NCBI RefSeq assembly: GCF_000284015.1
Contig: NC_016943.1
Location: 2,459,541-2,523,540 of the forward strand
DNA: 64,000 nt
Source of the DNA: Blastococcus saxobsidens DD2
GTDB lineage: Bacteria; Actinomycetota; Actinomycetes; Mycobacteriales; Geodermatophilaceae
Direction of reading: 5' to 3'
Shown: one piece after another, positions 1 to 64,000 of the stretch
Layout: each line of letters starts with the position of its first letter
How positions within the stretch are numbered: position 1 is the stretch's first letter
Notes under the pieces: generated by a model
Databases searched by the model: none
Told to the model about the DNA's origin: nothing
What the model saw: only the letters and a program-made list of their open reading frames with translations
Translations under genes and position numbers: made by a program

Positions 1-661
1 CGTCCCGGTGGAAGTGCATGGTCGCCTTCGGGCGCCCGGTCGTCCCGGAGGTGAAGGCCAGCAGCGCCACGTCGTCGGCGGCGGTGTCGACATCGGCGAA
101 CTCCGCCGGCTTGTCCGCGGCCCGGACGCACAGGTCCTCGGGTCCCGTCGCACCGAAGGCCGTCGTCGTCAGGCCGGGGATCGCCGCGCGCTCGAGATCC
201 TCGGTCAGCCTGTGGTCGCACAGGGCGACGGCGGGCCGGCACATCTCGCCCATCGTCGCCAGCTCGCCGGCCCGCAGCAGCGGCATCGTGGTGACCGCGA
301 CACCGCCGGCCTTGAGCACCCCGAGCCAGCAGGCGACCAGCCAGGGCTCGTTGTAGCCGCGCAGCAGCACGCGATTGCCGGGAACCAGCCCGAGGTCGTC
401 GACGAGGACGGCGGCGATCCGGTTGGCGTGCGCGCGCAGGTCGCCGTAGCTCCACACGGTCCCGTCCGGCGAGCGCAGGCACGGGCGGTCGGGACCCAGG
501 CGGTCGATCGTCGCGTCCAGCAGGGCGGTGGCGCAGTTGAGCCGCTCGCCGTAGTCGAGCGGTCCCAGGTCGAGCGCCGGCCACTGGTCGGCCGGGGGCA
601 GGTTGTCCCGGCTGAACGTGTCCCGGTGGGCGGAGTGGCTCAGCGGGGTCATCTGCGTCAT
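1..661 (-). CDS. 2-aminobenzoate-CoA ligase-like acyl-CoA synthetase (C-terminal part outside the window)
   Basis: ANL-superfamily adenylating enzyme that would activate an aromatic acid to its CoA thioester. About 220 N-terminal residues are visible. The start ATG at 661-659 follows GAGAGG with a 7-base spacer; a second in-frame ATG lies three codons downstream. The N-terminus carries an HRDTFSRDNLPPADQWP segment, the type I associate with 2-aminobenzoate/benzoate-CoA ligases. Near the window edge is the ATP-binding P-loop TSGTTGRPKATMHFHRD. The rest, including the C-terminal catalytic lid, runs off the left edge. Next to a PaaX regulator, RidA and a BadI-like hydrolase, an aryl-CoA role is likely. 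The exact substrate (anthranilate, benzoate or another) is inference. Confidence 0.85.
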   Translation of the reverse strand, partial: MTQMTPLSHSAHRDTFSRDNLPPADQWPALDLGPLDYGERLNCATALLDATIDRLGPDRPCLRSPDGTVWSYGDLRAHANRIAAVLVDDLGLVPGNRVLLRGYNEPWLVACWLGVLKAGGVAVTTMPLLRAGELATMGEMCRPAVALCDHRLTEDLERAAIPGLTTTAFGATGPEDLCVRAADKPAEFADVDTAADDVALLAFTSGTTGRPKATMHFHRD

Positions 662-780
662 CGAGGTGCCTCTCGGGGAGGGTTCGGAATACGGCGAGCC
701 CGGCAGATGCACGGTATTGCGTCTACCTAACGAGAGTCAACAACGCGCGATGAACGGCGGGGATCACGGCCGGCCGTCGC

Positions 781-786
781 TATCGT
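781..786 (+). promoter_or_regulatory. -10 box of a leaderless promoter for the PaaX-family gene
   Basis: TATCGT lies six bases before the GTG at 793. There is no ribosome-binding site in between, so the transcript probably begins at the start codon. The same arrangement recurs throughout the window. Confidence 0.55.
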
Positions 787-792
787 GAGCCG

Positions 793-1635
793 GTGACCGT
801 CGTCGAGGAGGTGGCCGGCCAGGCCGGCGCCCTCCAGCCCCGGCAGCTGATCGTCACGCTCTACGGCCTGTACGCCCGCGAGCACGGCAGCTGGCTGTCC
901 GTCGCCGCCGTCGTCCGGCTGATGGCCGACCTCGGTGTCGAGGAGTCGGCCGTGCGGTCGTCGATCTCCCGGCTCAAGCGGCGTGGGTTGCTGGACTCCC
1001 GGCGGGTGGACGGGGTCGCCGGCTACGCGCTCACCGAGGTGGCCGAGGAGATCCTGGCCGACGGCGATGCGCGGATCTTCGGCCGGCGCCGCGCGGACGA
1101 GGCCGACGGCTGGCTGCTGGTCGTGTTCTCCGTCCCCGAGTCCGAGCGGGACCGCCGGCACCAGCTCCGCTCCCAGCTGACCCGGCTCGGGTTCGGGACC
1201 GTCGCCCCGGGCGTCTGGGTGGCGCCCGACCACCTGGCCGACGAGGCCGCCGAGGTGCTCGGTCGCCGGGGTCTCGCCGGGTACGTCGAGTTCTTCCGCG
1301 GTGCCCACCTGGCTCTCGGCGAGGTGCCCGACACCGTGGCCCGCTGGTGGGACCTGGACCACCTGCACGCCCGCTACGCGGAGTTCCTCGACCGCCAGGA
1401 ACCGGTGCGCGAACGGCGGGCGGCCGACGACGGAGCAGCGCCCGAGCAGGCGTTCGCCGACTACGTGCGGCTGCTGACCGACTGGCGGGGGTTGCCCTAC
1501 GCCGACCCGGGTCTGCCGCTGCACCTGCTGCCCGCCGACTGGAACGGAGCCCGGGCCGCGGATCTGTTCGCCGACCTGAGCGGCCGCCTGACCGGCCCGG
1601 CGCACGACCACGCCCGCCGGCTGATCGGCGCCTGA
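793..1635 (+). CDS. PaaX-family transcriptional regulator
   Basis: 280-residue regulator of the PaaX family, whose best known member represses phenylacetate genes and responds to an aryl-CoA. An N-terminal winged helix (about residues 15-85, including VRSSISRLKRRGLL as recognition helix) is followed by the central PaaX domain (about 95-185, with the VFSVPESER strand typical of the family) and an all-helical C-terminus. It is transcribed divergently from the CoA ligase gene, with 131 bp between starts, so it probably controls that promoter and may sense the ligase product. The start is set by the leaderless arrangement at 781. Its length is normal for the family. Confidence 0.85.
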   Translation: MTVVEEVAGQAGALQPRQLIVTLYGLYAREHGSWLSVAAVVRLMADLGVEESAVRSSISRLKRRGLLDSRRVDGVAGYALTEVAEEILADGDARIFGRRRADEADGWLLVVFSVPESERDRRHQLRSQLTRLGFGTVAPGVWVAPDHLADEAAEVLGRRGLAGYVEFFRGAHLALGEVPDTVARWWDLDHLHARYAEFLDRQEPVRERRAADDGAAPEQAFADYVRLLTDWRGLPYADPGLPLHLLPADWNGARAADLFADLSGRLTGPAHDHARRLIGA

Positions 1636-1654
1636 CCGGCGGCGGACGGATGTC

Positions 1655-2212
1655 TCAGGCGGGAAGGGCGGCGATGCCCTGTACCTCGACGAGGGCCTCG
1701 GCGTCCCACAGGCGGGCGATGCCGATGCCGGCCATCGCCGGGTAGTCGGTGCCCATGAGCCGTCGCCAGACGGCGCCGATTTCCCGGGCGTGGGCGCGGT
1801 AGTCCTCGATGTCGACGGCGTAGATCGTCAGCGTCGCGAGGTGCTCGGGTTCGCCGCCGGCCGCGCGCAGGGCGGTCAGCAGGTTGCCGAGCGCCTGCTC
1901 GAACTGCGCCACGACGCCGTCGCCGACGATCCGGCCCCCGGCGTCGAGGGCGGTCTGCCCGGCCAGGAACACGATCCGGTTGCCGTGGGCGAGCACCGCG
2001 TGCGAGAAGCCGGCCGGCCGGGCCAGCTCGGGCGGGTTGATCCGTTCGAGACCGCTCCCCGCCTCTGATTCGCTCCCGCGGGCCGCTCCGCTCCTCGCTC
2101 CGATGCCCAGGCCGCCTCCGCGGTCGGTCCGCTCCTCGCTCGTTCCTCGCTGCGATGCTCCCTCCCTGTCGGCGGCCGCCTCGCTGCGATGCTCACGCCC
2201 CTGTCCGCTCAT
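1655..2212 (-). CDS. RidA/YjgF-family imine/enamine deaminase with a repeat-derived N-terminal extension
   Basis: 185-residue protein whose residues 55-185 form a standard RidA domain (start LERINPPELARPAGFSHAV; strands around FLAGQTALDA). RidA proteins hydrolyse reactive enamines and imines to ketones plus ammonia. The start ATG at 2212 overlaps the stop of the upstream SDR gene (ATGA), so the two are translationally coupled. Residues 1-54 are low-complexity, rich in E, R, S, G and A, and are encoded by the CGCTCCTCGCT/GCGATGCTC repeats at 2083-2200. No start codon lies closer to the domain, so the extension is probably translated. In an anthranilate-CoA pathway this enzyme would suit removal of the ring amino group; that is inference. 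Confidence 0.8.
   Translation of the reverse strand: MSGQGREHRSEAAADREGASQRGTSEERTDRGGGLGIGARSGAARGSESEAGSGLERINPPELARPAGFSHAVLAHGNRIVFLAGQTALDAGGRIVGDGVVAQFEQALGNLLTALRAAGGEPEHLATLTIYAVDIEDYRAHAREIGAVWRRLMGTDYPAMAGIGIARLWDAEALVEVQGIAALPA
2083..2200. repeat. Short interspersed/tandem repeats inside the RidA reading frame
   Basis: Degenerate units occur in both direct and spaced arrangement. CCGCTCCTCGCTC appears twice. The 16-base unit CCTCGCTGCGATGCTC appears at 2145-2160 and again at 2179-2194. The tract coincides exactly with the poorly conserved N-terminal extension of the RidA gene, so it looks like an intergenic repeat that became in-frame coding sequence. Confidence 0.7.
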
Positions 2213-3006
2213 GACTGCACCGTTCCTCCGTCGACATTGAGCCCCTGGCCGGTGATCGCACTGCTGTGCACGCACATCAGCACCACGTCGGCGACCTCCT
2301 CCGGGTCGATCAGCCGCCCGATCGGCTGGCGGCGGGCCAGCGTGTCCCGCGCCTCGGCCTCGGTCCGGCCGGTGGTGGCGCTGATCGTCGCCACCGTGTC
2401 GGCGGTCATCGGGGTGTCCACGAAGCCGGGGCACACCGCGTTGACCGTGACCCCCTTCGTGGCGACCTCGGCGGCCGCCGACCGGACCAGTCCGAGCAGC
2501 CCGTGCTTGCTCGCGGTGTAGGCGCTGACGTACGGGTCCCCGGCCTTGGCCGCGATCGACGCCACGGCGACCACCCGCCCCCAGCGCTGCTCGACCATGC
2601 CGGGCAGCGCCCGGCGCAGCAGCCGGAACGGCGCCGTGAGGTTGAGCTCGAGCATGCGGGCCCAGTCCTCATCGGTCGTCCGGGCCAGCGGCGCCGAGGT
2701 GCCGGCCCCGGCGTTGAGCACCAGCACCTCGACCGGGCCGCCCCACTCCGCCTCGACGCGGGAGATCACCGTGTCGGCGGCGGTGGGGTCGGTCAGGTCG
2801 GCCGGCACGACGAGCGAGGGGCCGGGCAGCCGGGCGGCCAGCGCGCTGAGCTCCTCGCCGCTGCGTGCGGTGAGGGCGACGGAGTGGCCTTCGGCGGACA
2901 GGCGTTGCGCCACGGCGGCACCGATGCCGCGCCCTGCCCCGGTGACGAGGCAGCGACGGGCGGGCACCGCCGGAGCTTGCCACTTCCCGGTGACGCCCGT
3001 CAACAT
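2209..3006 (-). CDS. SDR-family NAD(P)-dependent 3-hydroxyacyl-CoA dehydrogenase-type oxidoreductase
   Basis: 265-residue classical short-chain dehydrogenase. It has the cofactor motif TGAGRGIG at 22-29, NAG at 98-100, Asn122, and the catalytic Ser150/Tyr163/Lys167 (YTASK). The C-terminal part has the PG and NVDGG segments of FabG-like enzymes. The start is taken at the ATG at 3006, since a longer form would run into the divergent gene at 3096. It shares an ATGA junction with RidA, so the two are one operon. In context it could oxidise or reduce a ring hydroxyl/keto group of an alicyclic CoA thioester. The substrate is not readable from sequence. Confidence 0.85.
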   Translation of the reverse strand: MLTGVTGKWQAPAVPARRCLVTGAGRGIGAAVAQRLSAEGHSVALTARSGEELSALAARLPGPSLVVPADLTDPTAADTVISRVEAEWGGPVEVLVLNAGAGTSAPLARTTDEDWARMLELNLTAPFRLLRRALPGMVEQRWGRVVAVASIAAKAGDPYVSAYTASKHGLLGLVRSAAAEVATKGVTVNAVCPGFVDTPMTADTVATISATTGRTEAEARDTLARRQPIGRLIDPEEVADVVLMCVHSSAITGQGLNVDGGTVQS

Positions 3007-3095
3007 GGCGACATACCCCGGATCGGGCAGCGGCTCGGCGCCATCGCAGGTCGGCCGCGAGCGGCCCGGGGACGTCGACGAGAGAGGACGCACGG

Positions 3096-3893
3096 ATGAA
3101 GATCGAAGAGTTCACCGACATCCGGTACGAGGTGGAGGAGGACAACCACGCGGTCATCACGATCGACCGGCCCGAGCGGATGAACTCGTTCCGTGGCCGC
3201 ACGGTCGACGAGCTGATCTCGGCGTTCAAGTACGCCTGGGCGGACCGTCGCGTCGCCGCCGTCATCTTCACTGCCGCCGGGGAACGGGCCTTCTGCACCG
3301 GCGGTGACGTCAAGGAGCGCGCGGAGACCGGCGGCTACGGCGAGACGGAGTGGGGCACCTTCGAGATCGAGCGGCTGCACCGCATCATCCGGGACATCCC
3401 GAAGCCGGTGATCGCTGCCGTCAACGGCATCGCGATCGGCGGCGGGCACGTGCTGCACGTGCTCTGCGACCTCACCGTCGCCGCCGAGAACGCCACCTTC
3501 GCGCAGGCGGGGCCTCGGGTCGGCTCCTTCGACGCCGGTTTCGGGTCGGCCTACCTGGCCCGGGTCGTGGGGGAGAAGCGCGCTCGGCAGATCTGGTTCC
3601 TCCTCGACCGCTACGACGCGGTGACGGCCGAGCGCTGGGGGCTGGTGAACGAGGTCGTGCCCCAGGAGCAGCTGGTGGAGAAGGCGCGGGAGTGGGCCCG
3701 GAAGATCGGTTCCTACTCACCGACCGCGATCAAGTTCCTCAAGCACTCGTTCAACGCCGACAGCGACCACATGAGCGGCATCTCGCACCTGGCCTTCGAC
3801 GGGTTGGCGCACTACGCCACCAGCGAGGAAGGCATGGAGGGGGCGCGGGCCTTCGCCGAGAAGCGGCCGCCGGACTTCTCGAAGTACCGCTGA
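3096..3893 (+). CDS. Crotonase-family ring hydrolase, BadI-like (2-ketocyclohexanecarboxyl-CoA hydrolase)
   Basis: 265-residue enoyl-CoA hydratase/isomerase-superfamily protein. The pattern RPERMNSFRGRTVDEL, the oxyanion segment AFCTGGD, AIGGGHVLHVLCDLT, the GSFDAGFG loop, AYLARVVGEKRARQIW and the ending KRPPDFSKYR resemble BadI and the related MenB more than ordinary enoyl-CoA hydratases. BadI hydrolytically opens a 2-oxocyclohexane-carboxyl-CoA ring to a pimeloyl-CoA-type product. ATG at 3096 follows an AGAGAGGA site. It is divergent from the SDR/RidA pair. After deamination by RidA the intermediate would have a beta-keto-acyl-CoA ring, the class of substrate BadI opens. MenB-type activity is the main alternative. 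Confidence 0.75.
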   Translation: MKIEEFTDIRYEVEEDNHAVITIDRPERMNSFRGRTVDELISAFKYAWADRRVAAVIFTAAGERAFCTGGDVKERAETGGYGETEWGTFEIERLHRIIRDIPKPVIAAVNGIAIGGGHVLHVLCDLTVAAENATFAQAGPRVGSFDAGFGSAYLARVVGEKRARQIWFLLDRYDAVTAERWGLVNEVVPQEQLVEKAREWARKIGSYSPTAIKFLKHSFNADSDHMSGISHLAFDGLAHYATSEEGMEGARAFAEKRPPDFSKYR

Positions 3894-3923
3894 CCCGGCG
3901 GCCGGCCGTTGCGGCGCCGTCCC

Positions 3924-3929
3924 TAGGGT
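3924..3929 (+). promoter_or_regulatory. -10 box of a leaderless promoter for the gamma-CA-like gene
   Basis: TAGGGT is followed by exactly seven bases and ATG 3937. This favours ATG 3937 over the in-frame GTG at 3928, which overlaps the -10 box. Confidence 0.6.
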
Positions 3930-3936
3930 GCCGCAC

Positions 3937-4473
3937 ATGCCCCTGTTCGCCTTCGAAGGCCGGTCGCCGCAGGTCCATCCCGAGGCGTGGGTCGCGCCGA
4001 CGGCCACGCTGATCGGCGACGTCGTCGTCGAGGCCGGCGCCTCGGTCTGGTACGGGGTGGTGCTGCGGGCCGACTTCGGCCGCATCCTCATCCGTGCCGG
4101 CGCGAACGTCCAGGACAACTCGGTGCTCCACGGTGGCGCCGATCCGGAGACGGAGGTCGGTCCCGGCGCGACGGTCGGTCACCTGTGCGTCGTGCACGGC
4201 GCGGTCATCGGCGCAGAGGCTCTGATCGGGAACGGCGCCACCGTGCAGGACGGTGCGCGGGTCGGGGCCCGTGCCCTGGTCGGTGCGCACAGCCTGGTGC
4301 CGCCGGGAGCGGTGATCCCGGACGAGGTCCTGGCTCTCGGCGCGCCGGCCCGGGTGCGCGGCCCGCTGTCGCAGGCGGCGGCCGGGTGGGTGGACGGAAA
4401 CCCGTCGGCCTACCGGCAGCTGGCGGGGCGGCATGCCGCCGGGATCGTGGAGGTCAGCCGGCAGGACGGGTGA
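3937..4473 (+). CDS. Gamma-carbonic-anhydrase-fold protein (PaaY-like)
   Basis: 178-residue left-handed beta-helix protein made of hexapeptide repeats from about residue 8 to 145. The three metal-ligand histidines of the gamma-CA family are present in the segments SVLHGG and VGHLCVVHG. The family includes carbonic anhydrases and PaaY, a thioesterase of phenylacetyl-CoA degradation. Lying in an aryl-CoA cluster next to a PaaX regulator, a PaaY-like salvage thioesterase role is plausible but not provable from sequence. The last 20 bases overlap convergently with the MaoC gene on the other strand. Confidence 0.8.
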   Translation: MPLFAFEGRSPQVHPEAWVAPTATLIGDVVVEAGASVWYGVVLRADFGRILIRAGANVQDNSVLHGGADPETEVGPGATVGHLCVVHGAVIGAEALIGNGATVQDGARVGARALVGAHSLVPPGAVIPDEVLALGAPARVRGPLSQAAAGWVDGNPSAYRQLAGRHAAGIVEVSRQDG

Positions 4474-4906
4474 GGATCAGGTTCATCGCGGTGAGGCTGA
4501 GGACGACGTCGCCGTCGCCGTTGGCCAGCTCGACGCGGGTCCGCACGAGCCCGCGATCGGGCTTGCTGCGGGACAGCCGGGCCTCGTCGACGGTGGTGCG
4601 CAGGAGCAGCTCGTCGCCCGGGCGGACCGGTCGGACCCAGCGGAGTTCGTCGATCCCGGGCGAGCCCAGGCTGGAGGCGGGGGAGAGGTACTCCTGGGCC
4701 AGCAGCCGCATCATGAGCGCGCAGGTGTGCCAGCCGCTGGCGATCAGACCGCCATAGGGGCCGGTCGCCGCGGCATCGGGGTCGATGTGGAAGGGCTGCG
4801 GGTCGAACCGGCGTCCGAAGTCGAGCACCTCGTCCTCGTCGACCCGAATCGAACCGTGCTCGGTCGTCGTGCCGACGACGTAGTCCTCGAACCAGCGCTC
4901 GCTCAT
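4454..4906 (-). CDS. MaoC-like hot-dog (R)-specific enoyl-CoA hydratase
   Basis: 150-residue single hot-dog domain. It has the hydratase motif FDPQPFHIDPDAA around residues 32-44 (catalytic Asp and His) followed by GLIASGWHT. These domains hydrate enoyl-CoA thioesters or act as related dehydratases. The start ATG at 4906 is fixed by a TACATT -10 box six bases upstream, implying a leaderless mRNA. It is convergent with the gamma-CA-like gene. Membership in the local acyl-CoA pathway is inferred from position. Confidence 0.82.
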   Translation of the reverse strand: MSERWFEDYVVGTTTEHGSIRVDEDEVLDFGRRFDPQPFHIDPDAAATGPYGGLIASGWHTCALMMRLLAQEYLSPASSLGSPGIDELRWVRPVRPGDELLLRTTVDEARLSRSKPDRGLVRTRVELANGDGDVVLSLTAMNLILTRPAG

Positions 4907-4912
4907 CGGGCG

Positions 4913-4918
4913 AATGTA
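4913..4918 (-). promoter_or_regulatory. -10 box of a leaderless promoter for the MaoC-like gene
   Basis: Read on the minus strand: TACATT, six bases, then the ATG at 4906. There is no Shine-Dalgarno sequence. Confidence 0.5.
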
Positions 4919-5058
4919 GGACCCGACCAGCCGCCGCCCTCGACCCGGTCGAGAACCACCCGATGTGCTACACAGCATGAGCGTCGAGCGCCGCCCGGCG
5001 TAGTACAGCGATGGATGGCGGCCGAGCCGTCGCGCACGGCGAGAGGACGGTCGGAGAC

Positions 5059-5919
5059 ATGCTCGATGGACACCTGCTGGTCGATGCGCACGTCCACGTT
5101 CCGCACCTGGCATCGCTGGCGCCGGCGTGGGTGGACTGGGCCCGGCAGTTCGGCGCGCCCGGCATCCTCGACCGGATCTGGCGACCGGACGGCACGCCGG
5201 ACCCGGCGGAGCTCGACGGGCTCATGGCCGGCGAGGGAGTCGACGTCGCCCTGCTGTTCTGCGAGTACAGCCCCAAGGCGACCGGCTACCAGCACTTCGA
5301 CGACCTGCTCCCGCTGGTCGAGCACAACCCCCGGCGGTTCCGGCCGGTCGCCAACGTCAACCCGCACCTGCACTTCCCGATCGCCCGTGAGCTGGTGCGG
5401 CAGCTGGACCACGGCGCGGCGGCCCTGAAGATCCACCCGGTGCACGGCGGGTTCCGGGCCGACGACGCCGCGCTCTACCCGGCCTACAGCGTGCTGGTCG
5501 AGCGGGGCGTCCCGCTGGTCGTCCACTGCGGCACGAGCAGCTTCCCCGGGTCGACCAATGCCTACGCCGACCCGACGCTGCTCGACGCCGTCCTGCGCGA
5601 CTTCCCCGAGCTGGACGTCGTCCTGGCGCATGGCGGCCGCGGCTGGTGGTACGACGCGGCAGCGTTCCTCGCCGTCTCGCGGCCCAACGTCTGGATCGAG
5701 CTGTCGGGCCTGCCGCCGAAGCGGCTCCCGGACTACTACAGCCGGTTCGACCTCGGCCGCCTGTCCCGCAAGTGGATCTACGGCACCGACTGGCCCGGCG
5801 TCCCCGGGCAGGCCGCGAATGCGCGGGCGGTCGCCTCCCTCGGGTTGCCCGAGGACGTCGTCCCCCTGGTCCTCGGTGGCAACGCCCTGCAGGTCTACTC
5901 CGGGCTCGACCCGGCCTGA
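5059..5919 (+). CDS. Amidohydrolase family 2 (TIM-barrel metal-dependent hydrolase/decarboxylase)
   Basis: 286-residue protein of the ACMS-decarboxylase-like amidohydrolase group. It shows HVH in DAHVHVPHL (metal site, about residue 10), ALKIHPVHGGF, the metal/catalytic histidines in PLVVHCGTSSF and VLAHGGRGWW, and the conserved Asp in YGTDWPG. Such enzymes hydrolyse C-C or C-N bonds or decarboxylate. The ATG at 5059 was chosen because a GGAGA lies just upstream and AGAGGA a little further; an in-frame ATG at 5011 would add 16 non-conserved residues. It would fit a ring-derived intermediate, but the substrate is unknown. Confidence 0.75.
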   Translation: MLDGHLLVDAHVHVPHLASLAPAWVDWARQFGAPGILDRIWRPDGTPDPAELDGLMAGEGVDVALLFCEYSPKATGYQHFDDLLPLVEHNPRRFRPVANVNPHLHFPIARELVRQLDHGAAALKIHPVHGGFRADDAALYPAYSVLVERGVPLVVHCGTSSFPGSTNAYADPTLLDAVLRDFPELDVVLAHGGRGWWYDAAAFLAVSRPNVWIELSGLPPKRLPDYYSRFDLGRLSRKWIYGTDWPGVPGQAANARAVASLGLPEDVVPLVLGGNALQVYSGLDPA

Positions 5920-6821
5920 TCCACCCGCTTCCGCTGCGGGACGACGACCAGCGCGACCCCGAGCGCGGTGACGCCGATGCCGACGAGCGACAGCCCGGCG
6001 AGGGTCTCACCGAACAGCAGGTATGCCTCGATCGCCGTGGCCGGCGGAACGAGGTAGTAGAGGCTCGACACGCCGGCGGCGGTGCCTCGGCGCAGCAACA
6101 GGAGCAGCAGCAGGACGGCGCCGATCGACAGCACGAGCACCAGCCAGACGAACGCCGCGACGAACTCCCCGGTCCAGCGGATCGACGGGTCCTCGGTGAC
6201 GAGCGCGACCACCAGCAGCAGCGCGGCCGACGCGGCGTACTGGACCGTGGTGCCCCATACCAGCGGGATCCCGTCGCCGTGCCGCTTCTGCCAGACCGTG
6301 CCGAGGGTGCCCGAGACCAGGGCGACCACGCAGGCGATCAACCCGACCGTCGGCAGCGGCTCGGCCGAGCCGGTCGCGAGGACACCCGGCCCGACGACCA
6401 GTGCGACGCCGGTCAGCCCCAGGACCAGCCCGACCCACTGCCGCGAGGTCGGGCGCTCACCCAGCACGTGGGATGCGAGGACGGCGGTGAGCACCGGCTG
6501 CAGGCTCACGACGACCGCCGCGACGCCGGCCGGCACTCCGAGCGAGATCGCGTAGAAGACGCCGCCGAGGTAGCCGGCGTGCAGCAGGAGGCCGGCGACG
6601 GAGGCGCGCCCGTATTGGGCCCGATCCGGCATCCGGGCCGACCGGAGCGCTGCGGCGACGAGCGCGAGCAGCACCGCCGCGAGGCCCAGCCGCACGGCGA
6701 GGAAGGTGAACGGTGGGGCGTAGGGCAACCCGTACTTGGCGCCGACGAACCCGGTGCTCCAGAGGAGTACGAACAACGCCGGCCCGCCGAGCGTCTGGAC
6801 CCGCGATGTCGTTGCCGTCAC
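5895..6821 (-). CDS. EamA/DMT-superfamily transporter
   Basis: 308-residue inner-membrane protein with about ten hydrophobic segments arranged as two EamA repeats (roughly residues 10-140 and 150-295). The second repeat includes TALGVALVVVP at the end. DMT proteins export small metabolites or amino acids. GTG 6821 is preferred because it lies just before the first membrane segment; upstream codons give a hydrophilic stretch with many arginines. The C-terminus overlaps the amidohydrolase gene convergently by 25 bases. The substrate cannot be told. Confidence 0.8.
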   Translation of the reverse strand: MTATTSRVQTLGGPALFVLLWSTGFVGAKYGLPYAPPFTFLAVRLGLAAVLLALVAAALRSARMPDRAQYGRASVAGLLLHAGYLGGVFYAISLGVPAGVAAVVVSLQPVLTAVLASHVLGERPTSRQWVGLVLGLTGVALVVGPGVLATGSAEPLPTVGLIACVVALVSGTLGTVWQKRHGDGIPLVWGTTVQYAASAALLLVVALVTEDPSIRWTGEFVAAFVWLVLVLSIGAVLLLLLLLRRGTAAGVSSLYYLVPPATAIEAYLLFGETLAGLSLVGIGVTALGVALVVVPQRKRVDQAGSSPE

Positions 6822-6991
6822 GCGTGCCAGTCTGACGGTGCCGAACCGATCACCGCGGCGGCGTCCGTGACAAGGCACGGCGCGGCACCGGGTGCTTCAG
6901 CGCACTGCCGTGCAACTGCGACCCGTGATGCCGACCGCTGTCGGGCGGGGGAGGACCCGCCGGCTCGCGTCAGGTGATGCGGAGAGGGCAC

Positions 6992-7405
6992 TCAGGCGTC
7001 ACGGGCCGGTCGGACCATGCAGGTGAGGCGGGCGCTGGTCGTCAGCTGTCCCCGGTCGTCGAAGACCTCGATCGCGAAGGCGGCCAGGGGAAGTTCCGAA
7101 CCGAGGGGCGTGCAGACTGCCGTGACGTGCCCGGACGTGGCTGACAGGTGGTAGCTGGCATTCAGCTCGATGCCCACCACATGAGCTCCGGGCCCGGCTC
7201 CCAGCGCCGCTGCGTACGAACCCACGGCCTCGACGAGGCTGCACGTCGCTCCTCCGTGCAGCAGGCCGTACGGCTGCGTGTTGCCTTCGACGGGCATCCG
7301 GGCGACGACGCGACGGGGATCCCACTCGGTGATCTCGATGCCCAGCTTCTCGTCCAGGGCGCTGGAGATGTCCTCGGGGAACCAGGCCGGGGCTTCGGTG
7401 ATCAC
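6992..7405 (-). CDS. PaaI-like hot-dog thioesterase
   Basis: 137-residue hot-dog thioesterase with the PaaI signature YGLLHGGATCSLVEAVGS (about residues 46-63), where the conserved Asp/Glu acts in thioester hydrolysis. PaaI enzymes release CoA from stalled aryl-CoA intermediates. The start is a GTG with a TAGGGT -10 box six bases upstream (minus strand, 7417-7412), so the gene is probably leaderless. It fits the aryl-CoA genes to the left, though it is its own transcription unit. Confidence 0.85.
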   Translation of the reverse strand: MITEAPAWFPEDISSALDEKLGIEITEWDPRRVVARMPVEGNTQPYGLLHGGATCSLVEAVGSYAAALGAGPGAHVVGIELNASYHLSATSGHVTAVCTPLGSELPLAAFAIEVFDDRGQLTTSARLTCMVRPARDA

Positions 7406-7411
7406 GCGGCC

Positions 7412-7417
7412 ACCCTA
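7412..7417 (-). promoter_or_regulatory. -10 box of a leaderless promoter for the PaaI-like gene
   Basis: On the minus strand TAGGGT, then GGCCGC, then the GTG start codon at 7405. Confidence 0.55.
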
Positions 7418-7559
7418 GCGCCGTCCCGGGCGACGACGTGCCCATACGGGTCCGCAACGGCGGGGGCACCAGGTGCCCTGGCGACCGAAGGCCAGGCTGG
7501 ATCGGAATGGCCGTCCGCGGGTCTTCCGGCCGCCCCACGTCGGACGCGGAAATCACGAT

Positions 7560-7593
7560 GATCGGGGCCCGGGACGAGTCCCGGGCCCCGATC
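7560..7593 (-). terminator. Terminator hairpin of the ABC importer operon
   Basis: Perfect 16-bp inverted repeat GATCGGGGCCCGGGAC with its complement, separated by only two bases, ten bases past the stop codon of the substrate-binding protein gene. There is no T-tract, as is common for actinobacterial terminators. Confidence 0.75.
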
Positions 7594-7603
7594 AGTGGGG
7601 AGA

Positions 7604-8866
7604 TCAGTATCCGTCGACCGGCGTGAAGCCGCTCTCCCCGTCGTACTGGACCAGCTCGACCGTCGAAACGGCTCCCTCGCCCTCCTGCGTGGTGTCGACC
7701 GTGACACCGTCGAGGAGCAGCGGCGCCTCGAAGCCGCTGATCGAGTTCAGCGCGGTCATGAACGACTCGCGGGTCGGCTCCTCCATGTTCGCGAAGGCCT
7801 CCTCGAGCACCGCGCCCTCGGCGTAGCTCCACGCGCAGTGCGGGGTGTACGCGGGAGCGATGTCTGCGCCGTACTGCTCGAACGCCTCGTTGTACGCCTG
7901 CACGTCCTCGTCTTCCGCGAACGCCGGCGAGTTCGGGTTCTTCGCGAAGGTCGGCGTGTAGACCGCGGGGTAGGCGGCCGCGCCGCCGGGCTGCAGGATG
8001 ACTGCCGGCGTCGACGTGTTCGACGGCAGGAAGATGCGCGGCGTCCAGCCGAGCGACTGCGCCTTCCTGAGCACGCCGACCTGCAGCGGGGTGACCGAGA
8101 CGGCGCTGAGCAGTACGTCGGCGTTGCTCGCCGCCAGCTCGGTCACCTGGCTGTCGAGGGTGGTGTCGGTCGGCTCGTACGTGGCCGAGGCGACGACCTC
8201 CACCTGGCTGCCCTCGATGGCCTCCTCGAAGCCTCTCAGGTAGCTCTCGCCGAAGTCGTCGTTCTGGGCGAGCGTCGCGACCGTGACCGGCTGGTCGGCG
8301 TCCGCGAGCAGCTCGCCGAACGCGCGGCCCTCCGCGGCGTAGGTCGGCACGAAGCCCGTGGTCCAGGGGTGCGCCTCCGGGTCCTCCGAGAACATGGTGG
8401 CGCCGGTCATGAGCAGGACCTGAGGAACCTCCTGCTGCTCGGCGATCGGCATCACGGCCGCGTTGGTCGGCGTCCCCAGCGCTCCGACGTAGGCGAACAT
8501 GCCGTCGTCGACGAGCTGACGGAAGTTCGACACGGCCCTGGCGGGGTCGTAGGCGTCATCGAGGTAGGTGAACTCGACGGTACGGGTGTTGCCGTCACCG
8601 AACTCGAACCCGCCGGCGGCGTTCTTCGCCTCGATGTAGGCGGCCAGCCCGGCGACCGAGCAGGAACCGGGGCCGGCGGTGGGACCGCTGAGCGGGCTGC
8701 TGGTGCCGATGCTGACGGAGTCGTCGGTGATGCCGGGGCTCGCGGCGCCCTCTTCTCCGGCGCCGACCGGGGCCTCCTCACGGGTGCAGCCGGATACGAG
8801 CAGCGCGGCGACGCCGACGGTGGCGACCACGCCCTTCGCATGCGCCGCGGTTCGGTTCTTCGTCAT
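7604..8866 (-). CDS. ABC importer substrate-binding lipoprotein (LivJ/HAAT family)
   Basis: 420-residue periplasmic-binding-type lipoprotein. The signal peptide ends in the lipobox LVSGC with the lipidated Cys at 27. The mature part is a Peripla_BP_6 fold (VSIGTSSPLSGPTAG start, YLDDAYDPARAVSNFRQLV, VATLAQNDDFGESYLRGFEEA). ATG 8866 follows AAAGAGGT by six bases. It is the last gene of livG-livF-livH-livM-livJ order. HAAT-family importers carry branched-chain amino acids, but related ones import aromatic acids, so with aromatic genes on both sides the ligand is open. Confidence 0.88.
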   Translation of the reverse strand: MTKNRTAAHAKGVVATVGVAALLVSGCTREEAPVGAGEEGAASPGITDDSVSIGTSSPLSGPTAGPGSCSVAGLAAYIEAKNAAGGFEFGDGNTRTVEFTYLDDAYDPARAVSNFRQLVDDGMFAYVGALGTPTNAAVMPIAEQQEVPQVLLMTGATMFSEDPEAHPWTTGFVPTYAAEGRAFGELLADADQPVTVATLAQNDDFGESYLRGFEEAIEGSQVEVVASATYEPTDTTLDSQVTELAASNADVLLSAVSVTPLQVGVLRKAQSLGWTPRIFLPSNTSTPAVILQPGGAAAYPAVYTPTFAKNPNSPAFAEDEDVQAYNEAFEQYGADIAPAYTPHCAWSYAEGAVLEEAFANMEEPTRESFMTALNSISGFEAPLLLDGVTVDTTQEGEGAVSTVELVQYDGESGFTPVDGY

Positions 8867-8892
8867 CGGAGTACCTCTTTCGGTGGGCGGGT

Positions 8893-9954
8893 CTACCTGA
8901 CGGTGGGGGACTGCTTGGCGGGGGCGTCCGAGGGTGCGGACGCCGGCGGCGTCGCGATCTCGGGTGCCGGGGGATCGGTCGTCGGATGCCCGCGACGACG
9001 GGCGGAGGAGGCCAGCCGGGCGAGCCGGCGCGGCAGGGACACGAGGCCGGCGGGCAGGAGGAACAGCACCGCCAGCAGGATGACGCCGGAGATCAGCGCG
9101 GTGCGCGACGAGTTCACCTGACCGGCGAGCAGCGGCACGAGCACGTAGTAGAGCGATCCGAGCGCGGTGCCCACGATGCTCGCGGAGCCGCCGATCACCA
9201 TCGCGGCAACGAGGTTGATCGAGGTGAAGAAGCTGAGCGTTTCGGGCGAGGTGTACTGCACGACGCCGAGGTACATGAAGCCCGACACCCCGCCCAGCAG
9301 TGACGCGATCGTGAAGGCGAGCACCTTCGTGCGGTACGGCGAGACCCCCATGGAGAGCGCGACCGCCTCGTTCTCCTTGACGATGGCGAAGGACCGGCCG
9401 ACGCGCCCCCGGACCAGGTTGCGGGCGAGGGCGAACGCGACGACCGCGATGACGACGACGACGTAGTACCGCCACTGGTCGTTCGCCAGGCCGCTCCACC
9501 CCGGGGCCTCGAGCCACCTGACGGTCTGGCCCTGGGAGCCGCCGGTGAAATCCGAGAACCGCCGAGCGAGCGGAACTCCGATGATCGGCAGGGCAAGGGT
9601 GATCATCGCCAGTGCGAGTCCGCGCAGCCGCGCAGCCGCGAGGGCCACGAGCATTCCGACCGCGGCCGGGATGATCGCGCAGAGCAGCAGCGACAGTGCC
9701 ACGGGCCAGTCGTTCAGGACCCCGTATGCCGCGATGTAGGCCCCGAGGCCCAGGAAGGCGCTCTGCCCGAGCGACACCTGGCCGGTGTAACCCATCACGA
9801 TGTTGAGGCCCAGGATCGCCACGGCGAACACCGCGATCGTCGAGAGCTGGTAGTTGATGTAGGGGCTGGACACCAGCGGGGCCATGACGAGCACGATCGC
9901 GAGCACGACGAGGCCGGCGACGGCTCTGGAGCGAGAGGCAAGCAGCTTGTCCAT
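8893..9954 (-). CDS. Branched-chain amino-acid/HAAT-type ABC transporter permease (LivM family)
   Basis: 353-residue permease with about nine to ten membrane helices and the LivM signature LNIVMGYTGQVSLGQSAF (about residues 50-67). The last 45 residues form a hydrophilic tail rich in P, A and T. Its start overlaps the livH stop by one base (TGATG), so the two are translationally coupled. It would form the channel with LivH in the cytoplasmic membrane. Confidence 0.88.
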   Translation of the reverse strand: MDKLLASRSRAVAGLVVLAIVLVMAPLVSSPYINYQLSTIAVFAVAILGLNIVMGYTGQVSLGQSAFLGLGAYIAAYGVLNDWPVALSLLLCAIIPAAVGMLVALAAARLRGLALAMITLALPIIGVPLARRFSDFTGGSQGQTVRWLEAPGWSGLANDQWRYYVVVVIAVVAFALARNLVRGRVGRSFAIVKENEAVALSMGVSPYRTKVLAFTIASLLGGVSGFMYLGVVQYTSPETLSFFTSINLVAAMVIGGSASIVGTALGSLYYVLVPLLAGQVNSSRTALISGVILLAVLFLLPAGLVSLPRRLARLASSARRRGHPTTDPPAPEIATPPASAPSDAPAKQSPTVR

Positions 9955-10835
9955 CAGACGCGCACCGTGACTTTCCGTCCGAACAGTCCCTGTGGCCGCA
10001 CGATGAGGATCACGATGACGGCGATGAACGGCACCGCGATCTTCAGATCGTCACCGATGAAGTCGACATAGGCGCCGGCGAGACCCTCGGCGACGCCGAT
10101 GAAGGCGGCGGCGACCACTGCGCCGATCGGGGAGTCGAGGCCGCCGAGAATGGCCGCCGCGAGCGCGTAGACGAGCACGAAGTCGAGCATGCCGGGGCTG
10201 ATGAAGAGCTGGGGGGCGACGAGCACGCCGGCGATCGCGCCCAGCGCCGCGGCCAGGCCCCAGCCGATCATGAGCAACCGGCTGACGGGAAGACCCGACA
10301 GTGCGGACGACTGCGGGTTGTCGGCGACTGCCCGCATGGCCAGCCCGAGCTTGGTGGTACGGAACAGCAGTTGCAGCAGCACCATGATCACGATCAGCAC
10401 AGCGATCGTACCGATGGAACGCAGGCTCACGAAGGCCCCGAGCACGCCGATGGTCTCGTTGGGGAACAACGAGGGGAACGGGTGCGGCTCGTAGCCGAAG
10501 AAGAGCGCCGACACGCCCGACAGCAGCACGAGCAGGGCGATGGTTGCGACGACCGCGGTGTCGGGGTCGCCGCCTTCGAAGTGCCGCATCACCCCCCGCT
10601 CGATCAGGGCGCCGAGGACGAAGCCGAACACGACCGCCGCGAGCAGCGCGAGCAGGACGGGCACCCCGGCACGCGTCAGTGCGTACGCCAGGAAGGTGGC
10701 GAAGACGGCCATGGCGCCCTGCGCGAAGTTGATCAGGCCGGTGGCCTGGTGGACCAGGACGATCGCGAGCGCGAGAGCGGCGTAGATCGCTCCGTTGGAC
10801 AGTCCGTCCACCACGACTTGGATGAAGTACGACAC
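9954..10835 (-). CDS. Branched-chain amino-acid/HAAT-type ABC transporter permease (LivH family)
   Basis: 293-residue permease of eight or so helices with typical LivH segments (GLSNGAIYAALALAIVLV, GLINFAQGAMAVF, LGGLDSPIGAVVAA). It starts at a GTG immediately after the livF stop, with no intergenic base, and ends in the TGATG junction with livM. Confidence 0.88.
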   Translation of the reverse strand: MSYFIQVVVDGLSNGAIYAALALAIVLVHQATGLINFAQGAMAVFATFLAYALTRAGVPVLLALLAAVVFGFVLGALIERGVMRHFEGGDPDTAVVATIALLVLLSGVSALFFGYEPHPFPSLFPNETIGVLGAFVSLRSIGTIAVLIVIMVLLQLLFRTTKLGLAMRAVADNPQSSALSGLPVSRLLMIGWGLAAALGAIAGVLVAPQLFISPGMLDFVLVYALAAAILGGLDSPIGAVVAAAFIGVAEGLAGAYVDFIGDDLKIAVPFIAVIVILIVRPQGLFGRKVTVRV

Positions 10836-11546
10836 CTAACCCCCCAGGTACGCGCGGCGAACTGCGTCCATGCCCATGAGCTCGTCCCTGCTGCCGCTCA
10901 GTGCGACACGACCCGTCTCCAGCACGGTGGCGTCGTCCACCACCGAGAACGCGAGATTCGCGTTCTGCTCGACGACGATCATCGACACCTGCGCCTCGCG
11001 GCGGAGTCGCACGACCGCGTCGTACACCCGCCGGGCGGTGCTCGGCGCGAGCCCGAGGGACGCCTCGTCGAGGAGGATCACCCGCGGCTTCGCCATGAAT
11101 GCCCGCGCGACCGCCAGCATCTGCTGCTCACCGCCGGACAGGGCCGCGGCGTTCGACTTCACCCGGTCCTGCAGGTTGGGGAACAGGTCGAGGCAGTAGT
11201 CGATGTCCGTCGCGATCTGCTTGCGGTCACGGCGCTGGTAGGCGCCCACGAGCAAGTTGTCCCGCACGCTGAGCTGGCCGATGGTGCCCCGGCCCTCCGG
11301 CACGTGAGCGATGCCGAGGTGCGCCGTCCGATCGGGACCGAGCCCGGTGATGTCGCGCCCCTCGAACAGGATCCGGCCGGTGGTGCTCACCGTTCCGCTG
11401 ATCGCTCGCAACGTGGTCGTCTTGCCGGCACCGTTCGCGCCGAGCAGTCCCGTCGCACCGTTCTCCGGGAGGGACAGCGAGATGCCGTGCAGCACCTGCG
11501 CGTGGCCGTAGGAAGCGGTGACGTCCTCGAGCTCAAGCAGACTCAT
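10836..11546 (-). CDS. HAAT-type ABC transporter ATP-binding protein (LivF family)
   Basis: 236-residue ATPase with Walker A GANGAGKT, Q-loop, signature LSGGEQQMLAVARA, Walker B VILLDEASLGLAP and the switch-region segment MIVVEQNAN. ATG 11546 lies inside the end of livG (14-base overlap) with GAGAGG upstream. It pairs with LivG to energise transport. Confidence 0.9.
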   Translation of the reverse strand: MSLLELEDVTASYGHAQVLHGISLSLPENGATGLLGANGAGKTTTLRAISGTVSTTGRILFEGRDITGLGPDRTAHLGIAHVPEGRGTIGQLSVRDNLLVGAYQRRDRKQIATDIDYCLDLFPNLQDRVKSNAAALSGGEQQMLAVARAFMAKPRVILLDEASLGLAPSTARRVYDAVVRLRREAQVSMIVVEQNANLAFSVVDDATVLETGRVALSGSRDELMGMDAVRRAYLGG

Positions 11547-12345
11547 CAGCCCCGGCCTCTCTGCCCAGGTAGGCCTCGACCACCCGGCTGTCCGACTGCG
11601 CCTCTGCCGCGGTGCCCTCCATGAGCTTGGCGCCGTGGTCCAGGACGACCACGCGATCGGTCAGCGCCGAGATCAGCCCCATGTGGTGCTCGACGACCAC
11701 GACCGTGAGCTCGAACTCCCGGCGCATCTCACGGACGGTCCCGATGAGCTGCTCGACCTCGCTGTGCGAGAGCCCGGCGGCGGGCTCGTCCAGCAGCAGC
11801 AGACGCGGGCGCGAGAGCAGCGCGCGGCACAGCTCGACGCCCTTGTGCAGTCCGTGCGAGAGCTCGTCGGCGGGCATCGCAGCCGCCCAGCCGAGACCCG
11901 TGCGCTCGAGCAGGTCGAGAGCCGTCGCGCGCGCCTCACGTTCACGTTTCCGGGTCGGCGGCAGGCGCAGCGACCACGCGACGGGACCGCCCGGCATCCA
12001 CGAGTGCGCCCCGAGCATCACGTTCTCGAGCACGGACGCGTCGAGCCGGAGCGCCGGGTGCTGGAACGTCCGCGCGAGCCCGAACTTCGCCATGCGCCAG
12101 GCGGGAGCGCGGACGGTCTCGGTCCCATCGACCAGGATCGAGCCGGCGCTCGGCTGGTAGTGCCCGCTGATGCAGTTGAACAGCGAGGTCTTGCCCGCGC
12201 CGTTCGGTCCGACGAGACCGAAGATGCTGCCGCGGGGCACATCGAACGAGACGGCGTCGAGCACGGAGATGCCGCCGAAGTGGAGCGACACATCTCGCAC
12301 GCTGAGGGCTGGGTCCGGCGCATCGGTTCCTGTAATCGGGCCCAT
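11533..12345 (-). CDS. HAAT-type ABC transporter ATP-binding protein (LivG family)
   Basis: 270-residue ATPase, first gene of the operon. Walker A is GPNGAGKTSL, Walker B LLLLDEPAAGL, and the LivG-type C-terminal region ends EAYLG. The ABC signature reads LSHGLHKGVE instead of the usual LSYGQQR/LSGGQ pattern: the LS and G positions are kept but a His and Leu-His replace the small/Gln residues. ATG 12345 follows GAGAGGCAGG. Control is probably from the promoter and inverted repeats at 12365-12449. Confidence 0.88.
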   Translation of the reverse strand: MGPITGTDAPDPALSVRDVSLHFGGISVLDAVSFDVPRGSIFGLVGPNGAGKTSLFNCISGHYQPSAGSILVDGTETVRAPAWRMAKFGLARTFQHPALRLDASVLENVMLGAHSWMPGGPVAWSLRLPPTRKREREARATALDLLERTGLGWAAAMPADELSHGLHKGVELCRALLSRPRLLLLDEPAAGLSHSEVEQLIGTVREMRREFELTVVVVEHHMGLISALTDRVVVLDHGAKLMEGTAAEAQSDSRVVEAYLGREAGADESA

Positions 12346-12364
12346 CCTGCCTCTCAGCCGTCGT

Positions 12365-12396
12365 CGACCACAGGGTGAAGGGGGTCACTGTGGTCG
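12365..12396 (-). promoter_or_regulatory. Inverted repeat in the leader of the ABC importer operon (operator or mRNA hairpin)
   Basis: CGACCACAG at 12365-12373 and its exact complement CTGTGGTCG at 12388-12396, a perfect 9-bp repeat with a 14-base spacer. It lies just downstream of the predicted transcription start and 20 bases ahead of the livG start codon, a position suited to repression or to a leader stem-loop. Confidence 0.55.
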
Positions 12397-12400
12397 CGCG

Positions 12401-12428
12401 ATGCTACGTCGCGTGGTTGATGGTGCAA
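12401..12428 (-). promoter_or_regulatory. Predicted sigma70-type promoter of the ABC importer operon
   Basis: On the minus strand TTGCAC (12428-12423), 16 bases, TAGCAT (12406-12401). It is the best match to a housekeeping promoter upstream of livG. Confidence 0.45.
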
Positions 12429-12436
12429 CAGGTTCG

Positions 12437-12449
12437 TTGACAATCTTGT
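12437..12449. promoter_or_regulatory. Possible GntR-type half-palindrome upstream of the importer promoter
   Basis: TTGACAATCTTGT includes the palindrome ACAA-TC-TTGT and the half-site TTGACAAT that is also present in the operator at 31553-31564. It would sit just upstream of the liv -35 box, suggesting possible shared control by the window's GntR protein. Confidence 0.35.
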
Positions 12450-12767
12450 TGGCGCGTTGTGCTCGGGCCATGATGCGGCACGAGCGGTCGGGACGTCGAT
12501 CACTTCGCCGTCCGCCCGCACGACCGTTCCCAGACCGTGACCTGCTGGTGGACCGGCCCCACCCTCGTCGCTGTCGGGCTGGAGTCACCGTTCGGCCCGC
12601 AGCCCACGGGAGGCGGGAGCCTCGCCCTCGGCCGGCGGGCTCCGCTCGTACCGCTCCGGCGGTTCCGGCCGGCGTGGAACCAGGCTGTCGGTACCGGACC
12701 AGCGCAGGGCCTACGGTGACCTGGACACCCTGCGGGCCGCGCCCTCGAGGACGGGAGGACTCACGTC

Positions 12768-13871
12768 ATGTCGCCTCATCCGGGGGCAACGGACGCCGAG
12801 CACGACATCGCGTTCGGCCTCTTCGACTGGATCGACGCAGCGCCCGGGAAGTCTCCGGGTGACGTGTACGAGGACCGTCTGCGCCTGCTGTCCGAAGCCG
12901 ACCGTGGCGGTTTCACGACCTACCACCTCGCCGAGCACCACGGCACCCCCTTGGGCCTGGCACCCTCTCCGGCGCTGTTCCTGGCCGCGGCCGCACAGGC
13001 CACCGAACGGATCCGGCTCGCGCCGACGACGTTCATCGTGCCGCTGTACGACCCGCTCCGGCTGGTGCAGGAGATCGGGATGCTCGACCAGCTCAGCGGC
13101 GGGCGGCTGGAGATCGGGGTGGGTAAGGGTTCCTCCCCGCACGAGGCCGCGATGTACGGGCTGACGCCGCCGCAGACTGCGGACCGTTTCGAGGAGCTGA
13201 TGCCGGCGATCCTCGAGGCGCTGGAGGCCGGGGTCTTCCGGCGCCCGGGTCCGGACGGCGGCGGGGAGCCCGTTCCGCTGCACGTTCCGGTGCGCCAGCG
13301 GCCGCACCCACCGCTGTGGTATCCGACGTCCAACCCCGACTCGATCCCGCGGCTGGGACAGCAGGGCTACAACGTGATCTTCGGTTTCGGGTTCTTCTCC
13401 CCGCCGCTGGCCGTCGTCCAGCAGCAGAGCAGGCTCTTCTTCGAACGCTTCCGGGAAGCCAGCGAGAGTGGCGAGGTCCGGTACGGCCTGCCGGGGGTGA
13501 CGCCGCGGTTCGGGCTGATGCGGCACGTGCTCGTCGCGCCGACCGACGACGAGGCGCTGGCCCTGCTCCGGCCCGCCTTCGCCGACCACCACAGCAGCTT
13601 CACGCACCTCTGGCGGCGGCACGGCGACGAGCGGCGCGGCGGGCCGGTGGACGTCGACCAGCTCCTCGCCGAGGGCAAGCTCTACGTCGGCTCGCCCGAG
13701 ACGGTCGCCCGGCAGGTGGCTGAGGCGGTCACGGTCGGCGAGGTGAACTACGTCGCAGGCTCCTTCGCCTGGGGGTCGCTGGAGCCGGAGACGTCGCTGC
13801 GCTCGCTGCGGCTGTTCCGCGACGAGGTGATCCCGGCGGTCCGCGGGGTCGCAGTGGCTGCCGGGAGCTGA
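12768..13871 (+). CDS. LLM-class flavin-dependent oxidoreductase (bacterial luciferase-like)
   Basis: 367-residue TIM-barrel monooxygenase of the luciferase family. It shows the N-terminal IAFGLFDWID strand, YHLAEHHGT (conserved His region, about residues 47-55), RIRLAPTTFIVPLYDPLRL, and LEIGVGKGSSPHEAAMYGL. Such enzymes use FMNH2 or F420 and oxygen to attack small organic substrates. ATG 12768 has GGGAGGA ten bases upstream. An esterase gene follows one base after its stop, so the two are probably cotranscribed. The substrate is not evident. Confidence 0.85.
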   Translation: MSPHPGATDAEHDIAFGLFDWIDAAPGKSPGDVYEDRLRLLSEADRGGFTTYHLAEHHGTPLGLAPSPALFLAAAAQATERIRLAPTTFIVPLYDPLRLVQEIGMLDQLSGGRLEIGVGKGSSPHEAAMYGLTPPQTADRFEELMPAILEALEAGVFRRPGPDGGGEPVPLHVPVRQRPHPPLWYPTSNPDSIPRLGQQGYNVIFGFGFFSPPLAVVQQQSRLFFERFREASESGEVRYGLPGVTPRFGLMRHVLVAPTDDEALALLRPAFADHHSSFTHLWRRHGDERRGGPVDVDQLLAEGKLYVGSPETVARQVAEAVTVGEVNYVAGSFAWGSLEPETSLRSLRLFRDEVIPAVRGVAVAAGS

Positions 13872-13872
13872 C

Positions 13873-14784
13873 GTGACGGCCGGACGCGGGGTCGGAGCGG
13901 CGGTCGGCGGCGCTGCTGCGGGCGTGACGGTGCAGCCGGACCTGGTGTACGGCTCCGAGCAGGGGGTGGAGCTGCACCTGGACCTGTACCTGCCGGAGAC
14001 CCGGCCGGCACCGCTGTGCCTGTGGTTGCACGGCGGCGGCTGGGCGCGCGGATCACGAACCGCCCGGGCTGCCGAACGACTGGTGCCTGTGGCCGCGAGC
14101 GGGGTGGCGGTCGCGGCCGTGCAGTACCGGCTCAGCGGTGAGGCGGCGTTCCCGGCACCGCTCGACGACGTACGGTCGGCGGTCCGCTGGCTGCGCCGGA
14201 ACGCGGCGGGCCTGGGCCTGGGCCTGGACGCCGAGCGCATCGGCGTGTGGGGCGCCTCGGCGGGTGGTCACCTGGCCGCTCTGCTGGCGCTGTGCCCGGA
14301 CGCGTGCGATGGCGACCTCGGCGACAGCTCGGTCCAGGCCGCCGTGTGCTGGTTCCCGATCACGGACCTCACCCTGCGTGACACCGACGTGCCGGAGGGG
14401 CCACCGCCACCGTTCCTGACCGGTCCGCCACCGAGCCCCTCCTCGGAGGCGCGCCTGCTCGGTGCGGAGTCCGTCCAGCAGGTGGCGGTCGCAGCCCGGG
14501 CGGCCAGTCCGGTCAGCCACGTGCGCCCCGGCGCCCCGCCCTTTCTGCTCATGCACGGAGACCGGGACGGCTTCGTTCCATCGGAGCACAGCCGCACCCT
14601 CCACCGGGCACTGCGGGCCCGGGGCGTGGATGCGTCGCTGCTGCTGCTGGCCGGGGCGAACCACGAGGACCCGGCTTTCGACGCGCCGTCGAGCCTGGCG
14701 GCGGTGGCCGCCTTCGTGCGCAGCGTCCTCCTCTCGGGGCCGGACTCCTCGGAAGGCGGGGCGGAGGCCGCGGGCGTCAGCTGA
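13873..14784 (+). CDS. Alpha/beta-hydrolase (HSL/carboxylesterase type)
   Basis: 303-residue hydrolase with the oxyanion motif LHGGGWARGS (about residues 55-64), the nucleophile elbow GASAGGHLAA, and a C-terminal Asp/His pair in MHGDRDGFVP and GANHEDPAF. This is the HGGG-type esterase family. GTG 13873 lies one base after the luciferase-like stop codon, so both are one unit: an oxygenase plus an ester hydrolase could act in series, for example on a Baeyer-Villiger product. That pairing is inference. Confidence 0.82.
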   Translation: MTAGRGVGAAVGGAAAGVTVQPDLVYGSEQGVELHLDLYLPETRPAPLCLWLHGGGWARGSRTARAAERLVPVAASGVAVAAVQYRLSGEAAFPAPLDDVRSAVRWLRRNAAGLGLGLDAERIGVWGASAGGHLAALLALCPDACDGDLGDSSVQAAVCWFPITDLTLRDTDVPEGPPPPFLTGPPPSPSSEARLLGAESVQQVAVAARAASPVSHVRPGAPPFLLMHGDRDGFVPSEHSRTLHRALRARGVDASLLLLAGANHEDPAFDAPSSLAAVAAFVRSVLLSGPDSSEGGAEAAGVS

Positions 14785-14884
14785 CGGTCGTACGCCGTCC
14801 ACGATCACCGGCTGCTCCGGGATCGACCCGCTGCCGTGGGAGCACAGGTGCAACTCCGGCGTCGGGTCGCCGTGCGGCAGGGGC

Positions 14885-15064
14885 CTACTCGACCGGCTCC
14901 ACGGTCGGGTCGACGGGAGCCTGGGTGTCGTCCACGTCGGTGATCTCCTGATCCGCCGCGTCGTCCCCGCAGCCGGCGGCGCTCAGTACCAGGGCCGAGG
15001 CCACGCTCACTGCGGCGACCACGCGGCGCCACGTACGGATCCGGGTTCCTGAGTGGGTGCGCAT
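14885..15064 (-). CDS. Small predicted lipoprotein with acidic tail
   Basis: 59-residue protein. A basic N-terminus (RIRTWRR) and hydrophobic segment end in the lipobox LSAAGC with Cys32, followed by a short acidic tail (GDDAADQEITDVDDTQ). ATG 15064 follows AGGAGAA by about six bases, a strong site. A second, similar short acidic lipoprotein lies at 63570. Probably anchored on the outer face of the membrane; function unknown. Confidence 0.7.
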   Translation of the reverse strand: MRTHSGTRIRTWRRVVAAVSVASALVLSAAGCGDDAADQEITDVDDTQAPVDPTVEPVE

Positions 15065-15238
15065 CGGTTCTCCTCGGCCAGACCGCCCCGGTGGCCCCGT
15101 CGGGATCACAGCGGCCCGGCGGTCGCGGGCGGAACCCCTCCCGTACCCGGTCGCCGGCGCCTCCGAACCGACAACGGGAGGGGCGCGGGGAGTTCCGCCG
15201 GGCCGCCGTCGAGGACTCGGCCCTGCCGCGCTGCTCTC

Positions 15239-15244
15239 TATGCT
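15239..15244 (+). promoter_or_regulatory. -10 box of a leaderless promoter for the 5-FTHF cyclo-ligase gene
   Basis: TATGCT, six bases, ATG 15251; no ribosome-binding site. Confidence 0.55.
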
Positions 15245-15250
15245 GCCGGG

Positions 15251-15847
15251 ATGGTCGAACCGGCTGCCCCGGTCCTGGCGAAGGTCGTGCTGCGCGAGAA
15301 CCTCCTCGCCCGGCGGCGGGCCCGCCCGGTCGCCGAACGCACCGCGGCCGCCGACGCGGTCGCCGCGGCGCTGGTCACCGGGCTCGCCGGCGTCCGCACG
15401 CTGGCCGCCTTCGTCCCGGACCCCACCGAACCGGGGAGCGGCCGGCTGCCGGACGCCTACGCCGAGCTCGGGGCCCGCATCCTGCTGCCGGTCGTGCCGG
15501 ACCGGGGCCGGGTGATGGACTGGGGCCGCTACACCGGCGACCTGGAGCCCGGCCGCTACGGCCTGTCCCACCCCACCGGTCCGCGGCTCGGTCCGACCGC
15601 GATCGGGGAGGCCGACGCCGTCGTCGTGCCGGCGCTGGCGGTGGACCGCGCCGGGATCCGGCTGGGCCGGGGAGGTGGCTACTACGACCGGGCGCTGGTG
15701 CACGCGCGGCCGGACGTCGTGCTGGTCACGGTCGTCTTCGACGACGAACGGGTGGACGAGCTGCCGCGCGAGGTGCACGACCGCCCGGTGACGGCGGTGG
15801 TGACGCCGTCCGGCGGCTGGGCGGACCTCGCGCCGCGCGGCGGCTGA
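15251..15847 (+). CDS. 5-formyltetrahydrofolate cyclo-ligase
   Basis: 198-residue enzyme converting 5-formyl-THF and ATP to 5,10-methenyl-THF. It shows the N-terminal basic segment (LARRRARP), GARILLPVV, and the nucleotide/substrate loop LGRGGGYYDRAL near residue 140. Its length is typical. The leaderless promoter sets the start. It converges on the ALDH gene of a folate operon, with a shared terminator between. It would recover the dead-end 5-formyl-THF formed when C1-folate flux is high. Confidence 0.9.
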   Translation: MVEPAAPVLAKVVLRENLLARRRARPVAERTAAADAVAAALVTGLAGVRTLAAFVPDPTEPGSGRLPDAYAELGARILLPVVPDRGRVMDWGRYTGDLEPGRYGLSHPTGPRLGPTAIGEADAVVVPALAVDRAGIRLGRGGGYYDRALVHARPDVVLVTVVFDDERVDELPREVHDRPVTAVVTPSGGWADLAPRGG

Positions 15848-15848
15848 C

Positions 15849-15876
15849 GGCCGGCGGGGGAGTGCCCCCGCCGGCC
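15849..15876. terminator. Bidirectional terminator between convergent genes
   Basis: Perfect 12-bp inverted repeat GGCCGGCGGGGG/CCCCCGCCGGCC around the loop AGTG, between the ends of the cyclo-ligase gene (+) and the ALDH gene (-). Confidence 0.75.
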
Positions 15877-15887
15877 GCCTGCGTGCG

Positions 15888-17381
15888 TCAGTGCGAGCCC
15901 TCGCCCGCGCCCGGGACCAGGTGCGCGATCGAGCGGGTGTCCTGGAAGGCGCGGACGCCCTCGATGCCCTGCTCGCGCCCCATGCCGGACTGCTTCATGC
16001 CGCCGAACGGGGCCCGCAGGTCCAGCCGGGTGGCGCCGTGGTCGTTGACCCAGACGTAGCCCACCGCGAGCTGGGCGCCGAGCCGGTCGGCGGCCTCGGT
16101 GTCGGCGGTCCAGACCGAGCCGCACAGCCCACCCCAGGTGTCGTTCGCCAGCCGCACCGCCTCGGCGTCGTCGTCGAACGGGATCACCGGGATCACCGGC
16201 CCGAACTGCTCCTGGGTGACCACCCGGAGTGCCGGAGCGGGCTCGACGACGATGGCGGGGCGCACGAAGTTGCCCTCGGCGAGCTCCCCACCGGGCAGCT
16301 CGCCGAACTCCAGCACGGTCGCGCCGGAGTCCCGCGCCTCCTCGATGATCTCGGTGACGAACGCCTTCTGCGCGGACTGGTGCAGCGGCCCCATCGTGGT
16401 GCCCTCGGCCAGGGCGTGACCGAGGACGACCTTCTCCAGCCGCGCGGCCAGTCCGGCCACCACCTCGTCCATGCGGGAGCGGTGCACGTAGATCCGCTTG
16501 GCGGCCATGCAGATCTGGCCGGTGGTGTCGTAGATCCCGGCGTACAGCCGGTCGAGGTGCTCGTCGTCGAGGACGGCGTCGGCACGGATGATCGCCGGGT
16601 CGTTCCCGCCCAGCTCCAGGGTGACGCGGGTGAGGCTGCGGGAGGCCATCTCCATCATCCGCTTGCCGCCGTTCACGCTGCCGGTGAAGCAGATCTTGGC
16701 GACGTCGGGGTTGTCGACCAGCGGCCCCATCTCGGTGTCCTTGCCGGTCACGATGTTGATCACGCCCGGGGGCAACTTCTCGGCGACGCGCTGCACCAGG
16801 CGGGTGATCGCCAGCGGCGTGGTGGGCGGCGGCTTGATGACCGCGGTGTTGCCGGCCAGCAGGGCGTGGGGGAGCGCCGCGCCGAGGATGGCGATCGGCC
16901 AGTTGAACGGCACGATGATGCTCACCACGCCGAGCGACTGGTAGCCGACCGTGGTCTCGACGGGGATCCCCGGCGCGGGCGGCAGCACCGTCACCTGGTC
17001 CACCTCGTCGGCCAGCGAGAGCGCCAGCTGCCACCGGATCTCGAAGACCAGGGCATCGATCCAGGACTCCATGCGGATCTTGCCGTTCTCCAGCGCCAGC
17101 ACCCGCGCGTCCTCGTCGCGGTCGTCGGCGATCCCCTCGATGGCGGCGGCCATCGTGGCCGCCCGTTCGGTGGCGGGCAGGGCCGACCAGGCCGGATAGG
17201 CCTCCTTGGCCGCCGCGACGGCGTCCGCCACGTCGTCCTCCGTCGCCGCCGCCGCGTGCCCCACGACGACGCCCGGCCGGGCCGGGTCGACGACATCCAG
17301 CACGTTCGCGGTGGATCGGGTCTCCCCGCCGATGTAGAGCCCCGTCGTCACCGGAGCCGTCGTGCTCAACAGGTCGGTCAT
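15888..17381 (-). CDS. NAD(P)-dependent aldehyde dehydrogenase
   Basis: 497-residue ALDH-superfamily enzyme. It has the segment PFNWPI, the FTGSVNGGK cofactor loop, the catalytic Glu in LELGGND, the catalytic Cys291 in GQICMAAKR, and the C-terminal PFGGMKQSGMGRE. ATG 17381 has GAGAGG about twelve bases upstream. It is the last gene of metF-folD-orf-fchA-folP-aldh. An aromatic aldehyde such as vanillin or syringaldehyde would fit the neighbouring O-demethylation genes, but ALDH substrate cannot be read from these motifs. Confidence 0.88.
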   Translation of the reverse strand: MTDLLSTTAPVTTGLYIGGETRSTANVLDVVDPARPGVVVGHAAAATEDDVADAVAAAKEAYPAWSALPATERAATMAAAIEGIADDRDEDARVLALENGKIRMESWIDALVFEIRWQLALSLADEVDQVTVLPPAPGIPVETTVGYQSLGVVSIIVPFNWPIAILGAALPHALLAGNTAVIKPPPTTPLAITRLVQRVAEKLPPGVINIVTGKDTEMGPLVDNPDVAKICFTGSVNGGKRMMEMASRSLTRVTLELGGNDPAIIRADAVLDDEHLDRLYAGIYDTTGQICMAAKRIYVHRSRMDEVVAGLAARLEKVVLGHALAEGTTMGPLHQSAQKAFVTEIIEEARDSGATVLEFGELPGGELAEGNFVRPAIVVEPAPALRVVTQEQFGPVIPVIPFDDDAEAVRLANDTWGGLCGSVWTADTEAADRLGAQLAVGYVWVNDHGATRLDLRAPFGGMKQSGMGREQGIEGVRAFQDTRSIAHLVPGAGEGSH

Positions 17382-17461
17382 CTGGACCGCCACCTCTCTG
17401 TGGGTTCCGTTCTGCCCGGGATGCCGGGTGGCACCCCGATCCTGCGCCGGAGCGCGAGTCC

Positions 17462-18334
17462 TCAGGTACGCGTCAGGCCGGGGACCACCTTCCTGCGCGA
17501 GACACCCGCCGGTGCGCCCGAGCCGACGGCGGCGACCACGCGCACCGCGTCGGCGCTGGCCGGCACGTCGTGCACCCGCACGCCCCAGGCCCCGGCCCGG
17601 GCCGCGAGCACGGTGGTGGCCACGGTGGCGCCCTCCCGTCGGTCGGGTGGCCGAGGGAGCCCGCCGTCGTCGGCGAGGACCGCCCCCAGGAAGCGCTTCC
17701 GGGAGGCGCCGACCAGGACCGGGAGACCCAGATCCGTGAGCGTCTCCAGGCCGGCGAGGAGGGCGAGGTCGTGCTCGGGCTGCTTCGCGAAGCCCAGGCC
17801 CGGGTCGATCACGAGCCGGCCGGGGGAGACCCCGGCGGCCAGCGCGTCGTCCACGCGCTCGCACAGTTCCCGCCGGACGTCGGCCACCACGTCGTCGTAG
17901 GTGGCTGCGGCGTACATGTCGCGGATGCGCCCGCGCCGGTGCACGAGCACCCAGGGAACGCCGGCCTCGGCGACCACCCGCGCCATGTCGCGGTCCGCGA
18001 GGCCGCCGCTGACGTCGTCGACCATGACCGCACCGGCGTCCAGCGCCGCTGCGGCCACCTGTGCGCGGGTGGTGTCGACGCTCACCGCGACCCCGAGCCG
18101 GGAGAGTGCGGCGACCACGGGCAGCACGCGGCAGCACTCCGTTGCCGCGTCCACGCGCGCGGCGCCGGGACGCGTCGACTCCCCGCCGACGTCGACGTAG
18201 TCGGCGCCCGCGGCGGTCATCGCCAGCCCGTGCGCGACGGCCGCGTCGACGGTGTCGTGGCGGCCCCCGTCGGAGAACGAATCGGGGGTGACGTCGAGGA
18301 TCCCCATGACGACGCACCGGCCGGGACGGAGCAT
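17462..18334 (-). CDS. folP: Dihydropteroate synthase with two Asn-to-Asp changes in the pterin site
   Basis: 290-residue DHPS, close in layout to mycobacterial FolP1: VGGESTRPGA, SVDTTRAQ, LVIDPGLGFAK, VGASRKRFLG and GVRVHDV are all present. Two positions normally Asn in the family are Asp here: the strand-1 motif reads GILDVTPDSF (usually NVTPDSF) and the next reads MVDDVSGG (usually NDVSGG). Both codons are GAC. The second Asn contacts the pterin in known structures, so activity may be altered. Start: ATG 18334, or GTG 18337 one codon earlier; GGAGG lies 7-10 bases upstream. It follows the cyclodeaminase gene by 34 bases. Confidence 0.85.
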   Translation of the reverse strand: MLRPGRCVVMGILDVTPDSFSDGGRHDTVDAAVAHGLAMTAAGADYVDVGGESTRPGAARVDAATECCRVLPVVAALSRLGVAVSVDTTRAQVAAAALDAGAVMVDDVSGGLADRDMARVVAEAGVPWVLVHRRGRIRDMYAAATYDDVVADVRRELCERVDDALAAGVSPGRLVIDPGLGFAKQPEHDLALLAGLETLTDLGLPVLVGASRKRFLGAVLADDGGLPRPPDRREGATVATTVLAARAGAWGVRVHDVPASADAVRVVAAVGSGAPAGVSRRKVVPGLTRT

Positions 18335-18368
18335 CACGGCCGGGCCTCCGACCGCAGCTGTGGAACGG

Positions 18369-19010
18369 TCATCGGCGCATCCGCTCCCGTACCGCGGCCG
18401 CCACCTCGTCGGCACGCCGCGCCAGGTCCTCGACCTCCGCCACTGCCGCGGCGAGGTCGTCCCGCGCCCGCTCGTCGCCGATGCCGGCCAGGTTGGCCTC
18501 CACGGCCAGCCGCGCCGTCGTGGCGGCGGCCCGGGCGGCTGCGGTGGCCGCGGCCACGTCGCTGACGAGGTTGCGGTTCGCGACCGGCAGCACCCGCTCG
18601 GCCAGCGACACGAGCTCGGCGGCCGAGCGGAGGATCGCCAGCGGCGGCCGCGTGGCGTCCAGCTGCGCCTCGGAGAGCCGGCGTCGCCGTACCGCCTGCT
18701 CGTCGGCGGTGCCGCGCGGCAGCTTCATCGCCGCGGCGACGGCCGAGAACGCTGTCTCGTCGTCGGCGGCGGCCTGGAGACAGGCGTCGCGCTGCGCGTC
18801 GGCGGCCGCCACGATCTCGCCGACCAGCTCGGCGTGCTCCTCGTCCGTGGTGAACCGGCCGACCATCGCGACCAGGGACGCCGACAGGGCCCCCTCGACC
18901 GCGGCGGTGGCACCCGCCCCCGGCGCGGCCATGCGCGCGGCCAGCTGGCCGAGGAACTCGCCGAGGGACTGGCCGTCGACCTCGTCCCGCCCGTCGCCCC
19001 CGCCGCTCAC
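18369..19010 (-). CDS. Formiminotetrahydrofolate cyclodeaminase-family protein (FTCD_C / FchA-like)
   Basis: 213-residue, almost entirely helical protein of the cyclodeaminase/cyclohydrolase family. It has LGEFLGQLAARMAAPGAGATAA near residue 15, the family's PGGG-like folate loop, and ANRNLVSDVAAATAAA near 150. The family converts 5-formimino-THF to 5,10-methenyl-THF or acts as methenyl-THF cyclohydrolase. The GTG start overlaps the stop of the 42-codon frame upstream (GTGA). In a folD-metF operon it would interconvert C1-folates. No histidine-degradation genes are nearby, which favours a general C1 role. Confidence 0.82.
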   Translation of the reverse strand: MSGGGDGRDEVDGQSLGEFLGQLAARMAAPGAGATAAVEGALSASLVAMVGRFTTDEEHAELVGEIVAAADAQRDACLQAAADDETAFSAVAAAMKLPRGTADEQAVRRRRLSEAQLDATRPPLAILRSAAELVSLAERVLPVANRNLVSDVAAATAAARAAATTARLAVEANLAGIGDERARDDLAAAVAEVEDLARRADEVAAAVRERMRR

Positions 19011-19135
19011 GGGCCGGCCACCGGCGAGGTGTCGACGGCGGCCTCGGGCCGGGCGTGCGCGAACGCCCGTCCGCCGGCCGGCCGGGCGGCCTCGCCCGCG
19101 CGCAGGTCGTCGAGCCGCGCCCAGGGCCGGCTCAT
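19007..19135 (-). CDS. 42-residue coupled reading frame, possible PabB N-terminal remnant
   Basis: Begins in a TGATG overlap with the folD stop and ends in a GTGA overlap with the cyclodeaminase start, so both boundaries look like translational coupling. The product starts MSRPWARLDDLRAGEA and contains AFAHARPEAAVDTS. This resembles the first residues of actinobacterial aminodeoxychorismate synthase I (WARFDDL-type start), but the catalytic region is absent. It may be a genuine small protein or the stub of a deleted pabB. The resemblance is from memory and weak. Confidence 0.4.
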   Translation of the reverse strand: MSRPWARLDDLRAGEAARPAGGRAFAHARPEAAVDTSPVAGP

Positions 19136-19995
19136 CAGTCCGCGATGCCCTGCTGGACCCGGGCCGCGGTGAGGGTGTTGGCCAGCAGCATGGCGATCGT
19201 CATCGGGCCGACGCCACCCGGCACCGGCGTGATCGCGCCGGCCACCTCGGAGACCGGGCCGAACTCGACGTCGCCGTGCAGCCCGTCCTCGCCGCGGTGG
19301 ATGCCGACGTCGATCACCGTGGCGCCGGGCTTGACGGCATCGGCACCGACCAGGCCGGGGATCCCCGCGGCGACCACCAGCACGTCGGCGCGCCGGCACA
19401 CCTCGGCGAGATCCCGCGTGCGGGAGTGGGCCATGGTCACCGTCGCGTGGGCGGCCAGCAGCAACTGCGCCATGGGCTTGCCGACCAGCACCGACCGGCC
19501 GACGACGACGGCCTCCGCGCCGGACAGGGACACCTCGTACTCCTCCAGCAGCCGCATCACCCCGGCCGGCGTGCACGGCCGGAGCGCGGCGCGGCCCTGG
19601 GCGAGGCGCCCCGCGTTCAGCGTGGTCAGCCCGTCGACGTCCTTCTCCGCGGGGATGCGGGCCAGGAGCGCATCGGAGTCCAGGTGGCCCGGAGTCGGGA
19701 GCTGGAGCAGGATGCCCGACACCGCCGGGTCGGCGGCCAGCTCGTCGACGAGCGCGGCGGCCGTCTCCTGGTCGACGTCGCCGGGCAGGTGGCGGTGCAG
19801 GTCCTGCATGCCGGCGGCGACGCTCAGGCGGCGCTTGCTGCGGACGTAGACCTCCGAGGCCGGATCGTCCCCGATGAGGATCGTGGCCAGGCCGGGAGGG
19901 GTACCGCCCGCGGCGACGAGCCGGTCCACGCCGCCCGCCACGTCCTCACGCACCTTCTTGGCGACGGCGCTCCCGTCGATGATCCGCGCGGTCAT
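19135..19995 (-). CDS. folD: Bifunctional methylene-THF dehydrogenase/methenyl-THF cyclohydrolase
   Basis: 286-residue FolD. It has SEVYVRSKRR with the catalytic Lys near residue 54, GILLQLPTPGHLD, PAEKDVDGL, PCTPAGVMRLL, VVGRSVLVGKPMA for the dinucleotide, and TPVPGGVGPMTIAML near the C-terminus. It interconverts 5,10-methylene-, methenyl- and 10-formyl-THF. It follows metF by 109 bases and is coupled to the next frame by TGATG. With PurU (39327) it would allow oxidation of a methyl group to formate. Confidence 0.95.
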   Translation of the reverse strand: MTARIIDGSAVAKKVREDVAGGVDRLVAAGGTPPGLATILIGDDPASEVYVRSKRRLSVAAGMQDLHRHLPGDVDQETAAALVDELAADPAVSGILLQLPTPGHLDSDALLARIPAEKDVDGLTTLNAGRLAQGRAALRPCTPAGVMRLLEEYEVSLSGAEAVVVGRSVLVGKPMAQLLLAAHATVTMAHSRTRDLAEVCRRADVLVVAAGIPGLVGADAVKPGATVIDVGIHRGEDGLHGDVEFGPVSEVAGAITPVPGGVGPMTIAMLLANTLTAARVQQGIAD

Positions 19996-20104
19996 CGGAC
20001 GCTCCGAGGACGAGGGGCGAGTGGCCGGGTGGTCGTCATGTCTCTCCGGTGGTGGGAGGGCCGGCTTCTCCGCCGGACGGGGGGACGCGCTGACGGGCAG
20101 GATC

Positions 20105-20968
20105 TCAGGCCAGGTTCCGCAGCATCCCCCGCCGCCACTCCTCGGTGGGGCCGAGGTCGTTGAACGTGAACACGTGGAAGCCCTCGATGCGGTTGTCCGG
20201 CTTCCCGATGTGCGGGGCCAGCCCCTCGAGGATCTTGTCCGGGCTGTAGCCGCCGGGGACGAAGAACCGCCAGAGCAGGGTCTGCTGCTTCTTCAGGAAC
20301 TTGGCCGACTCACCGATCCCGAGCCCACCGGAGACCCGCAGCAGCTTCTGGCGGTGCACCGCACCCGGTACGCCGACGTGGACGGGGAGGTCGATCCCGC
20401 GGCGGGTGAGCTCGCGGGCCCACGTCAGGATGACCGCCGGGTCGAACACGATCTGGGTCTTGATGTGGGTGGCCAGGGCCGCCTTGTCCTTCAGCGCCTG
20501 GAACAGCACGTCCTCGGGGACGGCCGGGTGGCCCTCCGGGTGGCCGCCGATGCCGATCTCGGTGAAGCCGTGGTCGAGTTCGTGCAGAGCGACGAGGAGG
20601 GCGTGCGCGTCGGTGAACTCCGTGGGCGTGTCCGTGGGGTCGCCGCCGACGACGAACACGTCCGAGATGCCGGCCTCCCGGCAGCGGGCCACGATGTCGG
20701 CCAGGTGCGCGCGGTCGCGGACCTGCTGGGCCGACAGGTGCGGCGCCACGTCGTAGCCGTGGCCGGCCAGCGCGACGGTGAGGTCGAGGGTCGCGTCCTG
20801 ACCCTTGGCCGGGGACGCGGTGACGGTCAGCCGCACGTCCGTGGGCACGTGCTGGAGGACCTGTTCCTCGGTCTTCTTGAACGGGATCACCTCGTAGCCG
20901 AGGTCCTCGAACGTCCGCCTCAGCGAGGCGCGGGTGGCCGTGTCCCGGACCTTCAGCGCTCGCTTCAC
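20105..20968 (-). CDS. metF: Methylenetetrahydrofolate reductase-family protein (MetF)
   Basis: 287-residue TIM-barrel flavoprotein of the MTHFR family. It contains PHLSAQQVRDRAHLADIV, DVFVVGGDPTD, GIGGHPEGHP, IKTQIVFDP and the Gln/Phe folate-binding region. GTG 20968 is preferred, with AGAGGGG 8 bases upstream. It is the first gene of a folate operon. Next to LigM-type demethylases it could work in the methyl-oxidising direction, as in the ligM-metF-ligH set of Sphingobium SYK-6 (known from that system), returning 5-methyl-THF to methylene-THF. The sequence alone does not tell direction. Confidence 0.88.
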   Translation of the reverse strand: MKRALKVRDTATRASLRRTFEDLGYEVIPFKKTEEQVLQHVPTDVRLTVTASPAKGQDATLDLTVALAGHGYDVAPHLSAQQVRDRAHLADIVARCREAGISDVFVVGGDPTDTPTEFTDAHALLVALHELDHGFTEIGIGGHPEGHPAVPEDVLFQALKDKAALATHIKTQIVFDPAVILTWARELTRRGIDLPVHVGVPGAVHRQKLLRVSGGLGIGESAKFLKKQQTLLWRFFVPGGYSPDKILEGLAPHIGKPDNRIEGFHVFTFNDLGPTEEWRRGMLRNLA

Positions 20969-21457
20969 CTGGTGTCCCCTCTGCACAGGTCCGCGGCGGG
21001 TCCCCGCAGCGGGCGTCGTCGGCGGCGTGCCCGGACGGGCGGCTGCTGCCATGCGCACGTCGATCGTGACCTGCGCCACCCCCGGACCGGGACGGTGATA
21101 TGGCGGCACCTCGTCCGCCGGTTCGGTGGCCGCCCGTACGTCAATCGTCGCGGGTGGCCCCGGCCGGGCCCGGGGCCGAGCACGTGGTCACGGACGCTGG
21201 CGGGGTCCGGCCGTCCGGGAGCCGGCGGCCGTGGAGCAGGAGCCCGTTCAGCGCCGGCCTGCATCTTCTCCGCGGTCGAGAGCCCACCTCGACGCACGGA
21301 CGTCCTGACCGGGTCGTGACGGGAGGTCGTGTCCCCGCCCGGAGGGGTTCGTCCGGGCCGTCCGCTGCACGTCGGCGGCCCGGGGCGTGTCAGCATCTCC
21401 CCGGGACGGCCCGGGTGAGGGCCGTCGCCGGCGGGGCGGCACAGGAAGGAGGGGCCG
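20969..21457. other. Gene-free region between metF and the sensor kinase
   Basis: 489 bp of GC-rich sequence separating divergent transcription units. I find no reading frame with protein-like content and no convincing promoter or riboswitch. A GGAAGGAGGGG ribosome-binding site ends it in front of the kinase start. Confidence 0.5.
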
Positions 21458-23044
21458 GTGGAGCGAGCAGGACGGGCCGCCGGCACGTCGGCCGTTCCGC
21501 GGACCACGGCAGCCCAGGTCCTGGAGCACGCGCCGGACGGGCTGGTGGTCATCGACGCCGAGGCGCGCTTCGTCGAGGCCAACCCCGCGGCTGTGCTCCT
21601 GTGCGGCCTGGATCCGGACCGCGTCGCCGGCAACCGGTCACCGTTCCCGGTGCCCGACGACGCGCCCGCCACCAGGACCGGCGAGCTCACCGTGGCCTGG
21701 GAACCCGCGCCCGGTCAGCGACGGGAGTTCGCCTACGTGGTCGCCGCGGTGCCCGGGCAGCCGCGGTGGATCGTCTCCTTCCGGGACGTCACCCTCAGCC
21801 GGTTGCGCGAGCGGCGGCTGGCCGCGATCGCCAAGGCGGCCTCGAACGTGGCGTCGAAGCGTTCGCTGGTCGGCACCCTGGAGGCGCTGGCTCAGGAGGT
21901 CGCGCGCACCGACGCCCTCGCCGGGGTGCAGGTCCTGACCGTCAACTCGTCCGGGGACCGGTTGCACGTCATGGGCGTCGCCGGCTTCGGCCGCGAGGTG
22001 CCGTTCTTCGACAAGCTCATGGAATGCCGTGCCCTGGGCGCCCGCCTGATGATGCTGGACGCCCTGGAGAGCCGGGAGCCGCTGGTCGCGCCGAACCGGT
22101 ACGAGGCCGTCATGCGGGACCCGGCGTGGCGGCCCCTGCACGAGGTCATGCGGCATCCCCGGTGGGACTGGTTCGTCAGCGTGCCCCTCCTCGCCCGCGG
22201 GGAGCCGGTCGGCATCCTGAACGCCTTCTTCGCGCCCGGCCAGATCGTCGGCGACACCGAGCTGGAGTTCCTCCTCGCCATGGCGGAGCAGGCCGCGATG
22301 GCGGTGGACCATGCCGCGCTGATGGAACGGGAACGGGACGTCGCCCGGCGGGAGGAGCGGCAGAAACTCGCCCGTGACCTGCACGACTCGGTGGTGCAGC
22401 AGGTCTTCTCGATGATGATGCAGGCGCGGTCGCTCGGCGTGCTGGTCGCTCGGGGGCTGCCCCCCACCCCGGACAAGGTGGCCCAGGTGGCCGACGACCT
22501 GAGCACCAGTGCCGAGGACGTCCTGGCCGATCTGCGCGGCATGGTGGTGGAGCTGCGGCCGGCGGCGAGCACGGCGGCCGGCCTGGCCTCGGCGCTGCGG
22601 TCGCTGGTGGACACGACCGGGGCCCGGACCGACCTGGCGGTGTCGCTCGACATCGACGATCCCGACGCCGAGATGGCCACGCTCGACCCCGACCTGCTCG
22701 AGGACGTCTACCGCGTCGTCGCCGAGGCGCTGCACAACAGCGTGAAGCACGCCCGGGCGTCGGCGATCCACGCCCGAGTGGCGGTGACCTCCCACGGACG
22801 CCGCCGGCGCCTCGTCGCCGAGGTGGCCGACGACGGCTGTGGGCTGAGCTCCGAGCACGCCCCCTCCGGCGGGTCGGCGTCGAGCGGGTTCGGCATGACG
22901 GTGATGCGCGAACGGGCGGCCCGCTGGGGCGGCGCCGTCCGGGTGCGGCAGCCGGCCGGCGGTGGGACGAGCGTGCTGCTCAGCCTGCCGCTGCCGACGT
23001 CCCTGCCCGTGGGGCCGGCGGACGACGAGGAGGAGATCCCGTGA
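21458..23044 (+). CDS. PAS-GAF sensor histidine kinase (NarL-type, HisKA_3)
   Basis: 528-residue cytosolic kinase with no membrane segment. PAS domain about 20-120 (DGLVVIDAEARFVEANPAA), GAF domain about 135-290 (WFVSVPLLARGEPVGILNAF), HisKA_3 with the phospho-accepting His309 in LARDLHDSVVQQVF, and HATPase with N-box HNSVKHA, G1 DDGCGL and G2 GFGMTVMRERAA. GTG 21458 follows a strong GGAAGGAGGGG site. It overlaps the response regulator by GTGA. The soluble PAS/GAF sensors suggest detection of a small intracellular molecule or redox state. Its place between the C1 and ring-cleavage genes makes an aromatic signal plausible. Confidence 0.9.
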   Translation: MERAGRAAGTSAVPRTTAAQVLEHAPDGLVVIDAEARFVEANPAAVLLCGLDPDRVAGNRSPFPVPDDAPATRTGELTVAWEPAPGQRREFAYVVAAVPGQPRWIVSFRDVTLSRLRERRLAAIAKAASNVASKRSLVGTLEALAQEVARTDALAGVQVLTVNSSGDRLHVMGVAGFGREVPFFDKLMECRALGARLMMLDALESREPLVAPNRYEAVMRDPAWRPLHEVMRHPRWDWFVSVPLLARGEPVGILNAFFAPGQIVGDTELEFLLAMAEQAAMAVDHAALMERERDVARREERQKLARDLHDSVVQQVFSMMMQARSLGVLVARGLPPTPDKVAQVADDLSTSAEDVLADLRGMVVELRPAASTAAGLASALRSLVDTTGARTDLAVSLDIDDPDAEMATLDPDLLEDVYRVVAEALHNSVKHARASAIHARVAVTSHGRRRRLVAEVADDGCGLSSEHAPSGGSASSGFGMTVMRERAARWGGAVRVRQPAGGGTSVLLSLPLPTSLPVGPADDEEEIP

Positions 23045-23703
23045 ACGTGGCCGATCCGATCCGGGTCCTCGTGGTGGACGACCACGCGGTGGTACGCCGC
23101 GGGGTGATCGCCTACCTCGAGGCGCTCGAGGACGTCGAGGTGGCCGACGAGGCCGGCGACGGGCAGGAGGCGCTGGACCTGCTCTCCCGGGCCGCGGCGC
23201 ACGGCGAGCTCCCCGACGTCGTCCTGATGGACCTGCAGATGCCCGGGATGGACGGGGTGACGGCGACCGGTGAGGTGCTCCGCCGGTTTCCCGGCCTCAA
23301 GGTGGTGATCCTCACCAGCTTCGGCGAGAGCGAGCGGGTGCACGCGGCGCTGGAGAGCGGGGCCTCCGGCTATCTGCTCAAGGACGCCCGGCCCGCCGAG
23401 GTCGATGCCGCGCTGCGGGCGGCGGTCCGCGACGAGGTGTTCCTCGACGCGGCGGTCACCCGGCGGCTCACCCAGGAGATGCGGGCGCCGCGCACCGGCC
23501 TGGGGGTGCTCACCGCCCGCGAGAAGGAGGTGCTGATCCTCATCGCGGAGGGCAGGTCGAACAAGGACATCGCCAAGCACCTGGTCATCAGCGAGCGGAC
23601 GGCCCGCACGCACGTCAGCCACCTGCTCACGAAGATGGGGCTCAGCTCACGGACCCAGGCGGCCCTGATGGCCGTCAAGGAGGGCCTCGTCCAGCCCCGG
23701 TGA
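23041..23703 (+). CDS. NarL/LuxR-family response regulator
   Basis: 220-residue regulator. Receiver domain 8-125 with acidic pair Asp13/Asp14, phosphorylation site Asp64 (VVLMDLQMPGMDG), Thr in LTSFGES and Lys in LLKDA; LuxR helix-turn-helix about 150-215 (LTAREKEVLILIAEGRSNKDIA). GTG 23041 overlaps the kinase stop (GTGA), so the pair is coupled. Likely targets are the ferredoxin, hydrolase and dioxygenase genes just downstream, where an 8-bp inverted repeat lies at 24187/24254. Confidence 0.92.
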   Translation: MNVADPIRVLVVDDHAVVRRGVIAYLEALEDVEVADEAGDGQEALDLLSRAAAHGELPDVVLMDLQMPGMDGVTATGEVLRRFPGLKVVILTSFGESERVHAALESGASGYLLKDARPAEVDAALRAAVRDEVFLDAAVTRRLTQEMRAPRTGLGVLTAREKEVLILIAEGRSNKDIAKHLVISERTARTHVSHLLTKMGLSSRTQAALMAVKEGLVQPR

Positions 23704-23796
23704 CTCCCGGCTTCCGTCACATGTCTCGTCGGCAGTGCGACAGCGGCGTCCGCCGCGCTCGGTCAACGGGGCGATCCGCGGGTGCGCCGGTCGGCC

Positions 23797-23802
23797 TAGC
23801 GT
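23797..23802 (+). promoter_or_regulatory. -10 box upstream of the ferredoxin gene
   Basis: TAGCGT about 60 bases before GTG 23862. GAGGAGGG lies close to the start codon, so this transcript has a short leader. Confidence 0.45.
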
Positions 23803-23861
23803 GGCGGACGTCGGACCCCCCGGGACCCGTCCCGCCCCGGCCGCACCACCGAGGAGGGCGC

Positions 23862-24161
23862 GTGACCACCGCTGCCGAACCTGCCGGGGACGTCGGTCCG
23901 CTCCGTGTCGAGTGCGCCGTCGCCGCCGTGGGCGTCGTCGTCCCGCCGGGCACGTCGATCCTGGAGGCCGTGCGACGAGCGGGGCTCGAGGTCCCGGCCG
24001 CGTGCCCCGACGGGAGCTGCGGGGCGTGCGAGACCAGGGTCCTGCAGGGCGAGCCGGACCACCGGGACGGGATCCTCACCGCGGACGAGCGCGCGTTCGG
24101 CGAGACGATGATGATCTGCGTCTCCCGGGCGCGGACACCGCGGCTGGTGCTGGACCTCTGA
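23862..24161 (+). CDS. Stand-alone [2Fe-2S] ferredoxin, like the C-terminal domain of VanB/phthalate dioxygenase reductase
   Basis: 99-residue plant-type ferredoxin. Cluster ligands are in PAACPDGSCGACETRV plus the distant Cys in MMICVSRA. The segment GEPDHRDGILTADERA and the ending CVSRARTPRLVLDL match the C-terminal domain of Rieske-oxygenase reductases such as VanB rather than free ferredoxins. The FMN and NAD domains that normally precede it are absent here. It may be an electron carrier for an oxygenase outside the window or a liberated domain. Start GTG 23862 with GAGGAGGG upstream. Confidence 0.85.
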   Translation: MTTAAEPAGDVGPLRVECAVAAVGVVVPPGTSILEAVRRAGLEVPAACPDGSCGACETRVLQGEPDHRDGILTADERAFGETMMICVSRARTPRLVLDL

Positions 24162-24186
24162 CCGGAGTGGCGGCCGCCTGACGCGT

Positions 24187-24261
24187 CGACAGGATCTCCC
24201 GTGGCCCCGGGTCCATCGTCGCTGTGGAGCCCACGACGGATGACGTAGGCCGGTCCTGTCG
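24187..24261. promoter_or_regulatory. Spaced inverted repeat upstream of the hydrolase-ligAB operon
   Basis: CGACAGGA at 24187-24194 and its complement TCCTGTCG at 24254-24261, 59 bases apart and 54 or more bases upstream of the TAGCGT box at 24315. They could be paired binding sites for the response regulator; short repeats like this also arise by chance. Confidence 0.3.
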
Positions 24262-24314
24262 CGGCGGTGGCTGCGTCGTGACATCGGGCCGATCCGGCCC
24301 GCCAGTGGCGCGCC

Positions 24315-24320
24315 TAGCGT
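24315..24320 (+). promoter_or_regulatory. -10 box upstream of the hydrolase-catC-ligAB operon
   Basis: TAGCGT 63 bases before ATG 24383; the gene itself has a GAGGCGAGAG site. Confidence 0.45.
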
Positions 24321-24382
24321 GACCCCGTGGGGAGGAGCCCGCGCGCCCTGCCCTTCCCGACGTCGTCCGAGGAGGCGAGAGC

Positions 24383-25120
24383 ATGGCCACGTTCGTCCTC
24401 GTGCACGGGGCCTGGCACGGCGGATGGTGCTGGGACCGGGTGGCCCCGCGGCTGCGGGAGGCCGGCCACGACGTGCACGCACCCACGCTCACCGGGCTGT
24501 CGGAACGGGCGCACCTGCTCTCCCCGTTGGTCGGGCTGGAGACCCACGTCGAGGACATCGTCCGGCTGATCGACGTGCTGGGGCTCACCGACGTCGTCCT
24601 GGTGGGGCACAGCTACGCCGGGCAGATCGTCACCGCGGTCGCCGACCGCCGCCCGCAGGCGGTCGGCCAGCGGATCTACCTCGACGCGTTCGTGGGATCC
24701 GACGGCGAGGCGGCGCGCGATCTGCTGCCGGGGACCGTCGAGCACCACTGGGCGGAGTCCGCCGCCGAGCAGGGATTCGGCTGGCTCGTGGCGGTGCGCA
24801 AGCTGTCCGTCCTCGGGGTGACCGAGCAGGCCGACGTCGACTGGCTGAGCCCGAAGCTCACCGCGCACCCGTGGAAGGCCTACACCGACCCGCTGCGGCT
24901 GACCGGCGCCGTCGACGACGTCCCGGCGGCCTTCGTCGAGTGCACCGACTGGATGCGGGTGTTCGCTGCCCAGGCCGACCGGGCACGGGCGAGGGGCTGG
25001 CCGGTGCGCGAGCTGCGGACCGGGCACGAGGCGATGGTGACGGCGCCGGAGGAGCTCGCCGGCGTGCTGCTCGAGCTCGCCGGCCGAGGGCCGGTCCGAT
25101 CAGGAGAGACAGGGATCTGA
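24383..25120 (+). CDS. Alpha/beta-fold hydrolase (EstC/hydroxynitrile-lyase-like)
   Basis: 245-residue hydrolase with FVLVHGAWHGGWCW at the N-terminus (oxyanion), nucleophile VGHSYAG near residue 77, Asp in DWMRVF and His in TGHEAM near 215. It begins an operon with the CatC-like gene (one base away) and ligA/ligB. A lactone or ester of the ring-cleavage route could be the substrate. A functional stand-in for the missing 2-pyrone-4,6-dicarboxylate hydrolase (LigI, an amidohydrolase) is possible but speculative. Confidence 0.82.
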   Translation: MATFVLVHGAWHGGWCWDRVAPRLREAGHDVHAPTLTGLSERAHLLSPLVGLETHVEDIVRLIDVLGLTDVVLVGHSYAGQIVTAVADRRPQAVGQRIYLDAFVGSDGEAARDLLPGTVEHHWAESAAEQGFGWLVAVRKLSVLGVTEQADVDWLSPKLTAHPWKAYTDPLRLTGAVDDVPAAFVECTDWMRVFAAQADRARARGWPVRELRTGHEAMVTAPEELAGVLLELAGRGPVRSGETGI

Positions 25121-25121
25121 C

Positions 25122-25400
25122 GTGGAGTTCCTGGTGCGGTCGGAGAACCGGCTGCCCGCCGACACCCCGGCGGAGCGGCGCGAGGAGCTGCGGGCCGGTG
25201 AGCGCGCCCGCGCGATGGAGCTGCGCGCGGCCGGGGTGCTGAAGCGCCTCTGGCGGGTGCCCGGCCGCAACGCGACGATCGGGCTGTACGAGGCCGAGGA
25301 CCCGGCGGCGCTGCACGACGCGCTCATGTCGCTGCCCATGGCCCCGTGGCTCGACGTGCACGTGGAGGCCCTGGCCACCCACCCCCAGGAGCGCACGTGA
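25122..25400 (+). CDS. Muconolactone delta-isomerase-like protein (CatC family)
   Basis: 92-residue ferredoxin-like-fold protein: MEFLVRSENRLP start, RARAMELRAAGVLKRLWRVPGR, and the ending MSLPMAPWLDVHVEALATHP, all typical of muconolactone isomerase. CatC moves the double bond of muconolactone in the catechol ortho pathway. No CatA or CatB lies nearby, so here it more likely isomerises a related lactone or dienoic acid from meta-cleavage. GTG 25122 sits one base after the hydrolase stop, so it is cotranscribed. Confidence 0.82.
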   Translation: MEFLVRSENRLPADTPAERREELRAGERARAMELRAAGVLKRLWRVPGRNATIGLYEAEDPAALHDALMSLPMAPWLDVHVEALATHPQERT

Positions 25401-25455
25401 CCACGCCGGGAGCCAGCACCCCGGTCGCCGGAACCGGGGAAGAGGAAGGGCACCG

Positions 25456-25824
25456 ATGAGTGCGGACACCCCCACCGGCCGCTTCGACCTGCCGGGCACC
25501 CCGGTGTTCGACGGGGAGGCCAGCCGGCGGGGCCTGCGCATGAACAAGATGTTCATGAGCCTGCGCACCGCGGACAACCGCGAGCGGTTCCTCGCCGACG
25601 AAGCCGCGTACTGCCAGGAGTTCGGCCTCACGGCCGAGCAGCAGCAGGCGGTCCTCGACCGCGACTGGCAGGCGATGATCGACCTCGGCGGCAGCATCTT
25701 CTACGTCTACAAGCTGGCGATGATGGACGGCCGGTCGATGCAGTACCTCGGCGGCGTCTTCACCGGCATGACCGAGCAGGAGTTCCAGGCCGCGATGCGA
25801 GCAGGAGGACGGCGCGATGGCTGA
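25456..25824 (+). CDS. ligA: Protocatechuate 4,5-dioxygenase / gallate dioxygenase alpha subunit (LigA-like)
   Basis: 122-residue all-helical subunit of the LigA type. It contains RGLRMNKMFMSLRTADNRERFLADE, EQQQAVLDRDWQAMIDLGG and SIFYVYKLAMMDGRSMQYLGG. In LigAB the alpha subunit caps the active site of the beta subunit. ATG 25456 follows GGAAGAGGAAGGG. The end overlaps ligB by eight bases. The split alpha/beta layout is like LigAB; the gallate enzyme DesB is fused. Confidence 0.9.
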   Translation: MSADTPTGRFDLPGTPVFDGEASRRGLRMNKMFMSLRTADNRERFLADEAAYCQEFGLTAEQQQAVLDRDWQAMIDLGGSIFYVYKLAMMDGRSMQYLGGVFTGMTEQEFQAAMRAGGRRDG

Positions 25825-26674
25825 CGTGATCTGGGGCCTGGCGACGTCGCACGTGCCCTCGATCGGCGCGGCGATGGATCGTGGCACGACCGAGGACCCG
25901 GCCTGGAAGGACCTCTTCGACGGCTACGCCCCGGCCCGGGCGTGGCTGGCCGAGCACGAGCCGGACGTGGCGATCGTGGTCTACAACGACCACGCCAACG
26001 GCATCGACCTGGACATCATCCCGACCTTCGGGATCGGTACGGCTGACCGCTACCAGGTCGCCGACGAGGGCTTCGGCCAGCGGCCGGTGCCGGACGTGAT
26101 CGGTGACCCGGAGCTCTCGCTGCACCTGCTCGAGCAGCTGGTGGACGAGAACTTCGACCTGACGGTGTTCCAGGAGCTCGAGGTCGACCACGGCCTCACC
26201 GTGCCGCTGTCGGTGTGGACGCCGGACCCCGGCGACGCCTGGCCGTGCCCCGTCGTGCCGATCCTGGTCAACGTCATCCAGTACCCGCAGCCGACGGCCG
26301 CGCGGTGCTACGCCCTCGGCCAGGCCCTGGGCCGGGCCATCGCCGCCTACCCGAAGGACATCACGGTCGGCATCCTCGGCACCGGGGGGATGTCGCACCA
26401 GCTGGCCGGTGCCCGCGCCGGCTACATCAACCCCGAGTTCGACACCTTCTGGATGGAGACCATCCAGACCGATCCCGCGCGGCTGGCGGCGCTCAGCCGC
26501 GAGGAGCTGATCCGGCAGGCCGGCTCGGAGGGCATCGAGCTGATCATGTGGCTGATCATGCGCGGCGCGATGAACGCCGAGGTGGCGAAGGTCCACTCGC
26601 ACTACTTCGTACCGGCGTCGAACACCGCGGCCGGGGTCGCGCTCTTCGACAACCGGGTGTCCCAGCCGGCCTGA
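25817..26674 (+). CDS. ligB: Protocatechuate 4,5-dioxygenase / gallate dioxygenase beta subunit (LigB-like)
   Basis: 285-residue class III extradiol dioxygenase. Iron ligands His12 (TSHVPSIG), His59 (VVYNDHANG) and Glu241 (GSEGIELIMW) and the catalytic base His194 (GTGGMSHQL) align with LigB His12, His61, Glu242 and His195. It would cleave protocatechuate, gallate or 3-O-methylgallate between C4 and C5. No obvious LigC or LigI gene is in the window, while a LigU/GalD-type protein, LigJ and LigK are; this favours gallate, whose product enters directly at oxalomesaconate. The substrate is inference. Confidence 0.9.
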   Translation: MADVIWGLATSHVPSIGAAMDRGTTEDPAWKDLFDGYAPARAWLAEHEPDVAIVVYNDHANGIDLDIIPTFGIGTADRYQVADEGFGQRPVPDVIGDPELSLHLLEQLVDENFDLTVFQELEVDHGLTVPLSVWTPDPGDAWPCPVVPILVNVIQYPQPTAARCYALGQALGRAIAAYPKDITVGILGTGGMSHQLAGARAGYINPEFDTFWMETIQTDPARLAALSREELIRQAGSEGIELIMWLIMRGAMNAEVAKVHSHYFVPASNTAAGVALFDNRVSQPA

Positions 26675-26712
26675 CTTTCCGGCCCGCACGGGCACTGCCG
26701 CCAGGGGTGGGG

Positions 26713-26727
26713 GAGGAGGTCCTCCTC
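26713..26727. terminator. Short hairpin between convergent ligB and the second LigM-like gene
   Basis: GAGGAGG-T-CCTCCTC in the 100-base gap between the two convergent genes. The perfect repeat has a very tight loop; a terminator is a guess from position. Confidence 0.4.
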
Positions 26728-26775
26728 GCGGCGCCGGAGGTGCCGGCCGCCTCCGACGCAGGCCCGGAGGCGACG

Positions 26776-28137
26776 TCACCGTGCCCGGTAGTCGCTCCGG
26801 GCGAAGTCGACGAACGGAACGGGAGCGACGGTCGCCCGGATCTCCACCTGCCGGTGCTCCTCGACCGCCGGCTTCGCTGACACCGGCTGCTCGCCCCACA
26901 CCACCGTCACCTCGGTGCCGGGCTCGGCGTACTCGTTCTCGACCGTGGCGAGCGAGACCATGGCGCGCTCGTTGGCCAGGTAGCCGCAGTCCAGCGAGAT
27001 GCCGACCTGCCGGCCGTCCACGAGAACCTTGTCCTCGTGGTGGGTGGCATAGCGGGCCTTCGGCATCTCGATGTACTTGGCGCCGGGGCCCGGCTGGTAC
27101 AGGGAGCGGACGGCGGCGGTGACGTCGTCGGCGTTCCAGACGAGGGTCACCTTGGTGCGCGGCGGCGACTCGGCCAACCGCTCGAGCGCCGCGCGGCCGA
27201 TGAAGTCGTGGTCGAACTTCACGGTCTTCCCGTACCCGATGTCGAACGGCGTCAGGAAGTAGTCCCGGATCTCGGCCGGGTCGTGGCTGCCACCGATGGA
27301 GCCGACCTTCTCCACCGGGAGCCACTCCCGGTACTCCTGCATGAGGGGATCGTCCGAGAACAGCGCGGCCATGGGGGCCGGCACCCACCCGGACTCGAGG
27401 TTGGCCGTCGAGTACGCCTTCGCGCCGACGCGCACCAGCCCGTGGTTCGCACCCGCCGAGAGCAGTGCCTGCAGGACCGCGTCGCCGTCCTCCCAGGGGC
27501 CGAACAGCTCGAAGCCCGGTTGGCCGGCCATGCCGTGGCGCAGGCCGCGGACGCGCCTGCCTGCGATGGTGAACTCCGCCATGTTGAAGAACTTGACGTT
27601 CGGCAGGGGTGCGTTGGTCATCTCTTCGATGAGCGCGGCAGCGGTGGGGCCTTGGAGCTCGTAGCGATACAACTTCGGCGGCCCGGACGGGCGGACGGCG
27701 GAGTTGTCGTCGCGCTCCACCGTTGCCCTGTAGTCGCCGCGTTCGAGGGTGAAGGTGACCCAGTCGAGGACCATCGGGTGCCCGACGAGGTCGAACAGTT
27801 CCTCGTCGAGGTGGAAGAGGATGGCGTCACCCATGAGGTAGCCCTCGGGGTTCACGGCGACGAACTGCTTGGCCTTGCCCACGCCGAAGTTCGCGAAGGT
27901 GTTGACACCGATGTCGCTGAGTAGCCGTAGTGCATCCGGGCCCTCGATGAAGAGATCGGTCATGTGGTGCGACTGGTCGAGCAGGGCGCAGGTCTCCACC
28001 CACGCCCGTTGTTCTGAGCGCCAGTTGGTGAACTCGGGCTTCACCGGGAAGGTGCTCGGTGGGGAAGCGAGATTCCTCAGCAGCTCGACCGGGCTACCGG
28101 CACGGGTGAGGGCCGCGGCCAGACTCTCGGAGGACAT
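26776..28137 (-). CDS. Second LigM/DesA-like tetrahydrofolate-dependent aryl O-demethylase (divergent paralogue)
   Basis: 453-residue GcvT-fold protein, clearly paralogous to the LigM-like gene just upstream: [107 protein letters not shown]. It differs from the first copy in a shorter C-terminus (no GGWR ending) and many substitutions, so a different methoxy-arene such as syringate is likely. ATG 28137 has AAAGG about nine bases upstream. It lies 251 bases after its paralogue on the same strand, beyond a strong hairpin. Confidence 0.85.
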   Translation of the reverse strand: MSSESLAAALTRAGSPVELLRNLASPPSTFPVKPEFTNWRSEQRAWVETCALLDQSHHMTDLFIEGPDALRLLSDIGVNTFANFGVGKAKQFVAVNPEGYLMGDAILFHLDEELFDLVGHPMVLDWVTFTLERGDYRATVERDDNSAVRPSGPPKLYRYELQGPTAAALIEEMTNAPLPNVKFFNMAEFTIAGRRVRGLRHGMAGQPGFELFGPWEDGDAVLQALLSAGANHGLVRVGAKAYSTANLESGWVPAPMAALFSDDPLMQEYREWLPVEKVGSIGGSHDPAEIRDYFLTPFDIGYGKTVKFDHDFIGRAALERLAESPPRTKVTLVWNADDVTAAVRSLYQPGPGAKYIEMPKARYATHHEDKVLVDGRQVGISLDCGYLANERAMVSLATVENEYAEPGTEVTVVWGEQPVSAKPAVEEHRQVEIRATVAPVPFVDFARSDYRAR

Positions 28138-28339
28138 GGGGAGTGACCTTTCGTCGCGGGGTGGGCAGGAGGATCGCTGTCTGGATCGCGCCGCAGACCG
28201 GGACCAGCCGTCCTCCGGCAGGACCTCGTCACGTCCGGGATCCCGGCCGTGGGGTCGACCACGCGGATGGCCACCCCTGGCGACCCACCAGACGCGGCGG
28301 ACGCGGCAGGTGACGGAGCGGACCGACCTGGACGGACGT

Positions 28340-28381
28340 GACCGTGGCCGGGCGACGAGTCCTCGTCGCCCGGCCACGGTC
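28340..28381 (-). terminator. Strong hairpin between the two O-demethylase genes
   Basis: Perfect 20-bp inverted repeat (arm GACCGTGGCCGGGCGACGAG) with a two-base centre, eight bases past the ligM stop. It should end or attenuate transcription, so the downstream paralogue may need its own promoter or be expressed at a lower level. Confidence 0.75.
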
Positions 28382-28388
28382 GCAGAGA

Positions 28389-30239
<1,851 letters not shown>

Positions 30240-31514
30240 GTGCGGCCTGGGACGACGGCGTGGGAGCGGCAGCGGCAGCGGGACGCCGGCGGCCGCGCGC
30301 GCCGCCGGGCCGGCCGGCCGGGGCCCGGGCCCGGGAACGGGCACGGGGACACCTCGTGGGCCGCCGTGCTCAGCCTCATGGCGGCCGGGGTCATCGGGGC
30401 CGCCCAGATCGGCAAGGGCTCGGCCGCGCTGCCGGTCCTGCAGCTGGAGTTCGGGCTCAGCTCCTCCGGCGCCGCCTGGTTCCTCTCCGTGGTGAGCGCG
30501 ATCGGCGCCGTGGCCGGGGCGCTCCTCGGCTGGCTCGGCCAGGCGGTGGGCTTCCGGCGGCAGGTCCTGCTGGGGCTGCTCGCGATCGTGGTGGCGAACC
30601 TCGGCGGCGCTGCCGCCGGTTCCGCCGCGTGGCTGATGGCCGCACGCGTCGGTGAGGGGCTCGGGTTCGTGCTGGTCGTCCTGGCCGCCCCGCCGCTGCT
30701 CTCCGAGGTTGCCGGCCGCGGGCACCGCCGGCTCGTCGTGGGGGTGTGGGGCGTCTACATGCCCCTCGGCGCCGGTCTGGCCACGCTGCTGGTGCCCGCG
30801 GCGATCACGCTGCTGAGCTGGCGCAGCGCCTGGCTGATCGACGCCGGCGTGACGGCCCTGGTGCTCCTGGCGGTGGGCCGTTGGGTTCCCAGCACTCCGG
30901 CCCGGAGGCCGCAGGGGACGGGCGGGCTCCTCCAGGCGGTCCGGTCTCCGGGTGTGCTGTGCCTGGCCGTCGTCTTCGGGTGTTACGCCGGTCAGTACCT
31001 GGCCGTGGTGGGCCTGCTCCCCACCATGCTGGTGGACGGCGGGCTGTCCCTGGAGGCCGCCGGGCTCGTGACGGGCATGGTCTTCCTCGCCAACGTCCCG
31101 GCCAATCTGCTGGGGGCGTTCCTCCTGCACCGGGGGGTCGGCCGCTGGTGGCTGATCGTGGCCGGCGGGGGGTGGGTCGCGGTCACGGTGTGGGCGGTGC
31201 ACGCCCCGGAGCTGCCGCTGCCGGTGCGCATCGGCTCGGTCGTGGCCTACTCCCTGCTCGTCGGCGTCGTGCCGTCCGCGCTGTTCAGCGGGGTGGTGGG
31301 GATGTCGGCCGGCACGGCTTCGGCGGGTGCGGCGGTCGGCCTGCTCATGCAGGGGTCGAGCCTGGGCCAGCTGCTCGGGCCGCCGCTGGTCGTGGCCGTC
31401 GGCTCCACCGTCTCCACGTGGACGGGGCGGCCGGTCGCACTGCTCTTCCTGGCGGCCGGAGTCGTCGCCGGCGGGTTGCTGTACCGGCAGCTCGAGCGGC
31501 CCCTGTCACCGTGA
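30240..31514 (+). CDS. MFS transporter (CynX/NimT or aromatic-acid type)
   Basis: 424-residue membrane protein with about twelve hydrophobic helices. The first repeat has VGFRRQVLLGLLAIV after helix 2, near the usual MFS loop motif. The N-terminal 35 residues are Arg/Gly-rich and cytoplasmic. GTG 30240 is chosen because GGGGAGG lies seven bases upstream. It is divergent from ligM and followed by the GntR-ligK operon, so uptake or export of a methoxylated aromatic acid is likely from context only. Confidence 0.82.
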   Translation: MRPGTTAWERQRQRDAGGRARRRAGRPGPGPGNGHGDTSWAAVLSLMAAGVIGAAQIGKGSAALPVLQLEFGLSSSGAAWFLSVVSAIGAVAGALLGWLGQAVGFRRQVLLGLLAIVVANLGGAAAGSAAWLMAARVGEGLGFVLVVLAAPPLLSEVAGRGHRRLVVGVWGVYMPLGAGLATLLVPAAITLLSWRSAWLIDAGVTALVLLAVGRWVPSTPARRPQGTGGLLQAVRSPGVLCLAVVFGCYAGQYLAVVGLLPTMLVDGGLSLEAAGLVTGMVFLANVPANLLGAFLLHRGVGRWWLIVAGGGWVAVTVWAVHAPELPLPVRIGSVVAYSLLVGVVPSALFSGVVGMSAGTASAGAAVGLLMQGSSLGQLLGPPLVVAVGSTVSTWTGRPVALLFLAAGVVAGGLLYRQLERPLSP

Positions 31515-31552
31515 TCAGGGGCGGTCCGGGACCACGAACAGCCGCCCGGTCG

Positions 31553-31586
31553 ATTGTTGACAATCCTGGTGACAGGCTCCTAGCGT
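31553..31586 (+). promoter_or_regulatory. Promoter with overlapping GntR-type operator before the gntR-ligK operon
   Basis: TTGACA (31557-31562), 18 bases, TAGCGT (31581-31586) make a good housekeeping promoter. The -35 box lies inside the palindrome ATTGT-TG-ACAAT (31553-31564), the form bound by many FCD-type GntR repressors. Autorepression by the next gene is the simplest reading. Confidence 0.65.
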
Positions 31587-31621
31587 CATCCCCGGTCGGA
31601 CCGGCGAGCAGAGGGGACCCG

Positions 31622-32275
31622 GTGGGCGCAGCAGCACGAACCTCCGCGGAGCAGGCGCTCCGTGCGGCGATCTCGCGCGGGGATCTGGCCCCGGGGCACC
31701 GGCTCGTCGAGGCCGACCTGGCCGCACTCATCGGCGTGAACCGCAGCAGCGTCCGCGCGGCGATCGACGCACTGATCACCGAAGGCCTGGTCGAGCGGAT
31801 CCCGCACCGGGGGGCGCGCGTCCGGGTGGTCTCCACCGAGGAAGCGGTCGCGATCACCGAGGTCCGCATGCCGCTCGAGGGCCTGCTCGCCCGCAAGGCC
31901 GCCGAACGGATCACCGATGCGGAGATCGCCCGGCTGGGCGCGCACGTGCGGACGATGGCCGAGGCGGTGGACTCCGGTGACCTGCTCAAGTACTCGGAGC
32001 TCATCCAGCAGCTGCACGGCATGGTCCACGACGCCGCCCGCCACCCCATCGCCGCGGAGCTGGTCGGCCGGTTGCAGGCCCAGCTCGTGCGCCACCGGTT
32101 CCGGCTCTCCCTGCGGCCCGGGCGACCGCGGGTGAGCCTGGCGGAGCTGACCGCCCTGGTCGACGCCGTCGCCGACCGCGACCCCGCCCGCGCCGAGGCG
32201 GCGGCCGTCGCCCACGTCCGCAGCGTCATCGACGCGCTCACCGAGCCCGTCCCGCAGACCGGAGATCCTGCATGA
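31622..32275 (+). CDS. GntR-family (FCD subgroup) transcriptional regulator
   Basis: 217-residue regulator. N-terminal winged helix (about 5-75: RLVEADLAALIGVNRSSVR, LITEGLVERIPHRGARV) and a helical FCD ligand domain (about 85-205: EVRMPLEGLLARKAAERIT, HGMVHDAARHP). GTG 31622 follows AGAGGGG by seven bases. The stop overlaps the ligK start (ATGA). It probably represses its own operon through the palindrome at 31553 and may also act at the liv region (12437). The inducer is likely a pathway acid. Confidence 0.9.
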   Translation: MGAAARTSAEQALRAAISRGDLAPGHRLVEADLAALIGVNRSSVRAAIDALITEGLVERIPHRGARVRVVSTEEAVAITEVRMPLEGLLARKAAERITDAEIARLGAHVRTMAEAVDSGDLLKYSELIQQLHGMVHDAARHPIAAELVGRLQAQLVRHRFRLSLRPGRPRVSLAELTALVDAVADRDPARAEAAAVAHVRSVIDALTEPVPQTGDPA

Positions 32276-32973
32276 GGAACGTCGTCGTCACCGATCCGCC
32301 GCGCGCCGATGCAGGGGACGCCGAGCAGCTCGGCGGTTTCGGCGTCGCCACCGTGCACGAGGCACTGGGCCGGGTCGGCTACCTGGGCCCGGAGTTCCGC
32401 CCGGCCTGGCCGGGGGCGCGCATCGGCGGGACCGCCGTCACCGTGCTGTGCTGGCCGGGCGACAACCTGATGATCCACGTGGCCGTGGAGCAGTGCCGGC
32501 CGGGTGACGTGCTCGTCGTCGCGACGAACTCGCCGTCCACCGACGGGCTGTTCGGCGAGCTGTTCGCCACCGCCCTGGCGCAGCGCGGGGTCTGCGGCGT
32601 CGTCCTGGGCAGCGGTGTGCGTGATGTCGCCGAGCTGCGCGAGATGGGTTTCCCGGCCTGGTCCCGCGCGGTCAGCGCGCAGGGCTCGGTGAAGGCCACG
32701 GCGGGTGCGGTGAACGTGCCGATCGTGCTCGGCGGCCAGCCGGTCCACCCCGGCGACGTCGTGGTCGCCGACGACGACGGCGTCATGGTCGTGCCGCGCG
32801 CCGACGTGCCGCGGGCGCTGGCCGCGTCGCAGGCGCGGCTGGACAAGGAGGCCGGCGCCCGGGCGGCGTTCCAGGAGGGGGAGCTGGGGCTGGACCGCTA
32901 CGGCCTGCGGGGGAAGCTGCCCGACTTCGGCATCGAGTACGTCACCTACGAGAAGTTCGCGGAGGAGCTGTGA
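32272..32973 (+). CDS. ligK: 4-carboxy-4-hydroxy-2-oxoadipate aldolase (LigK/GalC-like, RraA fold)
   Basis: 233-residue RraA-fold aldolase. It has TVHEALGRVGYLGP, GTAVTVLCWPGDN, the substrate/metal loop GSGVRDVAELREMGFPAWSR and DDDGVMVVPR. Family members cleave 4-carboxy-4-hydroxy-2-oxoadipate to pyruvate and oxaloacetate, the last step of the 4,5-cleavage route, and also act on related 4-hydroxy-4-methyl-2-oxoglutarate. Coupled to gntR by ATGA. The C-terminal stretch (YGLRGKLPDFGIEYV) supports LigK over RraA. Confidence 0.9.
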   Translation: MRNVVVTDPPRADAGDAEQLGGFGVATVHEALGRVGYLGPEFRPAWPGARIGGTAVTVLCWPGDNLMIHVAVEQCRPGDVLVVATNSPSTDGLFGELFATALAQRGVCGVVLGSGVRDVAELREMGFPAWSRAVSAQGSVKATAGAVNVPIVLGGQPVHPGDVVVADDDGVMVVPRADVPRALAASQARLDKEAGARAAFQEGELGLDRYGLRGKLPDFGIEYVTYEKFAEEL

Positions 32974-33010
32974 GCGCCGCAGGCACCGGTTCCCCACTGG
33001 AGGTGTGTAC

Positions 33011-34087
33011 GTGAGCTACGACGGGACCGGCGTCCGGTGCACGATGCTGCGCGGCGGCACCTCGCGCGGCCTCTACCTCGAGGCGCGCGACCTGCCGGCC
33101 GGCACGGCCGAGCGCGACGACCTGCTGCTGCGGCTCATGGGGACGCCCGACCCGCGGCAGATCGACGGGCTCGGCGGAGCGACGACGCTGACCAGCAAGG
33201 TGGCGGTCGTCTCGCCGTCCGAGGCCCCCGACGTCGACGTCGACTACCTGTTCCTGCAGCTCGGCGTGGACGAGGCGACCGTCAGCGAGCGACAGAACTG
33301 CGGCAACATCCTGGCCGGCGTCGGGCCGTTCGCGGTGGAGCGCGGTCTCGTGCCGGCCGGCGACCCGGAGACCAGCGTGCGGATCCGCATGGTCAACTCC
33401 GACAGCGTCGCCGTCGCCACCTTCCCGACGCCCGAGGGCCGCGTGGAGTACCGCGGCGACGTGGAGATCGCCGGCGTGCCGGGAACCGCCGCCCCGGTCG
33501 TGCTCGCCTTCACCGACACCGAGGGCTCCGCCACCGGGAGCCTGCTGCCGACCGGGCACGTGCGCGACACGATCGAGGGCGTCGAGGCGACGTGCGTCGA
33601 CAACGGCATGCCGGTCGTCCTCGCGCTCGCCGGGTCGTTCGGGCTGACCGGCTACGAGTCGCACGAGGAGCTCGCCGCCGACACCGCGCTGCTGCAGCGG
33701 GTCGACGCGTTCCGCCGCAAGGCCGCCGAGCTGATGGGCATGGGGGACGTCTCGTCGGCGTCGGTGCCGAAGACGGCGCTGCTCGCGCCCGCGCGCGACG
33801 GCGGCCAGGTGTGCACCCGGTCGTTCATCCCGGTGCAGCCGCACAGCTCGATCGGCGTGCTCGGCGCCGTCAGCGTCGTGACCGGGATGCTGCTGCCGGA
33901 CGCGGTCGGGCACGAGCTGACCACCGACTGGCCGCGGGACACCTCGCAGGTCGACGTCGAGCACCCGACCGGCCACCTGCTGGTCGACGTCGTCGTCGAC
34001 AGCTCCGTGGCACCGCCCCGCGTCCTCCGCTCGGGGGTCGTCCGCACCGCCCGCAAGCTCTTCGAGGGGACCGCCTTCCCCCGCTAG
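33011..34087 (+). CDS. 4-oxalomesaconate tautomerase/isomerase (GalD/LigU-like, PrpF family)
   Basis: 358-residue PrpF-family isomerase: MLRGGTSRGLYL near residue 12, GLGGATTLTSKVAVV, QNCGNILAGVGPFAVE, RMVNSDSVAVATF, CVDNGMPVVLA and VQPHSSIGVLGAV. GalD and LigU interconvert tautomers or double-bond isomers of 4-oxalomesaconate so that the hydratase can act. GTG 33011 is chosen over GTG 33005 because GGAGG ends seven bases before it. It sits between ligK and further pathway genes, in one operon. Confidence 0.88.
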   Translation: MSYDGTGVRCTMLRGGTSRGLYLEARDLPAGTAERDDLLLRLMGTPDPRQIDGLGGATTLTSKVAVVSPSEAPDVDVDYLFLQLGVDEATVSERQNCGNILAGVGPFAVERGLVPAGDPETSVRIRMVNSDSVAVATFPTPEGRVEYRGDVEIAGVPGTAAPVVLAFTDTEGSATGSLLPTGHVRDTIEGVEATCVDNGMPVVLALAGSFGLTGYESHEELAADTALLQRVDAFRRKAAELMGMGDVSSASVPKTALLAPARDGGQVCTRSFIPVQPHSSIGVLGAVSVVTGMLLPDAVGHELTTDWPRDTSQVDVEHPTGHLLVDVVVDSSVAPPRVLRSGVVRTARKLFEGTAFPR

Positions 34088-34106
34088 CAGGACCCCGCCC
34101 TCCGCG

Positions 34107-34148
34107 CCTCTCGCAGGCTGGGGGCGAGCCTCCGGACGGGGCCGTACC
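34107..34148. repeat. Intergenic repeat copy, CTCGCAGGCT type
   Basis: CTCGCAGGCT followed by GGGGGCGAGCC and ending GACGGGGCCGTACC, closely like 43219-43260 and more loosely like 46064-46107. It sits between the LigU-like gene and the VOC dioxygenase and could act as an attenuator. Confidence 0.55.
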
Positions 34149-34177
34149 GCACCGACATCCGACTCCTAGGAGAGCCC

Positions 34178-35176
34178 GTGCCACCCCTGCACGACATCGC
34201 GCATCTGGCCCACGTCGAACTGCTGACCGACAAGCCCGAGGAGTGTCTCGACTTCTACGTCCGCTATCTCGGGATGACCGAGAACGGCTCGGCAGGGAAC
34301 TCGGTGTTCCTGCGCGCCTGGGACGACTACGAGAACACCACCATCAAGCTCACCGCGGCTCCGCGGCCCGGGGTGGGCCGGACCAACTTCCGGGCGAGCA
34401 CCCCCGAGGCGCTGCAGCGGCGGGTCGAGGCCATCGAGCAGACCGGGCAGGGCGTGGGCTGGCAGGACGGGGACCCCGGCTACGGGCCGGTCTACGTCTT
34501 CACCGACCCGGACGGCCACGAGATGGGCGTCTACTACGAGACCGAGTGGTACCGGCCCGAGGGCGCGCTCAAGCCGGCGCTGAAGAACCAGGCGCAGGCC
34601 TACCCCGGCCGCGGGGTCAGCGTGCGGCGGATCGACCACATCAACTACCTGGGCGTCACCCCGGTGGAGAACCGCGACTTCTTCGTGGACACCCTGGGCG
34701 CGATGATCACCGAGCAGATCGTGCTGGACGACGGCTCGGTCGCCGGCACCTGGACGACGTTCACGAACAAGGGCTACGACGTCGTCTGGACCAAGGACAA
34801 CACCGGCACCGCGGGCCGGCTGCACCACCTGTCGTTCGCCGTCGACAGCCGGGACGACATCATCCGGGCCGCCGACCTGGCGCTGGAGCACGGTGTCCAC
34901 ATCGAGACCGGACCGCACAAGCACACCATCCAGCAGAGCTTCTTCCTCTACGTCTGGGATCCGGCCGGCAACCGGATCGAGCTGGACAACCCTGCCGCCC
35001 GGCTGGTCTTCGCCCCCGACTGGCAGCCGATCGACTGGTCCGAGGCCGAGCGCGCCAAGGGCCAGGCGTGGGGCCTGAAGACGATCGAGACCTTCCACAC
35101 CCACGGGACGCCGCCGGTGACGCCCACGGGGGTGGACGGCGACGCCCCGGTCGGGTCCGAGGGCCAGGCCTCGTGA
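34178..35176 (+). CDS. VOC-family extradiol dioxygenase (catechol 2,3-dioxygenase-like)
   Basis: 332-residue two-domain type I extradiol protein. Metal ligands in the C-terminal domain are His of RIDHINYLGV (about residue 152), His of GRLHHLSFAVDS (about 216) and Glu of GNRIELDN (about 269). The first domain (8-140) keeps the fold (AHVELLTDKPEECLDFYV). It would cleave a second aromatic diol, unlike the type III LigAB, so the cluster may handle more than one substrate. GTG 34178 has AGGAGA four bases before it. It ends in a GTGA overlap with the dehydrogenase gene. Confidence 0.85.
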   Translation: MPPLHDIAHLAHVELLTDKPEECLDFYVRYLGMTENGSAGNSVFLRAWDDYENTTIKLTAAPRPGVGRTNFRASTPEALQRRVEAIEQTGQGVGWQDGDPGYGPVYVFTDPDGHEMGVYYETEWYRPEGALKPALKNQAQAYPGRGVSVRRIDHINYLGVTPVENRDFFVDTLGAMITEQIVLDDGSVAGTWTTFTNKGYDVVWTKDNTGTAGRLHHLSFAVDSRDDIIRAADLALEHGVHIETGPHKHTIQQSFFLYVWDPAGNRIELDNPAARLVFAPDWQPIDWSEAERAKGQAWGLKTIETFHTHGTPPVTPTGVDGDAPVGSEGQAS

Positions 35177-35997
35177 CGGTCGCCGTCGCCGTCCTGGGGC
35201 TCGGCGAGGCGGGATCGGAGATCGCCCGCGACCTGGTGGCCGCGGGAGCCGACGTCCGGGGGTACGACCCGCTGGGCCTCGCCGTGGACGGCGTACGGCA
35301 GCGGGGCTCCGAGGCCGAGGCGGTCGCCGACGCCGACGTCGTGCTGAGCGTCAACAGCTCCCACGACGCCGTGACGGCACTGGGCAACGCGCTGCCCGCG
35401 TTGCGCCCGGGCACGTTGTGGGCCGACCTCAACACCGCGAGCCCCGGCGTCAAGGTGGCACTGGCGGAGCGCGCCGCACCGCACGACGTCCCGGTGGTCG
35501 ACGTCGCCCTCATGTCGCCGGTGCCGGGCAAGGGCCTGCGTACGCCGATGCTCGTCTCCGGGGACGGGGCGGCCCGCTTCCGCGAGGTGTTCGCCGGCCT
35601 GGGGGCCGACGTCACCGTCCAGGAGGGGCCGGCCGGGACGGCGATCTCCCGCAAGCTGCTGCGCAGCGTCTTCTACAAGGGCCTGGCCGCCGCCGTCGTG
35701 GAGGCGCTGCGCGGGGCCGAGACCGCGGGCTGCGCGGACTGGCTGCGCGGCAACATCGCCGCCGAGCTGGCCGGCTTCGACGAGCGGACCGTCGACCGGC
35801 TCGTGGACGGCACCCACACCCACGCCCGGAGGCGGGCCGACGAGATGACCGCGGCGACCGAGCAGTTGCAGGAGCTGGGGGTGCCCGCTCGCGTGGCCTC
35901 AGCCGCGCGCGATCTCCTGGCCGAGCTGCGCGATGCCGCGGCCGCCGGGCAGGTGGGGACCGCCGCGGTGGCCGCCCGGGGAGCGGAGCACCGGTGA
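35173..35997 (+). CDS. NAD(P)-binding 6PGDH/hydroxyisobutyrate-dehydrogenase-like protein with DUF1932-type C-terminus
   Basis: 274-residue protein. N-terminal Rossmann domain with GLGEAGSEIARDL (about residues 8-20) and DVVLSVNSSHDA. The C-terminal helical domain (about 165-270) has RKLLRSVFYKGLAAAVVEAL and RRADEMTAATEQLQELG, resembling DUF1932. Coupled on both sides by GTGA overlaps (VOC gene before, ligJ after). It could oxidise a hydroxy or semialdehyde intermediate and might replace LigC; no direct evidence of substrate. Confidence 0.78.
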   Translation: MTVAVAVLGLGEAGSEIARDLVAAGADVRGYDPLGLAVDGVRQRGSEAEAVADADVVLSVNSSHDAVTALGNALPALRPGTLWADLNTASPGVKVALAERAAPHDVPVVDVALMSPVPGKGLRTPMLVSGDGAARFREVFAGLGADVTVQEGPAGTAISRKLLRSVFYKGLAAAVVEALRGAETAGCADWLRGNIAAELAGFDERTVDRLVDGTHTHARRRADEMTAATEQLQELGVPARVASAARDLLAELRDAAAAGQVGTAAVAARGAEHR

Positions 35998-37013
35998 TCA
36001 TCGACTGCCACGGGCACTACACCACGGCCCCGGCGGCGCACACCGCCTGGCGGGAGCAGCAGGTCGCGGCGTGGCAGGCCGGGACGACCCCGCCGGCGTA
36101 CCCCTCGATCAGCGACGACGAGATCCGCGAGACGATCGAGGCCGGTCAGTTGCGGCTGATGGACGAGCGGGGCATCGACGTCACCCTCTTCTCACCCCGG
36201 GCCTCGGCGATGGCGCACCACGTCGGCGACGCCGCGGTGAGCCTGGAGTGGGCCCGCCGGTGCAACGACCTGATCGACCGCGTCGCCACGCTGTTCCCCG
36301 ACCGCTTCGTGGGGGTCGCGCAGCTGCCCCAGTCGCCGGGTGCGGACCTCACCGGTTCCATCGCCGAGCTGCGCCGCTGCGTCGAGGAGCTCGGGTTCGT
36401 GGGGTGCAACCTCAACCCCGACCCCAGCGGCGGCCACTGGACCTCACCGGTGCTGACCGACCGGAGCTGGTACCCGTTCTACGAGGCGATGGTCGAGCTG
36501 GACGTGCCGGCGATGGTGCACGTGTCGGCGTCGGCGACCCCGGCGTTCCACGCCACCGGCGCCTACTACATCAACGCCGACACCACCGCGTTCATGCAGC
36601 TGCTGCAGGGCAGCCTCTTCAGCGACCTGCCCGGCCTGCGCCTGGTGGTCCCGCACGGTGGGGGAGCGGTGCCGTACCACTGGGGGCGCTACCGGGGGCT
36701 GGCCGACATGCTGGAGCAGCCGCCGGTGGAGACCACCGTCATGGGCAACGTCTTCTTCGACACCTGCGTCTACCACCAGCCCGGGATCGACCTGCTGCTG
36801 GAGGTCATCGACACCCGGAACATCCTGTTCGGCTCGGAGATGGTGGGCGCGGTGCGGGGGATCGATCCGCGCACCGGCCACCACTTCGACGACACCCGCC
36901 GCTACGTCGAGGCCTCGGCGCTGGACGAGGAGGGGCGCGCGGCGGTCTTCGAGGGCAACGTCCGCCGGGTGTACCCGCGGCTGGGTGCGGCTCTGGCGCG
37001 TGCCGGGCGGTGA
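35994..37013 (+). CDS. ligJ: 4-oxalomesaconate hydratase (LigJ-like amidohydrolase)
   Basis: 339-residue amidohydrolase-fold protein whose start IIDCHGHYTTAPAAHTAW is characteristic of LigJ. Other family segments are RMMDERG-like QLRLMDERGIDVTLFSPRA, GVAQLPQSPGADLTGS, GCNLNPDPSGGHWTSP, MVHVSASA, VVPHGGGAVPYHWGRYRG and LFGSEMVGAVRGIDP. LigJ hydrates the 4-oxalomesaconate form to 4-carboxy-4-hydroxy-2-oxoadipate. GTG 35994 overlaps the preceding stop (GTGA). It completes the LigB-LigU-LigJ-LigK sequence of steps. Confidence 0.9.
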   Translation: MIIDCHGHYTTAPAAHTAWREQQVAAWQAGTTPPAYPSISDDEIRETIEAGQLRLMDERGIDVTLFSPRASAMAHHVGDAAVSLEWARRCNDLIDRVATLFPDRFVGVAQLPQSPGADLTGSIAELRRCVEELGFVGCNLNPDPSGGHWTSPVLTDRSWYPFYEAMVELDVPAMVHVSASATPAFHATGAYYINADTTAFMQLLQGSLFSDLPGLRLVVPHGGGAVPYHWGRYRGLADMLEQPPVETTVMGNVFFDTCVYHQPGIDLLLEVIDTRNILFGSEMVGAVRGIDPRTGHHFDDTRRYVEASALDEEGRAAVFEGNVRRVYPRLGAALARAGR

Positions 37014-37031
37014 CTGGAGCCCCCGGGACGC

Positions 37032-37661
37032 TCAGCTGGTCTCGGGGACCCGCAGGTGCGCGATCGCGACGCCGAACTCGCCGGTGCCGGCCGTCCGGAT
37101 GCCCATGGTGGGCGCGAACTCCTCCCGGAACTCGCGCGCGCCCTCGCTCGCCTGCTCCAGCTGTTCCCGGCTGTCGTAGGAGACCGCGGCCACGCTGAGC
37201 CCGTCGGCGCGGCGGACCAGCACGCTCACGCTGCAGAAGCCGGGCAGGTCGTCCAGCTTCGGCATCAGGGACAGCCGCACGGCGTCCACGGCGCGGTCGA
37301 CCGAGGCCGGCTCGGTGCGCAGCCAGGTGACGCGCGACCACGACCCGTGGTGGGCCTCGTGCACCCGGTGCATCGCGGCGACCTCCCACTCCTCGAGCTC
37401 CGGGCGGCCGCCGAGGATCTCGGCGGTGCGCTCCGCGGAGGCTCGCACGTGCTCCTCGCTCGAGCGCATCGCCGCCTCGTCCCGCCAGGAGGTGGTGACG
37501 ATGCACCGGCCGGTGCCGGGATCGACGAGCATCGACAGGCCGAGGCAGCCGTCCACCCGTTCGAGCGCGGGCATGGCGTGGTCGCGGACGTAGGTGGTCG
37601 CCTCGTCCACCGACCGGGGGTCGCCCTGGATGCTGGTCGATCGGGCATGCAGCTGAGCCAC
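37032..37661 (-). CDS. Tandem ABM-like (dimeric alpha/beta barrel) protein
   Basis: 209-residue protein with two similar ferredoxin-like halves (about 1-100 and 105-205). Each has a RVDGCLGLSMLVD/DLPGFCSVSVLVR strand and a VTTSWRDEAAM/AAVSYDSREQL strand, as in antibiotic-biosynthesis-monooxygenase-like and stress-responsive barrels. GTG 37661 has GGAGG four bases upstream. It is convergent with ligJ. Its role is unknown; such barrels include quinol monooxygenases and small-molecule-binding proteins. Confidence 0.7.
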   Translation of the reverse strand: MAQLHARSTSIQGDPRSVDEATTYVRDHAMPALERVDGCLGLSMLVDPGTGRCIVTTSWRDEAAMRSSEEHVRASAERTAEILGGRPELEEWEVAAMHRVHEAHHGSWSRVTWLRTEPASVDRAVDAVRLSLMPKLDDLPGFCSVSVLVRRADGLSVAAVSYDSREQLEQASEGAREFREEFAPTMGIRTAGTGEFGVAIAHLRVPETS

Positions 37662-37921
37662 TCGTCCTCCGGGTGCCGGCAGGGGCGCCGTCCCGGGCGC
37701 GCCGTTCGGCACAGCGTGCCCGCTCGGTCCGGCGAGCGGAAGAGACCGATCGCCGGCCCGGGCTGCCCCGACAGGGGCGGCGTCCGCCCGGCGCGGCGGT
37801 CGTAGGCTCCGGGCAGGTCCGGTGCCGACCCGCCTCCCGGATCGCGGACGGCGCCGGAGGGGCGCGGTACCGGCGCATCGACACCCGTGCCGCGCACGGC
37901 AACGACGACGAGGAGACGCAC

Positions 37922-39085
37922 GTGTCCGGTCCCACCCACCGCCCGGGAACCGACCAGGCTCCCGCCGATCGCTCCGGGCCACCCTTCCGCGCCGACCACG
38001 TCGGCAGCCTCCTGCGCCCGGAGCGGCTGCTCCGCGCCCGTGCCGACCGCGCGTCGGGCCGCATCGACGACGCGGAGCTCCGCGTCGTCGAGGACGACGC
38101 GATCGCCGACGCCGTCCGCATGCAGCGGGACCTCGGCCTGCGCACCGCGACCGACGGGGAGTTCCGGCGGGCCACCTGGCACATGGACTTCATCTACGCG
38201 ATCTCCGGCATCCGCCGCGTGGAGGGCGAAGGCCGCCCGGTGCACTTCAAGAACGCCGACGGGTCGATCGACTGGGCTCCGGCCGGGCTGCACGTCGACG
38301 GGCCGCTCGCGATCGAGGAGCCCATCTTCGGAGACCACGTCGACTTCCTGCGGAGCGTCGCGTCCCCGGAGCAGACGCCGAAGCTGACGATCCCGTCGCC
38401 GTCGATGGTGCACTACCGCGGCGGGGCGGCGTCCATCGATCCGCAGGTCTACCCCGACGAGGACGCGTTCTGGGCGGCGCTGTCGGCGGCGTACGCGTCC
38501 CAGATCCGCAGCGTCGCCGCGCTCGGCTGCACGTACCTGCAGCTGGACGACACCAGCCTCGCCTACCTCAACGACCCGGCGCAGCGCGCGGAGATCGCCG
38601 CGCAGGGGCGGGACGCCGAGCACCTGCACGAGCGGTACATCCGCCAGGTGAACGCCGCGCTCGCGGGTCGGCCGGAGGGGCTCGCCGTCACCACGCACCT
38701 GTGCCGGGGGAACTTCCGCTCGTCCTGGGTGGCGGAGGGCGGGTACGACTTCGTCGCCGAGTCGCTCTTCGGTGGGCTGGAGGTCGACGGGTTCTTCCTC
38801 GAGTACGACGACGCCCGCTCCGGGGGCTTCGAGCCGCTGCGCTTCGTGCCGCCGGGCAAGCGGGTCGTCCTGGGTCTGGTCACGACCAAGCGCGCCGAGC
38901 TCGAGCGGAAGGACGACCTCAAGCGGCGCATCGACGAGGCGGCGAGGTACGTGCCGCTGGAGCAGCTGTGCCTGTCGCCGCAGTGCGGCTTCTCCTCGAC
39001 GGTCGAGGGGAACGCCCTCACGCTGGACGACCAGCGGGCCAAGCTGGAGCTGGTCGTGGAGACGGCGGCGGAGGTCTGGGGCTGA
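37922..39085 (+). CDS. MetE C-terminal-like cobalamin-independent methyltransferase
   Basis: 387-residue protein of the UROD/MetE-C family. It has FRADHVGSLLRP, DGEFRRATWHMDF, YLQLDDTSLAYL, zinc-ligand region THLCRGNFRSSW (His, Cys), GLVTTKRAELE and the distal Cys in LSPQCGFSS. It lacks the MetE N-terminal half, like YxjG/YxjH proteins. It could move the methyl of 5-methyl-THF to homocysteine or another thiol, giving a second outlet for LigM-derived methyl groups. GTG 37922 follows GAGGAGA by six bases. The acceptor is not certain. Confidence 0.82.
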   Translation: MSGPTHRPGTDQAPADRSGPPFRADHVGSLLRPERLLRARADRASGRIDDAELRVVEDDAIADAVRMQRDLGLRTATDGEFRRATWHMDFIYAISGIRRVEGEGRPVHFKNADGSIDWAPAGLHVDGPLAIEEPIFGDHVDFLRSVASPEQTPKLTIPSPSMVHYRGGAASIDPQVYPDEDAFWAALSAAYASQIRSVAALGCTYLQLDDTSLAYLNDPAQRAEIAAQGRDAEHLHERYIRQVNAALAGRPEGLAVTTHLCRGNFRSSWVAEGGYDFVAESLFGGLEVDGFFLEYDDARSGGFEPLRFVPPGKRVVLGLVTTKRAELERKDDLKRRIDEAARYVPLEQLCLSPQCGFSSTVEGNALTLDDQRAKLELVVETAAEVWG

Positions 39086-39326
39086 CCCGCCGCCGTCGGC
39101 GATCCGTGCCGCGGCTACGTCTATTGTCGCAGCCGACCCGACACCTCCTGCCGTTCAGGGGAGGTCATCTGCGGCATTCGGCGGACGTGATCCACGCCAT
39201 AGGTTGGCAGTGAGTGGCCCGTCCTCGGCGCCCCGGCTCCGGGGCTCGCGTAGCGGCACGGGCCGGAAGGCCCCGACAGCGGCCGGCGCATCGGCCCCGG
39301 GGGAGCGATCCGTGAGAGGAGGCGTG

Positions 39327-40199
39327 ATGACGCGACCCGCCGACGGTCAGCACGGCGTCCTGGTGCTGTCCTGCGAGGACGCACCGGGCATCGTGCACGC
39401 GGTGTCCGGCCTGCTCGTGCAGGAGCGGTGCACGATCCTGGAGAGCCACCAGTTCGACAGCCCCACGACCGGCAGGTTCTACATGCGGGTCGAGTTCTCG
39501 CACGTCGACGGCACGCCGCTGGACTTCCCGGCGCTGCGCCGGGCCTTCGAGGGGACCGCCGAGCGTTTCGGGATGTCCTGGCGGCTGGCCGACGCTGCCG
39601 AGCGGCAGCGCGTGCTGATCATGGTGAGCAAGTACGCGCACTGCCTCAACGACCTGCTGTTCCGCAACTCGATCGGCGAGCTCAACCTCGACGTCGTCGC
39701 GATCGTCTCCAACCACCCCACCCTGGAGCACATCGCCGACTTCTACGGCATCCCCTTCAGGCACATCCCGGTCACCCGTGACACCAAGCCGGAGGCCGAG
39801 GCCGCACTGCTGGACATCGTGCGCGAGCAGCGGGTCGACCTGGTGGTCCTGGCGCGCTACATGCAGATCCTCTCGGACGACCTGTGCCGGGAGCTGGGGG
39901 GCAAGGCCATCAACATCCACCACTCGATGCTGCCCAGCTTCAAGGGCGCCCGTCCGTACCACCAGGCGCACGCCCGGGGGGTCAAGTTCATCGGGGCGAC
40001 GGCGCACTACGTCACCGCCGACCTCGACGAGGGGCCGATCATCGAGCAGGAGATGCTCCGGGTCGGCCACGCGCTGGACCCGGAGGAGCTCGCCGCCCGT
40101 GGCCGGGAGGCCGAGACGCGGGCGCTGGCGCACGCAGTGCGCTGGCACACCGAGAACCGGGTCATCATCTACGGGAACCGGACCGTCGTCTTCGAGTGA
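39327..40199 (+). CDS. purU: 10-formyltetrahydrofolate deformylase (PurU; LigH-like)
   Basis: 290-residue enzyme. N-terminal ACT domain (about 8-85: VLVLSCEDAPGIVHAVSGLL) and C-terminal formyltransferase-like domain (about 95-285) with VVAIVSNHPTLEHIADFYGIPF, VLARYMQILSDDLC, INIHHSMLPSFKGARPYHQA with the catalytic His, and the Asp in ADLDEGPIIEQ. It hydrolyses 10-formyl-THF to formate and THF. ATG 39327 has GAGAGGAGG four bases upstream. With LigM, MetF and FolD it closes the cycle that regenerates free THF, as LigH does in Sphingobium. Confidence 0.92.
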   Translation: MTRPADGQHGVLVLSCEDAPGIVHAVSGLLVQERCTILESHQFDSPTTGRFYMRVEFSHVDGTPLDFPALRRAFEGTAERFGMSWRLADAAERQRVLIMVSKYAHCLNDLLFRNSIGELNLDVVAIVSNHPTLEHIADFYGIPFRHIPVTRDTKPEAEAALLDIVREQRVDLVVLARYMQILSDDLCRELGGKAINIHHSMLPSFKGARPYHQAHARGVKFIGATAHYVTADLDEGPIIEQEMLRVGHALDPEELAARGREAETRALAHAVRWHTENRVIIYGNRTVVFE

Positions 40200-40400
40200 C
40201 CGTGCGCCCGCTCGGGAGCCCGGCTCCGGAGCGGGCGGACGCCCCGGTGGCGCGGCGGGGCTGCCGCGATGATCCGGGCCGGACACCTGTGGCGGCGTCG
40301 GCACCCGGGCGGCGTCGCGCCGTCCCACTTCCGTTATCCCCAACAACCGGTCGATCGTCGGATCGGCGGCACCACCCGCCGTGAGAGGGCGGGTCCGCCG

Positions 40401-40601
40401 TCAGCCGGCGGCGAGGCGGAGGCACTCCGGGCAGGGGTCGGCGGAGCCGGTCCCGCGGGGGCCGTCCCAGCGCCCCTGCACCACCCCGACCGAGGCGCCG
40501 CACAGCGCGGCCCACGGGGCCGGCAGGTCGGCGGTGGTGCGCAGGACGGCGTGCGCCCGCCCCGTCTCCTGGTCGCGGCCCGCGGCGTGGTCGGTCGTCA
40601 T
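40401..40601 (-). CDS. Small hypothetical protein with CxxC motif
   Basis: 66-residue protein starting MTTDHAAGRDQETGRAHAVL and ending DPCPECLRLAAG. The single CPEC pair and an AALCGAS Cys could bind a metal. The ATG at 40601 is preceded by CATGCT six bases upstream, like the leaderless promoters here. Not recognised. Confidence 0.6.
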   Translation of the reverse strand: MTTDHAAGRDQETGRAHAVLRTTADLPAPWAALCGASVGVVQGRWDGPRGTGSADPCPECLRLAAG

Positions 40602-40655
40602 GCCCTCAGCATGCGACGCCGGCGTGCCGCCGCAGCAGGGGGGTAGCGCTGCGGC

Positions 40656-40970
40656 ATGACGACCGCTCCCGGGACCACTCCCAGCGCCGCACGCAAGCCC
40701 ACGAGGTCGTCCGGACTGCTCTACGGGCTGGGCTTCAGCGGCTTCGTCTTCGGCCTCGTGCTGGCCGGGTGGGGGCTGTACGACCTCGTCGAGGGGCTGA
40801 TCGACCACCAGATCCTCGGGGCGCACCACGTACGGGACGACCTCGGTTCCCCGCTGGGCCGGGACCTCGGCTTCCTGGCGCTCGGAGCGGTCCTGCTCGT
40901 GGGCGGGAGGTTCCTCCACCGCCGTGGCGTGCGTCGCCTCGCCTCCACGGCCCGACTCCGCAGGACCTGA
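40656..40970 (+). CDS. Small membrane protein, DUF2243-like
   Basis: 104 residues with two hydrophobic segments (about 20-48 and 72-90). The pattern GLGFSGFVFGLVLAGWGLYDLVEGLIDHQILGAHH... is split by a YDL/DHQIL/HH motif typical of DUF2243. It is about half the usual family length, so possibly one repeat only. A TAGCGC box six bases before ATG 40656 suggests a leaderless mRNA. Integral to the membrane; function unknown. Confidence 0.65.
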   Translation: MTTAPGTTPSAARKPTRSSGLLYGLGFSGFVFGLVLAGWGLYDLVEGLIDHQILGAHHVRDDLGSPLGRDLGFLALGAVLLVGGRFLHRRGVRRLASTARLRRT

Positions 40971-41114
40971 ACGGGGCGCCGGCGAGGCCCGTGGGCCTTG
41001 TCCGGGCACCGACGACACGGCAGGCTGTGATCCACGACACATCCGCCAGCCGGGAGACGCCGTGCACCGCGCACGGGCCGCCGTCCCCGGCGACCAGGCC
41101 CGAGGTGACGCCCC

Positions 41115-43196
41115 ATGGGCAAGGACATCCCCCCGGCTCCCGCTCCGCGCCCGGCCGCGAAGGTGCGCAACGTCGCGCTCGTCGGGCGGGCGGGCGCCGG
41201 GAAGACCACCCTCGCCGAGGCGCTGCTGGCCGCGACGGGGGCGGTGACCCGCGCCGGCCGGGTGGAGGACGGGACCACGTGCCTGGACGGGGAGGAGGTC
41301 GAGGTCCGCCAGCAGCGCTCGGTCTCCCTCGGCGTCGCCACCGTCGAGCACGCCGGCCACCGGCTGACCCTGCTCGACACTCCCGGCTCACCGGACTTCG
41401 TGGGGGAACTGCGGGCCGGGCTCCGGGCCGCGGACTCGGCGCTCTTCGTGGTCTCCGCGGTGGCCGGGGTGGATGCCGCGACCGTGCAGCTGTGGGAGGA
41501 GTGCGCCGCGGTCGGGATGCCGCGCGCCGTCGTCCTCAGCCAGATCGACCGGCCGCGCGCCGACGTCGACGAGGCCGTCCGGCTCTGCCAACTGATGCTG
41601 GGGGAGGGGGTCTACCCCCTGCACCTGATCGAACGCGGCCCCGACGGGGCGGCCCGGGGGCTGGTGTCGCTGCTGGAGCCGGACGTCGACTCCGTGCCCG
41701 TCGGGGACCAGGACGCCGACCGGCTCCGCGGCGAGCTGATCGAGGGGATCATCGGCGACAGCGAGGACGAGACGCTGATGGAGCGCTACCTCGCCGGCGA
41801 GGAGCTGGCGGTCGACGACCTCGTGGCCGACCTGGAGACCGCCGTCGCCCGGGGGCACTTCCACCCGGTCCTCTGCGCCTCACCGGTGACCGACGTCGGC
41901 GTCCGCGAGCTGCTCGACCTCCTCGTCTCCGCGTTCCCCTGCCCCACCGAGCACGGCTGCCCACCGGTCACGCACCTCGACGGATCGGCGGCGCCACCGC
42001 TGGCCTGCGACCCCGACGGCCCGCTGGTCGCCGAGATCGTCAAGACGACCACCGATCCCTACGTCGGCCGGGTCTCCCTGGTCCGCGTCTTCTCCGGCAC
42101 GCTGCAGCCCGACGCCGCCGTGCACGTCTCCGGTCACGGGATGGCCGAGCGGGGCCACCCCGACCACGATGCCGACGAGCGGATCGGCGTCCTGTCCGCA
42201 CCGCTGGGCGCCGCGCTGCGCCCGGTGGCGGCCTGCCCGGCGGGCGACATCTGCGCGGTGAGCCGGCTGACCACGGCGGAGACCGGGGACACCCTGAGCA
42301 GCCCCGACGAGCCGCGGCTGGTCCCGCCGTGGCAGCTGCCCGTGCCGCAGCTCCCGGTCGCGGTGGAGGCGGCCTCGCGGGCCGACGAGGACCGCCTGGC
42401 CACCGCGCTGGCCCGGCTGGCCGCCGAGGACCCCACGGTCCGGCTGGAACGGCGGGCCGACACCGGTCAGCTGCTCCTGTGGTGCGTCGGCGACGCGCAT
42501 GCCGAGGTCCTCCTCGAGCGGCTGAGCGCCCGGCACGGCGTCACCGTCGCCACCGTGCCGGTGCGGGTGCCGCTGGTGGAGACGCTGTGCGGCCCGGCCC
42601 GCGTGACCGGCCGGCACGTCAAGCAGTCCGGCGGCCACGGGCAGTACGCCGTGGTCGTGGTCGAGGGAGAGCCCGGACCGCCCGGCTCGGGGATCGTGTT
42701 CCAGCAGCAGATCGTCGGCGGGACGGTGCCCACCCAGTTCCACGGCAGCGTGGAGAAGGGCGTCCGGGCCCAGGCCGAGCGCGGGGTGAACGGCGACCGG
42801 CCGCTGGTGGACATCCGGGTCACCCTGGTCGACGGCAAGGCGCACTCGGTGGACTCCTCCGACGCCGCGTTCCAGGCGGCGGGGGCGCTGGCGCTGCGGG
42901 AACTGGTGGCCGCGGTCGGGACCCGGGTGCTGGAGCCGTGGTGCCAGATCGAGGTGCAGGTGCCCAGCGAGTACGTGGGCGCCGTCATGAGCGACCTGTC
43001 CTCCAGGCGCGCCCGGGTGACCGGCTCGGAGGCCCAGGACGGCCGGGACCGCACCACGGTGCGTGCGGAGGTGCCGGAGGTCGAGCTGCTGGGCTACCCC
43101 GGCGTCCTCCGCTCGGTCACGCACGGGACGGCCAGCTTCGACCGCCGTCCGCTGGGCTACGAACCCGCTCCGGCCGGGATGGCGGTGCCCGCCTGA
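41115..43196 (+). CDS. Elongation factor G-like GTPase (EF-G2)
   Basis: 693-residue translational-GTPase-family protein with all EF-G domains. P-loop GRAGAGKTTL near residue 24, G3 DTPGSPDF, G4 SQID in place of the usual NKID/NKMD, then domain II, a divergent domain IV (GGHGQYAVVVVEGEP, HGSVEKGVRAQAERG) and domain V (SEYVGAVMSDLSSRRARVTG). Actinobacteria carry such an EF-G2 beside canonical fusA; its role in translation is not settled. ATG 41115 follows GAGGTGA. The altered G4 Asn suggests changed guanine affinity. Confidence 0.88.
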   Translation: MGKDIPPAPAPRPAAKVRNVALVGRAGAGKTTLAEALLAATGAVTRAGRVEDGTTCLDGEEVEVRQQRSVSLGVATVEHAGHRLTLLDTPGSPDFVGELRAGLRAADSALFVVSAVAGVDAATVQLWEECAAVGMPRAVVLSQIDRPRADVDEAVRLCQLMLGEGVYPLHLIERGPDGAARGLVSLLEPDVDSVPVGDQDADRLRGELIEGIIGDSEDETLMERYLAGEELAVDDLVADLETAVARGHFHPVLCASPVTDVGVRELLDLLVSAFPCPTEHGCPPVTHLDGSAAPPLACDPDGPLVAEIVKTTTDPYVGRVSLVRVFSGTLQPDAAVHVSGHGMAERGHPDHDADERIGVLSAPLGAALRPVAACPAGDICAVSRLTTAETGDTLSSPDEPRLVPPWQLPVPQLPVAVEAASRADEDRLATALARLAAEDPTVRLERRADTGQLLLWCVGDAHAEVLLERLSARHGVTVATVPVRVPLVETLCGPARVTGRHVKQSGGHGQYAVVVVEGEPGPPGSGIVFQQQIVGGTVPTQFHGSVEKGVRAQAERGVNGDRPLVDIRVTLVDGKAHSVDSSDAAFQAAGALALRELVAAVGTRVLEPWCQIEVQVPSEYVGAVMSDLSSRRARVTGSEAQDGRDRTTVRAEVPEVELLGYPGVLRSVTHGTASFDRRPLGYEPAPAGMAVPA

Positions 43197-43315
43197 CGAA
43201 GGACCGGCGTCCTTCCCACTCCTCGCAGGCTCAGGGCGGGACCCCGGGCGGGGCCGTTCCAGCCCCTCACGCCCGCCACGAGCATGCGAGCGGCGAGGGG
43301 GACACCGGTCCTTCG
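43197..43315. repeat. Palindromic intergenic element bounded by 11-bp inverted repeats
   Basis: CGAAGGACCGG (43197-43207) and CCGGTCCTTCG (43305-43315) are exact complements enclosing a 97-bp core. The core holds nested arms CTCGC/GCGAG and GGCGGG/CCCGCC, so the whole can fold into a branched stem. Part of the core (43219-43260) recurs at 34107 and, looser, 46064. It lies between EF-G2 and the pgsA-like gene and could serve as terminator of the former. Confidence 0.65.
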
Positions 43316-43354
43316 ACTAGCCTCTGGCACGGGAGTGCAGGGGCTGGAGGGAAC

Positions 43355-44020
43355 GTGACGTCGTCGAGCGGGCCGTCGGCTCCCGCACCCGTACCCGGCG
43401 CCGGGACGCCCCCCGCGGGAACCGGCCGGGATGCGCTGCCGGACCGCATCTGGACGGTGCCGAACGCGCTGTCGGTGCTCCGGCTGCTGGGCGTCCCGCT
43501 GTTCCTGTGGCTGCTGCTCGGCCCGGAGGAGGACGGCTGGGCCGTCGTCGTCCTCATGGTCTCCGGCTTCACCGACTGGGCCGACGGCAAGATCGCCCGG
43601 TCGATGGACCAGGGCAGCCGTCTGGGCGTCCTCCTGGATCCCGCGGCGGACCGCCTCTACATCGTCTCGACGCTGGTGGCGCTGGCCCTGCGCGACGTCG
43701 TGCCGGTCTGGATGATGGCGCTGCTCCTGGGCCGGGAGGTCGTCCTCGGCGTCATGCTGCTGGTCCTGCGGGCTCACGGCTGGCCGCCGCTGCAGGTGCA
43801 CTACCTGGGCAAGGCGGCCACGCTGCTGCTGCTCTACGCCTTCCCGGGTCTCCTGCTGGCCGACGGCGACGGGCTCCTGGCGACCCTCGCCGCGCCGTTC
43901 GCCTGGGCCCTCGCCATCTGGGGCACCGCGCTGTACCTGCTCGCGGGGGTCTTCTACGTCATCCAGGTGGTCGGACTGCTGGCCGCCGAGCGGTCGGCGG
44001 GCCGCGGACGCCGGTCGTGA
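43355..44020 (+). CDS. CDP-alcohol phosphatidyltransferase (PgsA2/Rv1822-like)
   Basis: 221-residue membrane enzyme with about five helices. It has the full CDP-OH-P signature DWADGKIARSMDQGSRLG followed by LLDPAADR near residues 68-95. It would join a CDP-activated lipid to an alcohol such as glycerol phosphate, making anionic phospholipid. GTG 43355 follows GGAGGG. First gene of the conserved block and coupled to the DUF881 gene by GTGA. In Mycobacterium the equivalent position holds pgsA2. Confidence 0.88.
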   Translation: MTSSSGPSAPAPVPGAGTPPAGTGRDALPDRIWTVPNALSVLRLLGVPLFLWLLLGPEEDGWAVVVLMVSGFTDWADGKIARSMDQGSRLGVLLDPAADRLYIVSTLVALALRDVVPVWMMALLLGREVVLGVMLLVLRAHGWPPLQVHYLGKAATLLLLYAFPGLLLADGDGLLATLAAPFAWALAIWGTALYLLAGVFYVIQVVGLLAAERSAGRGRRS

Positions 44021-44922
44021 CCGGCCGACGACCCGCGGGCGGCGTGCGGTCGCTGGGCGCCTCGCTGCTCGACGACGTCCTCGCCGAGACGCTGGACCCG
44101 GCGTACGCCCAGGCGGCCGCCGCGCGGGACGCCCGCGGGGAACCGCCGCGCCGCCGGCGCGGGCGGGTGCTGATCGCCTTGACGATGGCCGTGGCCGGCC
44201 TGCTCGCCGCGGTCACGTACGACCAGGCCGCCGACCGGGCGCAGGGCCGGCAGGAGATCCGCGCCGCCTTGGTGCGCGACATCCAGCAGGCGTCGTCGGT
44301 CAGCGACGAACTGGTCGACCAGCTCGCCGAGTTCCGGACCGAGGTGAGCCGGACCAGCGACGAGCTGCTCGACGCCACCGTGGTGGGGCAGCGGGCACGG
44401 GACGCCCTGGCACGGGCCGAGCAGGGCACCGCGGCCGTCGCCGTCACCGGCCCCGGGCTGCTCGTCACCCTGGCCAATGCCGAGGCGGAGGCCGACGACG
44501 ACCTCGTGGGCGGCGGTTCGGCGGTGGTCGACCCCCTCGGCCGGGTCCAGGACGGGGACCTGCAGCGGGTGGTCAACGCCCTCTGGGCCGCCGGCGCGGA
44601 GGCGATCAGCATCAACGGCCAGCGGCTGGGGCCCACCAGCGCCATCCGCTTCGCCGGAGAGGCGGTCCTGGTCAACTTCCGGCCGGTCACCGACCCGTAC
44701 GAGATCAGTGCCGTCGGCGACCCGGACGAGCTCGCCAACGCCTTCCTCCTCAACCCGCAGGTCCAGGCCCTGGCCGAGGACTCGCTCAACTTCGGGCTCC
44801 GTTTCGACTTCGCCAAGGAGGACGAGCTGTCCCTGCCCGCCGCCAGCCCGCCCGAGCTCCGCTCCGCCGAACCGGTCGGTCCCCGCGCGGCCACCGGTGC
44901 CGACCCCACCCCCGGAGGCTGA
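44017..44922 (+). CDS. DUF881-family membrane-anchored protein (first copy)
   Basis: 301 residues. A cytoplasmic N-terminus with Arg-rich patch (PPRRRRGR), one membrane helix (about 50-68), a coiled-coil stretch (DIQQASSVSDELVDQLAEF) and the extracytoplasmic DUF881 domain (about 125-275: VTGPGLLVTLANAE, LQRVVNALWAAGAEAISING, VLVNFRPVTDPYEISAVG). Function unknown; the paired DUF881-Sbp-DUF881 order is conserved in Actinobacteria near septum and lipid genes. GTGA overlap with the previous gene. Confidence 0.85.
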   Translation: MTGRRPAGGVRSLGASLLDDVLAETLDPAYAQAAAARDARGEPPRRRRGRVLIALTMAVAGLLAAVTYDQAADRAQGRQEIRAALVRDIQQASSVSDELVDQLAEFRTEVSRTSDELLDATVVGQRARDALARAEQGTAAVAVTGPGLLVTLANAEAEADDDLVGGGSAVVDPLGRVQDGDLQRVVNALWAAGAEAISINGQRLGPTSAIRFAGEAVLVNFRPVTDPYEISAVGDPDELANAFLLNPQVQALAEDSLNFGLRFDFAKEDELSLPAASPPELRSAEPVGPRAATGADPTPGG

Positions 44923-44926
44923 CGCC

Positions 44927-45259
44927 GTGATCCCCATCCTCGGACTGGCGGCAGGCGTCCTCCTGGGGCTGCTGTTCGACCCCACGGTCCCGCTCTGGCT
45001 GCAGCCCTACCTGCCGATCGCCGTGGTCGCCGCGCTGGACGCGGTGTTCGGCGGCTTCCGCGCCCGGCTCGACGGCATCTTCGACGCCAAGGTCTTCGTC
45101 ATCTCGTTCGTCTCCAACGTCGTGGTCGCCGCGCTCATCGTCTTCCTCGGCGACCAGCTCGGGGTCGGCGCCCAGCTGTCGACGGCGGTCGTCGTCGTGC
45201 TCGGCATCCGCATCTTCGGCAACGCCGCGGCCATCCGGCGGCACGTCTTCCGGGCATGA
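44927..45259 (+). CDS. Small basic protein family membrane protein (Sbp, DUF1290)
   Basis: 110-residue protein with three hydrophobic segments. It begins VIPILGLAAGVLLGLLFDP and has DAVFGGFRARLDGIFDAKVF in the middle and IRIFGNAAAIRRHVF at the C-terminus, diagnostic of the Sbp family. GTG 44927 has GGAGG eight bases upstream. Sandwiched between two DUF881 genes, with an ATGA overlap to the next. Likely forms a membrane complex with them; role unknown. Confidence 0.88.
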   Translation: MIPILGLAAGVLLGLLFDPTVPLWLQPYLPIAVVAALDAVFGGFRARLDGIFDAKVFVISFVSNVVVAALIVFLGDQLGVGAQLSTAVVVVLGIRIFGNAAAIRRHVFRA

Positions 45260-46041
45260 CCGACGCCGAGCGGTCCGACGCCCCGGCGCCTGCCGACGAT
45301 GCGGTCGGCGGGGCTCCTCCCGGGGAGCCGCCGGCCACCGCGACGGTGCGGCGGCGGGGCCGTGACCCGCTGGCCGCTGCGCTGATCGGCGTCCTGACCC
45401 TGCTGCTGGGTTTCGCGCTCGCCGTCCAGGTCCGCAACGCGGACGAGGCGCAGATGCTCGCCGGTGCACGGGAGGAGGACCTCGTGCGCATCCTCGACGA
45501 GCTCGACAGCCGGGAGGACCGGCTGCGGTCCCAGCTGGCCGACCAGCGGGCGGCCCTGCGGGAGCTGACCGGCTCCGACAGCCGGACGGCCACGGCCCTG
45601 CAGGAGGCGCGCCGCCGGGCCGAGACCCTGGGGATCCTGGGCGGCACGCTGCCGGCGCAGGGACCCGGACTGACCCTCATTGTCCGGGACCCCTCGGACG
45701 AGGTCGGGGTCTCCGACATCATCGACATCGTCCAGGAACTGCGTGGCGCCGGCGCCGAGACGATGCAGATCGACGGCGTCCGCATCGGGCTGTCCAGCGC
45801 CGTCACGGGGCGGCCCGGTGCGCTCCGGGTCGACGGCACACCGCTGCGGGCGCCCTACGAGTTCGTCGTCCTGGGGGAGCCGCAGAACATGGAGACGGCC
45901 ATGTTCATCCCCGGCGGCATCGTCCAGAGCATCGAGCGGGTGGGCGGCACCGTGGAGATCACCCAGTCGCCCGCGCTGGTCGTGGACGCGTTGCGGCCGC
46001 TTGACCGCCCTCAATACGCTGCGCCCGACACCGGCGACTGA
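45256..46041 (+). CDS. DUF881-family membrane-anchored protein (second copy)
   Basis: 261 residues. An acidic/proline-rich N-terminus, a membrane helix (about 38-56: LIGVLTLLLGFALAVQV), a coiled coil (ILDELDSREDRLRSQLADQR) and the DUF881 domain (QGPGLTLIVRDPSDEVG, IVQELRGAGAETMQIDG, APYEFVVLGEPQNMETA). It shares architecture with the first copy but is more compact. Coupled to sbp by ATGA. Confidence 0.85.
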   Translation: MTDAERSDAPAPADDAVGGAPPGEPPATATVRRRGRDPLAAALIGVLTLLLGFALAVQVRNADEAQMLAGAREEDLVRILDELDSREDRLRSQLADQRAALRELTGSDSRTATALQEARRRAETLGILGGTLPAQGPGLTLIVRDPSDEVGVSDIIDIVQELRGAGAETMQIDGVRIGLSSAVTGRPGALRVDGTPLRAPYEFVVLGEPQNMETAMFIPGGIVQSIERVGGTVEITQSPALVVDALRPLDRPQYAAPDTGD

Positions 46042-46063
46042 TCGAGGACCTCCCTGCCCCACC

Positions 46064-46107
46064 GCTCGCACGCTCGCGGCGGCCCCTGCAGGCAGGCCGT
46101 AGCACCC
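46064..46107. repeat. Intergenic repeat, looser copy of the CTCGCAGGCT family
   Basis: CTCGCACGCTCGCGGCGG, then CCCCTGCAGGCAGGCCGTAGCACC. The order of blocks follows 43219-43260 and 34107-34148, including the GGCCGTnnCC-like end. It lies between the second DUF881 gene and gcvH. Confidence 0.4.
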
Positions 46108-46123
46108 ATTGGAGACGCATCAC

Positions 46124-46528
46124 ATGGCAACACCGGACGACCGCCGCTACACCGACCAGCACGAGTGGGCGCTGGTGCAGGGCACCGACGGCACGTCGCC
46201 CGTCGTCCGGGTCGGGATCACCGACCACGCCCAGGACGCGCTGGGCGACATCGTCTTCGTCCAGCTGCCCGAGGTGGGTGCGGAGGTGGCCCCCGGGACG
46301 GCCATCGGCGAGGTCGAGTCGACGAAGTCCGTCTCCGACATCTATGCCCCCGTGAAGGGCGTGGTCGCGGCGGTGAACGAGCGGCTCACCGACGCGCCGG
46401 AGACCATCAACGCCGATCCGTACGGCGCGGGCTGGCTGGTCGACATCGCGGTCCCGGTGGAGGTCGGCGACCCGATCGGCCTGCTGCTCGACGCGGCCGC
46501 CTACCAGGCGCTGATCGAGGGCTCGTAG
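46124..46528 (+). CDS. gcvH: Glycine cleavage system H protein
   Basis: 134-residue lipoyl-carrier. RYTDQHEWA start, [19 protein letters not shown], and the lipoylated Lys68 in [16 protein letters not shown]; ending [10 protein letters not shown]. It shuttles the aminomethyl group between P, T and L proteins. ATG 46124 follows GGAGA by eight bases; a TTG upstream is less likely. gcvP is 3.2 kb downstream; gcvT is not in the window. Confidence 0.95.
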
Positions 46529-46536
46529 CCGGGGCC

Positions 46537-46556
46537 GCCGGGAGGCTGCTCCCGGC
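46537..46556 (+). terminator. Hairpin after gcvH
   Basis: Perfect 8-bp inverted repeat GCCGGGAG/CTCCCGGC with a GCTG loop, starting nine bases past the stop codon. Confidence 0.6.
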
Positions 46557-46565
46557 GTCGCTCAC

Positions 46566-46571
46566 TATGAT
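46566..46571 (+). promoter_or_regulatory. -10 box TATGAT before garA
   Basis: A near-consensus TATGAT just after the gcvH hairpin. If used, garA has a GC-rich leader of about 215 bases, unusual in a region where many genes are leaderless. No clear -35 box. Confidence 0.4.
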
Positions 46572-46793
46572 CGCGCTGGTACCGGGAACGGCGGAGGACC
46601 TGCGGAGAAACCGCCCGCCCCGGCTCCGCCCGTCCGGTTGACCCTCGGGCCGACCGGCTGGTTCCATGACCCACGGTCCGCCGCCCTCCCGCGGCGGTCG
46701 TCCCACGGCGGGCCGTCCGGCCCACCGTCCGCCGGCCGCCCGCGGCCCGTTCGAGGCCCCGCGGCGGGCCCCTCGTACCGGAGGAGACGCAAC

Positions 46794-47309
46794 GTGCACT
46801 GCACTCGATGTGGCCACGAGAACCCCGAGGGCAGTCGCTTCTGCGCGCAGTGCGGTGCGGCGCTCGCCCCCGAGCGGATCGGCGAGGCGACCAGCGTGAT
46901 CCCCAAGGTCGGTGGCGAGGACTCCGGCGACCAGCCGGAGGTCACCGACGGCGCGGATGCACACGCCGGCGCCGTCGAGTCGCTGCCGGCGGGTTCGGCG
47001 CTCCTGGTGGTCAAGCGCGGCCCCAACGCGGGCAGCCGCTTCCTGCTCGACCAGGACGTCACGACGGCCGGCCGGCACCCCGACAGCGACATCTTCCTCG
47101 ACGACGTGACGGTCAGCCGCCGGCACGTCGAGTTCCACCGCGAGGGCGGCGGTTTCTCGGTGCACGACGTCGGCAGCCTGAACGGCACCTACGTCAACCG
47201 TGAGCCCGTCGACGTCGCCACCCTGGCCGGTGGGGACGAGGTGCAGATCGGCAAGTTCCGGCTCGTGTACCTGACCGGCCCGCGCACGGGCGAGCCGGCC
47301 GCTCGCTAG
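46794..47309 (+). CDS. garA: GarA-like FHA-domain regulator with N-terminal zinc ribbon
   Basis: 171 residues. The C-terminal FHA domain (about 65-160) is nearly identical in pattern to mycobacterial GarA: SALLVVKRGPNAGSRFLLDQ, AGRHPDSDIFLDDVTVSRRH, GSLNGTYVNREPV, GDEVQIGKFRLV. GarA binds phosphothreonine and tunes glutamate and 2-oxoglutarate metabolism. The N-terminus here is a zinc ribbon (CTRCG...FCAQCG), which the mycobacterial protein lacks, followed by EATSVIPKV, which may be the phosphorylation site (ETTSVF in GarA). GTG 46794 has GGAGGAG seven bases upstream. Confidence 0.88.
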   Translation: MHCTRCGHENPEGSRFCAQCGAALAPERIGEATSVIPKVGGEDSGDQPEVTDGADAHAGAVESLPAGSALLVVKRGPNAGSRFLLDQDVTTAGRHPDSDIFLDDVTVSRRHVEFHREGGGFSVHDVGSLNGTYVNREPVDVATLAGGDEVQIGKFRLVYLTGPRTGEPAAR

Positions 47310-47385
47310 TGCACCGTCCGGCGATCTTCCGCAGGTCGGGACCGCGGCCCGGGATCCCGCGACGGGGTCCCGGCGGGGAAGGGGC

Positions 47386-48120
47386 GTGACCGCCGTGCCC
47401 GAGCGCGAGCGTGCGCTCGGGGACGCCGGCGACCAGCACGCGCCACGCCTGACCATCGGCGAGGTGCTGGCTGTTCTTCGCGACGACTTCCCCGACGTGA
47501 CGATCAGCAAGATCCGCTACCTGGAGTCCGAGGACCTGGTCCACCCGCAGCGGACCCCGTCGGGGTACCGCAAGTTCTCGCGGGCCGACGTCAGCCGGCT
47601 GCGATACGTGCTCACCGCCCAGCGGGACCACTACCTGCCGCTGCGGGTGATCAAGGACCACCTCGATGCGCTCGACCGGGGGGAGCCGCTGCCCGGGTCC
47701 ACCAGCGGGTCGGCGCCCCTGCCGCCGGCGTCCACGGACGAGGGCTCCGCGGCCCCGCTGACCGCGGAGCAGTTCGCCCGGGCTGCGGGCCTCGAGCCGG
47801 ACCAGCTGGCCGACTGCGTGCAGTTCGGGCTGCTGTCCACCGACGCGCAGGGCCGGCACCCGGCCACCGACCTGCCGATCGCACGTGCCGCGGCGGGCCT
47901 CGCCCGGCACGGCATCGAGCCGCGGCACCTGCGGGTGTACCGGTCCGCGGTGGAACGCGAGGCCGGGCTGGTGGAGCAGCTGGTGGCGCCGGTCCTCCGC
48001 GCCCGATCCGACGAGGCGCGCACCCGCGCGACCGAGAAGCTCGCCGAACTCGCGGCGCTGTCGGCGCAGCTGCACACCGCCTTGCTCGAGACGCGCCTGC
48101 GCGACTTCCTGCGCCCCTGA
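47386..48120 (+). CDS. ftsR: FtsR-like MerR-type transcriptional regulator
   Basis: 244 residues. N-terminal MerR winged helix (about 22-92: LTIGEVLAVLRDDFPDVTISKIRYLE, VHPQRTPSGYRKFSRADVSRLRYV) and a C-terminal helical region without metal-binding cysteines. This matches Rv1828/FtsR, which activates ftsZ in related Actinobacteria. GTG 47386 follows GGGAAGGGG; a GTG three codons on is possible. Position between garA and the BFN gene is the conserved one. Confidence 0.88.
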   Translation: MTAVPERERALGDAGDQHAPRLTIGEVLAVLRDDFPDVTISKIRYLESEDLVHPQRTPSGYRKFSRADVSRLRYVLTAQRDHYLPLRVIKDHLDALDRGEPLPGSTSGSAPLPPASTDEGSAAPLTAEQFARAAGLEPDQLADCVQFGLLSTDAQGRHPATDLPIARAAAGLARHGIEPRHLRVYRSAVEREAGLVEQLVAPVLRARSDEARTRATEKLAELAALSAQLHTALLETRLRDFLRP

Positions 48121-48236
48121 CGCGGCGTACCGTGGAGCCGTCGCCGGCCGCGCCGATCGACGCACCGACCCGTCACCGGCCGCCCGATCACCACCGTCCC
48201 GCCCGATCCCCGGGCCGCAGCCGAGGGAGCCGCACC

Positions 48237-48731
48237 GTGCAGGAGCTTCGAGTCGTCGGCGTCCGCGTCGAACTGCCCGGCAACCAGCCGATCCTGCTCC
48301 TGAAGGAGACGCAGGGTGAGCGCTACCTGCCGATCTGGATCGGTGCGGTGGAGGCGGCCGCGATCGCGTTCGAGCAGCAGGGTGTGCGCCCGGCCCGCCC
48401 CATGACGCACGACCTGCTCCGCGAGGTGGTCCGGACGCTGGGTGCGGAGCTGGAGGCGGTCAACATCACCGAGATGCGGGACGGCATCTACATCGCCGAG
48501 CTGGTGTTCGGCGACGACCGGATCGTCAGCGCCCGCCCGTCGGACGCGGTGGCCCTCGCGGTGCGGACCGGGGCGCCGATCTTCGGCGCCGACGACCTCC
48601 TCGACGAGGCGGGGATCGAGATCCCCGACGAACAGGAGGACGAGGTCGAGAAGTTCCGCGAGTTCCTCGACCAGATCTCCCCGGAGGACTTCGGGGCCGG
48701 TTCCGGCTCCGGCGGTGGCCCGGCGACCTGA
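48237..48731 (+). CDS. Bifunctional nuclease-domain protein (BFN, DUF151)
   Basis: 164-residue DUF151 protein: ELRVVGVRVELPGNQPILLLKE, LPIWIGAVEAAAIAFEQQG, TMHDLL-like MTHDLLREVVRTLGA, VSARPSDAVALAVRTGAPIF, and a Gly/Ser-rich tail. The family is linked to nuclease activity in plants and is conserved in Actinobacteria at this locus (Rv1829). GTG 48237 follows CGAGGGAG. Cytosolic; role unproven. Confidence 0.88.
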   Translation: MQELRVVGVRVELPGNQPILLLKETQGERYLPIWIGAVEAAAIAFEQQGVRPARPMTHDLLREVVRTLGAELEAVNITEMRDGIYIAELVFGDDRIVSARPSDAVALAVRTGAPIFGADDLLDEAGIEIPDEQEDEVEKFREFLDQISPEDFGAGSGSGGGPAT

Positions 48732-48812
48732 GCCCATCAGGTTCCTATCGGCAGGTACCGCCGCGACATCACCCGAAATGGGGCGGGTGTGGCGACACGC
48801 CGCCCCGCTCAG

Positions 48813-48841
48813 TTGACCGCCCTCCCGGCCCGGCTTACCGT
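48813..48841 (+). promoter_or_regulatory. Sigma70-type promoter before the MerR-like gene
   Basis: TTGACC (48813-48818), 17 bases, TACCGT (48836-48841): one of the best housekeeping promoters in the window, about 85 bases before the start codon. Confidence 0.6.
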
Positions 48842-48932
48842 CGGCGAACAACAACGGTGTGACACCTGAGAACAACGGGTGACGATCCGTCGACCTGCCG
48901 CAGGCGTGGCGGGACAGAGGAGGACGCTGGAC

Positions 48933-49502
48933 GTGAGCGACCAGAGCAACGGCTCGCAGGGTCAGCTGTTCAGCGACGCCGCCGTCGGAGCCCCCGCGTA
49001 CGACGAGGTCGACACCGACCTCGTCGGCTACCGGGGCCCGACCGCCTGCGCCGCTGCCGGGATCACCTACCGCCAGCTGGACTACTGGGCCCGCACCGGC
49101 CTGGTCGCCCCCTCGGTGCGCAGCGCCACCGGGTCGGGCACCCAGCGGCTCTACTCGTTCCGCGACATCCTGGTGCTGAAGGTCGTCAAGCGGTTGCTGG
49201 ACACCGGTGTCTCGCTGCAGAACATCCGCAAGGCCGTCGACCACCTCCGCCAGCGCGGGGTGAAGGAGCTGGCCAACGTCACGCTGTTCTCCGACGGCGC
49301 GACGGTCTACGAGTGCACCTCCGCCGAGGAGGTCGTCGACCTGCTCGCCGGCGGTCAGGGCGTCTTCGGCATCGCCGTCTCCGGGGCCCTGCGCGAGCTT
49401 TCCGGCGAGCTGGCCGAGCTGCCGGCCGAGCGGATCGACGGTGGGCAGGTCGTCCCGTCCGACGACGAGCTGTCGATGCGCCGTCGCCGCCGCGCCATGT
49501 GA
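48933..49502 (+). CDS. MerR-family regulator (Rv1830-like)
   Basis: 189 residues. MerR helix-turn-helix about 40-110 ([41 protein letters not shown]) preceded by an N-terminal QGQLFSD segment, and a C-terminal part with [31 protein letters not shown], typical of the Rv1830 family. GTG 48933 is chosen; GAGGAGG lies about ten bases before. In the conserved block next to gcvP. Probably a regulator of growth or cell division genes. Confidence 0.85.
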
Positions 49503-49569
49503 TCTGTCGTCCTCCGGACGACAACCGCGGCCAGGTGCCGTCCCAACCTGCGCTGAGCCCTTTCCGTCC

Positions 49570-49608
49570 CTCCTCGGGGGACCCTCCGGGCCCCCGCTCG
49601 TCGGGACC
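49570..49608. repeat. 39-bp direct repeat, copy 1
   Basis: Begins CTCCTCGGGGGACCC and ends CGCTCGTCGGGACC; identical over 39 bases to 49633-49671. Each copy can form a GGGG/CCCC hairpin. Located after the MerR-like gene and before gcvP. Confidence 0.8.
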
Positions 49609-49632
49609 GCTTCGCGAGGTGCATCCCGTCCA

Positions 49633-49671
49633 CTCCTCGGGGGACCCTCCGGGCCCCCGCTCGTCGGGACC
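49633..49671. repeat. 39-bp direct repeat, copy 2
   Basis: Exact copy of 49570-49608, offset by 63 bases. The spacer (GCTTCGCGAGGTGCATCCCGTCCA) is not repeated. It could be a duplicated terminator hairpin or a mobile palindromic repeat. Confidence 0.8.
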
Positions 49672-49712
49672 TCGCACGCCTCAGCCGTCCCGGAGGTCGC
49701 CGGCTGCACTGG

Positions 49713-49718
49713 TAGCGT
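49713..49718 (+). promoter_or_regulatory. -10 box of a leaderless promoter for gcvP
   Basis: TAGCGT, seven bases, GTG 49726. No glycine riboswitch is visible upstream. Confidence 0.6.
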
Positions 49719-49725
49719 CGCAGCA

Positions 49726-52764
<3,039 letters not shown>

Positions 52765-52857
52765 GGGAGGCCGTTCACCGGCACGCCGGCCGTCGCCACC
52801 GCATCGAGCAGGCGGCGCGGCGGGCGGTGGGGGAGCGGGCCCCGAAGGGGCCCTCGC

Positions 52858-53061
52858 TCAGGCGCTGACCGGCTGGGGGGCCAGCCAGACGTGGTGGTCG
52901 GCGACGGCGCGGCCGTCGGGCAGCAGGGCGCCGTCGTCGTCGAAGAGCACGACGCCGTTGCAGAGCAGCCGCCAGCCCTGCTCGGGGTGGCTGCTCACTA
53001 CAGCGGCCAGGTCACGGGTATCGCTGGCGGGCTCGGGGCAGGGGGTGCGGTGGGTGCACAT
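52858..53061 (-). CDS. Small DUF5999-like protein
   Basis: 67 residues: MCTHRTPCPEPASDTRDLAA, SHPEQGWRLLCNGVVLFDDDG, LLPDGRAVADHHV. The MC-H-x3-CP start and EQGW-LLCNGV core match a small actinobacterial family (DUF5999). The paired Cys/His at the N-terminus may bind metal. ATG 53061 is chosen since the conserved part begins there. Function unknown. Confidence 0.75.
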   Translation of the reverse strand: MCTHRTPCPEPASDTRDLAAVVSSHPEQGWRLLCNGVVLFDDDGALLPDGRAVADHHVWLAPQPVSA

Positions 53062-53267
53062 GGCGGTCACTTCCGTTTCGCCGGGAGGAAGCCGGCAGTC
53101 ACCGGTGGTACGCATCCGATTACCGGACTCTCCCTCAGTGTCGGCACGACCGGGGCCCAGGTCACGTGATGCAGGTCACCGAATCACCCGTAGGGGTCGT
53201 CAGGTCCTGCCATGGTGCTCCGCGGCGGCGCATGGGTGACGCCGTGCGAGCGGCGTCTCCCCGGGCA

Positions 53268-54230
53268 TCACAGCTTGCGGAGCAGGACCCGCCGCACCGA
53301 GTGGTCCGCGGACTTCTGCAGCACCAGCCGCGCCCGGGAGCGGGTCGGTGCGATGTTGTCCCGCAGGTTCGGCCCGTTCACCGCGGCCCAGATGTCCAGC
53401 GCCGTCTCGTGGGCCTGCTCGTCGGTGAGCGCGCCGAAGCGGTGGAAGTAGGCGGCGCGGTTCTGGAACGCGGTCCGCCGCAGCGCCAGGAAACGCTCGA
53501 CGTACCAGCGTTGGATGTCTGCCTCGGCGGCGTCGACGTAGACGGAGAAGTCGAAGAAGTCCGACAGGAAGATGTCGGGAGCCGATCCGTCGGTGCGCCG
53601 GCCGGCCTGGAGGACGTTGAGCCCCTCCAGCACGAGGATGTCCGGCCGGTCGACCGCCTGCACCTGCCCGGGCACGATGTCGTAGGACTGGTGGTCGTAC
53701 ACCGGCGCGAACACCTCCTCCCGGCCGGACTTCACGTCGGCCAGGAAGCGCAGCAGGGCCCGGCGGTCGTAGCTCTCCGGGAAGCCCTTGCGCCCGAGCA
53801 GGCCACGCTCCTCCAGCACCGCGTTGGGCAGCAGGAAGCCGTCGGTGGTGATCAGGTCGACCCGGTGGGCGCCCGGGGTCGCCGCGAGCAGGGTCTGCAG
53901 GAGGCGGGCCGTGGTGCTCTTGCCGACGGCGACGCTGCCGGCGACGGCGATGACGAAGGGAACCTTGGCCGTGGTGTCGCCGAGGAAGTCGCTCTGCGCT
54001 GCCCACAGGCGGCGGCTGGCGGCGACGTGCAGGCTCAGCAGCCGGGCCAGCGGGAGGTAGACCGTGGCCACCTCGTCGAGGTCGATGCGATCACCGAGGG
54101 AGGCCAGGTCGTCCAGGTCGGCGGCGTCCAGCGGCAGGCTGGACCCGGCCGCGAGCGCCCGCCACGAGTCGCGGTCGAACACCGCGTAGGGCGAGATGGA
54201 GCCACGCGTCCCAGCCGTCACAGGGCCCAT
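53268..54230 (-). CDS. coaA: Pantothenate kinase type I
   Basis: 320-residue P-loop kinase. [15 protein letters not shown] start, P-loop [77 protein letters not shown], and a C-terminal [12 protein letters not shown]. First step of CoA synthesis. ATG 54230; a GTG three codons later is also possible. It is divergent from the GNAT gene with 115 bp between. CoA demand for the aryl-CoA pathway is a loose link only. Confidence 0.95.
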
Positions 54231-54332
54231 CGTGCCGTCCCACCCGGGAGCGACCTGCGCGCGGGTCACCCTCGGGGGTGGGCAGGGCCCGCTGGAGCGC
54301 CGGCGCAGCACCCGGCCGGGACGGCACCCGTC

Positions 54333-54338
54333 TAGGGT
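54333..54338 (+). promoter_or_regulatory. -10 box of a leaderless promoter for the GNAT gene
   Basis: TAGGGT, seven bases, GTG 54346. Confidence 0.6.
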
Positions 54339-54345
54339 CGTCGGC

Positions 54346-55161
54346 GTGCCTTCCCACCCGGGGCTGCTCGAGTGCATCGAGCGGTACTTCGCCGCTGCAC
54401 CGTTGCCGGACGCGCGGATCGAGACGGCCGGGGCGCTCGACGTCCCGATCGCCGATCCGGCCTGGCCCTTCCCGGCCCGCCCCCGACGGGACGGCGATCC
54501 GGTCACCGTCGACGACATCCGCGCCGCCGTCGCGCTGCAGCAGGCCGCCGGCCTCCCGGCCGCCCTGGAATGGGTGCCCGAGTGCGCCCCGGAGGTCGGC
54601 GCCGCCGCCCGGGCCGCCGGGATGACGGTGGAGGAGCTGCCGCTGCTGGTGGCCGACGACCCGGTCGACGTGGTGCTCCCGGCGGGGGTCCGGCTGTTCC
54701 TGGTGGGCGGGGACGACCCCGAGCTGCCGCACTACCAGCAGGTGGCCACGCTCGCGTTCGCTCACCCGGGCGGTGCGGCCGACGTCGAGGAGGTGCTGCT
54801 CGACGACTCGGCCGAGGCCGCGCGACGCACCGCCGTGCTGCGGGAGCGGATCGCCGACGGTCGCACCGTCATGATCGTCGCCATCGAGCACGGCAAGCCG
54901 GTCGCGGTGGGCTGGCACCAGCCGGTCGACATCGACGGGACCGAGGTCAGCGAGATCGTGGGTATCGCGACCCTGCCGAGGCTCCGCGGGCGGGGCCTGG
55001 GCGCCGGCATCGCCTCCGCGCTGGCCGCGCACGCCCGGGAGACTGCCGACCTGGTGTTCCTGGTGGCTGGTGACGACGACGTCGCGCGGGTCTACGAGCG
55101 GATCGGGTTCGCCCGCATCGCCACCACCGGCGTCGCCGAGCTGCAGGCGCCGGGGGAGTGA
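54346..55161 (+). CDS. GNAT-family N-acetyltransferase
   Basis: 271 residues. The C-terminal GNAT domain (about 120-265) has the acetyl-CoA loop [20 protein letters not shown] and [19 protein letters not shown]. The N-terminal 110 residues form a degenerate first half. Substrate unknown. The leaderless arrangement fixes the start. Confidence 0.82.
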
Positions 55162-55174
55162 CCCGGCCGGCGGC

Positions 55175-56092
55175 TCACCTGTCGCCGGGGGTCTCGATGC
55201 CGGCGGCGATCGCCGCCCCGGCCGCGGTGAGGGCCCTGCGCGCGGCGCCGTAGTCCACGGACCGCGGGGCCTCGCTGAGCAGCACGACCACCCGGGAGCC
55301 GACCACGGCGACCGAGTGCAGATGCCGCTGGCCGTCGACGCAGCACATCCACCCCTGCTTCACGGCCGGATCGCCCGGGAGCGTGCCGAACAGGCCGAAC
55401 CGCTGGTCGAAGCCGTCGGCGGCCCGGGGTGTCGTCCCCCGCATCCAGCCCAGCAGCGTCCTCGCGTCGTCCGGGTGGGCGACCACCGGTAGCAACGCGA
55501 GGAACCGGGCCACGTCCTGCGCCGTCGTGACCGCCTGCCCCCACTGGCCGGGGATCTCAGCCGGCGGAGGGCCGGTGCCCGCCAGGTCGTAGCGCTCAGC
55601 CACGTCGCGCACCATCTGCGGGCCGTCGAACCACACCCACAGACGAGAGGCCGCCGGATCGTCCGACCGTCGGATCATGTCGCGCAGCAGGTCGGACTCG
55701 TCGGCCGTGAGCTCGATCGAGCCCTCGCGCGCCCGGGTGAGGATGTCCTCGGCCATGAACAGCTTGACCATCGATGCGGTCGGGAACGGCCGGCTGCTCA
55801 CCGGGCCGTTGTCGGAGCCGTACGCGGCCCGGCGGGCCGCGCGTGCCTCGACAGCGCGGATGCTGCCCTCGGTGGCACGAGAGTGCTGGCGGGCGACCAC
55901 GACGGCGAGTGTGCCGGACCGCCCGTAGTCGCGCACCGCGTCGGCCACGAGGCTGTCCGGAGGCCGGCCGCCGGCCGTGGCGCGCCCAGGGGCGGCCGGC
56001 AGCAGGGCGAGCAGGTGGACACCGGTCAGCAGGACCGCGAGCAGCGCGATCCTCGCGGACCGGGATCGGCGTGACGCAACTGGATGTGGCAC
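55175..56092 (-). CDS. Exported serine hydrolase, class A beta-lactamase-like
   Basis: 305 residues. A signal peptide or anchor (about 12-40: SARIALLAVLLTGVHLLALL) is followed by a class A beta-lactamase-like domain. The nucleophile motif is TASMVKLF (SxxK, about residue 105), the second motif RSDDPAAS resembles SDN, and the third reads KQGW in place of KTG. The changed third motif argues against true beta-lactamase activity; a cell-wall hydrolase or inactive homologue is as likely. GTG start at 56092. Convergent with the GNAT gene. Confidence 0.75.
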   Translation of the reverse strand: MPHPVASRRSRSARIALLAVLLTGVHLLALLPAAPGRATAGGRPPDSLVADAVRDYGRSGTLAVVVARQHSRATEGSIRAVEARAARRAAYGSDNGPVSSRPFPTASMVKLFMAEDILTRAREGSIELTADESDLLRDMIRRSDDPAASRLWVWFDGPQMVRDVAERYDLAGTGPPPAEIPGQWGQAVTTAQDVARFLALLPVVAHPDDARTLLGWMRGTTPRAADGFDQRFGLFGTLPGDPAVKQGWMCCVDGQRHLHSVAVVGSRVVVLLSEAPRSVDYGAARRALTAAGAAIAAGIETPGDR

Positions 56093-56202
56093 TCCGGACT
56101 TCTACCCGGCGGCCAGCAGGTCATCCGCCGATGCTCCGGCCGTCGGGAGCCGGCGGGCGGTCCTGCCGCTGCGCAGTCGGGCAGGTGCTCAGCGGCAGGA
56201 TC

Positions 56203-56748
56203 TCACGGCTGCTCGTAGGTGAGGACCATCGTCGCCCGCGCGAGCGTGTGGAAGAACAGGTTGAAGCCGAGCACGGCGGGCGTGGTGTCGGCGTCGACGT
56301 CCAGCCGGTCGGTGTCGACCGCGTGCACCACCACGAAGTACCGGTGCGGGCCGTGCCCGGCCGGCGGAGCGGCGCCGACGTAGCCGGCGAAGCCGCCGTC
56401 GTTGCGCAGCTGGAGCGCCCCGTCGGGCAGCTGCGGGGAGTCCTTGTCGCCGGCGCCGGAGGACAGCTCGGTGACGGGGGCCGGGATGTTGGCGACGGCC
56501 CAGTGCCAGAAGCCGCTGGCGGTGGGGGCGTCGGGGTCGTACACGGTGACGGCGAAGCTCCTGGTGCCCTCGGGGAAGCCCGACCAGGACAGCTGCGGTG
56601 AGCGGTCCTCGCCGCCGGCGCCCATGACGCCGCTGACGTGCGGCATCGGCAGCACCTGCCCGTCGGTCACGTCGCTGCTGGTGACGTCGAAGCCCGGTAC
56701 CTGCGGCAGGAAGTCGTACGGGTTCGGCGGGGTGGGCCGGTCGGCCAT
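56203..56748 (-). CDS. YbhB/YbcL-family PEBP-like protein
   Basis: 181 residues of the phosphatidylethanolamine-binding/Raf-kinase-inhibitor-like family. [38 protein letters not shown] carries the DPDAP and HW pocket motifs; [15 protein letters not shown] is the second motif. ATG 56748 follows GAGGAGG. Likely cytosolic; ligand unknown. Confidence 0.88.
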
Positions 56749-56917
56749 GGTGGTCGCCTCCTCGGTAGTGGTGGAACGGCTGGTCGGATGCGCGCGCCGT
56801 CCTCCGTCGGACCCTAGGCAGCCGAGGACGGCGGCGCCCGTCGACGGGGGCCGCCGCAGAGATACCCCGGGATGGGGGACCGCAGGTTCCGGAGACGTGG
56901 ACCGGGCTCGTCGCCGG

Positions 56918-56923
56918 TAGCGT
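56918..56923 (+). promoter_or_regulatory. -10 box of a leaderless promoter for the HAD-GH65 operon
   Basis: TAGCGT, six bases, GTG 56930. Confidence 0.6.
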
Positions 56924-56929
56924 CGCACC

Positions 56930-57679
56930 GTGGCCACTCCGCGATCGGTCGGTCTCCCCGACGGCGTCCGTGCCTGCCTGTTCGACCTCGACGGCGTCCT
57001 CACCCGCACCGCGACGGTCCACATGGCGGCCTGGAAGCGCACCTTCGACGAGTTCCTGCGCTCGCGCGACCCCGGGGCGCCGGAGTTCTCGCAGGAGGAC
57101 TACAACCTGCACGTCGACGGCAAGCCACGGGCCGACGGGGTGCGGGACTTCCTCGCCAGCCGGGGCATCACCCTGCCCGAGGGTGGCCCTGACGACCCGG
57201 CCGACGCCGCCACCGTCCAGGTGGTCGCGAGCCGGAAGAACGAGCTGGTGCTGGCCGAGCTCGACGAGCACGGGGTCGAGGTCTACGCGGGCTCGATCCG
57301 CTACCTGCGTGCCGTGCGGGACGCCGGGCTGGCGACGGCCGTGGTGACCGCCTCGGCCAACGGCGAGCACGTGATGCGGGCCGGTGGGTTCGCCGACCTG
57401 ATCGACGTCCGGATCGACGGGGTCGTGGCCAAGCGCGACCAGCTGCGCGGCAAGCCCGCCCCCGACACGTTCCTCGCCGGTGCCCGAGCCCTCGGCGTCC
57501 CACCGGAGGAGGCGGTCGTGTTCGAGGACGCCCTCGCCGGGGTGGCCGCCGGACGGGCGGGTGCCTTCGCCTTCGTGGTCGGGGTCGACCGGGTCGGGCA
57601 CGCCGGCGGACTCCGGGAGTCCGGCGCCGACGTCGTGGTGCAGGACCTCGCCGAGCTGCTGGGGGAGGAGGGCGGGTGA
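56930..57679 (+). CDS. HAD-family beta-phosphoglucomutase-like hydrolase
   Basis: 249 residues. HAD motif [21 protein letters not shown] (both nucleophile and acid/base Asp), motif [10 protein letters not shown], motif III Lys in [13 protein letters not shown] and motif [15 protein letters not shown]. The cap region and partner gene match beta-phosphoglucomutase, which converts beta-glucose 1-phosphate to glucose 6-phosphate. The stop overlaps the GH65 start (GTGA), so the pair acts together: phosphorolysis then mutase. Confidence 0.88.
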
Positions 57680-60090
57680 CCGAGGGCCGGGCCTCGTTCC
57701 CCATCGAGCCCTGGGCGCTGACCGAGGTCGGGCTGGACCATGCCTCCCTCGCGGTGCACGAGTCGGTGTTCTCGCTGGCCAACGGGCACATCGGGATGCG
57801 CGGGTCGTTCGAGGAGGGCGAGCCGGTCGCCGTCCCCGGTACGTACCTCAACGGGTTCTACGAGCAGCGGCCGCTGCCCTACGCCGAGGTCGGCTACGGG
57901 TTCCCTGAGCAAGGCCAGACCGTCGTGAACGTGACCGACGGCAAGCTCATCCGGCTGCTCGTCAAGGACTCGCCGCTGGATCTGAACTACGGCGAGATCA
58001 TCGACCACCGGCGGACTCTCGACCTGCGGGGCGGGGTCCTCCGCCGGGCCACGGAGTGGCGCTCCCCGGGCGGGCGGACGGTGCGGATCACCAGCACCCG
58101 GCTGGTCTCCCTGGTCCGCCGGTCGGTCGCGGCCATCCAGTACCAGGTCGAGGTCACCGACGACCTGGGTGACCTGTACGTGTCCCTGCAGTCGGACCTG
58201 CTGGCCAACGAGACCGCCGGCCAGAGCAGCGTCGACGGCGATCCCCGGGCGGCGGCCGCGCTGGCCGAGCCGCTGGAGTGCGAGCTGGCCGTCGGGCGTG
58301 GCCGGCGGGCGGTCCTCGTGCACCGCACCAAGCGCAGCCGGCTGCGAGTCGCCGCCGGCATGGACCACGTGATCGAGATCCCCGACACCAGCACCGAGGA
58401 CCTCGAGGCCAGCGGTGACCTCGCCCGCTACGCCCTTGCCGCCCGCATCCCGCCGCACGGCGTGCTGACGCTGACCAAGTACCTCGCCTACGGCTGGTCC
58501 TCGCGCCGGTCGGCCCCGGCGGTGCGCGACCAGGTCGAGGGCGCTCTGGCCACCGCCAAGCTGGCCGGGTTCCAGCGCCTGCTGCGCGAGCAGCGCGAGC
58601 TGCTGGACCAGCACTGGGAGGACGCCGACGTCGAGATCGAGGGCGACGACGAGCTCCAACAGGCGGTACGGGTGGGCATGTTCCACCTGCTGCAGGCCGG
58701 CCTGCGCGGGGAGCGGCAGCCGATCCCGGCCAAGGGGCTCACCGGCCCCGGTTACGACGGCCACACCTTCTGGGACACCGAGACCTACGTGCTGCCGGTG
58801 CTGACCTACACCGCTCCGCAGGCGGTCCGGGACGCGTTGCGCTGGCGGCACTCGATCCTCGACAAGGCGCGGGAGCGCGCCCGCGTGCTGGGCATGCAGG
58901 GGGCGGCCTTCCCCTGGCGCACCATCCGCGGCGAGGAGACCTCCGGCTACTGGCCGGCGGGGACGGCGGCCTTCCACATCAACGCCGACATCGCCGACGC
59001 GGTCGTCCGCTACTTCAACGCCACCCTGGACGACGACTTCGACCGCGACTTCGGCACCGAACTGCTCGTCGAGACCGCCCGGCTGTGGGCCTCGCTCGGC
59101 CACTTCGACACCGAGCACGGGTTTCGCATCGACGGCGTGACCGGCCCGGACGAGTACACGGCCGTGGTCGACAACAACGTGTACACGAACCTGATGGCGC
59201 AGCGGAACCTGCGCGAGGCGGCCGCGGCGGCGCGCCGTCAGCCCGACGTGGCCGGCCGGCTCGAGGTGTCGGAGGACGAGGTGGAGACGTGGCTGCGCGC
59301 GGCCTCGCTGATGGCGGTGCCGTACGACACCCGGCGCGGGGTGCACATGCAGTCCGACGGCTTCACCCACCACGAGGAGTGGGACTTCGAGAACACCCCG
59401 CGCTCGGACTACCCGCTGCTCCTGCACTACCCGTACTTCGACATCTACCGCAAGCAGGTCACCAAGCAGGCCGACCTGGTGATGGCGCTGCACCTGCGGG
59501 GTGACGCCTTCACGCTCGAGGAGAAGATCGCCGATTTCGCCTACTACGAGGCCCGCACCACCCGGGACTCGTCGCTGTCGGCGAGCCAGCAGGCCGTGGT
59601 CGCCGCCGAGACCGGGCACCTGCAGCTCGCCTACGACTACTGGGCGGAGGTGGCGCTGACCGACCTGCAGAACCTGCACCTCAACTCCGGTCACGGCCTG
59701 CACATCGCCTCGCTGGCAGGCGCCTGGACCGTCGCCGTGGCCGGGTTCGGAGGGATGCGCGACCACAACGGGGAACTGGCGTTCGCCCCGCGGCTGCCCC
59801 CGCGGATCACCCGGCTCTGCTTCCGCATGGTCTACCGCGGGCGCAAGCTGACCGTGACGGTGGAGCCGGCACGGGCCACCTACCGGCTGGTCGACGGCGA
59901 TCCGCTGGACATCCGCCACCACGGGCGGCAGGTGACCGTCGACCACGAGGACGTCGTGCTGGACATCCCCGCGCCGCCGGACGTCGAGCCGGTCTCCCAG
60001 CCACCGGGGTGCGAGCCCCGGCGGCGGACCCGGTCCCGGAGCACACCGGCCGTGCGTCCGTCGGCGAAGGACAGCGAGCGGCTCAGCTGA
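57676..60090 (+). CDS. Glycoside hydrolase family 65 disaccharide phosphorylase
   Basis: 804 residues. N-terminal beta-sandwich (about 1-280; ESVFSLANGHIGMRGSFEEG), (alpha/alpha)6 barrel (about 320-700) with HTFWDTETYVLPVL, the general acid Glu493 in GVTGPDEYTAV, and the phosphate-binding KQADLVMALHL; C-terminal sheet to about 760. It phosphorolyses an alpha-glucoside such as trehalose, maltose or kojibiose to beta-glucose 1-phosphate. The last 40 residues are Arg/Pro/Ser-rich and look disordered. Coupled to the HAD gene; which sugar is not determinable here. Confidence 0.9.
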   Translation: MTEGRASFPIEPWALTEVGLDHASLAVHESVFSLANGHIGMRGSFEEGEPVAVPGTYLNGFYEQRPLPYAEVGYGFPEQGQTVVNVTDGKLIRLLVKDSPLDLNYGEIIDHRRTLDLRGGVLRRATEWRSPGGRTVRITSTRLVSLVRRSVAAIQYQVEVTDDLGDLYVSLQSDLLANETAGQSSVDGDPRAAAALAEPLECELAVGRGRRAVLVHRTKRSRLRVAAGMDHVIEIPDTSTEDLEASGDLARYALAARIPPHGVLTLTKYLAYGWSSRRSAPAVRDQVEGALATAKLAGFQRLLREQRELLDQHWEDADVEIEGDDELQQAVRVGMFHLLQAGLRGERQPIPAKGLTGPGYDGHTFWDTETYVLPVLTYTAPQAVRDALRWRHSILDKARERARVLGMQGAAFPWRTIRGEETSGYWPAGTAAFHINADIADAVVRYFNATLDDDFDRDFGTELLVETARLWASLGHFDTEHGFRIDGVTGPDEYTAVVDNNVYTNLMAQRNLREAAAAARRQPDVAGRLEVSEDEVETWLRAASLMAVPYDTRRGVHMQSDGFTHHEEWDFENTPRSDYPLLLHYPYFDIYRKQVTKQADLVMALHLRGDAFTLEEKIADFAYYEARTTRDSSLSASQQAVVAAETGHLQLAYDYWAEVALTDLQNLHLNSGHGLHIASLAGAWTVAVAGFGGMRDHNGELAFAPRLPPRITRLCFRMVYRGRKLTVTVEPARATYRLVDGDPLDIRHHGRQVTVDHEDVVLDIPAPPDVEPVSQPPGCEPRRRTRSRSTPAVRPSAKDSERLS

Positions 60091-60856
60091 TCAGCCAGCG
60101 GGCGCCCAGCGCGAGCGCCCCGACGTCGACGACGAGGAAGAAGCCGACCCAGAGCGCAGCCGGGAGACGGGTCAGGCGGGCGAGCTGGTCGGCGTCGGAG
60201 TCCGGTGCGGCCCGGCGGCGCCGGGCCCCGTGCAGCTCCAGCACCGCGCGCGGCGCGGCCAGCAGCAGGAACCAGGTGGCCACCGCCCCGAACAGCGCCT
60301 GGCCCGCCGGCGGCAGCCACCAGGTGGCCGCGAAGACGATCCCGCCGGTGGCCAGCACCGACCACAGGCCGTACCAGTTGCGGATCTGGACCAGCAGCAG
60401 CGCCAGGAGGGTCAGCAGAACCCAGAGCAGGCCGACGGCGTGGCCCGCGGCCAGGAGCGCGGCCGCGCCCAGGCCGAACAGTGCCGGCCCGGTGTAGCCG
60501 GCCGCGCAGGTGAGCACCATGCCGATCCCGGTGGGGCGGCCGGCGGAGACGGTCAGCCCGGAGGTGTCGGAGTGCAGCCTGATGCCGGCCAGCCGGCGGC
60601 CTACGGCTGCGGCCACCAGGCCGTGCGCGCCCTCGTGGGCGATCGTCACCACGTTGCGGGTCAGCCGCCACGCCGCGGGAGAGCCGACCAGGAGGGCCGC
60701 CGCGGCGGCGCTGCCCCAGAGCAGTGCGGGGGACAGGTCGGGGACCGTCGCGCTCACCTGCGCCCACCAGCGCTGCAGCCGATCCAGGGTGTTCCCTCCT
60801 CGCGCCCGCGCCTCGCCGCTCAGGGGCGAACGGGACGGTCCGCATCCGGTGGCCAT
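60083..60856 (-). CDS. M50-like membrane metalloprotease-type protein
   Basis: About 257 residues with five to six hydrophobic helices. The zinc motif HEGAH (in NVVTIAHEGAHGLVAA) lies near the start of the second helix region, as in peptidase M50B-like family. A second typical Asp motif is not obvious. The start is uncertain: ATG 60856 or GTG 60859, or an internal GTG at about 60757. The C-terminus overlaps the GH65 gene convergently by eight bases. Possibly an intramembrane protease; substrate unknown. Confidence 0.68.
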   Translation of the reverse strand: MATGCGPSRSPLSGEARARGGNTLDRLQRWWAQVSATVPDLSPALLWGSAAAAALLVGSPAAWRLTRNVVTIAHEGAHGLVAAAVGRRLAGIRLHSDTSGLTVSAGRPTGIGMVLTCAAGYTGPALFGLGAAALLAAGHAVGLLWVLLTLLALLLVQIRNWYGLWSVLATGGIVFAATWWLPPAGQALFGAVATWFLLLAAPRAVLELHGARRRRAAPDSDADQLARLTRLPAALWVGFFLVVDVGALALGARWLIS

Positions 60857-60859
60857 CAC

Positions 60860-60957
60860 TGCGAATATCGACCGTTATCCCTAACATTAAAGTAAATAAA
60901 AGACGCTGTTGCAGCCGGCACGCCCACTACCGAAAAAACCGCAGCAACACCACGGGA
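60860..60957. other. AT-rich patch in otherwise GC-rich DNA
   Basis: Includes TTATCCCTAACATTAAAG, then TAAATAAAAG and a run of six A. Such composition is very rare in this window. It lies immediately upstream of the M50-like gene and before the eroded region to the right, so it may be a promoter/UP element or a scar of inserted DNA. Confidence 0.5.
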
Positions 60958-61152
60958 TCAGTTGCCGGGCTTGACCGCCTTGCCGCGTTCACGTTCGGCG
61001 TCGTCGGCCTCGTAGACGCCCGGTGTCGCCGTCGCGGTCCCGCCGTCGTCGGCGCCGGGGGTGACCGGCGCGTCGATGAGGTCGTCCGGCCCGGGGGAGG
61101 GGGTGCCCCCCGGCTCGCCCCTGTGGTCGGTGTCCGGTCGCGCCTCGCTCAT
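60958..61152 (-). CDS. Small acidic hypothetical protein
   Basis: 64 residues, hydrophilic: MSEARPDTDHRGEPGGTPSP, many D/G/T, ending ERERGKAVKPGN. ATG 61152 is preceded by AGGAGGA, a strong ribosome-binding site, which supports real translation despite low complexity. Not recognised; probably disordered. Confidence 0.55.
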   Translation of the reverse strand: MSEARPDTDHRGEPGGTPSPGPDDLIDAPVTPGADDGGTATATPGVYEADDAERERGKAVKPGN

Positions 61153-61225
61153 CGGTCCTCCTGGTCTCGGTCTGCTCGCTCCGAGGGGCGCTACCCGCCG
61201 GGCGGCGCGGGAACCGGCGGACCGG

Positions 61226-61586
61226 TCACAGCTGCTGGGTCAGGTTCACCGCGTTGCCATCGGGTTCGGTGACGTGAGCGACTCGCTGCCCCCAGGCATG
61301 TCGTTCGACCCGGACGGCGCGGTACCGCCGAGACCGGCGACGCGGGGAGGAGTGCGTCGACGTCGGGCACCTCGACGCTGAGCAGCACCCGGCCCGGGAA
61401 GCCCGTCCTGACCGCGGAGTCGGCCGTGAGCCCGAGCTCGGAGGTCCCCAGGCGCAGCCCGAGGTAGAACAGCGGGCCCTCCTCGGGGAAGCGGTCGGTC
61501 TCCTGCGCGTCGAGCAGGCCGACGTAAAAGAAGCGCAGCCGCTCGATGTCCGGGGTGACCAGGATGGGTTGCACGGTGGCGGGCAT
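61226..61586 (-). pseudogene. VOC/glyoxalase-family gene broken by two frameshifts
   Basis: The frame starting at ATG 61586 reads as a normal VOC protein for about 80 residues (QPILVTPDIERLRFFYVGLL, PLFYLGLRLGTSELGL, VLLSVEVPDVDALLP). At about 61343-61347 the protein-like reading moves to a second frame (RVAGLGGTAPSGSNDMP). At about 61289-61296, in a C-run, it moves to a third (WGQRVAHVTEPDGNAVNLTQ) and ends at 61226. Two single-base losses explain this. Unbroken, it would be a typical 120-residue VOC protein. Sequencing error in GC runs is the alternative. Confidence 0.7.
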
Positions 61587-61658
61587 GCACGGCTCCGGGG
61601 AAGGGATGGCCGATCGGTCCTGCCGGTTTCGACCGTCCGGGCCGCCGGGAGTGAGCGG

Positions 61659-62250
61659 TCAGTCCTGACGGGTGAACAGCCAGCGGGCGAAGACGGCGTC
61701 CTGGTAGAGCTCCGTGCACCACAGGACGGAGAGCCGGAAGGTTCCCGGCGGCACGACCAGGATCGGGCTGGCGTCGGTGGCGGCGTCGTCGTCCAGCCGG
61801 TCCGACGACGGCGTGGGGCCGGGGGACTCGGGAAGGAGGAAGGCGCCGTCCTCGCCTGTCCCGTCCAGCGCCGCGCTGATGAACGCCAGCCGGCCGCTGG
61901 GCACCGTCACCAGGTCGCCGAGCTGGTCGTCGGCCGCCGGGAACCGCAGGGCGGCGTCGAGCGTGCCGCGGTAGTCACCGGCGCTGGCCTGCACGACGGC
62001 GACGCTGCCGTCCTCGCCCCGGAAGACCTCCAGCCACCCCTCGTCACCGACCTCCGGGTCGGTGAGGACGACGGCCGCGGTGCTCCGATCCCAGCGGGAT
62101 GCCGGTCAGTTGGTAGTCCAGCTGCGGCACCAGGGCCTCGTAGGCCTGGTCGGAGAGGCCGCGCCAGGCGGGGAGCAGGTCGCCGTCCAGGGCGAGGAAG
62201 GGCTCGCCGTTGGTCCAGCAGCGGCCGACGTGCGTCCAGGCGGGTGGCAT
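61659..62250 (-). pseudogene. Hypothetical gene with one frameshift
   Basis: ATG 62250 with a good GGGAGGATGG site opens MPPAWTHVGRCWTNGEPFLA and runs to about QLDYQLTGIPLGSE. Near 62081-62086 the protein-like sequence shifts frame and continues TAAVVLTDPEVGDEGWLEVF, then through GDYRGTLDAALRFPAADDQ to RWLFTRQD at 61659. Joined, it is about 197 residues, not recognised. The frame change may be real decay or an error; the neighbouring VOC gene is also broken. Confidence 0.55.
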
Positions 62251-62272
62251 GCCGCCATCCTCCCGGAGCGGC

Positions 62273-62352
62273 TCAGCCCGCGTCGGCCGCGACGATCTTC
62301 TGCAGCGCGCGGACGTGACCGCGGTAGGCGCGGGTGCCCTCCGGCGTGAGGG
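62273..62352 (-). pseudogene. C-terminal tail of a MarR/winged-helix regulator without its N-terminus
   Basis: On the minus strand TPLTPEGTRAYRGHVRALQK followed by IVAADAG and a stop. The LTPEGRRAF-x-HV-x-AL pattern is the end of a winged-helix regulator. Upstream (62353 onward) the sequence is unrelated and includes the toxin-antitoxin operator, so the head of the gene was probably lost when that pair inserted. Confidence 0.5.
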
Positions 62353-62428
62353 GCGTTTCCGTATTGGAAGCAGTAGCGCCGAGTCTTCTGCACGGAATCC
62401 ATCACCGCACCGGACCTCCGCCAGGCCC

Positions 62429-62453
62429 CTTGACTTAGTCCGACCTAGTCAAG
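62429..62453. promoter_or_regulatory. Operator candidate of the Phd-VapC pair
   Basis: CTTGACT and AGTCAAG form a perfect 7-bp inverted repeat over 25 bp. Inside are two near-direct repeats, GACTTAGTC and GACCTAGTC. It ends twelve bases before the antitoxin start, the usual site for autoregulation by antitoxin dimers. Confidence 0.6.
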
Positions 62454-62464
62454 ACGATGATCCG

Positions 62465-62710
62465 GTGACGCGGACCGTGAACGTGCACGAGGCGAAGACG
62501 CACCTGTCCCGGCTGCTGGAGGCGGTCGAGGCGGGAGAGGACGTCGTCATCGCGCGGGCCGGCAAGCCGGTCGCCCGATTGGTGTCCGCCACCGTGCGGA
62601 CCGCGCCGCGCACCCCCGGGTCATGGCGGGGGTGCGGCTTCGTCGCCGACGACTTCGACGAGACGCCCGAAGACCTGATCACCGCCTTCCACGGTGACAT
62701 CAACCCGTGA
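62465..62710 (+). CDS. Phd/YefM-family antitoxin
   Basis: 81 residues. The N-terminal DNA-binding part TVNVHEAKTHLSRLLEAVEA, then GEDVVIARAGKPVARLV, is typical of Phd/YefM. The C-terminal ADDFDETPEDLITAFHG is the toxin-binding tail. GTG 62465; the stop overlaps the toxin start (GTGA). It should repress its own promoter through the inverted repeat at 62429 and neutralise the PIN toxin. Confidence 0.88.
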   Translation: MTRTVNVHEAKTHLSRLLEAVEAGEDVVIARAGKPVARLVSATVRTAPRTPGSWRGCGFVADDFDETPEDLITAFHGDINP

Positions 62711-63081
62711 CCCTGTTGCTGGACACGCACGTCCTGCTGTGGTGGATGTTCGACGACGACCGGCTGACATCGGCGATGCGGGAAGCGATCTCCGACCCCG
62801 CGACATCGGTCGCGGTGTCGGCGGTCTCCGCCTGGGAGCTGGCGATCAAGGCGGCGCTCGGAAAGCTGGCGATCCCGGATGACCTGACCGAGGAGATCCA
62901 GCGACAGGGCTTCGCCGCCATCCCGGTAACCGTGGAGGACGGTGTGGCGGCCGGCGCGCTACCGCGACACCATGCCAATCCTTTCGACCGGATGCTGATC
63001 GCTCAGGCTCTGCGACGGGGGCTTGTTCTCGTGACGGCGGATCGACGTTTCGCCGACTACGACGTCCCGACTCTGGCCTAG
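62707..63081 (+). CDS. PIN-domain toxin (VapC-like ribonuclease)
   Basis: 124-residue PIN domain with the four acidic metal ligands: Asp6 (LLLDTHVLLWW), Glu44 (SAWELAIKAALGKL), Asp94 (HHANPFDRMLIAQA) and Asp112 (VTADRRF). These toxins cut specific RNAs when freed from the antitoxin. The LLDTHVLLWW start and Phd partner place it in the type II group often mobile between strains. All ligands are intact, so it is likely active. Confidence 0.88.
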   Translation: MTLLLDTHVLLWWMFDDDRLTSAMREAISDPATSVAVSAVSAWELAIKAALGKLAIPDDLTEEIQRQGFAAIPVTVEDGVAAGALPRHHANPFDRMLIAQALRRGLVLVTADRRFADYDVPTLA

Positions 63082-63494
63082 TAGTCGGACGGTCGGAGGG
63101 GGACTCCAGAGGGGCTTCTCATCGATGAGTTGACATAACGTTGATTATCGGCGCGCAGCCACGAGTGCGGGAAAGGGGTTGTCGATCTTGGCGGACTCGC
63201 TGATCGCTGTGCCGAACCGGCGGGCGTTCACGAGTCACCGCCACCGTCCTCGTCGCCGCACCGCGCCATGCCGTCCGCGACGATCTCCGCAACGGCCGGT
63301 CCGACCGTGGCCGCGACGGCGGATGGCCACCGGTGACCTCGCCCGCCGGTGTGCGACTCCCCCGTCATGATCATCGACGATCACGATCGTCCGTGCCCGC
63401 CGCCGGGCGCCGGATCGTCGTCCGGGCGACCCGTGGTGCATGGCGGGAATCTCCGGAGGTAGCTCTGCCCTACAGGCTGGGGCTACCCTCGATA

Positions 63495-63507
63495 CGTCAC
63501 TGTGACG
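63495..63507. promoter_or_regulatory. Palindrome CGTCACTGTGACG upstream of the lipoprotein gene
   Basis: Perfect 6-bp arms with a single central T, 51 bases before the -10 box at 63558. A TGTGA half-site is included, so a CRP/FNR-type protein is one candidate. Confidence 0.4.
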
Positions 63508-63557
63508 CAACCAGTGCCGTGCCCGTCGTTCGACGGGCGGTCGACCGTCGCCGTTCG

Positions 63558-63563
63558 TAGGGT
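63558..63563 (+). promoter_or_regulatory. -10 box of a leaderless promoter for the small lipoprotein
   Basis: TAGGGT, six bases, ATG 63570. Confidence 0.55.
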
Positions 63564-63569
63564 CGCACC

Positions 63570-63800
63570 ATGAGAACCCGACGGCCGTTCGCCGCACTGA
63601 TGACCTCGCTGGCTCTGTTCGGCGGAGCTGCATCGCTGACCGCCTGCGGTGACCCGGCCGGGCTGGACCGCAACGACGGCTCGACCGACGACGTGGTCGA
63701 GACGGCCGACCCGGAGGAGGCGGACCGGGAGAACCTGCCGGACGTCAGCAACAAGGAGCCCGGGAGCGACACCGACGACGACACCCAGGACCCGGACTGA
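63570..63800 (+). CDS. Small acidic lipoprotein
   Basis: 76 residues. Signal peptide MRTRRPFAALMTSLALFGG ends in lipobox SLTAC (Cys26). The mature part is short and very acidic (STDDVVETADPEEADREN, DTDDDTQDPD) and probably disordered. Similar in build to the lipoprotein at 14885-15064. Membrane-anchored outside the cytoplasm; role unknown. Confidence 0.72.
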   Translation: MRTRRPFAALMTSLALFGGAASLTACGDPAGLDRNDGSTDDVVETADPEEADRENLPDVSNKEPGSDTDDDTQDPD

Positions 63801-63810
63801 GCGCAGCGGC

Positions 63811-64000
63811 TCAGCTGGAGCGTTCGGTGACCCACAGCCGGTCCAGCCGGCCGGTCGAGTGCACCAGATCGGCCAGCGAACGCTCCAACTCGGCCTTGGT
63901 CGGCCGCTCCTGGAGCAGGGTCTGGACGTCCTCGAGTGCGCAGCGCAGCTGGAACAGCCGGTCCTGCAGCCCGTCGAGCTCCGCCCGGGACACCAGGACG
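63811..64000 (-). CDS. Coiled-coil hypothetical protein (may extend past the right edge)
   Basis: About 60 residues visible: SRAELDGLQDRLFQLRCALE, QERPTKAELERSLADLVHST, ending DRLWVTERSS. Heptad-like leucines suggest a coiled coil. A GTG at 63993 could be the start, but the frame stays open to the window edge, so the N-terminus is undetermined. Not recognised. Confidence 0.55.
   Translation of the reverse strand, partial: VLVSRAELDGLQDRLFQLRCALEDVQTLLQERPTKAELERSLADLVHSTGRLDRLWVTERSS

Follow-up and report, generated by a model that had tools for sequence, protein, structure and literature searches.

Gene content of the island

The window is a stretch of 64,000 nucleotides from Blastococcus saxobsidens DD2. 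Profile searches found LigM and a second LigM/DesA-family enzyme sharing 25 kb of it with MetF, FolD, a cyclodeaminase-fold protein, 5-formyl-tetrahydrofolate (5-formyl-THF) cyclo-ligase, dihydropteroate synthase (DHPS), PurU and a MetE-like protein, so all of the folate and demethylase genes named in an earlier, sequence-only reading of this DNA are present. This reading overlooked the ring-opening half of the island (LigA, LigB, LigJ, LigK, 4-oxalomesaconate tautomerase and a hydrolase/isomerase-like pair), and likewise an aldehyde dehydrogenase, a catechol-2,3-dioxygenase-like protein, a histidine kinase, a response regulator, a GntR regulator, an MFS transporter and a ferredoxin-like protein. 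The features, with strand, are:

15053–15847 (+): 5-formyl-THF cyclo-ligase, predicted to bring stray 5-formyl-THF back into the cycle; TIGR02727 123.5 bits, cut-off 84.9
15888–17381 (-): aldehyde dehydrogenase, likely ATG start 17381; PF00171 416 bits; none of the 25 NCBIfam matches listed reaches its cut-off
17462–18415 (-): extra DHPS (FolP-like), one of five pterin-binding matches in the genome; TIGR01496 285 bits, cut-off 163
18369–19010 (-): cyclodeaminase-fold protein (FTCD_C), probable methenyl-THF cyclohydrolase, FchA-like; PF04961 142 bits; FchA model 105 bits, below the cut-off of 275, so the reaction is given as probable
19135–19995 (-): second FolD (methylene-THF dehydrogenase/cyclohydrolase); PF02882, PF00763; NF010783 343.7 bits, cut-off 333
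20105–20968 (-), 5' end approximate: catabolic-type MetF (S6MTHFR type), probable 5-methyl-THF oxidation; PDB 7xg9; proposed GTG start 20968
21458–23044 (+): sensor histidine kinase (PAS-GAF-HisKA_3); domain matches
23041–23703 (+): NarL-type response regulator; domain matches
23700–24161 (+): 2Fe-2S ferredoxin-like protein; PF00111
24383–25120 (+): alpha/beta hydrolase preceding LigAB, possible CHMOD hydrolase (putative MgaC/DesC role); PF12697
25122–25400 (+): muconolactone-isomerase-like protein (MIase-like), possible tautomerase (putative MgaD-like role); PF02426 109 bits; TIGR03221 82.7 bits, below the cut-off of 130.6
25456–25824 (+): LigA, alpha subunit, protocatechuate 4,5-dioxygenase type; TIGR02792 122.5 bits, cut-off 108.6
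25817–26674 (+): LigB, catalytic beta subunit; NF009903 365 bits, cut-off 317; PDB 1b4u 312 bits
26776–28137 (-): second LigM/DesA-family O-demethylase, own actinobacterial clade; scores, tree and residues below
28389–29789 (-): LigM, THF-dependent vanillate/3-O-methylgallate O-demethylase; NF047885 885 bits, cut-off 580; PDB 5tl4 703 bits; tree
30171–31514 (+): MFS transporter; PF07690; no NCBIfam transporter model above cut-off
31598–32275 (+): GntR/FCD regulator; PF00392, PF07729; no NCBIfam model above cut-off
32272–32973 (+): LigK, 4-carboxy-4-hydroxy-2-oxoadipate aldolase; NF006731 310.5 bits, cut-off 179; TIGR02798 281 bits, below the cut-off of 304.5
33005–34087 (+): 4-oxalomesaconate tautomerase (GalD type); NF033377 493 bits, cut-off 440
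34178–35176 (+): catechol-2,3-dioxygenase-like protein; TIGR03211 301 bits, below the cut-off of 320
35994–37013 (+): LigJ, 4-oxalomesaconate hydratase; PDB 6dwv 573 bits; longer frame with no NCBIfam match
37970–39085 (+): short MetE-like protein, possible branch from methyl-THF to methionine; NF005085 431 bits, cut-off 313; PDB 1ypx 320 bits
39327–40199 (+), start approximate: PurU, 10-formyl-THF deformylase; TIGR00655 324 bits, cut-off 286

A luciferase-like protein at 12768–13871, which reaches no NCBIfam cut-off, was left out of the island.

The two demethylases and the ring-opening genes

The assignment of 28389–29789 to LigM agrees with its profile and structure scores and with its position in a tree of 48 rows with one GcvT-like outgroup row, where it nests with the LigM of Sphingobium SYK-6, apart from GcvT (support 100/99). 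In the alignment it keeps the catalytic Tyr247 and His60 as well as Tyr31 and Arg122 (LigM numbering). Tyr247 and His60 are conserved in all 86 LigM rows and all 42 DesA-like rows, many of which are close kin.

By sequence, the product of 26776–28137 is a member of the LigM/DesA family below both curated cut-offs: 574 bits on the DesA model (NF047633, cut-off 800), on which a Sphingobium protein has 898, and 492 bits on the LigM model (cut-off 580). It keeps Tyr247 and His60, with Arg122 changed to His. Among the 42 DesA-like rows this position is His in 33, Trp in 8 and Pro in one, while sphingomonad DesA keeps Arg122; Tyr31 is Phe in all 42, and Asn250 and Thr251 are lost. The second enzyme's clade is separate from sphingomonad DesA, a single clade being disfavoured by an AU test (p 0.0124) in which the group was named after viewing the tree and DesA was represented by one reference. 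The description of both proteins as LigM/DesA-like stands at the level of the family, on scores and trees. Identity of the second enzyme with DesA was rejected on its score, its separate clade and its changed residues, and as it is no orthologue of sphingomonad DesA, syringate is only a candidate substrate.

On profile scores neither protein falls with the GcvT, sarcosine or DMSP enzymes; a grouping with those is what the sequence-only reading had named as counting against it. Both are far below the models for GcvT (TIGR00528, 47–51 bits, cut-off 236; NF001567, 72–77 bits, cut-off 300), DmdA (41–44 bits, cut-off 410), soxA (43–49 bits, cut-off 1164) and TMAO demethylase (60–63 bits, cut-off 1100). 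The second enzyme lies inside the LigM/DesA family in the 48-row tree and in another of 79 rows with five outgroup rows, both drawn without a characterised DmdA; the window LigM is in the 48-row tree only. Two copies of window genes (L003 and L004) are in neither tree, and one fetched row (L104), with 18 stops in the frame used, was excluded from the 48-row tree.

A different class of enzyme, for another methoxy or methylenedioxy aromatic and not for syringate, has somewhat less than an even chance for the second demethylase. The separate clade and the AU result point that way, as do the replacement of Arg122, the change of Tyr31 to Phe and the loss of Asn250 and Thr251, and the superfamily includes THF-dependent demethylenases, described in Rhodococcus and Arthrobacter in passages of PMC5547118. 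However, such a protein is found at 37 of 80 LigM loci (the best 80 of 580 confirmed stretches), it lies beside LigAB in both the window and Rhodococcus opacus, and LigJ, LigK and the tautomerase suit gallate-type products.

The system had been described as oxygen-independent, which holds for the demethylation step and not for the ring opening by LigAB. The latter consumes O2. VanA_C had no match in the genome in a profile search in which 4 of 14 controls were positive, C. glutamicum among them. A folate-dependent demethylase in an actinobacterium is no surprise in itself: such enzymes are predicted in actinobacteria in passages of PMC9296663, and demethylenases are reported in those of PMC5547118.

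After ring opening by LigAB, the tautomerase, LigJ and LigK would lead to pyruvate and oxaloacetate. It is possible, if on balance doubtful, that LigAB instead opens 3-O-methylgallate undemethylated and that the hydrolase and the isomerase-like protein set free its second methyl group in the form of methanol, as in Pseudomonas NGC7, leaving LigM mainly to vanillate. The pair lies immediately upstream of LigAB and adjoins it in R. opacus too, and passages of PMC12314914 place mgaAB, mgaC and mgaD of NGC7 in one operon and describe MgaC as an alpha/beta-fold hydrolase. PDC hydrolase (LigI) was unmatched in the genome with one sphingomonad query, used without a positive control. On the other side, LigM belongs to a vanillate/3-O-methylgallate demethylase family, and the window pair is likened to MgaC/MgaD by position and, for MgaC, by fold.

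Folate genes and the fate of the methyl group

The MetF named in the earlier reading is present in a divergent form, to which the standard MetF model gives 52 bits (cut-off 294). Among solved structures it matches PDB 7xg9, the SYK-6 enzyme, best (117.5 bits, E 6.7e-33), compared with E 4.5e-5 for the canonical 1v93. Being closer to 7xg9 and 7xlf than to canonical MetF, it is of the S6MTHFR type and probably oxidises 5-methyl-THF, as reported for S6MTHFR of SYK-6 (PMC12585457). The genome has a housekeeping, canonical MetF elsewhere (325 bits) and another FolD (G000:C1:4082993), so those in the island are additional copies.

Of the "PurU/LigH-type deformylase", the first half of the name is retained. 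LigH was ruled out, since PurU is of a deformylase family and LigH is called a 10-formyl-THF synthetase in passages of PMC6888825. The island PurU is the only one above cut-off in the genome.

The reactions that follow are predictions for Blastococcus. LigM would transfer the methyl group of vanillate or 3-O-methylgallate to THF, and the second demethylase would do the same with a related methoxy compound, syringate being the first candidate. The dedicated MetF would oxidise 5-methyl-THF to methylene-THF, FolD (with the FTCD_C protein) would convert this to formyl-THF, and PurU would release formate and THF, thereby regenerating the methyl acceptor. Part of the methyl may pass to methionine by way of the MetE-like protein, and the extra DHPS and cyclo-ligase may keep the folate pool full. 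The island as a whole is very probably for aerobic catabolism of methoxylated aromatic acids from lignin, with the methyl group carried to formate by dedicated folate enzymes, and the earlier interpretation appears in silico to be largely right. Of formate dehydrogenases, the sole model tried, FdhF/YdeP, matched in the genome only below cut-off.

A glycine cleavage P-protein (GcvP) is encoded in the window at 49441–52764, so C1 units have another source, which counts against the dissimilatory reading. The genome also encodes a protein resembling GcvT (GCV_T, 273 bits), and a fifth GCV_T match above cut-off is at G000:C1:4344112. A module that chiefly feeds methylene-THF and methionine to biosynthesis, with no dissimilation to formate, would follow the precedent of SYK-6 (PMC12585457) and would suit the MetE-like protein within the island. 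It is unlikely here: GcvP, the GcvT-like protein and the canonical MetF are already in the genome, and the sole above-cut-off PurU sits in the island, where it would waste C1 units were they meant for assimilation.

Lignin holds a large pool of C1 units in its methoxy groups, and its conversion is held back at the O-demethylation step. A Gram-positive island that would demethylate without an oxygenase, and that also disposes of the C1 units and provides some of the folate, could serve as a ready-made kit. That demethylases are linked to genes for making folate suggests that THF itself becomes limiting when the vitamin serves as a bulk methyl carrier.

Distribution and comparison with known systems

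The functional linkage that the earlier reading drew from co-location is strengthened by co-occurrence, adjacency, synteny across families and a Rhodococcus plasmid. A strong LigM-family gene (at least 350 bits) is found in 14 of 296 genomes of the class. Island-type MetF is found in 12 of these 14 and in 20 of the 282 others (Fisher p 2.4e-11, kinship ignored; the Blastococcus genome itself is counted in the 296, the 14 and the 12), with thresholds of 350 bits for the LigM family and 90 bits for MetF set after seeing the match lists. In all 12 genomes with both, MetF is 43–5914 bp from a LigM-family gene. Of 54 genomes with MetF matches, 22 were dropped as weak, leaving 32 of 296; 20 of the 32 have no strong LigM-family gene, so this MetF is not a partner of LigM only.

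Among the best 80 of 580 actinobacterial LigM stretches, island-type MetF is nearby in 46, across 12 named families, with 10 of the 46 at only 108–125 bits and 28–33% identity. No such MetF is near the other 34, including 25 of the 26 from Microbacteriaceae; as flanks were at most 10 kb and some contigs short, these absences are weak. Relatives of the histidine kinase are found at 30 of these 80 loci and of the response regulator at 33. One locus has both MetF and MetE, 45 have MetF only, 15 MetE only and 19 neither (Fisher p 3e-6). Microbacteriaceae account for 15 of the 16 MetE loci, so mutual exclusion of the two, which a single lineage can explain, was set aside.

That ordinary folate genes lie near ligM by chance is highly improbable. 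Most folate gene families are universal, but MetF and FolD are additional copies, the synteny extends across families and to the Rhodococcus plasmid, and MetF adjoins in 12 of 12 genomes. The chance of one each of MTHFR, FolD, pterin-binding, PurU and Meth_synt_2 genes inside 25 kb is ca. 2e-10, a post hoc and purely illustrative figure that places each kind of gene independently. Chance was rejected on the extra copies, the adjacency and this estimate.

Islands of this kind are also present in further actinobacterial families and on a Rhodococcus plasmid, and plasmids of salt-loving archaea carry part of one. A wider view is about as likely as not: that a self-sufficient methoxy-to-formate island (demethylase, reversed MetF, FolD, PurU and the folate-making FolP, PabA/B, FolC and FolE) moves horizontally and is common to Actinobacteria and haloarchaeal plasmids, with a smaller form in sphingomonads, that the Blastococcus island is one of its forms, and that the second enzyme represents a new specificity class of the demethylase family. 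According to PMC12585457, Yu et al. 2025, on S6MTHFR, found comparable gene sets in many other bacteria, so part of this distribution may already be published.

The ligM-metF-ligH operon of Sphingobium SYK-6, with desA, as described in PMC12585457 and in passages of PMC6888825, shares the LigM clade, the S6MTHFR-type MetF and the 4,5-cleavage genes, and a FolD step is proposed there. SYK-6 has LigH where the Blastococcus island has PurU. The island itself holds FolD, the FchA-like protein and DHPS, its second demethylase is no DesA orthologue, and its genome has GcvP, whereas SYK-6 reportedly has no glycine cleavage system. A plasmid cluster of Sphingobium TomTYG72 (L099) has DesA (898 bits, cut-off 800), the hydrolase, metF, purU and folD, and a FolB-like protein at 62 bits, below the cut-off of 72. 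It differs in that the DesA is of the sphingomonad type and the only LigM/DesA-family gene in the stretch, with vanA and PDC hydrolase genes nearby.

The chloromethane kit of Methylobacterium pCMU01 likewise has dedicated metF2, folD, purU and folC2 genes on its plasmid and oxidises methyl-THF towards formate; in passages of PMC3621897 the methyl enters by the corrinoid CmuA/CmuB, with no GcvT-fold demethylase. Agrobacterium fabrum Atu1418–1420 has a LigM-type demethylase, a MetF-like protein (29% to SYK-6 MetF) and a GntR regulator, which responds to 5,10-methylene-THF; FolD, PurU and folate-making genes are unmentioned in those passages of PMC7797058.

On plasmid pRop44186_a of R. opacus DSM 44186 (L097) are LigM (75%), the second demethylase (66.7%), MetF (49%), PurU (46%), FolD (44%), FolP (39.5%) and the MetE-like protein (38%), together with LigA, LigB, the hydrolase, the isomerase-like protein and the two-component system. 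LigJ and the tautomerase are unannotated in this stretch. It has in addition FolE, PabB, FolC-like, FdhF/YdeP-type and FdhD genes, and the plasmid is typed as mobilizable.

Gene content of the island and identity of LigM

The genome is a single contig of 4,875,340 bases, with the window at 2459541–2523540. All of the genes listed in the sequence-only reading were found in the window: LigM, a second LigM/DesA-like protein, MetF, FolD, a cyclodeaminase, 5-FTHF cyclo-ligase, DHPS, PurU, and a MetE-like protein. By coordinates, MetF, FolD, FTCD_C, DHPS, and an aldehyde dehydrogenase form a run on the minus strand with short gaps or overlapping genes, a spacing that suggests they may be one operon. 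A divergent run on the plus strand encodes a histidine kinase, a response regulator, a ferredoxin-like protein, an alpha/beta hydrolase, an MIase-like protein, LigA, and LigB. LigM and the second demethylase come next, both on the minus strand with LigM as the upstream gene. Farther along, on the plus strand, are MFS, GntR, LigK, 4-oxalomesaconate tautomerase, a catechol-2,3-dioxygenase-like protein, LigJ, the MetE-like protein, and PurU. Features discussed individually are:

20105–20968, minus strand: island MetF
26776–28137, minus strand: second demethylase
28389–29789, minus strand: LigM
31598–32275, plus strand: GntR/FCD regulator, between LigM and LigK
49441–52764: GcvP, the glycine cleavage P-protein, ca. 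9 kb from the island

In contrast to SYK-6, this organism should own a glycine-cleavage C1 source, as GcvP is in the window. The GntR beside LigM in A. fabrum is described as responding to 5,10-methylene-THF (PMC7797058); by analogy, the GntR here might also sense a folate.

In profile searches, LigM scored 885 bits on NF047885 (cut-off 580) and 47, 44, and 43 bits on TIGR00528 gcvT, DmdA, and soxA; its top score on GcvT-type models was 77 bits (NF001567, cut-off 300). It matches SYK-6 LigM over its full length and falls inside the SYK-6 LigM clade (support 100/99). Tyr247, His60, Tyr31, and Arg122 – numbered by what we take to be LigM-family numbering, with a presumed substrate-binding role for Arg122 – are kept in all 86 LigM rows of the alignment. 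Its nearest relatives among the matches listed are from Blastococcus (92–94% identical). The methyl-transferring tyrosine is described as conserved across the demethylase family (PMC9296663).

The LigM of Nocardioides sp. PD653-B2 (L015) is ~90–91% identical to the window LigM and is placed among Blastococcus/Geodermatophilus sequences, with support of 81 for the nearest join. These features make transfer likely.

A second demethylase of a separate clade

The second demethylase scores under the curated cut-offs of both the LigM and DesA models. It lies within an actinobacterial group of 21 rows (support 100/99), while a Sphingobium protein over the DesA cut-off (898 bits) stands apart from that group, on the LigM side (99/95). 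Forcing the group together with Sphingobium DesA cost 24.9 log units (AU p 0.012), in a test with long branches, a single DesA reference, and a group named after the tree was seen. Tyr247 and His60 are present in 42 of 42 DesA-like rows, but Tyr31 is Phe in all of them and the Arg122 position is occupied by His (33 rows), Trp (8 rows), or Pro (1 row); Sphingobium DesA retains both Arg122 and Tyr31. This combination argues for a demethylase-like mechanism in a protein that should not be classed as DesA. Of the two LigM/DesA-like demethylases proposed from sequence, LigM is confirmed and the second belongs to the family by sequence, but its identification as DesA is rejected. Judged from its residues, it should act as a THF-dependent demethylase. 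Proteins of its type were found in 37 of 80 LigM loci (the best 80 of 580 confirmed stretches, all actinobacterial, with flanks of up to 10 kb). "DesA-like aminomethyltransferases" are also described from Solirubrobacterales, Thermoleophilaceae, Rubrobacter, and Steroidobacteraceae MAGs (PMC9296663) and may be of the same clade.

A third demethylase-like group near LigM was seen in Microbacterium and Sinomonas, on a long branch (1.23, support 100); its rows are L031_16356, L045_14897, L068_11468, L080_8503, L085_8528, and five others.

MetF and its linkage to LigM

The top solved match of the island MetF by far was 7xg9 (E 6.7e-33; 1v93 had only 4.5e-5), named 5,10-methylenetetrahydrofolate reductase in the structure listing and, we assume, the S6MTHFR of SYK-6. 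The island MetF, eight relatives of the same type, and the canonical MetF encoded elsewhere in the genome (325 bits) agree in the alignment columns presumed to hold the catalytic Glu, Asp, and Gln. S6MTHFR is reported to catalyse the reverse reaction, and gene sets similar to that of SYK-6 are described as present in many other bacteria (PMC12585457, a conference abstract).

LigM was over cut-off in 8 of the 296 class genomes (its own included), and this MetF was in 7 of these. With a LigM-family match of at least 350 bits, 12 of 14 genomes had this MetF, compared to 20 of 282 others (Fisher p 2.4e-11, a guide only, because the genomes are related and the thresholds were post hoc). The adjacency counts stand: in 12 of 12 genomes the MetF and the LigM-family gene are on one contig, 43–5914 bp apart. 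In three genomes without a strong LigM (G017, G205, and G274), the same MetF type is within ~2 kb of another GCV_T-fold protein, scoring 45–55 bits on the LigM model; this MetF may serve other methyl-THF-making enzymes too.

Among the best 80 of 580 LigM loci, counting matches that covered at least 40% of the query, there were MetF (46), FolD (22), PurU (26), LigB (32), the hydrolase (29), the isomerase-like protein (29), the response regulator (33), LigK (53), FolP (6), and the FTCD_C protein (3). Ten of the 46 MetF matches were weak (108–125 bits), 8 of them in Micrococcaceae. Geodermatophilaceae and Pseudonocardiaceae hold most of the set; Streptomycetaceae and Streptosporangiaceae hold parts of it. 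In Microbacteriaceae, this MetF was not found in the stretch of 25 of the 26 loci in this sample. Fifteen of the 26 have a MetE-like gene and no such MetF in the stretch, including L027, L031, L038, L045, L052, L060, L063, L065, L068, L073, L074, and L081; there the methyl group may end up in methionine through the MetE-like protein, a reading confounded by a single lineage.

Ring fission, folate supply, and known systems

LigJ scored 573 bits on 6dwv. Following the known pathway, LigAB, the tautomerase, LigJ, and LigK would convert gallate to pyruvate and oxaloacetate. This route is drawn also from PMC12314914. The same paper describes an NGC7 operon of mgaAB, mgaC, and mgaD, which is resembled here by the placement of the hydrolase and isomerase-like genes next to LigAB. 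A PDC hydrolase was not found in the genome with one query, run without a positive control, and there are four intradiol dioxygenase-family matches elsewhere in the genome, so vanillate-derived protocatechuate may be degraded through the ortho route. The Rieske VanA_C domain was absent from the genome in a profile search that detected it in the C. glutamicum control.

LigM/DesA-family proteins are also found on haloarchaeal plasmids, in Halostagnicola larsenii (L107; NZ_CP007057, 408000–452000) and Halobellus limi (L096). One, annotated as hypothetical, is 45.5% identical to the second demethylase, and the plasmid MetF is 42–44% identical to that of the window. The Halostagnicola stretch also holds PurU, FolD, a FolC-FolP fusion, and PabA/PabB-like genes. 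Haloarchaea are not mentioned among the listed matches of a literature search.

Within 31 kb, a Rhodococcus opacus plasmid encodes LigM, the second demethylase, MetF, PurU, FolD, LigA (annotated as protocatechuate 3,4-dioxygenase), LigB, the hydrolase, the isomerase-like protein, and a two-component system. The same 31 kb holds FolP, FolE, PabB, FdhD, and a MetE-like protein, together with a ligase resembling FolC (286 bits against a cut-off of 163) and a protein of the FdhF/YdeP type (958 bits against a cut-off of 582). A FolP, PabB, FolE, or FolC match was in the stretch of 19 of the best 80 of 580 LigM loci, 16 of them with MetF; the folate-supply genes within the window are FolP and the cyclo-ligase only. 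No link of folate-making genes to aryl demethylation was found in the literature searched, a scope that did not include Yu et al. 2025. The principle of such folate genes is already known from pCMU01, which carries metF2, folD, purU, and folC2 for chloromethane (PMC3621897).

Aryl O-demethylation that depends on folate was likewise already known or predicted, as were its partner MetF and LigM in actinobacteria. Added here are a Gram-positive island with an additional FolD, an S6MTHFR-type MetF, and an extra DHPS, whose PurU is the only one over cut-off in the genome; the conservation of this island; and a second demethylase of a separate clade.
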